Below, in pieces: positions 1-64,000 of a DNA stretch of 64,000 bases. The DNA comes from Heterotrichella gracilis (lineage: Eukaryota; Sar; Xanthophyceae; Tribonematales; Xanthonemataceae), in the NCBI GenBank assembly GCA_032358255.1, contig JAULBX010000003.1, positions 310,001 through 374,000 of the forward strand, given 5' to 3'. Every line of letters starts with the position of its first letter. Positions within the stretch are counted from its first letter, which is position 1. A program made the position numbers and the translations under genes. The notes below the pieces were generated by a model. The model was not told where the DNA came from. It saw only the letters and a list, made by a program, of their open reading frames with translations, and did no database searches.

Positions 1-386
1 CCCGGGTGGGGCAGCCTGCAAAAAGGGAAGCGAATTTTCATATAGATTGTGGAAGAATTAATTAAAGATTCCTAGATAACGCGTTCATGCTGTGTAGGAT
101 GCCAGGACAGGGGCTGGTCGGCGCAAGGCATGTTAGGGCTGACTGCTAATCTTCGGCTGCACTGCTGGAACGCATGCGAGTAGGTGAAAGGAAGAGGATT
201 TAATGTTTCTGGGGAGGGATCTTGATGTGACCCGAGAGGGAAAGCCTGCAGGCTAAGGCGGGGAACACATCAAATGGTATGGGGGACGCAGGATAAACCT
301 GCTGCGCCTGGACCACTCGGAAACCCTAAAACCTACACAGGGCAAACCCTAAAAGAAGGGAAACAAGCCATCCCACCCAACCCAAC
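1..386. other. Downstream spacer of the bromodomain gene
   Basis: No coding region was seen. The stretch holds one copy of a dispersed repeat of about 80 bases (around 90-184) and two degenerate telomere-like heptamer runs (around 320-357). It lies 3' of the bromodomain gene, whose stop codon is at 387-389 on the minus strand, so it should carry that gene's 3' UTR and polyadenylation site. I could not identify the signal itself. Confidence 0.5.
90..184. repeat. Dispersed repeat of about 80 bases (copy)
   Basis: It has the same order of blocks (GCCAGGACAG, GGCGCAAGG, GACTGCTAAT, CTGCTGGAACGCATGC) as the copies at 5281-5356 and 61017-61094. Confidence 0.7.
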
Positions 387-3300
387 TCACAGCGTTCCAG
401 GGGGGACGACGCGCGCGTGCGGGGGGTAGGACTCCATCACTTCAGAGGCCGCCAGCTGGCGCTCAGCCACCTCATATGCCTGCACCTCCTCCAGTGCCTG
501 CTGCGCCTCGACCACCCCTCGCACCGCCTCATCCATCGCCTCCCTTGAGTCGGCAAACTTGGAACGCTGCTTGGACAGGCGGGCAAAGGCGGCCAAGGTG
601 TTGCGCTCGTGCTGCTCTTGATCCTGAGAACAAGGGCTTTTGTTAGGGTTTATGTCTAGGGTTGCTTGGCGATTTGCATAACATGTTTAGGGTCAGGGTT
701 CCTGGCATCGGCATACTTGGCGTAGCGCAACCCGTGTATTGGGTTGGGACCCAATGGGTGAATGCTTGTGATCTGACCCATGTGATGCAACGCAACCGCA
801 ACAGTCATCCCCTGCCGCATTCAATGGATCTGGTCCAATCGGAACAGTGACCTGTTAAGGGTCGAATTTTATTTTAGGGTTCAGGGTTTACAGTTATGGA
901 CGTGGTTGCAACAGCAGCTCACGCGAACACACCAAGCATGACTCACCGGTGGAATCGGCGGGAGCTGAGGCACCTCCATCCCCACAGCAGCCAGACCCCT
1001 CCCACCACCACCACCACCGCTGCCACCACCACTCCCACTCCCACTCCCGCTGCCAGCAGTGCCGCTAGACTGCTGGCGCTCCAGGCGGGCAGCGTGAATG
1101 CCACGTGGGGGGTATTGCGGTCCGCTGGAGGAGGGTCCAGAGGTGGTCCCCCCCGACGCCCGGCGCTTGAAGCAGGATTTGGGGGCGGTGGGGGTGCCGC
1201 ATTTGCCCTTCTTGGCCCGCACGCACACCTGCAGGGGGGGGTGAGACACAAGCATTGGGCTCAGTAGGGGAGGGCGCATTTGCCTCATGTTGCACAAACC
1301 CAGGGGTTGGAAGTCAGTGGGGGTGCCGCACCACATCGCCCTTTCTGTCCCAACATGGTCCTACACGCTCCGCCCCAAACCCTATATCCACCGGCCTAAA
1401 CCCTACCCGCGCACCTCGCATCGCAGCATGTTGCACACCGCAGGTTTTAATCTGAGAAGACCCTAACTTCGTCTTTCTGAATACCCTAAATTCCTCCTCC
1501 AAACCCTCCACCCACCTCGCATCGCGGCAGGTGCCCTTCAGATTCCAGCTCTAGGTCTAGAGGGGCCGGGCGAGGGGGTGGGGGGCGGGAGAGGCTGTGT
1601 GTGGTGGTGGTGGTGGAGGTGGGGGTGGCGGCCCCACCGGTGGGGGCACGTGGGGCGGTGGCCAGCGCACCTGGAGGGAGGGGAGGGGGTGGTTGGGGGT
1701 GGGCACGTGGGTGGTATGGGCAGGTTGGTTGGGGTTTAAGGCTGCAAAATGTTTTCAGGTGTCCACCACCACCCCTTATGCCCCCACCGGGTATACTATA
1801 GTCACTGCAGCGCCCGGTCATGGTGATGGGGTGCAGATGGGGCTGGAGGAAGCTTCAGTGGAGAGTGGAAGGAGGTGCCTCTGGCACACTTGATCCAGAT
1901 AATAGGCTAAATAGGGTTTTGGGTGGTACGTTGCAGGAAAGGTGTATGCCAGGCATGAAAGCAAAAAGTGTCCACCCTGCCGGATTCGGGTGGGTGTGAG
2001 CGATCCAGCTGCTGCGCTGTGCAGGGCTAAATCCCCGGATTTGTTGTCCATATGACCTTTCACCGTCCACCACACCCAGTACCACACATTTCCCTGCACA
2101 TTTCCACCATGGCATCATCCTGTGGCCACCCACAAACCATACCCACGCACAGCACAAGATTGGAAAGGGTTAGAAGGGATGCAAGAAAGTGTAAACAGTC
2201 GGGAGTGAAAGAAAGAATCCACTCATTTCCCCGCATGAGGTTATTTTCCAAAAACCTGTGCCATCGCCAATCCCTGGTCCCCACATGCCCCCCACCAGTT
2301 TGGCCCCCCATGGCGGACCACCGCCCACACCCGCATCCCACACGCACCATAGGGTGAGCCAGGTGCAATAAAAAGCCAAAAAGGTTGGTGTTCCACGGTT
2401 CCACTGGAAGGGCCTGACCGGTGACCCCACCCACAGCACTCAAGCATGCTATCCCAGCACCGACGGCGGCGGGACCTAAGTCTGCTCGGTTTCCCGCCTG
2501 AACCGTACGACCCTCTGCCACAACCACAACGGCCCGGCCTCCGCCGAGCCGCCGTTGTTGACCACCGCCTTGCTTGGGACACGCTATCCACATACTGGGA
2601 TGGACCAAACAGGCCAATCAGCAGTTCACGAATTTTGCCTCCACTCGGATGACAGCCAGACGGTACCCTGGCCGGCGACTCATAGTAAATTTCCGAGGGT
2701 TATATGGGTCGGGAGGTCGGGGGTTCGACTCCGGACTAGCGGGTGCCTTTTTTTGCTTTTTGGTGGAGATTTTGTTTATGTTTTATGAGGCCAACGAAGA
2801 GTTAACTGCCTGCCTTTGCACACCTTATCAAGGATATAATGGTTTTGAGCCACAGAGCAAGGTTCACTGCAAAGGGTACTGACAAGAGCTATCATTTCCC
2901 ACCAAACCCTCACATGGGGTGCCCAATAGCAGCAGCACCCAAACAAAGCTTTCGACCCCCTCACAGGGTGGTGCAACAAGAGCAGCACGTCTCAACTCCA
3001 CCGCGCATCTCACGCACAACCATACACCCCATTCACACCCCTACACAACAGGACTTACGGGTTTAGAGTTGGCCTTTGCCACGCCACCCCATGGCCCACC
3101 AAGGGGCATACACTCAAACCAACACCGTCCCACCCCACCTATTCTGCAATCACAAGAAAGCCTCAAGAACCTGCCACGCTCCCCGCAAATGCAACGCCCA
3201 GGCTATGGTGCAGCATGACCGGTGACCACCACAAACCCCACAGACCCTAACCTGTGACCACCACAAACCAAATGCACCTGACCTTCCCACAGCCCCCACG

Positions 3301-6300
3301 CTATGCAGCGACTCCGCTATTTAAGGGTTTGGGGTTAAAGGGTTTGGGGTTTCTTACCGTGGGCCCCGTGCTGTTCAGCGGCTCCCACTATATATAGTGT
3401 TTAGGACTCTATGGTTTAGGGTTTAGGGGTTTCACCTTGCGCGCGCGCCCCCAAATTGTGCAGCGAGTCCCCCGCAAAGGGCCGCCCCATCCCCGCAGCT
3501 GCAGAGCCCGATGACCTCCCCTCTGCGTGGTTTTCACCCACAGTACCCCCCCTGCCGGCTGCGGCCATGGCGCGCAGGCTGCCTGGGTGGGGAATGCGGC
3601 CAGTGTCTGCAATATGGGGAATTAATCCTTAGGGTAGTTTGCAAGCGGCCGTAAAACTCAAAGGGTTTACAGGGTTGCACCATCAAGTGCCTGTATGGCG
3701 CCTGTCAAGTGCCTCTACAATTCTGCTATGTGGTTGTGTGTGCACCCCACGACCCACAACCCACAACCCACAACCCACAACCCAGAGGGGCAGCCGCACC
3801 CGCTCGACCCTCCACTGCGAACCCTAAATCCCCAGCACCCACCTGCGCCTGCCTCCTTCACTCCCTTGTCCCCCTTCCTCTTTTTCCCTTGGCCGCCCTC
3901 CCCTGCACCACCCGCGGCGCGCTTGTCCCCCGCTGTGGCTCCGCCCCTGTTACTCCCCCTAGGGGTTTCAGCGCTGCAGTCCACCCGGCGAAGCCCTGAA
4001 TGGAAAATGAGCAAAGCAGGAGTCAAACTCTCCAGGCGGAAAACACACATGGCGTTTCAGCCGGCTAGGCAACAGGTAAAATTCTTAATTGAGGCTTTTA
4101 AAAAGCGTCAACAGGGAGCAAACCCATGGTTCACTAGACTGTTGCAGATGTTGCAACCTCTCTCCATCATGGTAAACAACATACACAAAGCTAAAACATA
4201 AAAGTAATTTACCTGGCTCGGGTCCCTGGGGCAGCCTCAGGTGTGTGAGGAAATCAGTGGACATGGGGAGGGAAGCTGGCTGGTCCATCAGCAGCCCTGC
4301 TTCCCGCCACAACTCGTTGAAGTAGTGCTCCACTTTCTCACATTTTTTCCTGTCGTGAGGCACACACATGTGGGTCGGCAGCTGGAGGGTAAGGGTCTGC
4401 AACTGTGGGGTTTTAGGGCTTGCATGTGGATCAACAGCTGGCAATGCGGACAGCCAAAGAGTGCCATATGACTTCCAGTCCATTGTCAATGTCAATTAAA
4501 ATGCATTGCACTGCGTTGCACTGCATTGCGGGCAGCCATGGCATTGCATTGCCTTCCGCATTTGACTGAAGATAACAAGAAAATTTATAACCTCTCTCTG
4601 AAACCCTGCACCCTCACACTCACCAGCTTGCAACCATTGACGCATAGTACAGCCTGCAATTGTGCCACACCAAGCCCTAAACCCTAAACCCTAAACCCCT
4701 CACCAGTTAGCATCCGTTGACGCGTAGTACAGCCTGCAGTTGTGCCACCCAGCTGCACAATCCTATACCCTAAACCCTAAAACCCTAAACCCTAAACCCC
4801 CTTACCAGTTTGCGTCGGTAGATGCATAGTACAGCCTGCAGTTGTGCCACACCAGCTGCACATCCTGGAGCACATCAGATGTGGATTTGAAGGGGAGGGT
4901 GCCCCAGCCGTCAATTAGGCCCCGGGTCAATTTGGCGCGGATGGTGCCCAAATCCATGGGGGTGGAAACCACCTCAGCGTATTCCGCATAGTCAGGGGAG
5001 CGAGGGTCAACCTGGGGAGGGGCAGGGGGAGTGATTCATGGAGAGGGGAGTGCACAGTGTTTGGGGGGTGGGGAAAGAAGGGTTGCAGCGAAAAGGGGAA
5101 GGGGGGGGGCTACATCATACCTATTCCTAGCCCTCATTGATATTGCATGCAATCTGATACAAAAGCTATACTTGCAGTTATAACGAGGGCAACCCATGTG
5201 GCCCTGGGTAATATGGGGCATGGGGCAGCCCTCGTTACTAAGGATCTGCAGGCAACGAGCACACAAAAAAGGTGCAAGCGACGCCAGACAGAATTGGGTG
5301 GCGCAAGCTGGTGCAAGGCTGATTGCTGATCTGGCTAGTGTGCTGGAATGCATGCAATAATTTTTAACAGCAGACAGACATCAGGGGGTAGTCATACCGG
5401 GTGGTTGAAGGGGATGGAATCTGGGTGGTTCATGGCGAGGGTGAGCACAGCCAGGCAGCGCTGCAGGGGGTGGCCGGACCAAATGTCCCCGATTTCGGGG
5501 ATGTGCCCCCCTTGCTGGGATTTGGCCCCGCCTGTCTTGGGACCAGGTTTCGCGTGGGGCTGGCCGCTGGGGACAGGTTTCGCGTGGGCTTGAGCGTTGG
5601 GGGCTGAAACCTTGGGACCCGGTTTGTTGGGATTTGTTCCCTTAACAAGGGTGGCTTTCTTGGGTGGGTGGGGGGCAGGGGGGGCGGTGGATATTCCCCC
5701 TGTGAGGGGTTGTCCCCCCTGTATTTCCTGCGCCTGCGCAAGCGAGGTGGAATATTGCAACCCACGAGCATACACAGCAGTTGACAGTCCTTGTCGTAGG
5801 CGATTTGGGAGAGAAATGTGTGGAAGGGACCGGGCCTGAAAGGACCTGTGAGCATTTGCTAGAGTTTTTTCGGGGGCAAGGACTTGGCCAACCCCGGGAG
5901 ACGCCTATCATGCTGGAGTAAGGATTTGTTAGGGTATGCCAAATTGAACAGGCGGCAGTTTGTCCATACAAGGAACCAAGTTACGTAACACCAGTCACGC
6001 TGCTAGGGTTTTGCTAGGTAAAAGTTTGGACAAAAAGCCCTACCATGGCCCTGTCGAGGTGCTTTTGCTTCCATAGCTGGTTCACATAGCCCTCCACCTC
6101 GGCGCATGCGTTGAAAATGGTGGACCCCACAAAATTGAACAGGCGGCAGTTGGTCCAAATGAGTACCAGGTCGCGCCACACCGCGGTGAGGCTGCTGTAT
6201 TTCCCATCCCTGAATTTCTTGTGGACGGTCCCCAGGTCCATGGGGTGCTGCAGGGCAGGAATCATTATACTGATAGTAACAGTAATAAGAATATCGATGA

Positions 6301-7245
6301 TGGCGATGGTATCTGCCGTGGATCTGTTGTGATACCATGTGCAACACGATGGGACATGGGCAGCAACCCCAGCAGCGGAGGCGTGCAGAGCATGCGCGCC
6401 AAATGCAAAAGAGGGTTTCGGCTTCCCTTGATGGCCTCCCTGTACCTTGGCCACCTTATTCAGGGTTTTTAGGGTTTTCCCTACCATTCTGACCTCCAGT
6501 ACCCCGGCAGTCATTTTTAGGGTTGTTAGGGTTGTCCGTACCTTGATAACTTCCCTGTACTCAGGCAGCCCCAGCCCCTCTGCATCCACTGGCTCGATAA
6601 AGTACTCAATTGCCAGCGAGTGGGCCATGGCCTTGGTCAACACCTGCGGAGGGTTTGGGTAGGGGTTTAGGATTTTTTCAGGGTTTTGACGTAGGCAGGC
6701 AGTCTTGACGGGCGGGAGGGAGGGAGAGAGGGAGGATCAGGGTGTGGGTTCACTCAGGGGAAAGGAAGGCGGGTTTAGGGTCTAGGGTTTCAAGGTCCCT
6801 TGGGGTGGGGGCTGGTCAGAGGGGTTGTGGAGTTCAGGGGTTCAGGGGTTGTGGGTTGTGGTTTAGGGGCTGTAGTTTGTAGGTTTGGGTTCCAGTATCA
6901 GCTGTAGGGTTTGGGTTAGTGAGGTCCCTTTGGCGGGTTGCGCTATCAGGGGGCCATTTGTGGACACAAAACCTGTGCACCAGGCGTCCACGGGGTACAC
7001 ATAAAGCAATATTTGTGACGTTTATTGTGCCTAGAACCACAGGCAAGGCCTAGCATAAGCCTGGGCCACAGCCCTTTGCAAAGCAGTGCGCATTCAAGGC
7101 CCAGTGGCCCTGTTACCCAATAGGGCCAATTGAGAAGCACAATTACAGGTACTGCACCTTGGTTTGACAATAAAAGCTACAAGTCGTAGGTAACACCCTT
7201 CAGAGGACCTACCTTGTCGACTTTCTGTTTGATTGCCTCGTCCAT
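387..7245 (-). CDS. Two-bromodomain chromatin protein
   Basis: Eleven exons read in phase: 7213-7245, 6542-6643, 6044-6247, 5398-5835, 4806-5011, 4213-4349, 3843-3995, 3436-3606, 1516-1670, 947-1228, 387-623, giving about 705 residues. Bromodomain 1 (residues 1-110) carries HPMDLGTVHKKF and TNCRLFN, keeping the acetyl-lysine-binding Asn. Bromodomain 2 (about 225-350) carries TPMDLGTIRAKL and HNCRLYY, with Tyr where that Asn belongs. A basic linker (GKKRKGDK), a Cys-rich motif (RCEVC...KCGT...SCFKRR, about 530-555), a Gly/Ser run and a helical C-terminus follow. The family reads acetylated histones in the nucleus; the exact role here is unknown. The start was chosen for its GCCATGG context and because it opens helix alpha-Z. 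The frame upstream stays open for about 40 codons, so the protein could be longer. The intron 1671-3435 could hide a further symmetric exon. Confidence 0.83.
1403..1440 (-). repeat. Copy of an exon donor edge (bromodomain gene)
   Basis: This intronic stretch repeats the 3' edge of exon 1516-1670, including the motif TGCGATGCGAGGTG that spans the splice donor. It is followed by TTTAGGG-like bases, as at the true exon. It is one of many partial exon copies in this window. Confidence 0.6.
3290..3400 (-). repeat. Two diverged copies of an exon edge with heptamer runs
   Basis: Around 3292-3330 and 3355-3397 the sequence resembles the donor end of exon 3436-3606 (shared core GCAGCG-A/G-CTCC). The copies are separated by TTTAGGGTTTGGGG-type repeats. 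The copies and the true edge form a ladder with spacing of roughly 65 bases. Confidence 0.5.
3752..3788. repeat. CCCACAA heptamer tandem repeat
   Basis: About five direct copies of a seven-base unit (CCCACAA) lie just downstream, in gene sense, of the donor of exon 3843-3995. The unit is the same length as the telomere heptamer CCCTAAA and differs at two positions, so it may be a drifted telomere-like tract. Confidence 0.7.
4618..4800 (-). repeat. Two exon-edge copies with CCCTAAA runs (bromodomain 2)
   Basis: The last 50-60 bases of bromodomain-2 exon 4806-5011, including the donor, recur at about 4618-4668 and 4696-4757. All three share the core GCATAGTACAGCCTGCA or a close variant. CCCTAAA runs lie between them (about 4675-4697 and 4768-4800). 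The copies could act as decoy donors. Confidence 0.8.
5281..5356. repeat. Dispersed repeat of about 80 bases (copy)
   Basis: It lies in a bromodomain-gene intron. The order GCCAG, GGTGGCGCAAG, TGCAAGGCTGATTGCTGAT and TGCTGGAATGCATGCAA matches the copies at 90-184 and 61017-61094. Confidence 0.7.
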
Positions 7246-7829
7246 GGCACCTAGGCTTTCAAACAACCCAGGCGGGCAAGTGTACCAGCAAGGCGCTACA
7301 AAGGCATCGAAATGCAATTTAATATGAAACCAACCATGCCCCGTTAAAAATTTGCCAGATCAAGGCACACTTGGGCAGGTAAAGGTGTGGCATTGCATGC
7401 ATATGGTTATGCATGCATGCATGTGCAACGGAGGTGTGTGTTTTTGGTTGAGCAAAAGCCCCCCAAGGTCCTTGAAAAACGCCGAGCGGGACGGGGTTGG
7501 CCTAAGAATAACGCCCGTTTCTTCTTAAACACACAGCTTTGGGTTACTGTTCGCTTTTTGTATGTCGTCCACACACTCGAAGGACACCTTTTGCCCAAAG
7601 AACTTGACTTTGCTCGCACATAATAAAAGCAGGCAAGCAAAATACACTGTATAGCAAAGCCAATAACGGGAAAATTCGTTTACCTAGCACAGAGGTAATA
7701 CGTGCCGTTGATGGTTTTTACTTTGGCATGCCTCCATTTCCAGACAGAGACCCACCTACCCATGCCCTCTGACCAGCCCCACCCCTCTCTCCTTGACTCC
7801 CCCCCTTGTACACCACGACCTAGGACCCC
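7246..7829. other. Divergent spacer, bromodomain gene / RsgA
   Basis: This is a head-to-head intergenic region that should hold both promoters and 5' UTRs. An alternating purine-pyrimidine tract of GCATGC units lies at about 7393-7424. A minus-strand frame in continuity with the bromodomain start is open up to about 7365. No TATA box or other defined element could be assigned with confidence. Confidence 0.4.
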
Positions 7830-10800
7830 ATGAGGACCGCCTTCACCAGTATATTGGGCCGCTACCAGTCCGCCCGCTACGCAGTAGCCCAGTCCTGCAC
7901 CCTAGTGCTTCATGTGCAGCTGCCATGCCAGTACGCCCCATGCCGGGGGGCGCACGTGCGCCCTGCTGCCAAGCAGCGCGGCAAGCGGACGGCGGTGGGG
8001 AGGGCCAAGCAGCGGCCCGTGGCGGCGGTGGGGGCATCCACTGAGGAGCCCTTGACGGACTACCAGGTGGTGGCTATGGAGAAGGCTCGCCTGGCGCAGT
8101 ACAGCACTGTGGCTGTGGGACAGGTGGGGGTGGGGGTGGGCAGGGAGGGGGAGGGGGGGGGACTGCCTGCATATGGGGAAGGGTCGTGCCCGCAAAGAGG
8201 GTGTTCTGAAAAGCCCTGCATGGATGCGGGGTGGGGCACATATGCATGCATACCAGGCGCCGCATACAGGAACAGAATAGGCTGTGTTCCAAGCAGAGCA
8301 CTGTGTCATGAGCCATCATACATGCGTACTGTCTGCTGCTCACAACACATCCTGTAACACTCCTATGAACACACCTTACTTCACCATGCACATACTTATC
8401 CAAATCCCTGCACCTTGCCTGGACACAGCCTACCGCATGCCTAAGGCGCACACCTTAAACCCTAAGCCCATCATAAGCCGCACTATCTCTTGCCAAAACC
8501 CCGGTCCAAGTAGGCCATGCCCATGCAAACCCTGCCCGAAACCCTTGCACATTGGGCGTGCGTGCCCTTTGTCTTAACCCTCAACTCAAACCCTAACATG
8601 AACCTAACCGAATCCTAAGCCTTGACCAGAATTCTGACTGAAACCCTTGCAAGCAGGTCATGTCCGCGCAAGCCAATTTCGTGCGGGTCAAGCTCACCAA
8701 GCTGGAGCCACAGGATGGGGTCGGCACAAGCGGCAGCGCGACTGAACAGGTGCAACGCAGACCCTACACCCTTAGCCCCAAACCCTAATTTACCCTAATC
8801 AGGATGTGCATCTGCTTCATAGCCAGATTGCGGTGCATTACTGGGTGGCGAGGTGGTATCAGCGGTTTACAAGTATTCATGTGTGTGTGTGTGTGTATTT
8901 TAGTGAAGGTGGGTAATTAGGACTGACCGCTAACTGGCTATTCTGCTGGAACGCATGCAAGTTGAGGTGGGTAACTCCCGTGAAAGGATCCTTATAATTC
9001 TGGCAGAAACCATACAAAATCCTACAAACATGTGTACAAACCCTCGCGCAGGGTTCCGGCCCTGCATCGAGCAACGCGCATCACCAGCACCAACCCCAAC
9101 TGGAGGGCACATCCGGCCAAGGGGAGGAGGGGGAGGAGGGGGGCACCGACACCTCCCTTCCTCCCCGCCGCGAGGTTCTGTGTGTGGTGCGTGCGCTGCT
9201 GAAGAAAGTGAAGCAGAGCGTGCTGGTGGGGGACTGGGTCAAGGTGGTGGCCATCGACTGGATGGAGGGCAGAGGTGAGCAAAATACCTTAGACCCTAAA
9301 GCCTTAAACCCTAGAGGGTGGAGCAGGGCGTGCTGGTGCGGGTGGTGACCATCAACTGGATGGAGGGGAGGGGTGCGCACACACATATCCTAAACCCTAG
9401 ACCTTAAAGCCTTATGCCCTAGAGGGTGGAGCAGAGCGCGCTGGTGGGGGATACGGTGAGGGTGGTGGCAATTAAAGCATGGAAGGGGGAGGGGTGTAAA
9501 CGTACCCCAAATTCTAAATCATCAAACAATAAACTCCTCTTGGAAATCTAATCAGAAAACCCTTGAAACTGCTAGAATGTATGGAAGTAGGAAACCACAA
9601 AAATAAACCCTGTCCTGACAGGGCACATGGAGCAAGAATGTGCTGTTGGCGCAACATTAGCCCCTTGCCAATACGCTGCAATTATGGCCTTTGCCAAAAC
9701 CTACATTGCTGACCACGCCCCTTGCCAAACCCCCGCAGGCATGGTGGAGGAGGTGTTCCCTCGACGCACTCAAGTGCCCGACCCCCCCGCTGCAAAGTTG
9801 GACAACATGGTGCTGGCATTTGGTCCCCATTTCGCCCGCAAATGTTTGACACATTGTTCATTAGAACCCTTTCCCAACACCCTTGCCAAACCCACACAAT
9901 CCTGACCAAAACCCTTCCCAATACACTTGCCAAACCCATAAAATCCTGACAAAAGACCCTTCCCACAGGTATGGTGGAGCAGGTGTTCCCCCGCCGCACC
10001 CAAGTGCCCGACCCCCCCGCCGCAAATGTGGACCATGTGGTGCTGGCATTTGGGGCCGAGGCCCCTCCATTTGAGCCCGCAAATGCCACCCGGTATCTGT
10101 TGGGGGCCCACGCCTCGGGCCTGCCAGTAACAGTGATCATCAATAAGGCGGATCTGGTTCCTGCCCAGCGGCTTTCAAGTATCGTAGAGGAGGTGAGTGG
10201 CTGCAGGGTTTAGGGTTTAGGTTCTATGGTATTTTTGAATGTGATCATTGACAAGCCGGACCTGGTTCCCTTACCAGCGGTTGTCGAGCATTGTAGGAGG
10301 TGTGTGTGTTTGTGGTTTGGGGTCTGCAAGAGATGTGTGGAGCGCACATTCTACACGACTATTGCATCATTTTAGGGTGGAATTGAGCTAAGTTTTTCGA
10401 GGTCCATGCTTCACAACAGGGGAACAGCATGTGCGATTCCCCGTTGCAGCTGCTTTGCATTCCCATCTTCATTTCTACGACATTTCCCCCCTTGTGCAGG
10501 TGACTGGGTGGGGATACGAAACCATCCCGGTGAGCGTTGTCACTGGCCAGGGTTTGGACGCGCTGGAGAAAACCCTGGAGGGCAGGGTGTCCATCGTGGC
10601 GGGGCCCTCCGGGGTGGGCAAATCCTCCATCATTAATGTACTCCGGGGCAACGTGATTGCGCCCCCTGAGTACCACCACTACAACCTAGGGGGGGAGGCG
10701 GAGTTGGGGGATGGGGAGGGCGAGGAGGGCATCGACGAGGGAGGGGCGGAGGAGGGGAGGGGAGGGGGTCAAGCAGATGATCGCAATGGGGATGGGGAGG

Positions 10801-12403
10801 TGTCCGCTTCCGGGGCTGATGTGGTGCCCAACTATGTGTTCCAGGTAATGGCTCTTTATATAAACGCTCTGGGGGATAGTGCCCACGCCGTTGTAGCGTT
10901 CTTCTTAAAAAGAGTAGGTAGTTGTGTGCATTGTGGGAATGCAGCCAGATGAGCAGTTACAATCTGACATGAGTGGCGCCAAGCAGTTCCATCCTGTCAC
11001 TGTAAGGTCATTGTCTGACTTGCACAACGTAGTTCTGTGCTGGTCGCTTCTCTCGACCGCGCCACCCCCAACCTTGCCACCCAGCACCCACACGTGTTTC
11101 CGTCCCTCAACTGCTCTGCCATCCTCAACCACCACCATCCACTACCCACCCGCAGGCGGTGGGCGATGTCCCCGCCCCTTGCCATGGCAAGCACACCACC
11201 CGACACGTCAGCCCTAAACCCTACGTGTAACATAACCCTAATTCAAACCCTAAATGCAGGCTGTGGGCGACGTGTCTGCCTCTGGCCACGGCAAGCATAC
11301 CACCCGCCACGCCAGCCCTAAACCCTACGTATATAAAAAACCCTAACGCAAAACCCTAAATGCAGGCGGTGGGCGATGTGTCTGCCTCCGGCCACGGCAA
11401 GCACACCACCCGCCACGTCAGCCTGCTGGAGCTGCCAGGTGGCGGCCTGCTGGCAGACTCCCCAGGGTTCAACCAGCCCGACATAAACATCCCCCCTGCT
11501 GAGCTGGCGCAGCATTTCCCGGAGATCCAGCGGGTGCTGGAGGAGGAACGGTGGGTGGGGCACTCTATTTTGTGGGTGTGTCAGGGGGTGGCAAGCTGTT
11601 AGGGTGTCATGCTGTGATTGCCTGTACAAATACGCTTACCATTGACAGTCATGATGACAACATTGAAAAAACACTGCACGAGTTCTCTTGCACAAACTCT
11701 CAGGCTGAGCTCAGATGTGCCCGAAGAGAGGCTGTCCTCGTGAGTAAGCCACAACCGGTCGTCAAAGCCCAAACGGACATTACAATACAAACCCTAAGCT
11801 GATCCTAAAGCCTGGACACTGCAGGTGCACATTTTCTAACTGCCAGCATCTGGCGGAGCCCGGGTGCGCGGTGCGGGAGGCCGATTTTCATCGCTACCCA
11901 CTGTATGTGCAAATCCATGCCGAGCTAAGGGAGCTGGAGGATTTGGAGCGCAAGCGGGCCCTCAATAAAAAGGCCCGCGAGGGGAATTTGAAATTCAAGG
12001 CGGGCGCGGGGGGCCGGCCTGTGGCGGAGGCGCGGCTGGAGACAAAGAGTCACCGGCGGGTGTCCAGGAGATCGGTAGGTTTGGGAAGACCCTTAAGCCT
12101 AAAACCCGAACATAAACTCCAAGTGTGTCTGGAGGCGCGCCTGGAGACCAAGAGCCACTTGTGACACCCAGCACCTTTTAAAGGGCAGAACCCTGCAGGG
12201 GCTGTACCAATAGCTTGTAAGGCCTCCACTGGATGGTTCTGGCACCCTCTTGCATGGCGTGCTGGGCCCTGGCTGCACAGAGCATAGGGTTCAGGGTTGC
12301 ATGCTGGAGGGTTTTAGGGTTTGCGTCGTGTTTTGCGCAGGTGAAGCAGAAGGTGCGTGACCTGCTGGAGGAGCTGGAGGAGCAGCAAGGGGAGGACAGG
12401 TAG
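7830..12403 (+). CDS. RsgA, small-subunit ribosome biogenesis GTPase
   Basis: Eight exons in phase: 7830-8123, 8657-8749, 9052-9274, 9969-10192, 10500-10844, 11366-11550, 11825-12074, 12341-12403; 558 residues. The order of GTPase motifs is circularly permuted as in RsgA/YjeQ: NKAD (G4, residue 262), GPSGVGKSS (P-loop, 313), GKHTTR (G2, 404), DSPGF (G3, 424). An N-terminal OB-fold segment (residues 99-200) precedes them. A zinc knuckle follows with Cys456, Cys461, His463 and Cys469 (C-x4-C-x-H-x5-C). The family hydrolyses GTP during late 30S maturation. The Arg/Ser-rich, acid-poor N-terminus suggests organelle import, probably to the chloroplast (inference). An acidic Gly/Glu insert of about 60 residues separates the P-loop from G2. 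The C-terminus is a charged helix absent from bacterial forms. Confidence 0.94.
8911..8956. repeat. Dispersed repeat, right half (copy)
   Basis: GGACTGACCGCTAACTGGCT and CTGCTGGAACGCATGCAAG match the right half of the dispersed repeat. It lies in an RsgA intron just after a short GTGTGT microsatellite (8880-8895). Confidence 0.65.
9300..9495 (+). repeat. Two exon-edge copies in an RsgA intron
   Basis: The end of exon 9052-9274 (OB-fold strands) recurs at about 9315-9373 and 9420-9492, each retaining the AAGCAGAGCGTG-like and CATCGACTGGATGGAGG-like cores in degenerate form. CCCTAAA/CCCTAGA runs lie between copies. The copies have mutated donors and are probably not spliced. Confidence 0.75.
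9737..9835 (+). repeat. Near-complete 5' exon copy in RsgA
   Basis: This matches the first 94 bases of exon 9969-10192 with only a few changes. It has an intact CCGCAG acceptor, stays open in the same phase, and is followed by a GT (9831-9832) that would keep the frame. It could be a silent copy or an optional exon adding about 31 residues. Confidence 0.75.
10234..10305 (+). repeat. Copy of the RsgA G4 exon end
   Basis: This resembles the last 65 bases of exon 9969-10192, the region encoding the NKAD motif. It starts with GTGATCATTGACAAG and ends in a GTAGGAGGTG donor-like stretch. A TTTAGGG tract separates it from the real exon. Confidence 0.7.
11150..11320 (+). repeat. Two copies of the RsgA G2 exon start
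   Basis: The acceptor plus about 55 bases of exon 11366-11550 recur at 11150-11212 and 11255-11316, both with a GCAG acceptor and a GGCAAGCA-ACCACCCG core. Each is followed by CCCTAAACCCTA repeats. The period is about 106 bases. The third copy continues into the true exon. Confidence 0.85.
12128..12166 (+). repeat. Copy of the RsgA zinc-knuckle exon end
   Basis: This repeats the GGAGGCGCGGCTGGAGACAA-like stretch found near the end of exon 11825-12074. It lies in the last intron after a degenerate CCCTTAAGCC/CCCGAAC tract. Confidence 0.65.
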
Positions 12404-13405
12404 CCACAAGGGGGAGAGCACCAAGGGGAGGAAGCTCTCTACATAGATAGCCCTTAGGTGGGAACGGGGGCCGCGCCAGCCTGGTGCCTCCAGGGTAGCA
12501 AGCGGGGGGGCAGGCACGCGGTATCATACTGGAAACAAGGGGGAAACCGGTCCTTCCTGCCAGTTGGAGTCCAGGCAGCGGCCTCCTGTAGTCCTGTTGC
12601 TGCCAGTACCAGTTGAGCGTTTTGGGATCTGGCAGTCACTGTAGTGCTCCGCCTGGGCAGCATGGTTGTCGCATAGGCGCCTAGCTACATTGCATATGTG
12701 GACCACGTGTATGATGATCATCGGTGCTGGGATGGCAACTTCATTGTGGTTCTGGTAATTCCAGCATCCTGACGGTCAACAGATCAGAACTTGGCGTTCA
12801 TTTGTCAGCCAGTTTAAATGTATTTGCATGAACATGTACACATCCAGTGTTACATTCAGTGGCTCAGTGGTGTGGAACAAACTGTGAGGCAGCAGCCGCG
12901 CTGCGCTTGCAGCTTGAAGCAAAGAAGTGCCGCACATAACCTCAGAGGGTCTCAGGATTTTCTAGACTTCGGAGTCAAGACACCGTCAAAATTGTTCTCA
13001 TACTGGTAACTATGGAGACTGCCAAAACACACACAATGAGACGCGTCATATGACTCAAGAGCTTTCAGTAGCTGTCCTTGTCATGTAGTATTGTCACAGT
13101 ACATTGCATCAAACGCAGAGTTGCGGTAAACCCCTATGCCAGTGCCTCACATGCCCTCCACACGGCATGATAACCACCAAATGCTCGCAATTTTGGTCAA
13201 ACGGGCAGCAGTAAGACACACTTGCAGGTACAATTGAACGTGTTGAACGTGGCCTGGAGGCAAAGGCAGAAGACTCATGTCAGGCAGCCTGAGAAGAGCA
13301 ATTACTTCATCGCCATGCACAGTTTCCCATTGGCAGCAGACATCCAGTCTGAGACTGTGCGCCACCGACTGCCCCCAACTGCCCATGCTGGTGGTGCTAT
13401 TGGCA
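12404..13405. other. Convergent 3' spacer, RsgA / HMG-like gene
   Basis: About 1 kb between two convergent genes, expected to contain both 3' UTRs. Short frames exist on both strands but none is bounded by convincing splice sites or shows a recognisable protein. I see no repeat of note. Confidence 0.45.
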
Positions 13406-15463
13406 TCACTCCTCTGCGTGGTGCTTCTTTTTCTTCTTCTTCTTTTTCTCCCCCGCCTCCCCTTCCACCGCAGCCGCCACCTCCTCGTGTTTCTTCTTTT
13501 TCTCCCCTGCCTCCTCTTCGTGCTTCTTCTTCTTCTCCCCTGCAGCAGGCATCGCCTCCTCCTCTGCGTGCTTCTTTTTCTTCTTCTTCTCCCCTGCACA
13601 CACCATCGCAGCACACACGTCAGAAGCTTGAAAGAGCCAACGCCATTGCATGCGCAGCTGCGTGCAAACATGGGCCTGGGTAGGGATGACGGTGAAGAAC
13701 AGGTATGCCCACAATAAATGCGCAATGCATGGATTACTTCGGCACTTTCACTGCTGAATGGCGCAAGCCTTGATGTGCTTCTCGCACATTCCAATTAACC
13801 TAAGGCAGGTTGCTAGATAGCCCACGAGCACTCCAAGGTAATCTATTCATCTGCCTATACCCCATGTGCAGTATGCAAATGCATGCACCAAGTACGCATC
13901 ATACGCCAATGCATGCGCACAGTCATACGAGCGCTATGCTCAATGATGACATGCATGCGTGGCATTGGAAGCACCTCACAAACTCTTCACCCTGAGCTCC
14001 ATGCATTCCAACTCACCCGGCCACATACCCCAACTGCCTCACAAAGTCACTGACTAAAGATCAAATTTAAGGGCAGGATTAGTGGAATCCTGAACCATGA
14101 AGCCGCAGCAGTGATGCACCACCTCTACGGCCTATCCCCACCTGTCGCAGGCGCCTCCTCCTCCCCTTTGCGCTTCTTCTTCTTTTCCTCCTTGTCCCCA
14201 CCCGCCACCGCCGCTGCCGGCGCAGGCGACTTGGGTGCCGCAGCGGGCGCGGTCACCGGCCCCACCCCATTTGCATCCTCCGTCTTCTCGGCTTTCACCA
14301 CATGGGGTTTGGGTGCCTCCAGCCCCCGGGCCGAGCACCACTCCCCTTTCTGCTCCTCGTTCATTGAATTGAACCCCTTGGCAGCGTCCCGCATCACCTG
14401 CGAGTGGGTGGGTAAGGGTTTTGGGGGTAGCGCAAAGAACTGTTTACGCAGTTGGACCAGTCGTGGTGCAGTGCTGGAGCAACCTGTTCAGGTTGAAGGG
14501 TTTTAAAAAAGCAAGAGGGATTTCACAGGTTACCCATGCACATTTGCCCTTTCCCCCCCCACACTGAGGGTGCTCATAGGCTAACGTCTACGGTTTCCAT
14601 CGCGTACCTCATTGATCACGTCCCTGGAGATCTTGTAGGCTGGATCCTTAGCCCTGGCCGCCTCCTGGTGCGCCGCCAGCGCCTCCTTGAAAAACACGTT
14701 CCAGGCGGAGGCGGGGCGGGGCTTGCGGTCGCTGCCGTCCTTGTTCTTCTTCACCTTGCCCTTGCCCCTACCCCCCTTGCCGGTGGGGGCCTCCGCTGCC
14801 TGCCGCACTTGTTGGAGCGTGGCCAGCAGCTGCTGCGCCTGCAAGGAAACAAGTCAGCATTCACATATGTATTCAAATCACCCATGAGTGCGTGTATGTG
14901 CATACCCAGCCCTTTTCAAGCCAGCTGCTGGGGATGCCTCACCCAAACTGCTGGTCTGGTAGTGTTTCCATTGTGGCAAGTACAATACCAGGTGCGTCCA
15001 TGTCACAGGAAATTGCACCAGGTTGTCATGGAAGGTGCCCTGACGGCGTAGATGTTGAGTTGGGTTCGGCATGTAGGTTATCATCCGACAGCTGTGGCAA
15101 TAACAGAGTGCCTTCTCCCTATGCAAGTGCCATGCGGGTGCAGCAGTTGCACGTGTGGCAGGTGTTTACCTGGCCTTGCCGCAGCTCCCCAGTTGTGTTG
15201 TAGTGCACCACCTGCTCCGCCATGTTGTTCAGGAACCAGGCGCAGTTGCCCAGCACGTACGCCAGAAACTCCCCTTCCGACACCTTGGCAGTGTCCGACC
15301 CACTTGGCCCTGCCGCTGCGGCCTCGCTGACTGTATTTTGTTGGGGTTGGGCCGCTGGGACTGCTGCATTGGGCTGGCTGCTCTCCTTGCTCTTCTTCTT
15401 TTCGGCCTTTTCTGTGGGAGGTCCTGCAGCCACTGCTGTGGCTGTTGCTGGTGACTTGGGCAT
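13406..15463 (-). CDS. HMG-box-like protein with Lys/Glu repeat tail
   Basis: Four exons in phase: 15170-15463, 14608-14838, 14142-14397, 13406-13593; 322 residues. Residues about 137-205 (RKPRPASAWNVFFKEAL ... KISRDVINEVMRDAAKGF ... EEQKGEW) look like an HMG-box or YABBY-type box: a Lys/Pro-rich entry, an aromatic in helix 1, and helices ending in a Glu/Lys/Trp segment. The N-terminal 100 residues hold a predicted helical module (FLAYVLGNCAWFLNNMAEQ) that I do not recognise. The tail repeats a GEKKKKHEEE-type unit about four times, encoded by a TTC/CTC-rich microsatellite. Such proteins bind DNA or chromatin in the nucleus. The assignment rests on the box, so the precise family is uncertain. 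Confidence 0.75.
13418..13593 (-). repeat. In-frame Lys/Glu coding repeat
   Basis: A pyrimidine-rich tract of TTC and CTC triplets on the plus strand encodes about four diverged KKKKHEEE-type units at the C-terminus of the HMG-like protein. Copy number probably varies between strains (inference). Confidence 0.8.
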
Positions 15464-17212
15464 GGTGGGATGTGGTCAGTGGTGTTCCTGCGATGGAGAG
15501 GAAAGGGTCAGGGAGGGGATTTGGACTGGAGGAGCTGGTGGTGTGCTGGCAGTTTGAACCCAGTTTGAACCCAGCTGTCCATTAGGATGTTGGCTTGTGT
15601 GCAGGATGGCAGGTGCTACACAGTGACCTGTCCTGAGATAGAGATGAAGGAACGTCCTTTGGAAGGTTGGTCAGCTCTGCACAGGTTGACGAGCTAGCAG
15701 CAGTGACAGCATCCACATGGTTACTAGGAAGATGCTTGACGAGGCAAGGAAGCGACTTCGCAACAGTTCTGGTGCATACCCAGACAAGCACCAAAATCCA
15801 CTTCGCAGTTATGGAGGAAGTTTATTTCAGACGTCAATAAGCCTAGTAGAGAGCACGGTCCCTACCCCAACAGAATGGCACACTTCCGAAACACGTTGGG
15901 GATCTGATACCTGAGCGAGGTAACGGCTACAAATCGGTATCAAGTATGACAAGCACTTTCGTCTCTTTTAAGGAGTACAGCAGCGCGCAAACTGTTAGAC
16001 TGTGAGTCAAAAATCGGCCCACAATCTCGTTTACACATGGAAACCCAGTGCAGACGCTGTATTCCCAAGGATTACGACAAACAGCCAAGGCTACAGGCGA
16101 ATAACCCACGGAAGCTTCTGGACTAACCCTTCGGCAGCCACACCGCTTGCCTTGCCCAAACAACCTTGCCTAAACGATAGGGTTCCGCCAAGCTTGGATG
16201 CATGCATCGTACCCCTCCAACGGTCAACAGCGGCTCAGTTCCGACTTGCTCCAACGATGGCCACCCAGTGCGAATGCAAAGCAACAGGTATGGGCGTAGG
16301 AAGTGTCCTTGCAACTGGTGCTTCCCTTCGTAATAGGGTTTGGTGTCGCCCAACTGACAGAAATGGAAAAGAAACCGAATTACGCAAAATAAGCTAGAAT
16401 AATTAAATGGTACATGCAGGTTAAATGTGGATTTTACAGCCTTCACAAACTCCTTGTCAGCTGTTGGCTTGTTTCTCCACTCACAAAAAGACTATCAGAT
16501 AAGATACAGAAGTTTTGTGACACAAAAAACACGAGTTACTGTTCAAACGCCTGCCTGTGGCTTTCCACCTTGTCAGAGACACCCAGTGGGAGAGCACAGC
16601 GCCGCCTTACGCCAGGCGATCAAGAACACACTGGAGGGTGGAACCTCCTTGCGGTCATCGTTAGCAACCCACCCACGACACTCCCCTATGCAAATACAAG
16701 CATATGCACCACCTAGCGGCAATTGAAAACACCCACACGTCCTGCCACCAGCCCTAGTCCTTGAAGGGACACCCACACACAAAAACTTTTAACACCCAGC
16801 AGTTTTTGGAAACACATTTAGTGCTTGATGTGGCCAAAAATTACACAGCATTTAAACATGCAAGCATCCCTCTCATAGGTTATATATGAGTCATAACAAA
16901 GCCAGGCATCCGGATCATAGGGCTTGCTGCTAGCAAACCTGACGGGATGTAAATCCGAAAAAAGCTTGCTGCTAGCACTGATAACCGGCAATGCTTGAGC
17001 AATACCACTTGAATTTCATGCAACTGGTGTGCTACCCACATGCATACTTTAATCACTGTCATGACTGTGTGAACTAACATTCATAGCCAACATCCGTACA
17101 GTGCATGGATTGATCGCTGTCTTGACCGTGTCAGAATTGATAGCCCACATCCACAGTGCACACATCCTTTTCCACCAAAACCTGCCCTGGCCGCAAACAC
17201 ACAAACACGCTG
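15464..17212. other. Spacer between HMG-like and BNR genes
   Basis: It holds the promoter of the HMG-like gene and the 3' flank of the BNR gene. Open frames up to 131 codons occur (for example 16002-16397 plus) but none is recognisable or conserved-looking. At 17050-17165 a unit of about 65 bases (core CTGTC-TGAC-GTGT) is imperfectly duplicated, and GCTTGCTGCTAGCA occurs twice near 16920 and 16965. Confidence 0.4.
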
Positions 17213-19229
17213 CTAATGCTGCACAGACGATGGGCTCTGCCCCGGCACCGCCATGCATTTTATGCCCACCGGGGTGCTTCCCACATGCGCCCACGTGGCC
17301 CTCTCGCCATCCCTTGACACAAGCAAATGCCCCTCCTGAGTGGCAATAACAGCGCCCCCTTGGAAGAACCCTGGCACTGGGGTCAGCTCCCCCCTCAGGT
17401 GTGATGTGCCATTGGCGAAGATCAAATCTGTGATTTCCCGCCAAGCCTCGCCGCCATCCCCAGAGTGGTAAACGTGCACCCCCACCGATGGCGGCCTGTC
17501 CCCTGCCGTCACCAGGATTTCCCCCTTGCGGTGGGGATTCAGGCACATCCCCACGGTGTAGCGGGCGATCGCCATCCCCTTCATCTTGCGCTCCCAGCTC
17601 CCCCCTGCGTCCCTATGGGCATATGGAATGCATGGCAGATCAGTGCTTGCTGTGTTGCTGCAAAGAACTTGCGTGCGCACTAAAGACGGCTTGCTAATAG
17701 CAAAGTGTGTATCCGCAGTTGTCTATCTCATGTCATTATTTAAGAAGGTATGCATAAGGCAAGGGCCAGGTATTATAAGGTGGGCCAGGTATTAGGGTAT
17801 AGACCATATCACCTCCCGACAGCATGGTTCACTAGCATAATCTCGGGCCCAACAATGTATGACAACTCTCTTGACAACAATAAGCGGCATGGATACAATG
17901 CATGGCATGGATACAATGCAATATGTATTTTATTATAGATATAAATACATTTTAAACTAACTGGTGCAGGTGTAATCCCTGGGGTCATGCCCTCTTTTCC
18001 TCCTCACACCTTGATACATACACGCCCCCTGGGATGCCCGGCGCCCCCCCCGAAACCACATAGATGCATGCGGGATCCCAGGGTGCCACCCTTGCACTGT
18101 GCACGTCTGGGCACACACCCTTGTTGCGCTCCTTCCAGCTTTTGCCACCATCCGCAGACACAGCCACACCACCCACCTCGATTCCTGCCACAATCAAGCT
18201 GCGGGTGTCTGCAAAATGAAGGGGAAAGGGGGAGTATTGCTGCCGGTGGGTGGGTGACAAGTGAAATGGCACGGGGATATGTGATCTGCACAGCTGTTTT
18301 TGGGTTGTTTCATACACATTGTATCCATGCCGCTTATTGTTGTCAAGAATTGCGGCATACGTTTCGCCAAGAATTGCCACACACACGACTTGCCAGGGGA
18401 AGCCAACCAAGCAGATGGGAAATGCACCAAGACCCTGATATCCTAATTCCACGGGAGCCCCACCTGAATCCCCTTCTGCGCCCGCTTCTATGCTGAGCAC
18501 GTGCGGTACTCGAGGGGACACGGGGAAATACCAGGAGCTGCGGGTGGGCAGGTCCTGGAACCCCTGCGCACCCTTCCATGTAGCCCCCTTGTCGGTGGAC
18601 AGGAGCACATCTGCTGGCTCGCACCCCACCGCGTATAGGGGGGTCGCGCTTGCGCCTGCACAGAGGCGGGGATGGGGGTGGGTGGGTGGAGTGCAAGGAG
18701 TGAGCAGGGTGTTGCCTAGGGTTTAGGGTTTTGGATGGAGGGTATAGAGGGTCGACAATCACATGTCGAGAGCGGCATCAGCACACGTAAAACATTGATG
18801 TCCACTTCAGATGGGTTGTAATTTTATGCTGTTATGCAGTGGTGGGTGGTTGAGTAGCTTACCCGGCAGGATGGCGCACGAGCGGGCATCGCCATGCCAC
18901 ACCTGGCGCGCATTGGCCTTCCCATGCTGTGCGACCTCGGCCCAGTCGACCTCTGCTCCACTTGACGCAACCACATCGTCACCTCCACCCCCACCACTCG
19001 CACAGGTGATCACATGCAGCCCCGGCTGCTGCTGCGAAAAGGACTCCTCCGAATAGCTCTGGTAGGCGTGGAGGGGCGAGTAGCGGGGGCAAGCTGCAAG
19101 TATCGTGTTTCCCTTGGAGGCCAGGTGATTGATGAAGTTATTGGGGAGGGCCAGGAGCCTGGACAAGCCCGTTTCGAGGTGGAACGTGTAGACTCCGGAA
19201 GTGGTACCAGCCAATAGGGTGGAGCCCAT
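17213..19229 (-). CDS. Asp-box/BNR beta-propeller protein
   Basis: Four exons in phase: 18863-19229, 18464-18655, 18010-18208, 17213-17612; 385 residues. At least five Asp-box motifs are visible (STDKGATW, SADGGKSW, SRDAGGSW, SGDGGEAW, SRDGERATW), each at a beta-hairpin turn. They alternate with blade-like strands such as TLLAGTTSGVYTF and SLIVAGIEVGGVAVS. This is the signature of sialidase/sortilin-type BNR propellers and of the plant and bacterial YCF48-like group. No signal peptide, transmembrane helix or catalytic sialidase residues were seen, so a soluble scaffold is more likely than an enzyme. The start codon has a good GCCATGG context; an open frame upstream lacks an ATG. A perfect inverted repeat lies in the two introns around exon 18010-18208. 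Confidence 0.8.
17871..17900. repeat. Left arm of a 30-base inverted repeat
   Basis: This is the exact reverse complement of 18317-18346. It lies in the intron downstream, in gene sense, of exon 18010-18208 of the BNR gene. Part of it (GGCATGGATACAATGCA) recurs at once at 17904-17920. Confidence 0.95.
18317..18346. repeat. Right arm of a 30-base inverted repeat
   Basis: This pairs perfectly with 17871-17900. It lies in the intron upstream, in gene sense, of the same exon. No homology extends beyond the 30 bases on either side. Confidence 0.95.
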
Positions 19230-20524
19230 GGCTTTGACGTAGAAAAACACGGGCCTGTAGCGGATGCCTTGGAGGCGTGGGTTGTGATATTGGATAGTTC
19301 TACTCTCTTTTATCGGTACAATGTTATTGAGGAAGGGTACGTTTAGCGACGGATGTGGGAGTAAAGTCAAGGCTCAACCTTCCGAAACATGCGTGCATAT
19401 GGCATGCCACAGATGTGAACGCACACACGGGGCAAACGATGAGCACAAGTCATACCAACTTGTTAGAAGGGGCAATATAGCGTCTGCGGCAACTTATACC
19501 GGCAGGGAGGTCAACTACTGATGGTACCACCCCATGTACAATAGAGTCACAGTTATGTAAGCCCTTACTGTCAACGCCACCTGTTCACTGACATAATCCT
19601 GTCCGTGATGCCTAAACACGGTCCGTGATGCCCACAAACACAGCAGCTGGGTTTTCCTGCGATATGAAGCATATAGACGAGTCGATCGACCAGAAAGAAC
19701 ACGTTTCCCGCCAAAGCTGTAGTTTTCCTCCCCGCCACTTGCAACGCTTCGAAGCTGTGATGACCCAGTACGTAAGGGCAAATGCCTTTATTGTGCTTGC
19801 CTGAACACGGTGCCACACAATAATCAAGGGGTGACAGCCCAAGTGCAGATAGTGCACTGCATACAACGCTTATCGTTGGCCCTTGTTTTTGCATGCATGC
19901 ATTGGGAAGCACTTAACCCTGCCCACATATACAACGCGCCCACTGGGACTTTGAGCTATAGAACAGGCTTGTAGCGCTTCACGACAAGGTTGACTCTGCG
20001 GTTCAAGGCACTGGATCGCGTGAGAAGGCGTAGTGGACAGCATCGCCCTAGCATCCCCATTACTAAGCAGGGGATCTAGAGGCCTGCAAAGGAGCAGGGC
20101 ACAGATGCACTCCCACCACCCGCTGTAAGTTTCCTCTTACCCCATTCAAGTGGACTTTAGCGCTGCTCTGCAATACCACACACCTTGGAAATGTGTCCCT
20201 TGCTTCTGGTTAGTTTGGTGAGTGCGTGACGCTCCAGCAAACCTCTAGGTTGTCAAGGGGCACCGGCTCAACAGAGGGCAGCGGTTCGACTCGGGCTGCA
20301 CACGTCGCCGTCTTGTCGTTGACGTGTGTATGCGCATTCGCCCACTTAGCAATCGCTTGGGTAGAGGCACGAAATGTTGCACACATGCATGCCAGCTGGG
20401 ATGCAGTCAAGGGGGGTCACCACCTAGTCAGTCAACGACACACACCGTCTGGGACTGGTATTTTCAACCTAAAACCAAATTCTGAGCCATTTTTTTTGTT
20501 TTTTTCCACAGATTATGCAAGCTC
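19230..20524. other. Divergent spacer, BNR gene / hydrolase
   Basis: It contains both promoters and the 5' leader of the hydrolase. A strong polypyrimidine acceptor (TTTTTTTCCACAG) ends at 20511, so the hydrolase probably has an upstream non-coding or coding exon that I could not identify. A plus frame at 20226-20400 has a hydrophobic stretch (VAVLSLTCVCAFAHLAIAW) but no splice connection in phase. Confidence 0.4.
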
Positions 20525-23500
20525 ATGGGGTGTCGCACCGCCCAGCTGCACCATGCCTCACAACCAGCCATGGAGGAGGTGCTGGCGCGCTGCAAAACCC
20601 TAGCAAAACCCTACTGCCCGCCGCTGTGGGGATGGAACCCGCACCTGCACACGGCGCTGGGACGTGAGTGCTGCCCTGTGCACAAACCCTAGCCAAACCC
20701 TAGCCAAACCCTAGCCAGGCCCCTGGCAAACCCTAGCCCAATCATTATCATTCCTAGGAAAACCATGTTGTGGGGATGGACCCATACCTGCACACACGCA
20801 CCCTCCTGCCACAAGTTGACCTTTGGAGTGACTGTCTGCCCCCGTTTTCGTTTCCGTTGCATTTTATACTCGAATTTGAAAGTTGTATTCCCACCCACCT
20901 GCAGTTGTTCGCGCAATGTTCCACTGGCCTGCATGGCACCGGGAGCTGCTGACAGCACCCGATGGCGGCACAGTGGGGCTGGACTGGTACCAGGGATCCA
21001 ACTCAGATGCTGAGCTGGCGCCCAGCGCCCCCCTGCTGCTCATCCTGCACGGCATCACAGGTGGGGCACTGGCGGAAGCTCCTTGGCGCTGAATTCCCCT
21101 CACAGCTCCCTCAAAGTCGTTGTGGAGCTTTTGTTGCGCCACATGCCAGATGGCAGTCACAGGGGCACTCTACATCTGGGGGTGAAGGCGGCGCGTGCAC
21201 AGAGACTGCAGTTGTAAATGCACACAAAAACCCTAATAGCCTGCATCAAACCCCCTAGATGTTTTGCCTCAAAACCCTAGGCGTAAAGCCATTGATCTGA
21301 CACCCTTGTCTGCAATAGTACCCCACCTAAAGCCCTAAAAACCTACCTCAAAGCCTTTGCACCTTACATCAATGCCCTAAAACCCTTGTCTGCGACATGC
21401 CAGGTGGCAGCCACGAGGGCTACTGCAAGTGGCTGGCCAAGGCTGCGCGCGCACAGGGGTGGCGCCCATTGGTCCTTCTCTGCAGGGGATGTGGGGGCAT
21501 GCCCCTGACCTCCCCTCTGGTCTACACCGCTGCTTTCACCGATGACGTCCACCTGGCGGTGACCCATGTGCGCGCCAGATTTCCAAACGCCCCCCTGCTG
21601 GCTGCGGGGTTCAGTTTGGGGTCGATGATCTTGACCAAGTATCTGGGGGAGGCAGATGCTGGGCGATGGCAAAGGAGTGAGTGGGAGGTTGGGCGGGGAG
21701 AGGGAACGGGTTGTAGAGTTTAGGCGTTGGGGCCTGTGCGGGGGGTGGGTTGGAATTTGGAGGCGGAATGGGAATGGGCATGCGTGATGCAAGGCCGGAC
21801 GTCCATCGGTTTTGGTCAATATCTTAAATCCAAATGATACAGTAGGTTGACTTGATTGGGTCAGCCAAATTACAGTGCCACACAAGGTGGGCCTGTGGTG
21901 TGTCACACATGTGGGTGGTGGTGCGTGACCATGCGGTGGCCAGGGATGGTGGTGGCGGTGGTGGCGAGTGCTCAGCAACGTACTCCGCCCATGACCCCTT
22001 TCAATACCCTGTTCACCTCCTTGGTCCTCCCGCCCTTTCCCCTGCAGGTAGCTGCATCACCGCCGCCGCCCTGATCAGCAACCCCTTCAACCTGCGCGCA
22101 CTGAGGGACCACGGGTGGGAGAGCGCGCTACTGCAGCCAGGTGGGGACAAAAGCCTAAGCTACAAACCCTAAACATCATGCGCCACACGTTATACCCTGC
22201 AACCTGTGGAGGGGCGCATCTCAAGCCAGGGGGGCCTAAATCCCTAACTACTGCAGCAATACTCCAAATCGATCCGAGCCGACGGGTCAGCATTTGAGGC
22301 GCATCGCGACTGAAGGAGGTTTCACTGTCACGAACATACCTCATTCATTCTTGGAGTTGTTCTGGCACAAACACACGTGTTGTCTGCCTTTGCAGGGCAG
22401 AGCTGGGTGCGCAACTTCCTGCTGAATGGCACCTTTTTGAGGAGGTTCCTGTGGGAGATTGTGTACCGGCCATGGGACATTGGCTGGACCTACCCCATCA
22501 TCATTGCAATCAGGTGGGTGCGCAAATGGTACACCAGAGTGTGGGGATGCAAGCCAAGCATAAATGCCGCCAAACATGCGTAACCCCCCGCCTTGCCCCC
22601 CTCCCAGGATGAAGTGGTACTTATTTACGCACCGCAAGCAGCTGCGCCAGCATCCGGAACACTCACACTGCAAATTGCAATGCCCCTGCTAACTACCAGA
22701 CTACATCCAAATGAACTTGATAGCAATTACAGAAAAGGCTTTCAAGCCAAGCATAAATGCCACCAAACATGCGTAACCCTCTCCTCTGTTTTCCTCCCAG
22801 GATGAAGTGGTACATTTTCACCCACCGCAAGCAGCTGCGCCAGCACCCGGAGCTAGACTGGAAGGCCCTGGCCAAGTGCTGGCTGCTGCAGCACTTTGAC
22901 GAGGCACTGGTGGTCAAGATGTTTGGATATGCAGATGTGGGGGAGTACTATGATCAGTGCAAGATGCAGGGCCACATCCCGCACATCGCCACCCCCTCGC
23001 TCTTCCTGGTGTCGCAGGATGACCCTCTGCTAGGGTAAGTGGTGGGGGTGGAGGGGTGTTGTGAGCAGCATGGTCGGCCTCGTCATGGTTTGTGTTACCT
23101 TGACCATGCGCAAATTCCTTGGGCCCTTGGAAATGGATGAGACAAGGATACCACCTCGCTGCCTGGTACACGCCAACCACCACCATACCCCGCACACCCT
23201 CGTTACATCCCTCCCCTCTTGCAGCAACCTGCCCATTGCCGACTCAAATCCAACCCCCACACCGCACTGGCGATGACCGCCCACGTCTGCCACATGGCTC
23301 ATTAATCTTTTTAACTCACCCTCCAAGTATAATTGAATCCCAGGGCCACAGCTATCACTTGCCTGCTCAAGTTAATCACGATACTCCGCACTGTCTACTA
23401 TATCCCCCCCCCTGCAGCATTTTGCCCATTGCGGAAGTCAAGGCCAACCCACACACAGTGCTGGCAGTGACCGCCCATGGGGGGCACGTGGCCCACCTGT

Positions 23501-23745
23501 CAGCCACCTCACCCTTCACTAGGGCCTGGATGGACGACGTGGTCATGGAGTTCTTCCAAGCGGTGATGCACGTCGGGGATCCCCAGCGGGCGGCGCTGGA
23601 GCGCACCACCACCGCCAGCCGGTGGTGCTGTGGGGGAGGGGAGTGCGGGCCCAAGGGGGGCAAGGGGGAGCTCCTCGAGGGGGTGCTGCAGGGGAGGAAA
23701 GGGCTGGGACGCCGGCAGCTGCTGCAAAATGTGGTGGCTCCTTAG
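20525..23745 (+). CDS. Alpha/beta hydrolase, EMB8/ABHD1-3 type
   Basis: Seven exons in phase: 20525-20663, 20905-21060, 21404-21676, 22048-22140, 22396-22513, 22801-23034, 23418-23745; 446 residues. Family landmarks: PPLWGWNPHLHT near the start, oxyanion motif LHGIT (about 94-98), nucleophile elbow GFSLGS (Ser169), catalytic Asp in SQDDPLL (333/334), and His in TAHGGH (about 358). ISNPFNL after the elbow is typical of the plant embryogenesis-associated EMB8 / animal ABHD1-3 group. Animal members act as phospholipases or esterases on membranes; the substrate here is unknown. The first ATG of the exon was chosen. A strong acceptor just upstream suggests an additional 5' exon, perhaps the membrane anchor seen in relatives. 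Introns 2, 5 and 6 carry partial exon copies. Confidence 0.88.
21130..21175 (+). repeat. Copy of the hydrolase exon 3 start
   Basis: This resembles the acceptor and first bases of exon 21404-21676 (shared CACATGCCAG / GTGGCAGCCAC-type core). About 250 bases of CCCTAAA-rich intron separate it from the true exon. Confidence 0.65.
22540..22675 (+). repeat. Tandem copy of intron end plus exon 6 start
   Basis: About 65 bases of intron (core AAGCCAAGCATAAATGCC), the acceptor and about 60 bases of exon 22801-23034 occur first here, then again at 22743-22860. The period is about 194 bases. The first copy retains an intact CTCCCAG acceptor and an open frame for about 20 codons before it diverges. Confidence 0.85.
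23210..23290 (+). repeat. Copy of the hydrolase exon 7 start
   Basis: This repeats the CTTGCAG acceptor and about 60 bases encoding PIAEVKANPHTVLAVTAH in a diverged form (CCCATTGCCGACTC, CACTGGCGATGACCGCCCA). It lies about 197 bases before the true exon at 23418. Confidence 0.75.
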
Positions 23746-24899
23746 CCATGAGGCGGGAAGGCTCTGGATACAGAGGTCTGCTGAAGGGGAGAGGAGGGGA
23801 GAGCATTGGTCGCCTGTATTTTTGCCATGCTGGATTTACATAACTTTTGTATCTTTAGATGTGCTCCCGCCGTTTCAAGTGTGCTCACTTCGTTGCCTGG
23901 CCAGTGCAATATGCGGTCCATCCTTTGCAGGTTGCTCAATTCCTGTGCGTTGAGACCCCAAGTCTACGCGATACGCGACTAGTTCCTATTCCTTTGACGT
24001 AGTGTGTTTGCCTTTCTTTTTTTCCAAGTGCATAGCAAAATTGTTTTTTTGTTGGTCGGGTGAGCGCTCTTGAACGCAACCCCAGCCAAATTGTGACCTC
24101 CATACAATGATAGCACTCCACGGCACAGGATATTGTGCAATTTTGCAAGCGCAAGTGACCAAACACATCTCGTAATGTATTCTTGGTTTCACAAACAATA
24201 GGGGTTTTATTACTCATGCCTGGCATTGGAACATGCCCAAATGGCGCATGGAGTTAACCATTCTTGCAGGCATGCAAGGATTTACGTTTGTTGCATCATG
24301 TTCTATTTTTTACTATGCATGCACCGCTTAAGGCTTGGTAACTTTTCTACTAGCTTGTGCTGGGATTGGTTCACAGTGTGCATAAAAGTCACGATCGCTC
24401 GAGAATTGTGCTGCAGCTGTGAACTTGCGGCACCGTTTCCCAGATGATCCAGTACGTAACACGTTGTGTCTTTCTGCTGAATGTTCTGGGAAGTGTACAA
24501 CGGCATTCTGGTCGTTGCGACGTTGTTTCACACGTTTCTGTGTGCTGAAAACACTGGAAAACAGGGGCAATTTCCATAATTACTTGCCCGCCTGCCTAAC
24601 GTTTGATGCTCCCTGCTCTTATCTTGAGCGATCTGCTGCAGCAAATGACATTTTGGCATGGGAGCTGCGGTGTGCGCCCATTTGGTCAAATGTGGAGCAA
24701 ATCCACAGGGCCTACACCGGCTAACATCCGAGACGGGGTGCGATATTTGCGACCCTTTGAGGGGCCTTGCGTTCCCGCGTTTCAGAGTGTGGAGCCTTTT
24801 CGCGCAGTTTGCTCTCGATACAGAAGCATCGCGTGCCATCCACGCCTACGTTCGCCCCCTGCTCGCTCGCTAACCCACAGCTACCCCCCGCTACCCACG
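23746..24899. other. Spacer between hydrolase and PSAG
   Basis: About 1.15 kb holding the 3' end of the hydrolase transcript and the promoter and 5' UTR of PSAG. The PSAG frame stays open upstream of its ATG for about 100 codons, but that extension is not plant-PsaG-like. No element could be defined. Confidence 0.4.
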
Positions 24900-26123
24900 A
24901 TGGCCTCCTCAATGACCTTCAAGCCCCTGGCCCTTAGGCAGAGCAGCGCCCTGAGCGGTGCCAAGGTGCAGAGCAGGAGCCCCCTGCAGAGCTCCCGCAT
25001 GGCCCCCCGCCAAACCACCAAGGCCCTCAGCGACTACAACCTGGTGATCGGCGGCTCAACGGTGGCGCTGCTGGCCCTTGGGCGCTTCGTGTTCCTGCCA
25101 TACCACCGCCGGTCGCTGGCCAAGGCTGGGGAGGGCGTGCAGAACGGGCAGACCCATGCCGAGGCTGGGGACAAGTACGCTGGTGAGTGGCCTGGAGGGG
25201 AGAGGAGAGCGTGAGTGGCTCAAATGCAGTGTCGAGTGGCACGGCTTTGGAACCGGTTTTGGTACTCCAGGGGTGGGGTTTGGCTGTGATGGGCCGATGA
25301 TGGTGATGGGTTGTCTACTACAGGGTGCACCCACCTCCCTGGGTTGATGCACCTGGTGTGCCTGTACTTCAGGGATAAGACCAGGTTGGTGTGTGTGGAT
25401 GGCTTCAATATAGGGACGTACCTAACCTCCTATTGACGATGTGTGGCTTGCCTGGTGTAGTCCAAATTCATTGTGCCAAGGCCGTTGCAAGGTCATTTTT
25501 GATAAAAGCTTTGTTACCAAAGTCCAGTTGGTAGTGCACAGCCAAGCAAGTACTTGTATCCATCTGGACAACTTGGTCCCACTCCTCCTCATCCTCGACA
25601 GCACTAGCAGTGCATCGGTTGTGGGTTTTATTGGCAAAGGCCTTACTTCAGGTTTTCTCTAGACTGCACCTCAAGGTTGCACGTTATGCTGTGACTCGTT
25701 GAACTGGCGCTGAAAATGTCCAAAGGTTGGGTGTAAGTGCTGGGTACACACCAAGTTTATTGCGGCTTTCACAGCAACTTGTTTTGAAGCTTTCACACCC
25801 CTGTGGTTGTTATGTATTGGTGCCAGCAATGCATAACGGAAAGCTGCAGTTCACGTACCACAAGGGTTGGGCACTGAAGGATATACAGCATGTGGCACAC
25901 AACCTACTTCTCGCCAGTTGTCTTGGCCTCCTGTGACCTGATGACCCGTCATCCTGACACATTCCACCCCTCTCCTGCTGCAGAGCAGGCAACCCTTGCC
26001 CTGAAGACCAACGACCCAGCTGGCTTCACCATCATCGACACCATGGCGTGGGGCGCACTGGGCCACGCCATCGGCTACGCATTCCTGGCCACCGGCTCCC
26101 TCAACTACTTCCCCAAGTTCTAA
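24900..26123 (+). CDS. Photosystem I subunit PsaG precursor
   Basis: Two exons, 24900-25182 and 25984-26123, encode 140 residues. Residues 1 to about 41 form a Ser/Arg/Ala-rich chloroplast transit peptide. Transmembrane helices span about 47-68 (LVIGGSTVALLALGRFVFLP) and 108-131 (TIIDTMAWGALGHAIGYAF). The charged stromal loop contains QNGQTHAEAGD. The block NDPAGF...DTMAWGALGH and the ending PKF distinguish PsaG from its paralogue PsaK. PsaG sits at the periphery of the PSI core and helps bind light-harvesting antenna and stabilise the complex. The length fits green-lineage PsaG precursors. The termination codon TAA is at the expected C-terminus, which shows that TAA is a stop in this genome. 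Confidence 0.96.
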
Positions 26124-28044
26124 GCGCAGCTGCGAGCACCCTCTGAACCCAGCGTTTTGAGCTAACTCTCACTCAACCTAGCAGTTCCTGAAGCTGCTTT
26201 TCTCGGAAAATGGTTTTCGGTGAAACGAGGTTTTTGAAGCTAGCTTTCCATGAAGCGTTTTTGGGTTCATGCACCCGGCCGCACTGACAGTAGCGTAGCT
26301 AGAAAGGGGCACACCCACCCGCACATTTTGAGGAGAAAACTTTGTTGTACACTTGGTATGCAGCAGCACGGCAACAGCCTGCTGCGAAGGGTTGTTATGG
26401 CTGTACCTTCATTCACAACCCTTGCTTTTGCAAGGCGCCTGTAACATATTATGTCCAATTTGTTGCTATGGTGCATGCTGTACCTGTGGAATGCAAAGGG
26501 GCTTGCCTCTAAGTGTGGATTGCATCCACAAACTTGGCAAGGCAACAACCATTGCTGCCACAGCTGCAGTGGATGGGTATTAAGCCTACCATTCACGATT
26601 GATACAGCATTATGCACGTGACAAGATCGTGGCCAGGCAGCTCAGGCCAGGGCCTGGCATTTCACGCTCACTGAGAGCCTGTGCAAGCAGCATTCAGCAT
26701 CACACGTGCTGTCACGGACCACGTGGTGCATCCGGTGGCACCGAGCAACACTGACCATTTATGTGAATGTGATGGGTCTGAAAGCAGGAACCACCAACGT
26801 GCTATATGGTGTGTTTCACTGTTTGATGTGTTTTGCTGTTTGAATTGTAAAGCTGTTTTCAACGTGAGTAACGCTAGGGCTTCTTATAAAAGAAACTGAT
26901 TCCCGCTGCACCGGTGCAAGCCTTCAGCTCTTGGAGTATACCCACTATTAATGCCATTGCAACTATGGCAGCCAATGGTGACTCAGGCTGGTTCTCAAGG
27001 TGCGAGTACAGTACTCAGCCCAGCTCAGGGAGGGCTTCCAAGCTGGTGCTTCAGGGTCTCAAATCCCAACAAATATTCAAACATGTGCCCACCTCTTCAA
27101 AATTTGCACAGTGCACGTTCCCTTTTCTTATTATTTCCAAGGAAAGGTTTCTAGTCCCATCGGTAAACAACACTGGCGATAATATACAATGCACTGCTGA
27201 GTGCCTCTGCTGCAATAGGCACCTACTGCCGCCGGTGACCATTGAACTGCAAGTTGTAAATAAACTACATAGTATGACATCCAGTGCAACCTAGCAATGC
27301 TCAATGCGCCATGGTCAAATATGGCCAGCATAAAATACTACCCAAGTCAAACGCTCTGGAAGTCTCAAACTGAGAACCAGCATCCAATGAAGCACATGCA
27401 GTCTACATGGTAAAAATAGGACAAAAACACCTGATGCATTTAACACACTTTCAACTTGAAATTCCAATTGCCAGGTTGAGAGAGGCAAGCAAGGACTTTG
27501 GCCACTTATAAAAATGGCACATACTTGTATCACAGGTGTAAAGGTGGAACCATACAGCTCAGACTGATTCCAAGTCTGTGCCATCAATGTTGCTCATCGC
27601 TCAACCGCCATCAATTCACTGGCCATTATGCGCAGCGCATCTGCAGCGTCAACATCACTCCTGTTCCACAACCATAACCATCACTCCCGGCACCCCACAT
27701 CAACACTGACCGTTTGCAACCCGGTCATCCATTGTACAACAGTTATTACATTGTCAGCTTTGTCCCCATTCTTCCTGGAGCTCCCATAGTATACAAGGAT
27801 GCTCCTTCTGCGCATCTACAGTGCCGCTGCGTGGGCTGCTGGCGGCGGGTGGAGGGCTCCGCCAGATGGCCCACTGCCCACTGCCCCAAGCACCGCTGCG
27901 CTGCCACTGGCGCGCACTTTGGCAACATTGTACAAAAGCCCATCCTTTCTCTGGCAGAAGTAGACAGGCAGGGAGGTTCAGTACCACATGCGCGCCAGCT
28001 GTGCGCATCTGCGTCCCTCCCTCCATCCCCTCTTTCCATGGCAC
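26124..28044. other. Spacer between PSAG and the four-helix membrane protein gene
   Basis: 1.9 kb between convergent genes. Frames of up to about 150 codons exist on both strands near 27700-28300, but they overlap the last exon of the minus-strand gene in other frames or lack any recognisable protein. No repeat of note was seen. Confidence 0.4.
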
Positions 28045-31000
28045 CTACAGCGCTGCTGTGACGGTCATCTGGCGGGGGATGGGTGGCTCTGCAGGGGCTG
28101 GTGTTGCCCCAGGCCCAGCTGGGCTGCCGCTGCCGGGGCCCCCGCTCACCACACCGGTTTTCCCCCTGGCAGGCTCGTCAGCCCCCTCCCTTGTCTCATC
28201 GTGCTTGCCTGCAGGGAGAGGGGCGCATGGCATGACAGATCGTACTTTATATTTGTATATGTTGCTTCATTAGTTGCTTTGGAGGAGAAGGCATGCGCTC
28301 ATTGACTGGAAGAGGTTGCTTGCCAACCGGGCACCATCATGCGCACTGGTCTGACCGGTTCCAAGGACAACAGGCAAAGAGAGGAAATAAAATAATAATT
28401 TGGTGGCATGTTCAATAGAAAAAATTAGTCTGTATTATCCATGGACATGGGCACTAGCTGAGGAAGGCTGAACTTCATAACAGGTGCGCTGTCAAAGGCA
28501 GCCTTTCACACCCAGTGCGCATGTAATCCCCCTTATTTACTACCAGTGTCCACTGTGCCCCTCACCACATGAAGCCGCGCCTAGCATGGTGGCCGCCAAA
28601 AACCCTAAACCCTAGACCACACTCACCCACAGCCAGGAGGAGCACGAAGTGCGCAGTTGTCGCCAAGATGCAGCCCGCCAGAAACCCTACATCCTAAGCC
28701 ACACTCACCCACTGCCAGGAGGAGCACGCAGTGCGCAGTTGCCGCCATGATGCAGCTCGCCAGAACCCTAAACCCTATACCCTAAGCCACACTCACCCAC
28801 TGCCAGGAGGAGCACGTAGTGCGCAGTTGTCGCCATGATGCAGCCCGCCAGGAAGGTCCTCACCCGGTCCTTGGTGGTGGTGCTGGCCCCCGAGATGGTG
28901 TTGTTGGCTTGCAGGAAGGTGTTTGCGTTCTGCATGAGCAGGATGGTCACCATGGCCAGAAGGCCAACCATGCCGGCCCTGCGGGGGAGAGGGAGGAGGG
29001 GGATGGTTTGCATTAGTATAATGCACGGCTGCGTAGATAATCATACATTTTATTTGAGTTTTACACTGCGCGCATAGTCTCATGTATGGGGGCATTGGAG
29101 TCAGAGAGCCTGTCTATTAGGTTGGCCGGCCCCTCATGGGTCCCTATGAAGTGTTTGCGTTCTGCATGAGCAGTATGGTGACCATGACCAGTAGGTCGAT
29201 CAAGCCAGGCCTGCGGAGAGGGGGAGGAGGGAGATGGGTCGTAAAAGTTAATACACTGCGCGCATAGTCTGAAGTACGGGGGCATTAACGGAGTCAAGAG
29301 AGCCATTATATTAGGTTGGCCTGGTCCCTCATAAGACCATACTAAGTGTTTGCGCCCTGCATGAGCGGTATGGTGACCATGGCCAGGAGGCCCATCAGGC
29401 CAGGCCTGCATGTGGAATGGGAGGTGCCATTTGAGTAAGTAAACCACTACACGCCTCGTCTAAGGTACAGACATGACTAAGCAAGAGGGAGTCAGACTAG
29501 CAGGCTGGTCATTGCCAATGAATGGAACTTCCCTCATAGATCCCTACGTAGTGGTAGGGGCCAGCGTCAAGGTGTGAGGATGCGCAAGTCCTGTATGAGC
29601 AGTACCATCACCATGGCTAGGAAGCCAACCAGACCAGGCCGGTGGGGGGGATCAAGGAGCAGGATTGTTCACACAGCAACCAAGTATGTACTGTGCACAC
29701 TGTGGTATGCACCCCTCCCCACCCATCTACCGTGCATACTGGTAGCAGCCCATCATCTGCCAGTAGCCCTTCACAAGGGTAATAGTTATCTAAAAAATAC
29801 CCTCGCCATGAAACCTTCCTGGGCGACGTACGACGCTGAGCGACAGACAAAACTTGTCAGTTGTGCACACTGCGCAGTGTGCACAATATACAAGTTATGT
29901 ACGTCTCTCAGTGTTGTACGTCAAAGGAAAGGTATCATGGTCAGGGCATTCTTTTCATTACATCCGTATTACCCTTGTGAAGGACTACCTTCATGAACAT
30001 TCCACCTACCTAATTGGTGTAAAGTGCATGCAACACTGGTGATAAGCTTTGCTGCTGACAGACAAGGTTCACATGGTCAGGTGGGTGAATGGTTACTGGC
30101 AGCGTTTGCAATGCGCCCGAGCGAGATGGGTTCATCAGCATTACACATGCACACTGTCACAACTGTTACCAGTATAACAATGTGCACACGTGCATGGCAA
30201 CCAGCCCATCACCCTGTGTACTGCACACGCTGCCAGTAGCCAACCACATGGAATGCACTGCGCTGCGCAGTTCAGCCCCCCACCCATACCCCACCTGAAC
30301 TTGTGCACCAAGTCCGTCACCAACAAGACCAGCAGCATCACAGTGTGAGCAACAGTGTACACGTTTACAGGCCATCAGATTCTCCCATAGGTGTTTTCAA
30401 AGATGTGGGGATAACCAATACACCAAAGAACCTAATACATTTTGGCATTGAGAATGGATTTAATTAGTACTACTGCGTACTGAATTCATCATAATTCATT
30501 TTACCCTAGCAGCCCACTACTATCAACTGCACTGGAAATTACAGTGCATTCAGTAAAAACAAACGTACTAGGGCCTGTGTGCTTAGCCAGCAAGCGCGTG
30601 AGCACCCATGTGCAGGGGCACCCCGCCAACATCCCGAATGCACCCAAGTGGCCCAGCACCCACGCTCACCTGAACTTGTGCACCGTGCCCGTGACCAGCA
30701 GGCCCAGCAGCAGCATGCCCACAAACAGGTTGAAGAAGGTGGTCCACCACTGGTACCTGGACAAGGGGGGAATTGGGCTTTGGAAATGAGTCAGGGGTGA
30801 GGGAAGAACCAGGGGGGAAATTCAATGGCCATGGGGCATATAGTCCCGGTTGGACCCTGTGCAAGAAGGGGGATATTCGGAGGGGAGGGGGCCCGCATTG
30901 CTCAAGGGCAAGAGTGGTGAAGGCGCCCTGGCACAGTGATGTGCTACTGGAGCAGACCCCCTGCAGGCATGCCCCATGTGCAGGGTATTGGTGACGCTTC

Positions 31001-31667
31001 TATAGCGGGGCCATGCGCCGTACAGCTGTGCTTTACGCTGGTAACACATTTATGGCCTATTTACACATTACGCAGCCACTACAAATACTGTTGGGTAGCA
31101 CGAAAGTGCGGTAAGCGGCACGACTGGTTGGCCACCATCTGCCACACTGGAAACAGTGTCAGTTAAGCCTTGGCTCTAGGACTGGGGTGAGGCGTACCCA
31201 GACATGCTAACCTGGCTTCAAAGCTGGAAAGCAAATATTTATTTACTTACTTACAAATACTGTTGTATTGCAATGGCAACTACTGTGACAGAGGCAGCTG
31301 CCGCATTCCCAGCCAATTTCTATTTCAAACCTGACAGACTGCATGGCTCGTCAAGGTGCAAGCAAAATTAGCCACCCACCTAACCAGACAACACCGACAC
31401 TGCCACACGCTCACAAACCCTAAACCCTAAACTTGCTCAGCGCAAGCATGTGCCCCCTATGCGCCCGGCCTACCTGTAAAAATGGTCGCATGACACCACC
31501 GCCTGGGTGCCTGCTGTACCAAAATAGGCCACATGGTTTCCCGCCCCACAGTTTTGCTGCAGCGCTGACACTCCCGCCAGCAGCAGCACCCAGGCAACAA
31601 AGTCAATGCCAACTGCAAGCCACAGCAGGGCATACACTGCCCCGCCCTCTGCTGCTCCCTTGGCCAT
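28045..31667 (-). CDS. Unrecognised four-helix membrane protein
   Basis: Four exons in phase: 31474-31667, 30670-30756, 28797-28978, 28045-28208; 208 residues. Four hydrophobic helices are visible: about 11-34 (VYALLWLAVGIDFVAWVLLL), 71-89 (FFNLFVGMLLLGLLVTG), 95-112 (AGMVGLLAMVTILLM) and 133-154. The hydrophilic C-terminus is rich in Pro, Gly and Ala. There is no cleavable signal; the first helix probably anchors the protein. I do not recognise the family; the four-helix layout recalls MARVEL- or tetraspan-like proteins only in outline. Exon phases fit exactly, and the large number of exon-edge copies in its introns resembles the other active genes, so I consider it real. Confidence 0.7.
28556..28770 (-). 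repeat. Tandem exon-edge copies with CCCTAAA runs
   Basis: The donor end of exon 28797-28978 recurs at 28621-28683 and 28704-28765, with a weaker copy near 28556-28604. Each carries ACTCACCCAC and GGAGCACG-AGTGCGCAGTTG, and most are followed by CCCTAAACCCTA. The period is about 85 bases. Confidence 0.88.
29130..29650 (-). repeat. Three copies of the other end of the same exon
   Basis: The acceptor half of exon 28797-28978 (third helix) recurs at about 29130-29215, 29320-29407 and 29560-29645. They share TGCATGAGCAG-ATGGT-ACCATG-CCAG-AGG and end in a Gly-rich acceptor-like stretch. The exon is therefore flanked by copies of both of its edges. Confidence 0.82.
30285..30345 (-). repeat. Copy of the second-helix exon edge
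   Basis: It resembles the donor end of exon 30670-30756 (CACCTGAACTTGTGCACC followed by a GACCAGCAGCA-like core) and lies in the following intron. Confidence 0.7.
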
Positions 31668-31918
31668 GATGGGTCAGTCGTCGGGTGATTGGTGTTGAGT
31701 TGGGATGGTGCTAGTCACCCTTTCTAGGTGGTGGGGACTGGAGGGGGTTGGCGGGAGGGGTGGGGTGGCGGCGGCCGCGGGTGTCAGCTAGTGGTGGCAC
31801 TTTCACTTGGTTCTGATTTGTCTAGTGCAGCTGAAAGAATTTGGAGGCTGCTTTGAGAGGTTTGCACTGCCCTTAGTGAGCTGCTCAACCTTGGACAGAT
31901 GGTCCAGGCGGCTGCTTG
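31668..31918. other. Upstream region of the four-helix protein gene
   Basis: G-rich, with a GCGGCGGCCGCGG run near 31770. It probably contains the promoter of the minus-strand membrane-protein gene. No defined element. Confidence 0.35.
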
Positions 31919-32602
31919 TCAATGACTGCCTGCAAGTGCAGCAAACAGACTCAGGTTTGAGGCAAACAGGCAGGGTCTGAATACGAGGTTGGCGTCCACT
32001 GTCCTATCCAGTGCATGACAATTTGCCCATTTTCCAATGGGTATGTCAAATACTTCAACAACTACATGCACTTGGTAAGCTTGTACTGCAAGTAGCACTG
32101 AAGTCTTTTGTGTATCAACTGGACACTGTACTTTTTTACAGCTGTGGGGTGGAGGATGATACTCCAAATCAGATACTCGTGAGTGCAGCACTGAATTATT
32201 CAGCTGGATAAATGCACGCCAGAGGTCATTAACATGGACCAACTCTTGTAAGAGGACTCCTTGAACACACTTAGCTAAGAAACGCCGTTGTATCGTGTGC
32301 ACAGCTGCTGGCAGCTGTTGGTGCTCGAGCTGGCTCTCGGAAAGGGCGTAAAGGGGTGTGCACGTCAGTGGGCAAACCTGTGTTCCAGCTTCGCCAAACC
32401 TTTGTGTGGATGCGCATGAAGACATTTCCAGCACTTGAAGACTGCAGTCAATAAATAACACCATAGTAAGAACTGCTTGTTCTGTGACCGTTTCATGAAG
32501 GCTTTGGTGCCGTCTCAGCCTCGTAGAAATTGCCACTACCCATGGTTTCGCCATGACTTCCCCACGCCTGCAGTCACCTGACCCACCTGAATGCACGCAC
32601 AT
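31919..32602 (-). CDS. Unrecognised single-exon ORF, 227 codons
   Basis: A continuous ATG-started frame of 227 residues lies in a region with no other gene. A frame of this length is not expected often by chance in sequence of near-balanced composition, but codon use is more A/T-rich than in the surrounding genes. The product has no obvious signal peptide, membrane helix or known motif. It could be a young or lineage-specific gene, a decayed element or a chance frame. A second orphan ORF with similar composition lies at 40427-40939. Confidence 0.28.
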   Translation of the reverse strand: MCVHSGGSGDCRRGEVMAKPWVVAISTRLRRHQSLHETVTEQAVLTMVLFIDCSLQVLEMSSCASTQRFGEAGTQVCPLTCTPLYALSESQLEHQQLPAAVHTIQRRFLAKCVQGVLLQELVHVNDLWRAFIQLNNSVLHSRVSDLEYHPPPHSCKKVQCPVDTQKTSVLLAVQAYQVHVVVEVFDIPIGKWANCHALDRTVDANLVFRPCLFASNLSLFAALAGSH

Positions 32603-33392
32603 GCTGAACCACCCCGTATGAATGGATGTACATCAACCCCCTCCCATGATCATCATGAATGGACGTACATTTACATGGGTTGGGGGCTGAAACCCACACT
32701 ATGCGCCTTAGGCATGACTCCTTGCCACTACTGTCCTTAACAAGCAAACAGATATATGGGGCACAGTAGCCACAGTCACTGGGGTAGGGCTGCAACTGTT
32801 GCAGGAAAGTGTGCCATAATTGGTTGGAATGGCAGTTAGTGTACCCGGCCCCCGGGTGAAGAGTAACCTGTAATATACACCTGTACTTGAACTTGTTTCA
32901 TGCGCATCAGGTGGACTCCACAGAGAATGCTACTATAAATGCCTAGCTGGCCACCACACTGGCAGGCTGCACAGCCATGGCATGCACATGCATGGCACAA
33001 GCTATGCTATGCCATTAGTAAACATTGATACCAACAAAATTGCGGAACTATGACAAATATCATTCTGTGTAAAAAGCCTTCATGCAGAGCAGCAGCTTGC
33101 GTCAATGACAATGTTTTGCTATCCGCTCCTACAACAAAATATCGACGTGTCCACTGCCAACTGCTGCAGCATGATCATCATGCCCTTGGCTGACATGCAG
33201 GCAGCGCATAATGACTGCTAACACTGTTGAGCTGAGCTTGGTGCGCCTAGCCCTAGTAAATAACCTGTTTGCTGCTCACTGCCATCATGAGCCCACACCC
33301 ACCAGCGCGGACAGTGCAGGTGGGTTGGTGCGCATACCTTCACAACGCATGCCATGCTGGAACACCATAATCACAAAAATCTTTCAATAGTC
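32603..33392. other. Spacer before F-box/LRR copy A
   Basis: No supported gene. It contains the 3' flank of the F-box/LRR copy A. I see A/T-richer sequence than in genes and scattered CATGCATG motifs. Confidence 0.35.
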
Positions 33393-35813
33393 TCATGCAT
33401 TGACCACTATGGGTTCCATGATGCCATCCTCAAACGGCTGCAACACCAGCCCCTCCCCCCCAAATTGCGCCTCGCACCACCCCCTCACCCACTCCTCCTC
33501 AGCCTCCAGGGCACCGCCAGGCCCCACCAGCTCCCGCAGCCGACCCAGCCCCACCCCGCCGCACCCACCCGCATGCCGGCTCCACGACAGCTGCCTTGGC
33601 TGCTGCAACCCCCCCTCCTCCCTCACGCCTGACACCTGGTAGGTCATGCCATGGGCACCCGCCAGCTCAATCCACACATAGGGCCCAACATCAATGTCCA
33701 TGGTGGCGTGTGGGGGGAAGGGGGAGGGTGGCTCAAGCCTGAGCTTGACCCGGTAGGCGTTCTCCAGGTGAAAGGGGGGCACATTGTAGTACATGTACCC
33801 ATCGCTGGGTAGATATGAGCCGGAGGTGGTGAGCTTGCGCAGGTGGGCTGTCCACGGCAAGAAGAGTGTAATAGTGCCATCCAGGAGGGAACTGGGTGGG
33901 TCGCCCCTCTTGGGTTTTGCCCACAGGACATCTTCCACCTTGTCTTCACACAGCTGGATGAAGCCACGTGACTGTTCCTGCTGGAGGTTGTGAATGTAGT
34001 GTGGAATGACGCTCAGCTCCAGCTGCAGCTCCTGTAGCTGCGTGCATGCGATCACCACTACTGGCAAATCCAGGCCGGGCCAGCAAGGGAGGAAGAGGAA
34101 AGTCAGCTGGGTGAGGGTGGTCAGCGCCTCGACCAAGGGGGAGAAGGAATCGATGTGAAATGGGTTATTGGTGCCGATCACCAGGCGCCGGAGTGAGCTG
34201 GGAAACAAGGTGGAGGGGTGCGGAGGAATGTCGTCTGGCTGGTCGCCATACTCCGCATCTGTTTCTGCATCTGCCAGCTTCAAGGACGTGAGCCCGGTGA
34301 GGTGCGCCAACCCTTGTAGGGTTTCCACCAGGGGTATAGTGGCTTGGCGCAGGGAGATGTCCAGCGCCAGGCTCACCAGGCGCGGCAGGTGGGCTGAGGG
34401 GGCGGGGAAGAGCATGCCCTGTGCACGCATCTGATGGGCGGCTGCGCCAGTGTCGCCTGGGGTGATATCCAGGTGTAAATGCGCCAGGCTGGGCAACACC
34501 GGAAGCATGATTTGGGTGCGTGCAGTGGCGCACACGCCCCGTCTCAAATGCAAGCTGGTTAGCATGGTAAGGGTGCTGAGACTAGCGGTAAATTGCTTAT
34601 CAAAAGAGGAGTAGATCTCCTGCATGTCCAGTTCCACCCCATTGACTCCGCCACCAGGGTAGGGCTCTTCCATTGTCACCTGCAGTGGGTGCAGCGGGTT
34701 ATTAAATAAAGTACTACAATTAAATAAAGTACTGACAAGCAGCTGTGTTCTTGCAAATACTAACTTATGTGCAGCTGTCTCCAGGTGACATGTGGAAGGT
34801 GACAAGGACGAGTACACACACAACTTGTACGAAAAGTGCGAGTGCCCTTGTGAGCTCCTGTGCACTGTTGCATACATAGTGCATAGAAATAAAAAGTGCA
34901 TGAAGAATGCACTCACGCAGCCTTTTCTTACCTCGAGTGATAGCAGCTGGGTGAAGCTGCAGACAGCTTAAATGGACGGGTGGGGGAGCAATACCACCGC
35001 CAGGTGGAGCCCCTCCAGGTGGCGCAGCCTGGTTGGCTCACACAGGCCAAGCACCTCCCACGGCATAATGCCCTGATTCAGATCCAGGCGCTCGGTTTGA
35101 GACAAGCGGCTGGGGAGCCGCTCACCGCCTGCTGTGAGGCAAGCAGTGTTTAGGGGTCGGTTTTAGAACTTAGGGTTTAGGGTTTATGGTGGGGAGCGGC
35201 TCACCGTCTGCTATGAGGCAAGCCGTGTTTAGGGTTTGGGTTCAGAATTCAGGGTTTAGGGTTTAGGATGGGGAGCCGCTCACCGTCTGCTGTGCGGCAT
35301 GGCGTGCCACCCCACTGCTGCAGCCCGCTGAACCACCCTGACCCTGGTTGCAGCAATTGGACCATCCCCTCGTACGCACTTGGCATGGTGGGTGCAAGGT
35401 CTATGTCTTGCCAGGCCACGCTTGGCCCCTGCAGCACGCCCCTCCAGCGGCGGCATACCAGGGAGGCGCGCAGCTTCTCAGGCAGGTCAAGGTGGGAAAT
35501 CACGAGTTAGAGGAGGGGGTCGGGGAGGTCGTGGATGGTGGTGAGGGGTGGGAGGCTGACTACTGGGCTGTCCAGGACCTGGGTGGCAAAGTAAGGGAGG
35601 GTGAGGCTATGGGTGGTTGAGGCCACACAATAGCAAGGCACGAAGATCTGACTGCCAGTCTGCAAGTAACTAGGTGGATCAACCCTGAGGGCAACCAAAA
35701 AAGAGAGCCGGAGGTGGACGAGGGTGAAAATTGAAAAGCTGGTCCAGTTCTAACACACGGCTTGCCTGTTGTTGGCGCTTGGGGACTTGAGGTGGTGGCG
35801 GTGAGGTGTCCAC
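33393..35813 (-). pseudogene. F-box/LRR protein copy A, F-box exons damaged
   Basis: By alignment with copy B the parts are: exon 1 35766-35813 (GTG where B has ATG; its donor reads GC), F-box exon 35284-35578, exon 34932-35128, and LRR exon 33393-34679. The F-box (HDLPDPLL ... LRASLVCRRWRG) is recognisable. The LRR exon is 428 codons with no interruption (LTMLTSLHL, LPSLAHLHL, LTGLTSLKL, LTQLTFLFL). Two in-frame TAA codons lie in the F-box and following exon (35507-35509, 34978-34980). F-box proteins recruit substrates to SCF ubiquitin ligases. With start codon and frame lost this copy is probably not a normal F-box protein, although the LRR exon looks preserved and contains an early ATG. 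Confidence 0.65.
35118..35290 (-). repeat. Triplicated exon edge with heptamer runs (F-box copy A)
   Basis: The stretch GTGAGCGGCTCCCC with its preceding CGCACAGCAGACG-like bases occurs three times (about 35118-35145, 35196-35222, 35274-35300), separated by TTTAGGG-rich spacers of about 78 bases. Splicing from the upstream copy to the downstream copy restores the frame seen in copy B. Confidence 0.85.
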
Positions 35814-36652
35814 CGTGTGCGGGTTGCAGCACACGTGGTGGAAGCAGCGGATGTGTGGGATCCTGCTGCTTCTGACAAAGGTCGAAGGTTACTTTACCAG
35901 CAGGGAACTCTCATAATTGGTCAGAGCTACTATGCTGTGATGGTTGCAGCTGATTGCCACGCAATGTTTTTGGAAACCCGCTGTTTATTTTCCTTGATGC
36001 TGACGAAACAGTATTTGAATTCACCTATCACCTTTGAATTCACCTTTGAATTCACCGATATATTTGAAGAAAACAACAACCCACCAGGGTGAATTTTGCA
36101 TGCATGCATGTGGTGCATGTGAGGATGGAAGCAGCCACTGATTATCAACCAAAGCAACGTATCGATAGACGCGCTTGTAATTTTCCGTCGAATGTTCGCA
36201 GTGTCCTGCAGTGAAGAACTCTTGAACACCTGAGGGTCGACTTCTGAGATGTAAAAGAGGTCACCGGAGTACACTATGATGTGGTGCACAACTGTTCTCA
36301 ACAGCCATAAGACTGCTGAACGCGGACATCGCAACGCTTACATGAACCAAGTGTGTGTTGTTGCGCCTCTGCTGCTTCCCCTTCCTGGCTGATTGCAAAC
36401 GCTGTTACTCACCCACCCACATGCATGCATGCAAAGTTGTTGCCCTGATGCAGTGTGTTCTGTTGTAGGTTGACTGCGGGATCGCCTGCAATCCATCACT
36501 GCCACACTTTGTAATTTGCAGCCCTGCAACACTCGTTAGCTTAAGGGTTTCCTCTCGAACTTTAATTCCTTATCTTGGCGGCTAGAGCTCTGTGTCTGTT
36601 ACCCTGCCTCTGCTCGCTGTACCTCCAGTCCGTGTCTCTCAACCCCGGAACG
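35814..36652. other. Divergent spacer between F-box/LRR copies
   Basis: Head-to-head intergenic region of about 840 bases. CACCTTTGAATT occurs in three near-tandem units at about 36020-36058, and GCATGC tracts lie at 36100-36115 and 36421-36433. It presumably carries the shared ancestral promoter of both copies. Confidence 0.4.
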
Positions 36653-38950
36653 ATGGACAACCCGCCGTCACCACCTCACGCCAACAAGCATCCACGACAG
36701 GTACGGTTCAAGCTGCCTTTGAGATGAGTACTCAGTGGCTGGGGTTGTTGTTGGTCACTTACGTATTCCTCAGGCCTTCTTTGATGAGCCCAGGTATACG
36801 CCTGATTTACCCCTTTTCTAACCATTTCCTGCTTGTCTTCACAGATCCCGGATGACCCAGCGGTCAATCTTCCACCCCTCACCATCCACGCCCTCCCCGA
36901 CCCCCTCCTCCAGCGCGTGATATCCCACTGTATCCTGCTAGAGAGGCTGCGCGCCTCCCTGGTATGCCGCCGCTGGAGGGGTGCGCTGCAGGGGCCCAGC
37001 GTGGCCTGGATGGAGATCGACCTGGGCTTCACACTGCCAAGTGACTACGAGGGACCGATCCAACTCCTATAACCAGGGTCAGCGTGGTTCAGCGGGTTGC
37101 AGCGGTGGGGTGGCACGCCATGCCTCACAGCGGGCGGGGAGCAGCTTCCCAGCCGCTTGTCTCAAACCGAGCGCTTGGACTCAAGGGATCAAGGGATGAG
37201 GAGGTGCCCTGGGAGGTGCTTCGGCTGTGCGAGCCAAGCAGGTTGCGCCACCTGGAGGGGCTCAGACTGGTGGCGGTACCGCTGCTCAGCCCCCCTCACT
37301 GCATCCAAGCGGTCTGCAGCTTCACCCACCTGCTGTCACTCGAGGTATGAAGTGTGGATTTGTGCATACCAGCGGTTGCCAGGCAAGCAGAGCATCGTTC
37401 AATGCTTTGCTTGGAACCCTTTCTAGTGATCGGAACCGTGCGCTTCACCACACTTGCGCTGCAAAACCAATACCCTCCATTCCTGCCGCCCCACAGGGGA
37501 ATCACTGCCAGTACAATTGCAGAAAGCTGAACACCACACTGCCTTGACACTGTTGTGAAGCACGGCATGGAGTATCTTTGCAACAACACACCGCATCTTG
37601 CACACGCATCCTGCCAACCTATCCACCACACCGCATCTCCTCACCGGTGCTGTGTTGTGACTGCCGCAGGCGTGGTTGTGGCATGGGGATGAATTGGGTG
37701 GCATGGATGAGCTGTTCCTCGCCTATGAGAAGCAATTCTTAGCCAGCCTGAGCGCTCTCACCATGCTGACCAGCCTGCGTTTACGGAGGCCGTCCGGAGT
37801 ACACACTCCAGACTCCCCAACCATTCTTCCACGGCTGCCAAGCCTGGAGCACTTACACCTGGAGATCAGCCCTGGTGACGCTAGGGCAGTGACTTGGCAG
37901 ATGCGGCTGGACGGCATGCTCTTCCCCGCCCCATCAGCCCACCTACCGCGCCTGTCAAGCTTGGTCCTGGGCCTCTCCCTGCCTGAGGGCACCCGAACCC
38001 TCATGGAAGCCCTACAAGGGTTGGCGCACCTCACCACGCTCACATCCTTGAAGCTGGCAGATGCATATATGCAAGCACACTTTCCGGACAGAAGGCCAGC
38101 AGGGGTGGACAATCCCCGTCCCTTCTCCACCTTCCCCAGCTCCCTCCGGCGCCTGGTGATCAGCACCACCCACCCCTTTTCCATTTATTACTTCCCCCCC
38201 CTGGTCGAGGCGCTGACCACCCTCACCCAGCTGACTTCCCTCTCCCTCCCTTGCTGGCCCGGACTGGACCTGTCAGCAGTGGTGATCGCATGCACGCAGC
38301 TACAGGAGCTGAAACTGGAGCTCGATGTCCTCACACACTACGTGCAGGACCTTGCGCACCCTGAGGGGTGTAGGGGCTTCATCGAGCTGAGCGAGGGCAA
38401 GGTGGAAGATACCCTGTGGGCAAGATCAGAAGACAACCCCACCCGGACCCTCCTGGATGGCACTATAACACTCACCTTGCCGTGGCCAGCCTACCTGCGC
38501 AAGCTGGTCACCACCCGCAAGTGGAACGGTATTGAATACGGAGAACCACACTTTGACCTAGAACACACCTACCGAATCAAGCTCAAGCTCAAGCTTCCAC
38601 CAGCCCCACTCCCCCCACACACCACCATGGACATCGATGTTGGGCCCTACTTGTGGATTGAGCTGCTGGGGCGCCATGGCGTGACCTACCATGTGCCAGG
38701 CAAGAGGGAGGATTGGTATGTGCGGCAGCCAAGGCAGCTGTCGTGGACCCTCCCAGGGTCTGCAGGTGGGGGTGACACTGAATGGGGGTGCCGGCAGCCA
38801 GTGGATGGGGGTGTGGCGGGTTGCGTGCGGCGTCTGGCGGCCGCTATTGATGCCGTGGAGGCTGAGGAGGGGTGGGTGAGGGGGTGGTGTGAGGCGCAGT
38901 TTTGGGGGGATTTGGAAGACGTTAATGTTGGAGGATGTCAATGTTTGTAA
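36653..38950 (+). pseudogene. F-box/LRR protein copy B, F-box exon damaged
   Basis: Exons: 36653-36700 (ATG intact), 36845-37344 (F-box) and 37670-38950 (LRR, 426 codons, uninterrupted). The F-box reads HALPDPLLQRVIS ... LRASLVCRRWRG. The LRR repeats include LTMLTSLRL, LPSLEHLHL, LTTLTSLKL and LTQLTSLSL. The F-box exon contains one in-frame TAA (37070-37072) where copy A has CAA, and an eight-base tandem duplication near 37185-37200 that shifts the frame relative to copy A. The LRR exon aligns with that of copy A throughout. Either the locus is decaying or only an LRR-containing product is made. B and A are an inverted duplication. Confidence 0.65.
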
Positions 38951-40426
38951 GATGATTCTGGTGACCAGGTTGTCCCCAGCGCCTTTGCGTCAGTCCCAGC
39001 AGAGCAACGTCCAGCAACTTGACCCATATGTGGGACGGGTGTACTTGGTTGATAATGTGGGCCAGCAGGAGCCCATCCCTGCATGTATCACGGTCATGGA
39101 CAACTCTGGGGTGCCAGATCGCATATGGCGCTTGCCATCAACATAACCGTATAGCTGTCAACGCTGGTCAATATTGAAGTCCGTCCCGAGTGGCACCCCT
39201 TGTGAATCACCTTGGGCGCCATTGGCACTAGGGGCACTCCTCGGGGATGGCTTTCCATTGACGAGCATTGACAGGGTGTTGGCAAGCACTATCTGGGTGT
39301 AGATCCCGCAGTCCTTTTCGGCGCACGTGAGTCACTGCATAACTGCTGTCACTGGTATTCTGCTGTACTGATTGCTAACTAGGCCTCAGCATCCTCCGCT
39401 AGCCGCGTCACGTCACATGTAGAAATTAGTAGCAGGATGTATTAGGGTTTTATTCAGCTGCTATCGTCAAGCCCGTTTTATGCTGTTTTGGAACCAACCT
39501 AATAGGCATAAGCGAGTGGGCACGCACTCCACAATGATACAGCACTCTGCAACAGCACAATGCAGGTGTGTGTGTGGGTCTCACTACCAACCTTGCTGTG
39601 CATCTCCTCTCACGCCCCTTTTGCCTCATACAAACGTCCCTAATCCCCTCCCATAGCCCTAAACCCTACAAGCAGAGTTCATGGAGCGCATGCAGCCAGG
39701 CAGTGGAGGCAGGCCTTCTTGGCAGCAGGCTTTGACGGCGTGCCGGCAGACGTTGGGGCGCTGGTAGCCGCGCACTGCTTTCAAACCCAGGCGCATGTGA
39801 GTACGTCGAGTCTTTCCTCACCTTGCGGAGGTGGGGCAAGGGTTGTGTGGGTGAGTGGGGATGGGGGGTTGAGGGGGATGGTTTGGCTGTGGGGCATGTG
39901 CTGGCTGGTATGATGTTGCTAGGGTTGATTTGAGGCATAGGGGCAGCTCGTGTGTAAACTGGCATGTTGCCCGTGTGGCAACAAAGGGTGCATGTTGTGC
40001 GCATGCAATTGCATGCATGCAGTCCATCTGTCTGTCATGGTGTGGACCTGTTAAGCAAGCAGTATGTGGTGGCGTGCATGTGATTGCTGGGCCTTTCATC
40101 TGGGATTGCGAAACAGCCCAGCTCAACGGGTTGACGGTTTAGGGTTTAGGGTTTAGGGTTCAGCCCCATACAGCAGGGTGGACACGACCACAGCATTGGA
40201 AACTGCATGCATGCAGGTGGGCGCTGCCTCAAGATGACCCAAATGGGGCTCCACAGCGCCATCATTATCCGCGCGACCTGCCTTCTCCACCTCTCCCATG
40301 CTCTGCGGTCAGGCGTAGTGCTGTGCGCCGAGGGAGAAACTGTGCCTGCATGTTGTACAAGTTGAGAATTTTCCAAGTCATGCGTGGTAAAAATACTACA
40401 CGCTGCATCCCTGAGTGTCCTGCGTG
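38951..40426. other. Spacer with one orphan exon-like segment
   Basis: No complete gene. At about 39678-39798 a plus-strand segment has an AAGCAG acceptor, an open frame of about 40 codons (AFLAAGFDGVPADVGALVA core) and a GTGAGT donor, but no partner exons were found. A TTTAGGG run lies at 40137-40160. Confidence 0.35.
40137..40160. repeat. Interstitial TTTAGGG repeat
   Basis: Three consecutive TTTAGGG heptamers plus a partial unit in an intergenic region. This matches the plant/algal telomere unit but is far too short to be a telomere. Confidence 0.95.
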
Positions 40427-40939
40427 CTACCTGCTGTGCGAAGTTTTATGTTCATGCGTTCGAGTTATACCTGTGCAATATTTTTCAATTAAAGTGTATG
40501 CCCGGGGCACAGTGCTGGCCTGAAAAAGTTGCGCATCAGAATCTAAAAGCTGGTACTTGACAAGGGATTTTGTTACAAATTGTGTTCCCAAGGATTGTAA
40601 TATCCACTCACTGTGACATACGGCATCTGGAAGGCACATGGTTACCAAATTGGTAACCATTGAATGCTTGCAGGCTGAGGCCAATTGGGACTGAAGGGCC
40701 CTGCTCAGCAGCTGCTGCCGCCGCGCTTTCAGCCAAATTGGATGGCATTGCAAATCCCGGATTGAATTCTGGATGCCATCCATTGGACCACTGAATGCAA
40801 CGGTCACTGTGGCTGGATTAAATTTACAGAAAGCTGGGCCTGGCGCCCACATTTTGTAGTTACATGCTTCAAACCCCACTGGCCCTACCCTGCTTATGCT
40901 GGCAGCTGCGCACCACCGTGCACTGTAGCCCCTAGGCAT
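40427..40939 (-). CDS. Unrecognised single-exon ORF, 170 codons
   Basis: A continuous frame of 170 residues in an otherwise gene-free region. No signal peptide, helix or family motif was recognised. The initiating ATG is in the CCTAGGCAT context near 40939. It may be a chance frame or a lineage-specific gene; support is weak. Confidence 0.22.
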   Translation of the reverse strand: MPRGYSARWCAAASISRVGPVGFEACNYKMWAPGPAFCKFNPATVTVAFSGPMDGIQNSIRDLQCHPIWLKARRQQLLSRALQSQLASACKHSMVTNLVTMCLPDAVCHSEWILQSLGTQFVTKSLVKYQLLDSDAQLFQASTVPRAYTLIEKYCTGITRTHEHKTSHSR

Positions 40940-41432
40940 ACCGCAACTAACACTGTAGATCCCAGTTCTGGAATAGTCTCAGACGCATGCAAACTTTGAT
41001 AGTTCAATTATTGGATAATGCCATCCTTGAGTCATGATCAATGACCACATCTACAATACCGCTATCGCAGATGAAATATTCATCCACAGCATGGAATTGA
41101 TCCAACACATGCCATCCCCGGTGTGCACTTTCTGTCTTGAGTGGTGAACACCTATTGGAACCACCTGGCTCTGGCATTGCCAGCTTGCCAAAGCCACCCC
41201 CACAGCGCCACAGTCCCTCTAATGGTCACCAACTGCCTGTAGTCTAACAAGTACAAAAATGAACAATCCCTTGAGCCCAACAATCCCTTCCGTCCCTGGG
41301 ACAAAACACCCCAAACGTCCCTCCTGCCCTCCAGAGAAGTCATCAAGCCAAGCCCCCTTACCACCCCACCCCACCCTCCACCCGCCATGACACAACCCCC
41401 TCCTAAAGGTAACTCCCTCCACCCCCAACCCG

Positions 41433-44400
41433 TCACGACGACCACACGTCCTTGTGGTACCGCCCCCCATCCGCCAGCCGCTTGACCGCCGCCTCTGCCT
41501 GGCTGGAGCTGCACCCCGCCACCCGCTGCGCCATGTCGTGCAGGGCGCGGTGCACGTCCCTGGCCATGTGGCCTGCATCCCCACACACGTAGAAGCATCC
41601 GCCACGTTGGAGCAGGGGCCACACCTGCGCACAAGATCAGGCGCACAAGTGAGATCCCGGGAACAGGCCACAAGCAGTGGCTGAGGCAATCCGCACGCAT
41701 GTACTATTAGTCGATGCGACCTGGTGGTAATGGGTGGTTGATGCACGTGCTTAGCGCCGCTGGAGACACCGGTGTGCAGCCCATAGACCACCCACCACCA
41801 GCCGCACATCCTGCATTCCACCCCACACCCTCCCCCCACCCCACCAACCTCATCAGCCAGCCACAGTGTTGCACAAAGTCCCTGGTAGGCCCATCCCATC
41901 CCATGACAAGGCCACATGCAGCGCCACTGAGGGCACAGTATGCAGCCAGTGTCACCCACCCACCCACCCACCCACTCCAACTCCCATCCTGTCCATCACC
42001 CCACCTCCTCCGTTCGACCCACACACCCTCCCCCCCAACCACCACCCACCTCATCAGCCTGGCAAACCATGTGGTGCTGCACATAGTCCTTGGCAGGCCC
42101 ATCCCGCGAGAAGGCCACGTGCAGGGCGGTGATGGCGCCACTGGCCAGCGCCCCCTCCAGCTCCTCCCGGTACAGGTAGTCTTGCGCCTGGTGGCGGCAG
42201 CCGAAAAACAGCACGGCGGGGCCAAGGGCGACACCTGAGGGGGGCGAGGGTGGGAGGTAAATGGAAGGATGAGGGTGTGTGGGGAGCAGCTGTGGGTGTG
42301 TGGGGAGCAATGGTGGTGCTGGGGACCGCTGGGTGTCTGCACCATCATTTGCTCGATAAGGCTCATGGGTGCCAGAGCCCACATGCACAACATCTTCCCC
42401 TGCCTGTGATGCCATCCCCACACAAGCACCACTCCATCCCCGGCTTCCCACCCACCCACCTTTCTTCAGCAAGGCCGCTCGCTCCTGCAGAAATCCCCGG
42501 AAGGGCGCCAGCCCGGTCCCCGGGCCGACCATCACCACCGGCGTCTCGGCATCTACCGGTAGCTTGAATATCGATCTCCGCACAAACACAGCCACCCTCT
42601 CCCCCACCGGTACCTGCGCCAGGTTTTATTCAACCTCAAATGGTTGTGGTTCCTTACCAATCATTGTGGACCCCCAGGATCATGCTTCATTTTTGGAAGC
42701 TGTGTCGCGTTTCGCGTATGAGTGCACACCTCCTTTTTGCAAGAATGTTTCCCTGTTCCAGCGTGTCCCCTATGATTCATAATAATTTGCATTATTTATC
42801 TGTTTCACATCATCCCATTTTCCCTTCATGTCATTCTTACCTGGGCCAGGTAGGTGGAGGCCACCCCCTTGTGCACCCTGCCTGTGGGGGTGGTTTCTTG
42901 CACCACCGCACACGTGACGTGGATGGATGTGGGGTGCAGGCAGGGGGAGGAGGAGATGGAGTACCAGCGGGGCTGGAGTGGGGGAGCCACTGCGCCGAAA
43001 AAGGCGCCTGCAAGCAGGGAAGGAGGGGGCGCGTGCAATCAGTGCCATGCTAAGTGAATGCAACCACGCCCAATGCCCAGCAACAGGCCCTTCCAAGGAT
43101 AATTTCCAGGGATGTACACAATGTATGCATTATACGGCATTCATACATGCATAACAGGTCCGGTGCTACAACTGCACAGCAACACAATGAACAATGCTCA
43201 TGCCATTGCCCCTAACCATGTGTCTCCTGTCCCCAAAACCCCCTTACGTAGGGCTGAAGCAGCCAACCTTATGCTCCATGGCCTCCAGCACGCTGCGGTG
43301 ACCCTGAAACCTTGTACATCCACCCCTGACCAAAAAACCTTACCTAGCGTTGGCGCTGCCAAGCTGAAGGGCTCTAATACCCTTAGCAGGCTGCAATGAC
43401 CCCAAAACCCTGAACAGTCCCTCCTGACCAAAAACCCTTACCTAGGGTTGGCGTGGCCGTGCTGGATTGCTCCATAACCTCCAGCAGGCTGCTGTGACCC
43501 CATAACCCTAAACAGTCACTCCCACCCCAAACCCTTACCTAGGGTTGGCATGGCCGAGCTGAAGTGCTCCATGACCTCCAGCAGGCTGCGCTTGCCCCCC
43601 ACCACCCACTCCTGGTACTCCTCCTTGCCCTCGGGGAGGGACAGGCGCTGCAAGCGCGCGGCTTGGGCGGGGTCGGTGGCAAAAGCAGCCAGGGCCTGGA
43701 GGGAGGCGCGGTGCGGGGGCGATTGGAGGTCGGCGTGGCGGGCCAGCGCTGCCTGGAGGGTGATGGGGCCTGCGGGGGGGGGGGGTGATGGGGTCTCTCC
43801 CAAGCTACCTTGCAATCTAATCCTGACAGGAGTTTGCAATTGCAATCTAATCTTGACAAGTGTTTGCTTTTACAAGATTACACGATTCTACATTTTACAA
43901 GATTACAAGATTCATTGCATTGTAAGTCATGAATCTTGTAATCTTGTAAAATTGTACATGATAATGACCCATTTTGCAGCATATACTGTATCCCCTGAAC
44001 CTAAATCCCCTGAAACATACAGTACCCTGCCCACCGCCCTCACCTGGGAATGGCTCCGCCAGCTGGTCGGGGTTGCCAGGTGGCAGGCTGAGCTGCAGCA
44101 CAGTGTGTAGGGGCTGACCCAGCAGGCGTGCGGCACATGCCACCGCCTCTGGCGTGTTTTCCGCATGCACCGCCACGTGGTCCCCCGCCTCGTAGCGTAT
44201 GTCTGACCCACTGATGTCCAGCTCAACATGAATGCAGGACCTGGAGATGACAGGTGATGGTTATGAACACATGGATGGCAATCAATTGAACCATCATGTG
44301 GTACAAACCTGGAAAGTCTTACTATAATAAAGTTTGCTCCCTACTCGTCTATGGTCCCAAATTGGCATATGTTGACCTTGGGTACTGCACATTTCCCAGT

Positions 44401-46080
44401 TGATTCGCTTGAACAGCCCCAACCGACGGCGAGAAAGGGTCCATGGAAAGGGTAATCATGTGCAAGGATAGCTGTACTGCGGAATCGCATGTCACCGAAT
44501 GACTATAACCACTCCCGCACCTGTCAGACCCAGGCGCATGCAGCTCCCTGCGAGCCGCAACCCTGGCCGCAAAGGGGTGGTGGTGGTCCGTGCCCCCGCC
44601 CCCACCGCTGCCAGCCACAATGAACGCAGCCTTGGTTTTTGCGCTGGGTTTGAGGGTCTCCACGTGGTACGCGGGGACTGCCTCGGGGGCAAGGATGGCG
44701 CTGGCGTCCTGCTGCTCCTGTAAGAGGGGAGATGCCAAGGGTTTAGGGCTATCATTTTGGATGTAGGTTTTAATAATGCAGCCAGGATGGCGCTGGCGAC
44801 CTGCCGTTATAGGGGCGAGTCAAGACTTTAACGCTTGCGGTTTGTTTGAGGGTCTCCAAGTGGTACATAGGGACTGCCTTGGGGCCGACTGGTGCCATTA
44901 CCCCCGCTCCAGCAAGCCCAAGCAATGGGTAGAGGCATAGTACCATGCTGAGGGAGGAATACCACGTGCCTGTGGAGTGAACAGCGACAGCTTGTCCAGG
45001 CTGGCAAACAGGTCGGTGCACCACTTTTCGAAATCGTCATCTATGTCGTTGTCGTCGTCCCCATCCCCCCTTGGAGCCACAGGCGTGCCCCCCAGCTCCT
45101 GCAGCTGGCTGTGCACCTTCTTGCCCACAGCGCAGAAGTGCTCGTACTGCGTGTTGCCCAGGCCAAACACTGCGTATTGCACCCCCTGCAAAGGGCGTGG
45201 GGTTAGGGTTTAGGCTACTGCGTGTTGTCCAGACTGAACACGGTGTACTGCACCCCCTGCGTATGGCGTAGGGTTTAGGTTTGGGGTACTGCAAAGGGTT
45301 TAGGGTTTAGAGATGTTCGCAATGGAGCCGCACCACCACTGATGATGATGGGCATGTGGCCCACACAGGCGCCCTCTACCCTACACCGTTGACACCCTTA
45401 ACCAGAGCTGGGACATAAATATTCCGTTTTGACCCTACATGGATCTCGACCCTCCTTGAACGTGAGGCAAGGCAAGCCAAAAGAGGAACACCACCAACAC
45501 CAGCACCATATCACAGTATCTTTGAAATGGTTCTCAAGACAAAGGGAACCCTGCAGAAAGAGCGCCCTGCACATGCCTGGCACACCATGACTAAGCATGC
45601 ATTGCATGTTAATACCTTGAGCTCTGTATCAATGCCTGCTTCGGCTGTAGTGTTGAGCCACGTGCAGAACTCGGCAGCATCGTCCGTGGGCTCACCATCC
45701 CCGTACGTGGCCATTATGAAGATCACCAGCTTGAGATCAGGCAGGGCCTCTGGTGCGTTCAAGTTCTCCATGTTGGAGGTCTCAAACACAGCTGACTTGC
45801 CATATCGCCCACTCAGCTCCCCCTTAAGCTGCTTGGCAAAGCGCTCCGCTGTCCCTGTTTGGGTACCGTAGTAGACGCACACTTTCTCCCTTCTGTCCAC
45901 GTTTTCTGCAGCCTGGGATGGGGCCTTGGCAACCACTCCCCCAACCACAGCATTGCCGAAGAGGATCCCAAAGTGGCGAAGGGCTAAAACCACCAGGCAC
46001 AGGGACAGAAGCACGGCCGATGCCAATCCAAGAGAAGGAAGGAAGGGCTGCGTTTGTAACGCCTCGAGGCTTTCGGCCAT
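41433..46080 (-). CDS. NADPH-cytochrome P450 reductase
   Basis: Nine exons in phase: 45616-46080, 44970-45185, 44521-44717, 44044-44240, 43539-43769, 42841-43007, 42460-42613, 42050-42234, 41433-41624; 667 residues. An N-terminal ER anchor (about 18-41) is followed by the flavodoxin domain ([12 protein letters not shown] at 71-82, [22 protein letters not shown]), a connecting domain, the FAD motif RWYSISSSP, the NADPH-binding motifs [12 protein letters not shown] and FFGCR...DYLYREEL, and the C-terminal VWSS with the conserved Trp. It passes electrons from NADPH through FAD and FMN to P450s at the ER. The length matches the family. The intron after exon 44970-45185 appears to use a GC donor (CAG/GCACGT) because no GT donor keeps the frame. 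Several introns contain exon-edge copies. Confidence 0.96.
41845..41945 (-). repeat. Copy of the reductase NADPH-domain exon end
   Basis: This repeats about 95 bases of the donor end of exon 42050-42234, including CTCATCAGCC, GCACA-AGTCC and AAGGCCAC-TGCAG cores, and a GTTGGTGGGG donor-like edge. It lies about 200 bases from the true edge, with CCCACC-rich DNA between. Confidence 0.8.
43242..43500 (-). repeat. Three tandem exon-edge copies in the reductase gene
   Basis: The donor end of exon 43539-43769 recurs at 43242-43304, 43338-43401 and 43437-43500. With the true edge at 43534-43595 this gives four units with a period of about 97 bases. Each keeps CCTTACCTAG-GTTGGC or a close variant (so each carries a potential donor) and a CTCCAGCA-GCTGC core. 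CCCTAAA/CCCTGAA runs fill the spaces. Confidence 0.9.
44780..44910 (-). repeat. Copy of the reductase connecting-domain exon
   Basis: This resembles part of exon 44521-44717 (TTTGAGGGTCTCCA-GTGGTAC and GGGACTGCCT-GGGGC cores), diverged and interrupted. It lies upstream, in gene sense, of the true exon. Confidence 0.75.
45215..45310 (-). repeat. Copies of the reductase exon 2 start with heptamers
   Basis: The acceptor and first bases of exon 44970-45185 recur at about 45222-45262 (ACTGCGTGTTG and TGCACCCCCTGC cores) and in shorter form near 45275-45292, separated by TTTAGGGTTTAG runs. Confidence 0.8.
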
Positions 46081-47436
46081 CGTGCCACAGGTGGATGAGT
46101 TATCTGGGCACCGTTTAGAGGCGGTATCAAGTACCTCCAAAGTGCAGGGGTCCTGGGTTGGGCATGTTACATACGAAACAGGAGGTATTGCACGATGGAA
46201 AAGAGGTACAGGTACTTAATTTGACAGTAAGAGGGTGTTGCACTTTGAACTGCTCTCGGGGGGTGGGATCGGTTGAGAGGTGCTCAAAGGTTGCCCATGT
46301 AGGGTTCACGGAGAGACCCAGGCTCGATCCGCTATCTTTTGGGAACAGCAAGGAGCTTGGAAGTGTAGTTGGGTGCTTCCCTGCGCTTACACAAACGTGC
46401 ATTTGTGGCCAGTCGCCAAATATGGAAACTTTTTTGGAACGTTGACGTGGAGTCCTCCCCTGCCTGGTAGGGTGTTGGCTAGACCCTAGCCTAGGGTAAT
46501 CTCGAGTCCAGAGGGGCGGCCATTTCTGACTGGGTTTGAATCAACATCAAGGTTAGAGGGTAGCCATCCATATGTTTTGTTGTGCGGACCAAGCTGGATT
46601 GCCATATTTTCCACCGGCATCCGACTGACAGGCTGCCTCAGGTGTGCAACTGTTGCTACTCGCCGTCCGCCCATGCCATGCATCCTTCTCATCCCATCAC
46701 ACCTAGCCGAGTCCACCACCAAACATCGCCGTGTCATTCTCCACGGCACCTCAACGCTGTGTTTTTGTTGCATAAGACACGTGACCAACGTGAGCCCACT
46801 CGCTGTGCACACCCCAGGAGGGGCACGAACGTTCCATCACTGGCTCACACCCATTGTGCATGCACATATGCAAGCGTGGAGCGTGCTCGAAGCCGTGCTT
46901 GATAAACAGTGCTTGTATCGTTGCAGATTGCTTTTTGCCCGCCGATCGAAACGCGAAGTTGCAGAAGGCATGCTGCCCACGTGCACTTAGCACCCATCAC
47001 CTGAAGTCAACAAACGAAAGGTAGCGCTGCACCGCAACCCTCACTTACTGCATAGGAGAAGGGCCGCATCTCATTGCAGACCTTTCATCTAGAAGCTGAT
47101 GGTGTCTCTCGTGAAACGCGCAAACCAGTACTGCACACAGACACACGAACTGCCAGTTGCACAACAACCTGGACCCAAGCCCCCACTGGGGGCCCCAGCC
47201 ATCTAAACCTGTCACACGCCGTTGGGTAACGTTGCTGTTCCTATCATGACTTGCATCTGCAATTCCCTTAAGCGTTTGCACCAACTCGGAGCATGCGACC
47301 TACACCTGCAGCCCATGCCCACCTTGCTCACACCCGCACCCGAAGGCATCCACACCACCCCCCAAGCCAGGACAAGGTTCAGGTTATATTAAGAACCCTA
47401 CACCAACCAAGCGCTGCTGTCCTGTGCATACAGACC
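46081..47436. other. Divergent spacer, P450 reductase / CCDC47
   Basis: A head-to-head region of about 1.36 kb that should hold two promoters. No defined element or further gene. Short frames near 46577-46990 (plus) are unremarkable. Confidence 0.4.
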
Positions 47437-50400
47437 ATGACCAGGAGCCAGTCAGCAGCGCTCTTTGCAGTCCTGCTGCTGGGGACCTGCCTAGTGCTCA
47501 CCCCAGTGGGTGCGCAAGACCCCAGCAGCGATGACGCCCCCACCACCGCCACCACCACCGCCTCAGCAAACACAGTAGGGGTGGAGATATGGGACGACGA
47601 AGAGGACGAGGTGGCGCCTGCGCCCACCCAGCCCAGCAGGCCAGCTAGTAGCAGCGGTTCGACCTTCACCCGACCCACTTTCTTCAACCTGGGGAGTGCG
47701 ATGCCGGACCGCAGCCTGGTGCCCGAGTTCTGCGGGTTCACCTTCCTGGTCTTCTTTGTGGTGCGCCTCCTAGAAACCCCTACACCCTGCGCCGAACCCT
47801 TGGCCCTGGTCACTGCGCAAAACCCCAATATAGCCCTGAGCATGCCACCCGGCAGCGGTGATTTCAGCTTCACCCAGCCATTTTTTTTGCCCTAGCTGGG
47901 GAATGCGGTGCCTGACCGCAGCCTGGTGCCCGAGTTCTGTGGGTTCACCTTCCTGGTCTTCTTTGTGGTGCGTACGCTCCCCCCGAATGATTATAAACCC
48001 TACGCGGCGAGTCCTGCCTAAAACCCTAATATATGCCCACCGGCAGCGGCAATTGCAGCTTAATCTTGCCATTGTTTTCCTGCAAGCTGGGGAGTGTGGT
48101 GCCTAACCGCAGCCTGGTGCCCGAGTTCTGCGGGTTCATCTTCCTGTCTTCTTTGTGGTGCGCACGCCTCCCCAAAAAAACCCTACATCCTGGGCAGAAC
48201 CCTTGGCCCTGGTCCCTGTGCGGCAAGCCCTGCTGCGCCTCTGTGCAGATGTATGTGTATGTGCATGGCCAAGCAGAAGGACAAGAACGTCGCGCGGCAG
48301 TTGGCCTGGGATTATCACTGCCATGATCCCTGTGTAAAGGACCTAAAGACTCAATTTCCAGGCTTTAAAAACCCTAAACCTGACAATTTTCAGTAGCTAA
48401 TACCGTACAAAATTGATTGTCGAAATCCTAGTTTTGAAACCTAAACCTTGACCCTGAACCTAGGCGCAGGTGCACAAATTCCTGGGCAAGCGAAAGAACG
48501 AGAAGATTGTACTGAACCCTAAACCGTAAACCCTGGTGCAGGTAAACGTGTTCCTGGGCAAGAAGAAGAACGAGAAGATTGCGCTGCAGTGGGCGCGGAC
48601 CTACGTGGGTGAGGGAGCTGTGTTTGAGAAGAACTTCAGCCTGCTGGGCACAGACAGCGCGGAGGGGGAGGTGCGATACCCTTAGGGTCCTGCCTCAATT
48701 TCACGGGCTTGCTGTTGTCATGCCGTGAGGTTTTACAAGTGATAGACCAGTGCCAGAATGGTCCTTGAAGGAACTTCCTGTATGTAAAGGGGGTCTAGTT
48801 TATGGGCACGACGATATGCATGCATCACTTGTGCTGGTGGTGACTACTAGTAAACCGCCTGTAGGGTTTTGCTAGGGTTCTCCTGTATACAACACAGTCC
48901 ATTATTGTTGAAAACAAATGCTCTGGTTTCCAGGTGCTGCTCCAGGAGTCCCCCTGCCAGTTCAAGTTCTACGCCAGCGGCAGGCGCTACTGTCAACAGA
49001 TGCTGGCAACAATTGAGCTCAGGCGCAGGCAAGTCAAACTGCATGCACCCTGGTTGCAACACCATGTGCTACCATAAGTCCATACCATTGCCGTACATGG
49101 TTACCTCATCCCCACATCGCTCAACATCATCCCCACTTGCGTCAGCGACATCGTGTCCAAATGGGTGCATTGCCGCATCATCCCACCATGACCCATTCCA
49201 TATCACGCCGCAAATGATGGGCACATCACCTCCACACGATCACCACATCATTTTCAGGCTGCGGCCCAGCACCCGCCCAGCACCCACCCACTACTTTAAA
49301 ACCTAAACCCTGAGCCTGGGCCTCTCCCCCGCAGGCAGGACATCATCTCCACCCTGCTGGGCTTCATCCTGCAGCCCAATACCCTAATCCCTAAACCCTC
49401 CCCCTACCCCCCCGCAGGCAGGACATCATCTCCACCCTCCTGGGCTTCATCCTCTACCGCGAGGACCGGATCGACATCGAGGTGCAGATGAACGAGGGCA
49501 TGGCACCCATCGTGCTGGCCATCGCCAACGCCAAGACTGCCAAGGACATGCAGCGCAACCTCACCGACCTTGAGACCTTTGCCAAGAGGGTGGACATCAG
49601 CCGGGAAAGGGCCCCCGGGTGGCCCGAGAAGCTTGTGGTGCTGTCTGAGCAGTCGTCCACCTTTTATGACATCATCGTGGAGCCGCTGCTGGACCAGGTG
49701 TGCAGCATATTGTACATGCATTTTATTTCGATATATTTAAACATGCACCCTTTGTGACCTCATTGTGGAGCCGCTCCTTAACCAGGTGAGCATTGCAATT
49801 GCCATTACATGCACTCCATTGTTTTCTTACTTTTCCAACTTTGGAGTCTAGTACCATTTTCATATAATGTATTGACATGCATTCCCGCTCAAGATGAGCA
49901 ATCACACCTGTACATGCGGCGCCAGGCAGATGTGCAACCTATGGTGAACAACATTTTGTCAAGTATCTTACTCGCATATACCCTTTTGCTGCCGTTACTC
50001 ATGGTTTCATATATGGACGGCGCCAGTCCACACCATGCCCCACTCTGAATTGTATCATTTATAATCACGACCCTTTTCCTGCCCTCCCCAGGTGTTCAGG
50101 TCTGAGTCCTTTGCCCCCCTTGCCAAGTACTTCAACTACATGCACATATCATCGGAGTTTCCGCTGGGCAAGCACAGGAACATCATGCGATTCAGCTTCA
50201 ACCTGCCGCCAGTGCACCGGATGGAGGTATGGCACCAGCGTGCTCTCTGTATTTCAGCCGTTTTATATATGTGTTACACATTTTGATTTTCATGTTTGTC
50301 TGCTTTCTCTTTCTTCTTTCCTCTTCTTGGGATTTGCTGACAAAATACCTCCAATATATTTACAATCGCAGCCAATGTATTCACAATCACAGCATATTCA

Positions 50401-51327
50401 ATGTATCAACTTGAATATCAATGTATTTTAAATCACAGCATATTCAATGTATTCACTTGAATATCTTCATATTGTACTTTTAAGTGATGTTATTTTTCCC
50501 CACCTCGATCAGGACATCTCCAAGTTCATGCTGGCAGTGACTATTCTGAATTTATTGTATGTATGTGAATATCTTCATATTTCTATTTCCATTTTTTAGT
50601 TACATATTAACAATGTTTATTATTTGTCACCTCGGTCAGGACATCTCCAAGTTCATGCTGGCAGTGACGGTGCTGATCGACGCGGTGGGCGCCTACAAGA
50701 TGACGCCAGAGCAGAAGAAACGCGCTGAGAAGGCCCGCCAAGACGTTGAGCTCAAGGCGTTCAAGGAGAGCCAGCGCGACCGCGAGGAGGCGCTGCAAGA
50801 AAAGAAGATGCAGAAGAAGCTGCAGGAGAAGGTGAGGGAGGGGGGGAGGGCTGCTCTTACCAACCCCCTTCTCCCACCACCCTTGTCCTTGTCCCCACAC
50901 CACCACCCACCCTCGCAGGAGAAGCTGAAGAGGCTCGACCTCGCCTCCTGGGCCAATGCGGAGGGGAAACGCCACTCTGATCACCACAGTCTTCCCCCGT
51001 CCCTTTATCCGTCATTCTAATCATCTCCCTCGTCCCCATCAACCCAACCCCAATCCCCACCACCAACAACTCTCGCAGGAGAAGCTGAAGAAACTGGACC
51101 CCGCCTCAAGCACGAGACCGGAGGATTAGGGTTTGCTGCTCTAACCAACACCCTTTTTTTATATCCCCACCACCTCCGTTCCTGTCCCAACCCTAATTTC
51201 TGCCACCCCACTACCCACGCAGGAGAAGCTGAAAAAGCTTGACCCCGCTTCCCGCGCCAAGGCGGAGGAGAAGCGCGCCAAGCTGGAGGCCAAAAGGGCA
51301 CAAAGGGTGAAGACGGTGAAGATGTGA
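47437..51327 (+). CDS. CCDC47, PAT-complex ER chaperone subunit
   Basis: Seven exons in phase: 47437-47760, 48542-48670, 48934-49028, 49418-49697, 50092-50226, 50640-50831, 51223-51327; 419 residues. A signal peptide (about 1-26) and an acidic lumenal segment (WDDEEDE) are followed by one transmembrane helix across the exon 1/2 junction (FTFLVFFVVNVFLGKKKN). A cytosolic domain then has RQDIISTLLGFILYR, an acidic/amide stretch and a Lys/Glu-rich coiled coil (EEALQEKKMQKKLQEKEKL). This is the DUF1682/CCDC47 layout. In animals CCDC47 with Asterix forms the PAT complex of the multipass translocon at the ER. The intron after 49028 has a consensus GC donor (AG/GCAAGT). Copies of exon edges occur in almost every intron. 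Confidence 0.92.
47885..48170 (+). repeat. Two copies of the CCDC47 exon 1 end
   Basis: About 75 bases ending in TTCTTTGTGGTGCG recur at 47892-47972 and 48085-48163, about 195 bases apart, each retaining the donor-like GTGCG. CCCTA-rich DNA lies between. Only the first, contiguous copy joins the signal-peptide exon. Confidence 0.92.
48245..48520 (+). repeat. Two copies of the CCDC47 exon 2 start
   Basis: Diverged copies of the acceptor and first 50 bases of exon 48542-48670 lie at about 48248-48305 and 48465-48515 (TGGGCAAGCGAAAGAACGAG in the nearer one). A CCCTAAACCGTAAACCC spacer precedes the true exon. Confidence 0.85.
49328..49375 (+). repeat. Copy of the CCDC47 exon 4 start
   Basis: An almost exact copy of the CCCGCAG acceptor and about 40 bases of exon 49418-49697 lies 85 bases upstream, followed by CCCTAATCCCTAAACCC. 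It has an equally good acceptor. Confidence 0.92.
49743..49792 (+). repeat. Copy of the CCDC47 exon 4 end
   Basis: TGACCTCATTGTGGAGCCGC and AACCAGGTGAGC repeat the donor end of exon 49418-49697, with a stronger donor (GTGAGC) than the true one (GTGTGC). Confidence 0.85.
50505..50585 (+). repeat. Copy of the CCDC47 exon 6 start
   Basis: It repeats the CTCGATCAG acceptor and about 30 coding bases of exon 50640-50831, plus flanking A/T-rich intron, with a period of about 126 bases. Confidence 0.88.
50918..51130 (+). repeat. Two copies of the CCDC47 last exon start
   Basis: Copies of the CGCAG acceptor and GAGAAGCTGAAGA-GCT-GACC core lie at 50918-50972 and 51078-51129. The second reaches a TAG after about 17 codons, so use of its acceptor would give a shorter C-terminus. 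Confidence 0.88.
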
Positions 51328-52503
51328 GGAGGGGGGGAGGCGGGCGGGTTGGGGAGAAGTGGGGTTGTGGGGAGACGATGCCGTTTGGGACGGGGGGGAG
51401 GGGTGGGGGACAAGGGGTGGGGGGGGAGACACGGGGTGGGGGTGGCGTGGCGTGTGTGGGGGTGGGGGTGCGTGTTGTGCGCATAACTGTGTCTAGTTGT
51501 GTGCAGCTGGTGCAGTGGCTGATGGTGGGGGGTGACACCTGTGGGGAATGGATGCTGGGGACTGTGGGTGCTGTGGCCATTGCATGGCGGCTGAGCGTGA
51601 TGGCTGGCCAGTGGTGTATGGCCGTTGCTGCAATCAATTGCGGCAGCACCTTCTCAACTGGCAATGCACATGGTGGACGCCTGTTCTTCTTGACCTAGTG
51701 GTGCGCCAGTGGCATGGGTTTAGGGTTGTGCTAAACCCTATATCTCTCAATAATGTGTGCCGGCAACCTGGTCGCACCCCACATGTCTTTGCCAGAGATC
51801 GCGCACTGCGAGGGTGCTTGTTGGTTACAGTGACTGTGAGGTGACATCACAGTGTACACAGGGCACAGCATTTGCTGGTACAAAACCCTGCCATCTGTTT
51901 AATCCAGCCGCACTGGGTGTCAGTGATCGGATTCCCCCAGCTGATTCCCATTGTAAAGTTGAAGAAGGCAAACCAGATGGCAGCTTGGTCGCAGTGGCAT
52001 TGCGCCACACGTGTGACACGCACCAAGTCAGCAGCCTGCGGTGTTGCCATGAACAAGTCTGGCCTTGCTAAGGAGCCTAACTAAGGGCCTAATAGGCTGG
52101 CATAGTCACGTGCTGCCCGACAGCATACTCCAATACATATCTACTTAGTGACAGACATCAGGTCTGACCTTTACTCAACACATTTCCTCGAGGGTTCTGG
52201 ACCGTACGTCCACTGGACTGGCCAGCCTGGGGTGGCTTGTTAGGCTCTCAAGGTTTAGGATTGACACAGTGCACCGAATCCGATGTGATTCGCCAGGCGG
52301 TACCGTAGCACGCAGTGGGGGCCAGAGCTTCAGTGGGTACCACCTGCCTGGTTAATACTAGATCAGAGTCCCATGTGCGGTACCACTTGGCCACTGCCCA
52401 AATTTTGTTTAAACCCCTGAAGACTCAGTCAGGGTTGAACCCGAATAATGACCTAGTGTTTGCCACTTCACACACACCTGTCACAGGCCACCACCCTACG
52501 CAT
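51328..52503. other. 3' flank of CCDC47, no gene seen
   Basis: A G-rich tract (51328-51480) is followed by about 1 kb without a supported gene. Confidence 0.4.
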
Positions 52504-52635
52504 GTTAGGGAAAATTCTCCAAGACACCCTAAAAAGGTCAAACCAGACCTGCAAATTTCTTCCCTTAACTGTTAAGAGAGTTGAGATTTGCAGGTCTGAT
52601 ATGACCCTTGAAGGGTGCTGAGCATCTTTCCTAAC
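52504..52635. repeat. 132-base foldback (MITE-like or hairpin RNA)
   Basis: Two arms of about 62 bases are near-perfect reverse complements around a small loop at about 52567-52572 (TTAACTGTTAA). The inner arm includes a perfect 12-base match (AGACCTGCAAAT with ATTTGCAGGTCT). The outer ends read GTTAGG and CCTAAC. Pairing stops abruptly at both outer ends. This fits a small foldback transposon (MITE) or a microRNA-type precursor. Confidence 0.8.
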
Positions 52636-53527
52636 AGAAACACTTTTGGAGCGACATGCGTAGCGCGGTGGCGGGTGACAGGTGTCTTAGTACCGATTTA
52701 AATGCAAGTTCCTCGCTCTTAATGGCTCACTCAGGTGCTAGTGGCAAGTTGCCCACAACCATCATTAGCTATCACCCTGGCTACCACCGCGCATGTGCCA
52801 TTATTGCGCTGGAAGTGAGGTAATGAGCAACCACATGACCGGCGTTGCCGCTTGCATGAACTGTCAATGCCTCAACTCGGCACCACCACACTGCCTCTGA
52901 GTTAGGCTGACCTCAATCCCACCAACGGCTCAGCTCCCGCACCCGTTGCTGTCACTTCCCCCCCCTCCCCTCCCCCCTGGGCACCTACTGCCCCCCTGCA
53001 GCTGATAGGAGACATCAATATATTATTGATTATATATTATTATTTAGCCACAAATAATCAATATGCGAGGGGCAGCGGCGGTGGCTGAGCTCCTGGCCAC
53101 CAACGGCTCAGCTCCTATATCCACTGCTTTCACTTCCCCTCGCTTCCCCCACCCCCTCTCCCCCTCCTCCTTCCTCCCCCGGGCACCTATTGCCCCACCC
53201 ACCCCAGCTGCGCCCATCCAATGCACCCAGCCCTCCTCACCTCCAGCAAGCACCCATCCTCTGTCAACCCTGCAAAACAGAATTATGACTCAACACCTAG
53301 GTCAAAAAACACGCATGTCATGACCCTGCACCCCTTGTCATTCTGTGCAAATAATGCCAAAGCTCACATGAGCATGACGCAATCAGGTATGTGGTCAGTT
53401 TGCATTGTACCGCTTGCACACTCAACCTTGCCCTGGGCTGACAACTTGAATACACAATTGGGCAGAGCCCAAATGAGCCTTGCCAACTTGCCAGCTTGGC
53501 TCAAAAACAGCCACTAATGAGAAACAC
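52636..53527. other. Spacer with a duplicated stretch of about 180 bases
   Basis: No supported gene. A segment beginning ACCAACGGCTCAGCTCC and ending GGGCACCTA-TGCCCC occurs at about 52920-53005 and again, expanded by C-rich DNA, at about 53099-53205. Between them is an A/T-rich palindromic tract (ATATATTATTGATTATATATTATT). Confidence 0.5.
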
Positions 53528-55664
53528 TCACTTGCAGAGGGCGCTCACAGGATGGCGCATTGCAGCCTCAGCCTGGCTGACATTGGGGACTGATCAGGCA
53601 TGGTGGTGGGATCCTTCCAGGCAGGGGATCCAGCTTCCAGCCAGGGCACTTCAGCATGCAGCCTGTGCGTGGCACATGCATGCGCAACCCCAGCTGACTG
53701 ACATTGCCGCGCCCGCAGTGCATGGCTGCAGAGGGCCCATTACCCTGCACCGGGGGCGGGGCCAAATACAAACCTCGTAAATGCAGAGTTGCTCTGCCTC
53801 AACATCATATTATGAACTCAAGGGGCACGTCATTTTTGGGATTGAAGGCTGTAACCGTGCAGAAATCTCAGTTGTTAGTTGTCATGAATGACCAGTGACC
53901 GGATTAATATAAAACATAAAGATGATAGTTAGAGGCAGAATAGGACGAAGATATATCTAGAATAAAGATAAGGAACAGAGTTGAGCGGAAGGAAACCAAA
54001 TTTTTTCCACTGTGTAAATATTTATCATATGACACATGTGTGCCTAATGGATGATTTTGGTCAACCGCACCTTCAGTGTTTTTTTGAACCTTTGGAATCG
54101 CAAATCCGCGCCATCCATCCATACTCGAAATCTGCAAAGCAGCAATACCATTTTGGCACTTGAAAACACGTGCAAAACATGAACCTCCAACTTGAGGCAA
54201 TCTCAACAATTGGTGCATCAGCAAACCTGTGGAGCGGCAATGATGTTGCTGCACCACACTTCCACCTGTAAAAATTTCAAACACCAAGTGTAGATCCCAG
54301 TACCCACATGCAACCCTCTTACTTCCGAGGAGCGCCACCCGGCTTGCTTTCCCTGCACCTGCTAAACCTAACCCTACAACAGTGCTTGCTGCCCCTGCAC
54401 CTGCAAAGTGTGCATACATCAATGGCTGAGGTTCAACCACATGCAGCACCTCTATCCATTTCCCACCTCCGGAAAGTACGCGGCAGTGGTTTTGGCAATG
54501 TAGACCCCCCCGTCCTTCCACGGCGCGTCCCGCACAGTATACATCCCATACTTTTGCAGGTCAATGGAGGGCAGCGCCTCAGCGAGCTCTGCCACACTCA
54601 TGGGCCCAACGTCAGCCAGGACAGTCTCCACTGGAATCACGTGGGACACCCCAGTATCCCTCACCGAAGTGATCAGCCCATCACGCGACACTCTGATGGT
54701 TGTTTGGGCGGTGTACGGGTCCTCCTCGTCTGAGGGCGGCATGAGGATGTGTATGGCATCGAAAACTTCTGCTCGTGAAGTAGGCCCTGTTGCGGAGATG
54801 GCTACAGAGACACAAGATAACAGTAAGTTACTAGTTAGGGTTTAGGGTTTACTGGTAGGCTCTGCTCCTGAGATTTGCGCAAAACTCGCAATGACATTTG
54901 CCACAACACCAATAGGTACAAGCAGTACGCTGGAGCAGCCAGCATCCAAGCTAACGGTTGGTGATTAAAACTGTGCACAGCTAATGCTCCAAGTGGCAGG
55001 AATGCATTTAATTGTTTTTTGTGGGAAAACAAGTGGCAGCCTTTAAATTCTGCTATGGCTACAGCACAGGGCTCCACCTTGTTCCCCCATCTGCCGCCCA
55101 GCAAGCAGTAAAAATGCAATCATGCCATGTGGCGTGTCGCAAACTGTTGAAGCTGTGGGGGGTGAGATCGCCAATGGAAGGCGGTCTGTGCAAATGCTGT
55201 GGCCCACTGCGGCACAATTTGGCTTGACATTGAAAACCTGACAGCACGCGTCTGACCAACCGAGTCTGGCATATGAGAGCTGCTGACAGTGCGGAGCTGC
55301 GAGGCCTTTCAGGTTTGGGGCAATACCGGTGGACCCGCGTGGGGTTTAGGGCAGCTACTCGAATGGGTCCTGAGCCACATAGCTTAACCATGGACACCAA
55401 AGTTTAGCCACAGCGATCAACCTCTAAACCCTAGACCTCAGCCACTGCGCGGAATTTCCACTGTAGAGTCCAGCTCACCTAAGAGGTTGAGCACTGCGTC
55501 CTCCAGGTAGCCCGCTGGTGTTGCTGCCAGGTTGATCACAAAGGCATCATCCTTGGCTGCCAACACGTAGAAGAGCTTGCCCTTCTGTTGCTTGGTCAAC
55601 CCCTTTAGGTCACCAAGCACTGCACATGCCTGTCGCCTGTCCATACCGACCGCAAGCTGGTGGT
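53528..55664 (-). CDS. Unrecognised soluble protein (5' end unresolved)
   Basis: Two well-supported exons, 55479-55664 and 54467-54801, join in phase, and a short terminal exon 53528-53572 would end the frame (TGA). They encode at least 185 residues. The first part (RRQACAVLGDLKGLTKQQKG, YVLAAKDDAFVINLAATPAG) looks like helix plus strand. The second (TTIRVSRDGLITSVRDTGVS, GMYTVRDAPWKDGGVYIAKT) is beta-rich. I do not recognise the family. The upstream acceptor is preceded by a long pyrimidine tract, so at least one 5' exon with the start codon lies beyond 55665. The terminal exon is plausible by phase only. The gene lies tail to head with TML on the same strand. Confidence 0.5.
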
Positions 55665-57399
55665 CTGCAGCAACAACAGCGCTCGAGCTTGAGGAGATTA
55701 ATAAGGAAAGGTTGTTCACGAACAAGGCCCATTCCCAGCGACGGCACTATGCTATACACAGCTGCTGCTGGAGCCATGCTTCAGGGGTTAGGGTTCAAAG
55801 TGTCCATTGCCTAGCCCAGGCTTTATTTGTGTGACTCGGGGTACATGTGCTCCTGGCAAGGGGATGTAACAAAACTCGCAGTAGCAAGAGTTGTTGAGGG
55901 TCTAGATTCTTTTAGGGTTTAGGCGTGCAACAGCCTGGAGGTGGCAAGTGCCACCTGTGGTGGGGCCTGATCAGCTATTGATCTCAGTACGGTAAACACA
56001 TGAAGTGCATGAACGATCTTCATAAACTTTGAAGTGTTGCAAATCATACTCAGAAGGTAGCATACCCTCCATACTTTGACAGAGAAAGGCAACAGACAGG
56101 GGTGTGCAAAGCAACTTCTCCGCAAAGAACTTGTCCTGTTTCAACATCCCCTCCTGGGTTGACCCGGAACACCATACAGGATACCAAAAAAAATTCTACT
56201 GCTATCGTGTCCAACGTTGACAGACAAAGAGACGCTGGAACCCGTAACCGTTTGCAGTTACAAAATGCATGCATGCAAGTGCGGCAATGCATGCATCGAC
56301 CACTAACCCTGGAGACCTTCCGGCTTTGGCCCTGGAGCTCACCTGACGTTACCCAGTCCCTCCAAATCGTAATAAGGTGTGCCCATTTGGCAACCTCTCA
56401 AGTTGAGAGTCTTAACCAAGTTTGCATGCAGTCATGGTGTGTAAAAACTGTACAAGTACGTACAAGCTCACGCCATGCTAGCGCCGGCTTGACAAGGATA
56501 AGTCCCGGCTCGTGTAGGTTGCAGGTTACTCTGGGGCGGCAGGGTTATATATAAGAAGTATGCGCCGCGACGTGCGCCGAAATATGTTTGCAAGAGTTGA
56601 TTGACTCGGACCAAGGCAGGTGTGCGGGCGACAACTCTTACTATGCGAACCGTGCGTGATTAGACCTAATCAAACGGGTATTGTGCACCTTGCACAAAGA
56701 CTAGGCCTTCATCAGGCTGGCACTTTATTGGGTAGCCAGCTTCCCTGATGTATCACCGCACTACTGGCCAGAAAGAAAAAGAAGATAGGGGAAGCAAAAA
56801 GGCAGAGTAAGGGCACAGGCCAAGCAGATGTTGCTATGCTGACTGCACTGACTTTTATCGCCACGCTTATCCCTGAAGTGTAACTTGCTGGGACCAGTGC
56901 AGGCTCTCGCTGTGTGTACACCAGAAGCCTTGTGGCTTCTTTGCAGCATGCACAGTGCCCTTGCCAACCACCAGTAGTGTAGAATTTAATTGAATTTTGG
57001 CAACCAACTCTGGCCACCGAGTAAACCACTTCGAGCTGCAATTCCTAAACCCCAAGTCACAATAAAGCACTCAGCATCAAGCACCCAGTTGCACCACCAC
57101 AGCTGCAAGTGGTTCCTCACCCTGAAAGCCCTAGTGAGCCAAATTCCGGCATGTAATCTCCTGCGCCGCCTACCCCGCCTGTGTCTGGCAACAGTGCTAG
57201 CTGAAGCAGCTGCAAGCTGCTTTAAAAATCCCACTTCGCTGCTCCTTTCGAGGACATCATGACGCCAGAGCATACCCCCCAGACAAGTGGGTGGTGACGC
57301 AACTGGATGCCCCCATACCCATCCGCCATCACAGCGACAGGCCAAACCTCCCATTGGCTGATGGGTGCTGACGGCACTGCCCCCTCCACCTCCTCTTTA
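55665..57399. other. Region between the unrecognised gene and TML
   Basis: It probably contains the missing 5' exon(s) and promoter of the minus-strand unrecognised gene and the 3' UTR of TML. A minus frame starting near 56175 (MVFRVNPGGDVETGQ) ends without a donor in the needed phase. A GCATGCATGCA tract lies at 56266-56276. Nothing else is supported. Confidence 0.4.
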
Positions 57400-60300
57400 T
57401 CACGGCGACAGCGTGACCTCCCCATACCACCCACTCCCCGCCATCAGCAGCTCCCCCCCCGACCCCCCCGCCTCGAGGGCGCACCCTGACAGGGTCCCCA
57501 CCCCACCCCCCAAAAAGGTCACGCGCGCAACCGCCCCTGCCACCACCCCCGCCTCCATGGGCCCTGCAGCACCAAACTGCGCCCTGGCTGTGCCTGTGGC
57601 CCCTGTGGGGAGGTCCCCCAAATTGAACCTCAGGCGGCGCTGGCGGGCTGCCCACTCGGCCTTGGGGGCTGCCTGTGGGAGGTTGGTGGGGAGGGGTGAG
57701 GGAGATATGCAGCGGTAGGTTGGTTGCATGTGTGGGGGAGGGGTCCAGGGCGACGTGTCACATGGAGCAGGTTTGGCAAATGGTATTCAGGAGGAGGGTG
57801 CACGACATGGTGGGTTCATCCCACTGACGGCGCACTGGATATTAGTGGGGTGGCAGTGGGGAAAGGGGGTTGCATAGCTGGTGGACGGGATTAGCATGAT
57901 GGCTACCAGCCACAAGGCATTCTTAGATGGAAATATACTTCCTATAAAGATTTCCTCTCCCCCAACCCCACACATGGGCACTACCCTCCCTGCCAGGGGC
58001 ACACTAACATAACTAACACACTATTACCTAGCATATTAATGTACCCCTGTAGTACATTAGTTTAGTAAATTAGTTTAGTACATTAATGTACCCCTGTCCC
58101 CGCCCAACCCCCACCCCACACACATGCACCACCCTCCCCTATTCCTCACCTTGACAATCTCCCCCATGTCAAGCGGCAGGTCCACATCGATGGCCACCTG
58201 GCGCAGGCCCCCACGCACCCCACCCCCCACCGCCCACCCCACAGCCACCAGTGCCTGGGTGGAGGTGGAATTCAGCTGGACGGTGAGGCGCAGCACCAGG
58301 GGAGGGGGGATCGCCACAGCGGGCAACCTGTGGGCGGGATGGGGATGGGGGTGAGTGTATTACATAAGCACATGCATTCAAGCAGAACAGCCTGATTACG
58401 ATTCACGGTAAACAACAAATTTGGACCTGGCCATTTGCAATCTTGAGCTTCAAAGCGCGCAACGTTTCTGACGATGGGCTGAGTCTTGCCTTGCCCCATG
58501 AGTAGAATGTCTGACTGCTAATTTTGCTAACGCGGGAATGCTTGTAAGCAAGACATTTACGCAACTAACAAGTTGTCAATCTCGTACCCTCCACCTTTTG
58601 TGCCCTACCTGTGTGTGAGGAAGGCCATGCCGTAGCCGGATTGCCCCGCAAACCCCACTGGACCACCTTAAACCCTAATCGGTACCCACCTGTATGTGAG
58701 GAAAGGCTTGTCTTGGGGCATGCCGTAGCCCGACTGCGCACCAAACAGTCCTGCGGTGTGGGTAGCGGATGCCGCCGCCCGGTTGAGTCGGGCCACCCTG
58801 AGCACAGCCTTGGACAGATGGGACACGCCGCCATGCAGCCTGTGGGGAAAGGGTGGGTGAGTGGGGAGGGTGGGTGTGTGGTGCGGTGGGGTTGCGCCGG
58901 TGGGATGCGATGCACGCGGGTGTGTGGGTGGTTGGGTTTTGGTGTGCAATGGGAACGCGTGTTGTGTAAGGGTGAGGGGGGCACATACGTGTGCGCTGTG
59001 TTTGGCCGTAGCTGTGCGTACAGTCCACTAGGGTACCACCTAAACCCTAAAATCACCCCAGCCCGCGCACCTGAACACCGCCGGCTGCTTGACAGCTCCC
59101 ACCCCCACCCGCTTGACCACCCTCCCGTCCGTGCCGGCGCGCACTAACACGTCCCCCTTGAACTCCCCCCGCCACACCTCCACCAGCTGGAGCGCATGGT
59201 GGGGCTCCACGTACTGGATGACGGGGGGTGCCGGCTGGGGGGGTGGTGGGCGGCCGTACATCCCCGGCTGGGCGTACTGCGGTGGGTATTGTTGTTGCGC
59301 GTATTGTGGGGGGTACAGTTGCTGCTGCTGGGGAGGATATTGGGGCTGGGAAATGGGGTTTCCAAAGGGGTCGAAGGCTGGTGCTGCGGTGAGTGGGGCG
59401 CCCAGGGGCGCAAATGGGTCGGCCTCCGCGGGAGCAAAGGGGTCTGCAGATGCGGGCCCAGATGCCACGGGCAGGGCCTCCAGGGGGGCCAAATCTGCAA
59501 AGGGGTCCAGGGGGGCGGGGGGTGGTGGGGGTGCTGCTGGGGCGGGAGCAGGGGCGGGGACGCCGGCGAAGGGGTCGGAGGTGACTGCAGGAGGGGTGGG
59601 TGGTGGGGGGTGAGTGGTGTGTGGGTGGTGGGGGTGGCTGCACGAGGCATGGAGGAGGAGAACCCACCATGCAGGTGGTGGTGGGGGGTATTAATGGGGT
59701 GTTGCATGTTGCAAGAGGGGAGGAGGATACCCCTCATAGTCCAACAAATTACCCTAGAGGGCAGATGCAGGACCCCAGGGTGCACGAGGCCCAGGCGCCT
59801 AAACCTACCCACACGCCACGCCAAGCAGCACAAATCCCGCAACCACTACCGACACCAATCCCCAGCAGGACACCCTCCCACACCCCCCATGTGCCATGCC
59901 GCTATTCCCCACAAGGCACAACCCACAAGCCCCCAAACACACCCTCACCTGCAGGCGCAGCAGCCACTGCGGCCGCCCCCCCCAGCCCAGCCAGTAGAGA
60001 CACATCCACTGCCCCCATCGCTCCCGAACCCCCTGCCTGCGGCTGCGCCTCCAAGGGGGCAACTCCCATGCCAAACACCTCAGCGGGGAGGACAACCTGC
60101 TCCACGGTCAGCAGCTCCGGCTCCTCCTCAACATCCCTACACAAAAGTTTTGACTAGGGTTTAGATTTCCTCCACATCCCAACACAGGAGTTCTAAGGGT
60201 TCCTGCCCGCCAGAGGGAAATGGTCAGTGTGACGGACAGCAGTACATGACGTGCGACCACTATCATCATGCCACCTCTCCTTCAACCCTTTCACCACCAC

Positions 60301-63040
60301 CCCTTCACGTATCCCTGTCCATCTTTCACCCACCAGCGCTTGCTCGTGCCCGGTGTGCCTGTATCCGTTGCCAAAATCCCATGTCCAAACCCTAAACATA
60401 GAAACCCAAAACCCAACCGACCAACCAATTGAGATCAGTGGTGGTTGGCACACTTGCGTCTGTCACTCACACCCCAACCCTAAACCCAAACCCTAAACCC
60501 CACCCACCTGAGCTTGGGCGTGCCCGGCGTGCTCGTGTCAGTGACCGGGGTGACACTCCCAGAGTCCCCCTTGCTTTGCTTCTTGCTCCCCTTGGACTTG
60601 AGGGCCAGGCCAAGCATTGTGGACATGTCCTGCAGGAAAAAAAAGACCACATTATAAATCAAACATAATTTCCAACTACACAACGTTTTGCAGATAACAA
60701 ATGACCACATCATGACTAACTACATGGTTTCCAATTAGACGCACGTTGCCACTTGAGGAACGAAGCGCACTCCATCAATGCGGCCAGATTAGGTTGGATG
60801 ATGACATGCATTTGCAGCAATGCGGCCAGATTTAGATGGTCAGTGCCCGCTATCCAGCGGTGCTAGCAGACACCATGGCTGGAAGGCAGACTCTGACCAA
60901 CTCAATCTGGCCGCAGTGCTGCAAATGCATGTTATCATCCAACCTAATCTGCCTACATTGCTGCAAATGCATGTCATCATCCCACCTTGATTTGGGTGGG
61001 ATCAATAAGTGGTTCAAACAGTGCCAGGAAAGAGCTGCGGGGCGCCGCATGTGCAAGGCCAACTGCTAATCTGGCTGTATTGCTGAAATACATGTAACAA
61101 CTAACTGAATACTTTTTGGCTGCACCACTGGATGGCATGTAATCATCCAACCTAATCTGCCTACATTGCTGCAACACATGCAGTCATGCGGCCAGTCACC
61201 CACCCACTCAGCTAGGAGCAGCGAAGTACCGAATTGCTGGCAGGGCTGTACTGCTGAAACGCATGACATGTGCGACAACAGGGATGCGAGCGAGTATAAT
61301 AGGTCTTAATCCATTGTGAAACACCATGCGTGGATGCAAACAATCCACATGAGATATGGGCTATGCAGATGATTGCATAGCCACGTTCATGTGGTTGGGC
61401 GATGCAATACGCCCAACCACTGTACTTATTTGAATTCCAGTAATCCAATAATCCATTGAATTTGCAAGAAATTTTCAACTAGCAGCCCCACCTGGGAGGA
61501 GCGTGTGGCCGCATCGCTCGCCAGCCCACTGGCTGTGCTCAGGGTGCCGCTCACTCCAGCGCTCACCAGGCTGTTTGCGGTGCTGTACACCTGGGGAAAG
61601 CGGGGGAAAGGTGTGGGTGGGTGGCGGGCCTGCCATGGGGCATGCACTACTGGCTGCAGCCTTGGTTGGGCTTGCAGTGCAGCGGCAGGCATGGCACACA
61701 TGACGTGCATTGATGAGAAGCCCGCTGCAGCGCCATACAACCATGGACAACTCCAGAACGGAAATATTCCCCATCCCTGGGAGGCATGCACAAGCGGCGC
61801 ACGCCTAGTGTTTAAAGGAAAACGCGAACCACTACCATTCCCCCTTCACGCCCCCCCTCAGCAACCCCCAAAACCCTGAACCCAGCGCGCATACCTGGCC
61901 ATAGAACTTGAGCACTTTCTCCGGCGTGACGTCCACCCCCTTGCTCATGCTGACCAGCACCCGGGACATGGTCTCCACCAGGCGCAGGCACAGGAAAGCG
62001 TTCATCACCCGCGGGGCCACCACCATCACGTACACAGCGCGCACAAGCTTGTAGATGACCATGTGCCTGCGCCAAAGTAGCAACACACAGAATTTATTAC
62101 AACACAGAAGAAACCACAAGTGTCACAGAAATTGCACAAAAAATACAATAACAAAATAACAACAACTGCAGAATGTTTTCCTAGTATTTGTGGGCATGTT
62201 GTTCAAGGGTGTCAAAAGTGATGCAAGCGGAGGGTCTGGTAGGTGGTTGTGAGGGTGGCTGTGCCGATGCGGCGGTGCACTTCCCCGTGCATCTCGGGCA
62301 CTGTCCATGGTTCACCAGCCAGGAGGTGCTAAACCCTAAACCCGCCTACCTTCCATGGTTGACCACGATCTGGCCCGAGCCAAACCCTGGCGCGTTGTCA
62401 CCGCTCCTGCAAAGCAGAGTAAGACGTCGGAAACCAAAAAGGGCCACGTGGGCCACTCACATTAGGCAAGCAGTGCAGTGTTGCGCGTTGCTGGTGCCAC
62501 TTTGATGCATGGCCCTGGAGGGTGCACCCAACACCGTGTAGCCAACGCAATGCACCCTGTTTTTCACGAGCCGCTGTCAGGTGCTAGCCCCACACAGACA
62601 AGGTGCATGGGGAGCATGCCAGGGCCTTGGGTTTGTGGGTAGTTGTGGTATGTCAAAAGGCCTCACCCGTCGAGGTCTCCCTGCCCGTTGGCAGCGATGT
62701 AGGTTGCCAGCGCGTCCCCTGCCTCCTCTGATGCTTGCCTGGCGGTGGCAAAGTCAATGCCATGGCTGCAGAAACCAAAACCACACGCTGAGTTCCAGAA
62801 GATGCAGTACAACACCATCCCATGAGTACCCTCAAGCTATTGGCAAGGACATTGAGGATAGGTTGGAACCTCTCAGACCCTCCAGCTGCCTAAATGAAAT
62901 CCACCAATATGTTTTCCCAGCACAGTGCAACGGAGATAGGGGATGTGATATCACTGCATGCATCTGAGCTCGTACCTCTGAACCAATAGGTTGGTACCCG
63001 TCCTTGCTTGCAGCACCAGGGCTAGCTGAGAGCACGCCAT
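57400..63040 (-). CDS. TML, muniscin-like subunit of the TSET/TPLATE complex
   Basis: Eleven exons in phase: 62976-63040, 62667-62765, 62350-62406, 61895-62066, 61492-61590, 60508-60629, 59949-60136, 59071-59584, 58690-58839, 58150-58327, 57400-57672; 638 residues. The N-terminus (MACSQLALVLQ) and the blocks GQIVVNHGRHMVIYKLVRAVYV and SKGVDVTPEK match plant TML. A Pro/Gln-rich linker (about 268-390) carries five DPF motifs of the kind that bind AP-2 appendages and other adaptor partners. The C-terminal third is a beta-rich mu-homology-like domain. TML is part of the plant TPLATE complex acting in clathrin-mediated endocytosis at the plasma membrane. Start choice is fixed by homology and phase. 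Five DPFs in one linker are conspicuous. Confidence 0.86.
58600..58655 (-). repeat. Copy of a TML exon end
   Basis: TACCTGTGTGTGAGGAA and GGCATGCCGTAGCC-GA cores repeat the donor end of exon 58690-58839, about 80 bases downstream in gene sense. Between them lies CCTTAAACCCTAATC. Confidence 0.8.
60765..61200. repeat. Mixed direct and inverted repeats in a TML intron
   Basis: A unit of about 35 bases (core CATCCAACCTAATCTGCC then TTGCTGCAAATGCATG) occurs at about 60930, 60955 and 61140, with inverted versions near 60782-60830. The interval also contains a copy of the dispersed repeat of about 80 bases. Confidence 0.65.
61017..61094. repeat. Dispersed repeat of about 80 bases (copy)
   Basis: It shares the core TGCAAGG-C-ACTGCTAATCTGGCTGTATTGCTG-AA-CATG with copies near 90-184, 5281-5356, 8911-8956 and 61231-61275. 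The copies lie in introns or spacers of unrelated genes. Confidence 0.7.
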
Positions 63041-63830
63041 CCTTGCAGAAATATGAGAAGATCCCTGCTTGCACCAACTAATCAACAGCCCTGTTCGAAG
63101 ACATAGGCTGCGCTACCGGCTGGTGTAGTGCATGTCTGGATGCATGCTGCACGGTGGTGGTGGTTGATCTTTGCGGAAAGGGTTGCTTAAACTTCGCAGA
63201 AAGAAGCAGACTGTTTCGATCCGTGCAGCAGTGGGTCACCCGTTGTCTTGCGTTTGCCCCTGTCTCTTGTCGCCAAGAAAGCATATCAGGGCGTTTGGGG
63301 TCATTCCAAAATGGCACAGCCAAATGGGTCGAGTGATATTGAACTGAAAACGAGGTGATGGCCATTGCATGCAAGGACACCACACTGCTAAAGGTTAACG
63401 TGGGTTGTCTTCAATCCAGTTTGTCCTTCACTCGTTGCTATTTTCTGTGCTTGTCGAGTTGTTGGTGAGACCGTTCAAGCAGCATCAGTGGTGCATGCAT
63501 ATCATGACTGCATGGTTCAACCGAAGACCCGTCTGTTACTGTGCACGCACCAGCACAGAGGCTAGTGTAGAGGGAAAGAGGGAGGTGGTTTATTTATTTT
63601 CTCACTGTTCACCCGAGTAGTAAGCACTGCTGTGCACGGGGACTGGTCTTCCAACCTCAACGTGATTTGAAACACACCCTAGACTCCAGTCTGGCTTGAT
63701 CTGGTACAGCAGCAGCAGCAGCAGTGTACAAGGTGCAACAGCGACGCTATCCAAGCAGTAGACGATGCCGTCAGCAGTGAGTTAGCTCAAGAGGCCAGCG
63801 ATCGCTCCTGTGGGCCCTCGGCATCACCAG
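63041..63830. other. Divergent spacer, TML / probable COG5
   Basis: A region of about 790 bases between two head-to-head genes that act in membrane traffic, expected to hold both promoters. A (CAG)n run of about six units lies at 63705-63724. No defined element. Confidence 0.45.
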
Positions 63831-64000
63831 ATGGGGCGAGGCGGGTCCACCGACGACGCTGCAAGGGCAGGCAGCGCCAACCTCGCAGCAGACCCCCAGT
63901 TCGCTCCCTTCGCCGCCGAAGACTTCGACGCAGCCAGCTTCGCAGGCAGCGCCCTGGTGGGTACCATAGCCTCGGCACAGGACCAAATAGAGCAGCTGAA
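63831..64000 (+). CDS. Probable COG5, N-terminus only (runs off window)
   Basis: From the ATG at 63831 the frame is open to the window edge, giving 56 residues. The segment QFAPFAAEDFDAASFAGSAL followed by AQDQIEQL resembles the start of the conserved oligomeric Golgi complex subunit 5, where a short FL(S/T)EDFD motif precedes a Ser/Ala stretch and a heptad helix. COG5 belongs to lobe B of the COG tether for retrograde vesicles at the Golgi. The visible part is short, so another coiled-coil tether subunit cannot be excluded. Confidence 0.55.
   Translation, partial: MGRGGSTDDAARAGSANLAADPQFAPFAAEDFDAASFAGSALVGTIASAQDQIEQL

What the first reader, a model, noticed from the sequence alone, without database searches (positions are those of the whole stretch)
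1403..58655. Partial exon-edge copies separated by telomere-like heptamers in eight genes
Introns of the bromodomain gene, RsgA, the hydrolase, the four-helix protein, F-box copy A, P450 reductase, CCDC47 and TML hold one to four diverged copies of the adjoining exon edge, usually including the splice donor or acceptor and 30-90 coding bases. The copies are in direct tandem with periods of about 65-200 bases and are usually spaced by CCCTAAA/TTTAGGG-type runs. Seen directly: the copies, their order and the heptamers. Inferred: a recurrent local mechanism, such as break repair with slippage and telomerase-type addition at exon-intron borders, expands introns in this lineage. I know of no standard description of this combination. 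PSAG, the HMG-like gene and the BNR gene lack it.
Basis: partly seen in the sequence, partly recalled or inferred. Interest (0 to 1): 0.85.

Follow-up and report, generated by a model that had tools for sequence, protein, structure and literature searches.

The report
Exon-edge duplications with telomere-like filler
In this stretch of what looks like a green-alga genome, about half of the modelled introns contain decayed copies of the neighbouring exon end, often separated by chromosome-end-type repeats, which points to a repeated DNA-repair accident that makes introns grow.

Summary
In 42 introns modelled in 10 genes, 23 of 84 exon edges (20 introns, 7 genes) have a significant direct copy in the adjoining intron, against 1 on the reverse complement; F-box A makes the eighth gene. 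PSAG, HMG and BNR have none (0 of 7 introns).

Telomere-type heptamers (up to 1 mismatch) cover 13.4% of bases between copies against 3.1% in the rest of the same introns (0 of 5000 shifts reach it), but 6 of the 20 introns have none there. The copies look dead: pN/pS against the exon is 0.49, with 180 gap positions.

Duplications lying only in introns are almost absent (about 2, hand-counted) although detection power is 0.79-0.93, so survivorship alone does not explain the exon-edge bias. F-box A against paralogue B shows a 158-nt insert of exon pieces plus heptamer filler where B is uninterrupted.

Best reading: microduplications straddling splice junctions, made by staggered-break repair, often with telomere-repeat filler, and neutral afterwards. 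Telomerase and the reason for intron-end targeting are inferred. No genome, relative or RNA was available, so generality and splicing are untested.

The parts
4601..4866 (-). Bromodomain gene intron 4: donor-edge copies (2 extra), TTTAGGG runs in both seams
9203..9499 (+). RsgA intron 3, donor-edge copies (2 extra), CCCTAAA-type seams
9691..10085 (+). RsgA intron 3, acceptor-edge copy (1 extra); degenerate AAACCC-type 45-nt repeats in the seam
10133..10325 (+). RsgA intron 4, donor-edge copy, TTTAGGG seam
11152..11423 (+). RsgA intron 5, acceptor-edge copies (2 extra), CCCTAAA seams; no heptamers before the first copy
12020..12158 (+). RsgA intron 7, donor-side exon copy that stops 21 nt short of the edge
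21131..21456 (+). Hydrolase intron 1, acceptor-edge copy, heptamers in a long seam
22550..22891 (+). Hydrolase intron 4, acceptor-edge copy that includes about 55 nt of intron; no heptamer in seam
23161..23495 (+). Hydrolase intron 5, acceptor-edge copy; no heptamer in seam
28578..28865 (-). Four-helix gene intron 2, donor-edge copies (2 extra), TTTAGGG-type seams
28876..29669 (-). Four-helix gene intron 1, acceptor-edge copies (3 extra); no heptamer in seams
30246..30715 (-). Four-helix gene intron 1, donor-edge copy about 375 bases away; no heptamer in seam
35108..35306 (-). F-box A: 158-nt insert (two 79-nt units of exon piece plus heptamer filler) in a segment uninterrupted in F-box B (36830-37345)
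41802..42136 (-). P450 reductase intron 8, donor-edge copy with intron part; no heptamer in seam
43210..43607 (-). P450 reductase intron 5, donor-edge copies (3 extra), each with GTAAGG; degenerate TTTAGGG-type seams
44639..44895 (-). P450 reductase intron 2, two acceptor-side exon pieces, neither reaching the edge; one exact heptamer in seam
45145..45292 (-). P450 reductase intron 1, acceptor-edge copy, CCTAAACCCTAA seam
47630..48230 (+). CCDC47 intron 1, donor-edge copies (2 extra) with intron part
48243..48594 (+). CCDC47 intron 1, acceptor-edge copies (2 extra), CCCTAAA seam next to the exon
49287..49453 (+). CCDC47 intron 3, acceptor-edge copy (97% identical), CCCTAAA seam
49658..49820 (+). 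CCDC47 intron 4, donor-edge copy; no heptamer in seam
50442..50676 (+). CCDC47 intron 5, acceptor-edge copy with intron part; no heptamer in seam
50822..51285 (+). CCDC47 intron 6, acceptor-edge copies (2 extra), few degenerate heptamers
58600..58746 (-). TML intron 2, donor-edge copy, TTTAGGG-type seam
3294..3436 (-). Further donor-edge-like family with heptamers, read by eye; not in the counts
1379..1532 (-). Further donor-edge-like family with heptamers, read by eye; not in the counts

Best explanation
The introns have been lengthened repeatedly by local, DNA-level tandem duplications whose two ends straddle an exon-intron junction. One breakpoint lies inside the intron (in the heptamer-bearing cases within about 5-15 nt of the splice site, by eye), the other inside the exon. 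I infer a staggered break there: the overhangs are filled in, telomere-type repeats are often added to an exposed 3' end by a telomerase-like activity, and the ends are joined. That leaves exon edge, splice site, heptamers, a second exon edge, then the old intron. The junction contiguous with the intact exon goes on working; the spare copy is intronic and decays. Further rounds give two to four edges in tandem. Shown: the anatomy, neutral decay, seam enrichment, exon-edge bias, and one interrupted-against-uninterrupted paralogue pair. Inferred: staggered breaks, telomerase, and why breaks favour intron ends.
For: 23 of 84 edges with direct copies, 1 reversed; seam heptamers 359 of 2674 bases against 155 of 4932 in the rest of the same introns, 0 of 5000 shifts; 17 of 36 multi-unit heptamer clusters flanked by direct duplication against 34 of 300 random and 80 of 432 distance-matched places; pN/pS 0.49 over 36 copies; intron sequence inside the units; empty site in F-box B; no shared element between seams. 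Known parts: 3'-overhang fill-in by CST-Pol alpha-primase makes small tandem duplications in mouse and human cells (PMC8355091, passages); telomeric repeats enter at breaks, with direct target duplication in 3 of 66 horse loci (PMC7215372, passages and one section).
Against: 6 of 20 introns have no seam heptamer. The published telomeric insertions are described as randomly placed and rarely duplicate the target. In several introns degenerate heptamers also lie beyond the last copy (by eye), so they may predate the duplication. The F-box A event lies inside an exon-like segment, not at an intron end. Only one empty site is available. No direct sign of telomerase was found or testable.
Confidence: 0.55

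Rival explanations
1. Heptamers came first: telomere-like runs are native intron-end elements (G-rich after donors, C-rich and CTAA-bearing before acceptors) that may help splicing; being fragile they break, and repair duplicates the neighbouring exon edge.
For: Heptamers cluster near splice sites also in introns without detected copies (21 of 44 within 60 nt against 0.34 expected) and are strand-biased at acceptors (19 to 2); CT[AG]A[CT] occurs in 13 of 42 acceptor regions against 0.11 in mid-intron.
Against: In F-box A heptamers and duplication came together into an uninterrupted segment. It does not say why duplication goes into the exon and not into the intron. Introns without copies could hold decayed events.
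Confidence: 0.22
2. Ordinary tandem duplication at random places; those that straddle a splice site are tolerated because one good site remains, those in exons are purged, and heptamers are incidental intron content.
For: Tolerance of edge-straddling duplications is a sound expectation; plain units without heptamers exist.
Against: Intron-only duplications should equal or outnumber edge ones (edge share 0.25-0.51 for 60-150 bp), yet about 2 were found against 23, with power 0.79-0.93; P between 1e-11 and 1e-4. Seam heptamers exceed shifted controls.
Confidence: 0.12
3. The copies are kept for a use: decoy or alternative splice sites, or regulation of splicing.
For: Splice dinucleotides are kept in 30 of 31 edge-reaching copies if a 1-2 nt shift is allowed, against 24.1 expected, p=0.0035.
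Against: Strictly placed, 26 of 31, p=0.28. Exon parts decay as neutral sequence beside a constrained exon (pN/pS 0.49, 180 gap positions).
Confidence: 0.08
4. A mobile element with a telomere-like tail that inserts at splice sites with long target duplications.
For: The duplicate-filler-duplicate anatomy looks formally like an insertion with target duplication.
Against: With heptamers masked, only two short matches join different introns, both between introns without detected copies. Duplicated length varies widely and some seams have no heptamer.
Confidence: 0.03

Closest known systems
Short interstitial telomeric sequences inserted in double-strand-break repair (primates, rodents, horse; PMC7215372, passages and one section read)
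   Same: Telomere-type repeats inside chromosomes, joined to break-site changes that can include direct duplication of the target
   Different: Here duplication accompanies 17 of 36 multi-unit intron clusters and concentrates at exon edges; in horse 3 of 66 loci show simple duplication and placement is described as random
Small tandem duplications from fill-in of 3' overhangs by CST-Pol alpha-primase (PMC8355091, passages read); paired-nick duplications in plants (Schiml and others 2016, seen only as a reference)
   Same: Direct adjacent duplication of tens of bases without need for homology
   Different: No telomeric filler or splice-site preference is described in the passages I saw; enzymes cannot be tested here
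Direct repeats near intron splice sites (Rogers and Bendich 2025, PMC11782384, abstract and section list read)
   Same: Direct repeats at exon-intron borders, linked by the authors to break repair
   Different: Those are 4-30 bp repeats flanking introns; here 24-143-nt exon-edge copies lie inside the intron, with heptamers
Intron gain by tandem duplication of an AGGT-bearing exon stretch (recalled)
   Same: F-box A: duplicated exon pieces carry CAG and GGTGAGC and could be spliced in frame
   Different: The other families lie at existing introns and repeat the adjoining exon edge with its own splice site

Membership tests
Interstitial telomeric sequence inserted in break repair | Telomere-type repeats at internal sites above chance | tested here: met
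   60 exact heptamers against 7 expected
Interstitial telomeric sequence inserted in break repair | Inserted into a previously uninterrupted site | tested here: met
   One case only, F-box A against B; other loci have no empty relative
Interstitial telomeric sequence inserted in break repair | Break-site modification such as duplication at the insertion | tested here: met
   17 of 36 multi-unit clusters flanked by direct duplication against 80 of 432 distance-matched places
Interstitial telomeric sequence inserted in break repair | Made by telomerase (in-register ends, telomerase-RNA-derived stretches) | not tested
   No empty sites for register counts and telomerase RNA unknown
Small tandem duplication by 3'-overhang fill-in | Direct, adjacent, homology-independent duplication | tested here: met
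   Direct 23, reversed 1 of 84 edges; homology at breakpoints was not measured
Small tandem duplication by 3'-overhang fill-in | 3' overhang and CST dependence | not testable with these tools
   Needs experiment
Mobile element or introner | Shared body sequence between insertions | tested here: not met
   Two short masked matches, both between introns without detected copies
Tandem or alternative exon duplication | Copies under coding constraint | tested here: not met
   pN/pS 0.49 as for a neutral copy beside a constrained exon; 180 gap positions
Intron gain by AGGT tandem duplication (F-box A only) | Insert spliceable with frame kept | tested here: inconclusive
   A 155-nt intron would keep the frame plus one codon, but two TAA codons flank it and there is no RNA

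The most novel reading that the evidence does not exclude
In this algal lineage a break-repair route that uses the telomere machinery (telomerase plus C-strand fill-in) acts preferentially at intron ends and is a chief source of intron DNA: exon copies plus seams make up 4,972 of about 17,614 modelled intron bases (28%, an upper estimate since some seams are long). Now and then, as perhaps in F-box A, the same event inside an exon creates a spliceable intron.
Probability: 0.25. Interest if true: 0.85.

Novelty: new variant of a known kind. Interest (0 to 1): 0.65.

Why it matters
How introns grow, and where new intron DNA comes from, is an old question. Here about half of the modelled introns record a local series of duplication events at existing splice junctions, many with a telomere-type scar between copies. 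If general, it links telomere maintenance, break repair and intron evolution, and offers a genome in which the process could be followed strain by strain.

Tried and rejected
Non-standard code (TAA/TAG = Gln), suggested by three in-frame TAA in the F-box paralogues opposite Gln codons: not supported, not excluded. Ten corrected models have no internal stop, but the gene finder forbids stops, so that is partly by construction (RsgA showed 3 from a wrong exon end, mended). Isolated stops with flanking coding score of 2 or more: TAG 4, TAA 2, TGA 1, too few to judge; at least two of the TAA/TAG (48527, 35509) lie in a heptamer seam or in F-box A. RsgA, hydrolase and four-helix models end on TAG. 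F-box A (two TAA) and B (one TAA and a frame shift) may be pseudogenes.

Mobile element: rejected (masked; unmasked and without a low-complexity filter 11 matches between introns, most with heptamers by eye). Functional copies: weak. Pure survivorship: rejected in this window. The first power simulation drew from introns that already hold copies; repeated on the 22 introns without detected copies.

Hand steps: the intron-only count of about 2 (9865-9965 and 50344-50483) is my reading; secondary copies inside the four-helix 1 and CCDC47 1 arrays were counted with their families; an exon-interior fragment copy (5941-6196) and a weak pair (6422-6568) were left out. One search left out the weak CCDC47 intron 3 match (score 41.5); one search kept it. 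Of 36 copies, 5 were left out of the retention test: RsgA 7, both CPR 2 pieces, the first CCDC47 1 acceptor copy and the weak CCDC47 3 match. Divergences and retention flags were typed in. The exon-edge bias was not tested separately for heptamer and plain units.

Searches for relatives: CCDC47 in genome contigs, no relative; donor-plus-heptamer pattern in viral contigs, 0; four tandem heptamers, 9 viral contigs, of no use here. Literature: the listings showed no description of this combination; they cover one open-access library, and I saw only the listed rows. Passages of PMC12636532 did not bear on it.
Full report
SETTING. The window is about 55% GC with green-algal-looking genes: the PSAG model matches photosystem I subunit V chains in the PDB (best E 1.3e-38); Pfam finds RsgA GTPase, an alpha/beta hydrolase, P450-reductase domains, CCDC47 and a bromodomain, and nothing for the four-helix protein. 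No whole genome is held, so all below rests on 64 kb.

GENE MODELS. A small dynamic-programming gene finder trained on this window, with several exon ends mended by hand and TML placed by hand, gives 10 genes and 42 introns: 17.6 kb, median 383 bp. Two introns are modelled as GC-AG. Domain continuity supports five models and the PDB match a sixth; no RNA does. The F-box genes were kept out of the counts.

THE COPIES ARE REAL. For each of 84 exon edges the 100 exon bases next to the edge were aligned to the adjoining intron. 23 edges score above 60 shuffles and above all 41 other introns; with the intron reversed, 1 does. They lie in 20 introns of 7 genes, 11 donor and 12 acceptor edges. An unanchored scan of 3192 windows finds the same families. 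F-box A is the eighth gene. Of 36 aligned copies, 31 were taken as reaching the edge; the GT or AG is kept in 30 if a shift of 1-2 nt is allowed and in 26 strictly, against 24.1 expected from codon positions 1-2 of the same copies (p=0.0035 and 0.28). Several units hold tens of bases of intron as well (hydrolase 4, CPR 8, CCDC47 1 and 5), so unspliced sequence was duplicated.

THE COPIES ARE DEAD. Over 36 aligned copies the differences from the exon give pS 0.280, pN 0.136, ratio 0.49, with 180 gap positions. A neutral copy beside an exon that changes mainly at silent sites should give about one half. Identities run from 64 to 97%, apart from one weak 62% match, so the events are spread in time.

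HEPTAMERS AT THE SEAMS. Seam bases are those between the working splice site and the far end of the farthest copy, exon copies excluded. With up to one mismatch, heptamers cover 359 of 2674 seam bases, 155 of 4932 in the rest of the same introns and 295 of 7710 in introns without copies; circular shifting never reaches the observed value in 5000 trials. Exact heptamers: 133 of 2674 against 35 of 4932. Conversely 17 of 36 multi-unit clusters in introns have direct duplication between their flanks, against 34 of 300 random places (p=1e-6) and 80 of 432 places matched for distance to the splice site (p=2e-4); counting all 75 clusters, 25 do. But 6 of the 20 introns have no seam heptamer. By eye there are two classes: heptamer-seamed units with the intron-side breakpoint about 5-15 nt from the splice site, and plain units with broader breakpoints.

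ORIENTATION. Within 60 nt of acceptors the sense strand reads CCCTAAA 19 times and TTTAGGG twice; within 60 nt of donors TTTAGGG 21 and CCCTAAA 14 (neighbouring heptamers are not independent). Intron starts are G-rich and ends C-rich. TTTAGGG before an acceptor would supply spurious AG, so selection may have filtered orientation there (inference).

EXON-EDGE BIAS. For a duplicated segment of 60-150 bp placed at random in these genes, the chance of straddling one edge rather than lying within an intron is 0.25-0.51. Observed: 23 edge families against about 2 intron-only ones (hand count). Simulated intron-only duplications of the same lengths and ages, evolved 1.6-2.0 times faster because both copies may change, are detected at 0.93-0.79 with 0.01 false positives; P for so few lies between 1e-11 and 1e-4. 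Survivorship alone therefore does not account for the bias in this window.

AN EMPTY SITE. F-box A and B are neighbouring paralogues. A carries a 158-nt insert, two 79-nt units, where B reads through. By eye the exon piece is about 36 nt and the filler about 43 nt. Each unit has a CAG and a GGTGAGC-like site; splicing from the first to the last (155 nt) would keep the frame plus one codon. Both paralogues carry disruptions, so A may be a pseudogene; it still suggests that heptamers came with the duplication there, in an exon-like segment and not at an intron end.

MECHANISM. Break repair that duplicates the overhang region and often adds telomere-type filler explains direct adjacency, variable length, filler at the seam, repeated rounds with different exon breakpoints (bromodomain copies begin at -61 and -49) and neutral decay. 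CST-Pol alpha-primase fills 3' overhangs and yields small tandem duplications in mouse and human cells (PMC8355091, passages); telomeric repeats enter at breaks in the horse lineage, with simple direct duplication in 3 of 66 loci (PMC7215372, passages and one section). Combining the two is my inference. If breaks favour the G-rich strand at intron starts and its mirror at intron ends, 3' overhangs would reach back into the exon on both sides, which would direct duplications to exon edges. That is a proposal, not a result.

CONSEQUENCE. Copies and seams amount to 4,972 of about 17,614 intron bases (an upper estimate), and introns with copies are longer (median 404 against 287, p=0.015). PSAG, HMG and BNR have none in 7 introns against 20 of 35 elsewhere (p=0.009), which I cannot explain.

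LIMITS. One window, no relatives, no RNA, own gene models, a hand-classified intron-only count, one empty site, telomerase unproven. The literature check covers one open-access library and the searches named in Tried and rejected.

Noticed in passing
2395-2676 (-): Signal recognition particle RNA gene: Rfam RF00017, 128.9 bits against a gathering score of 70.
   Followed up: no
35507-35509, about 34967-34969 (-); about 37067-37069 (+): Three in-frame TAA in the two F-box paralogues, each opposite a Gln codon in the other copy; pseudogenes or recoding.
   Followed up: partly
17869-17900 and 18317-18348: A perfect 32-bp inverted repeat shared by two introns of the BNR gene.
   Followed up: no
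27802-28135, 57274-57411, 17041-17156: Weaker direct duplications at or beyond the 3' ends of the four-helix, TML and BNR genes, which may extend the pattern beyond introns.
   Followed up: no
5941-6004 and 6132-6196 (-): A copy of the interior of a bromodomain exon in the following intron, not reaching the edge; period 191.
   Followed up: no
49029 and 44969: Two introns modelled as GC-AG, in CCDC47 and the P450 reductase.
   Followed up: no
L001-L009: Nine IMG/VR viral contigs hold four or more tandem CCCTAAA units; seven of them have 10 or more exact heptamers in the stretch fetched.
   Followed up: no
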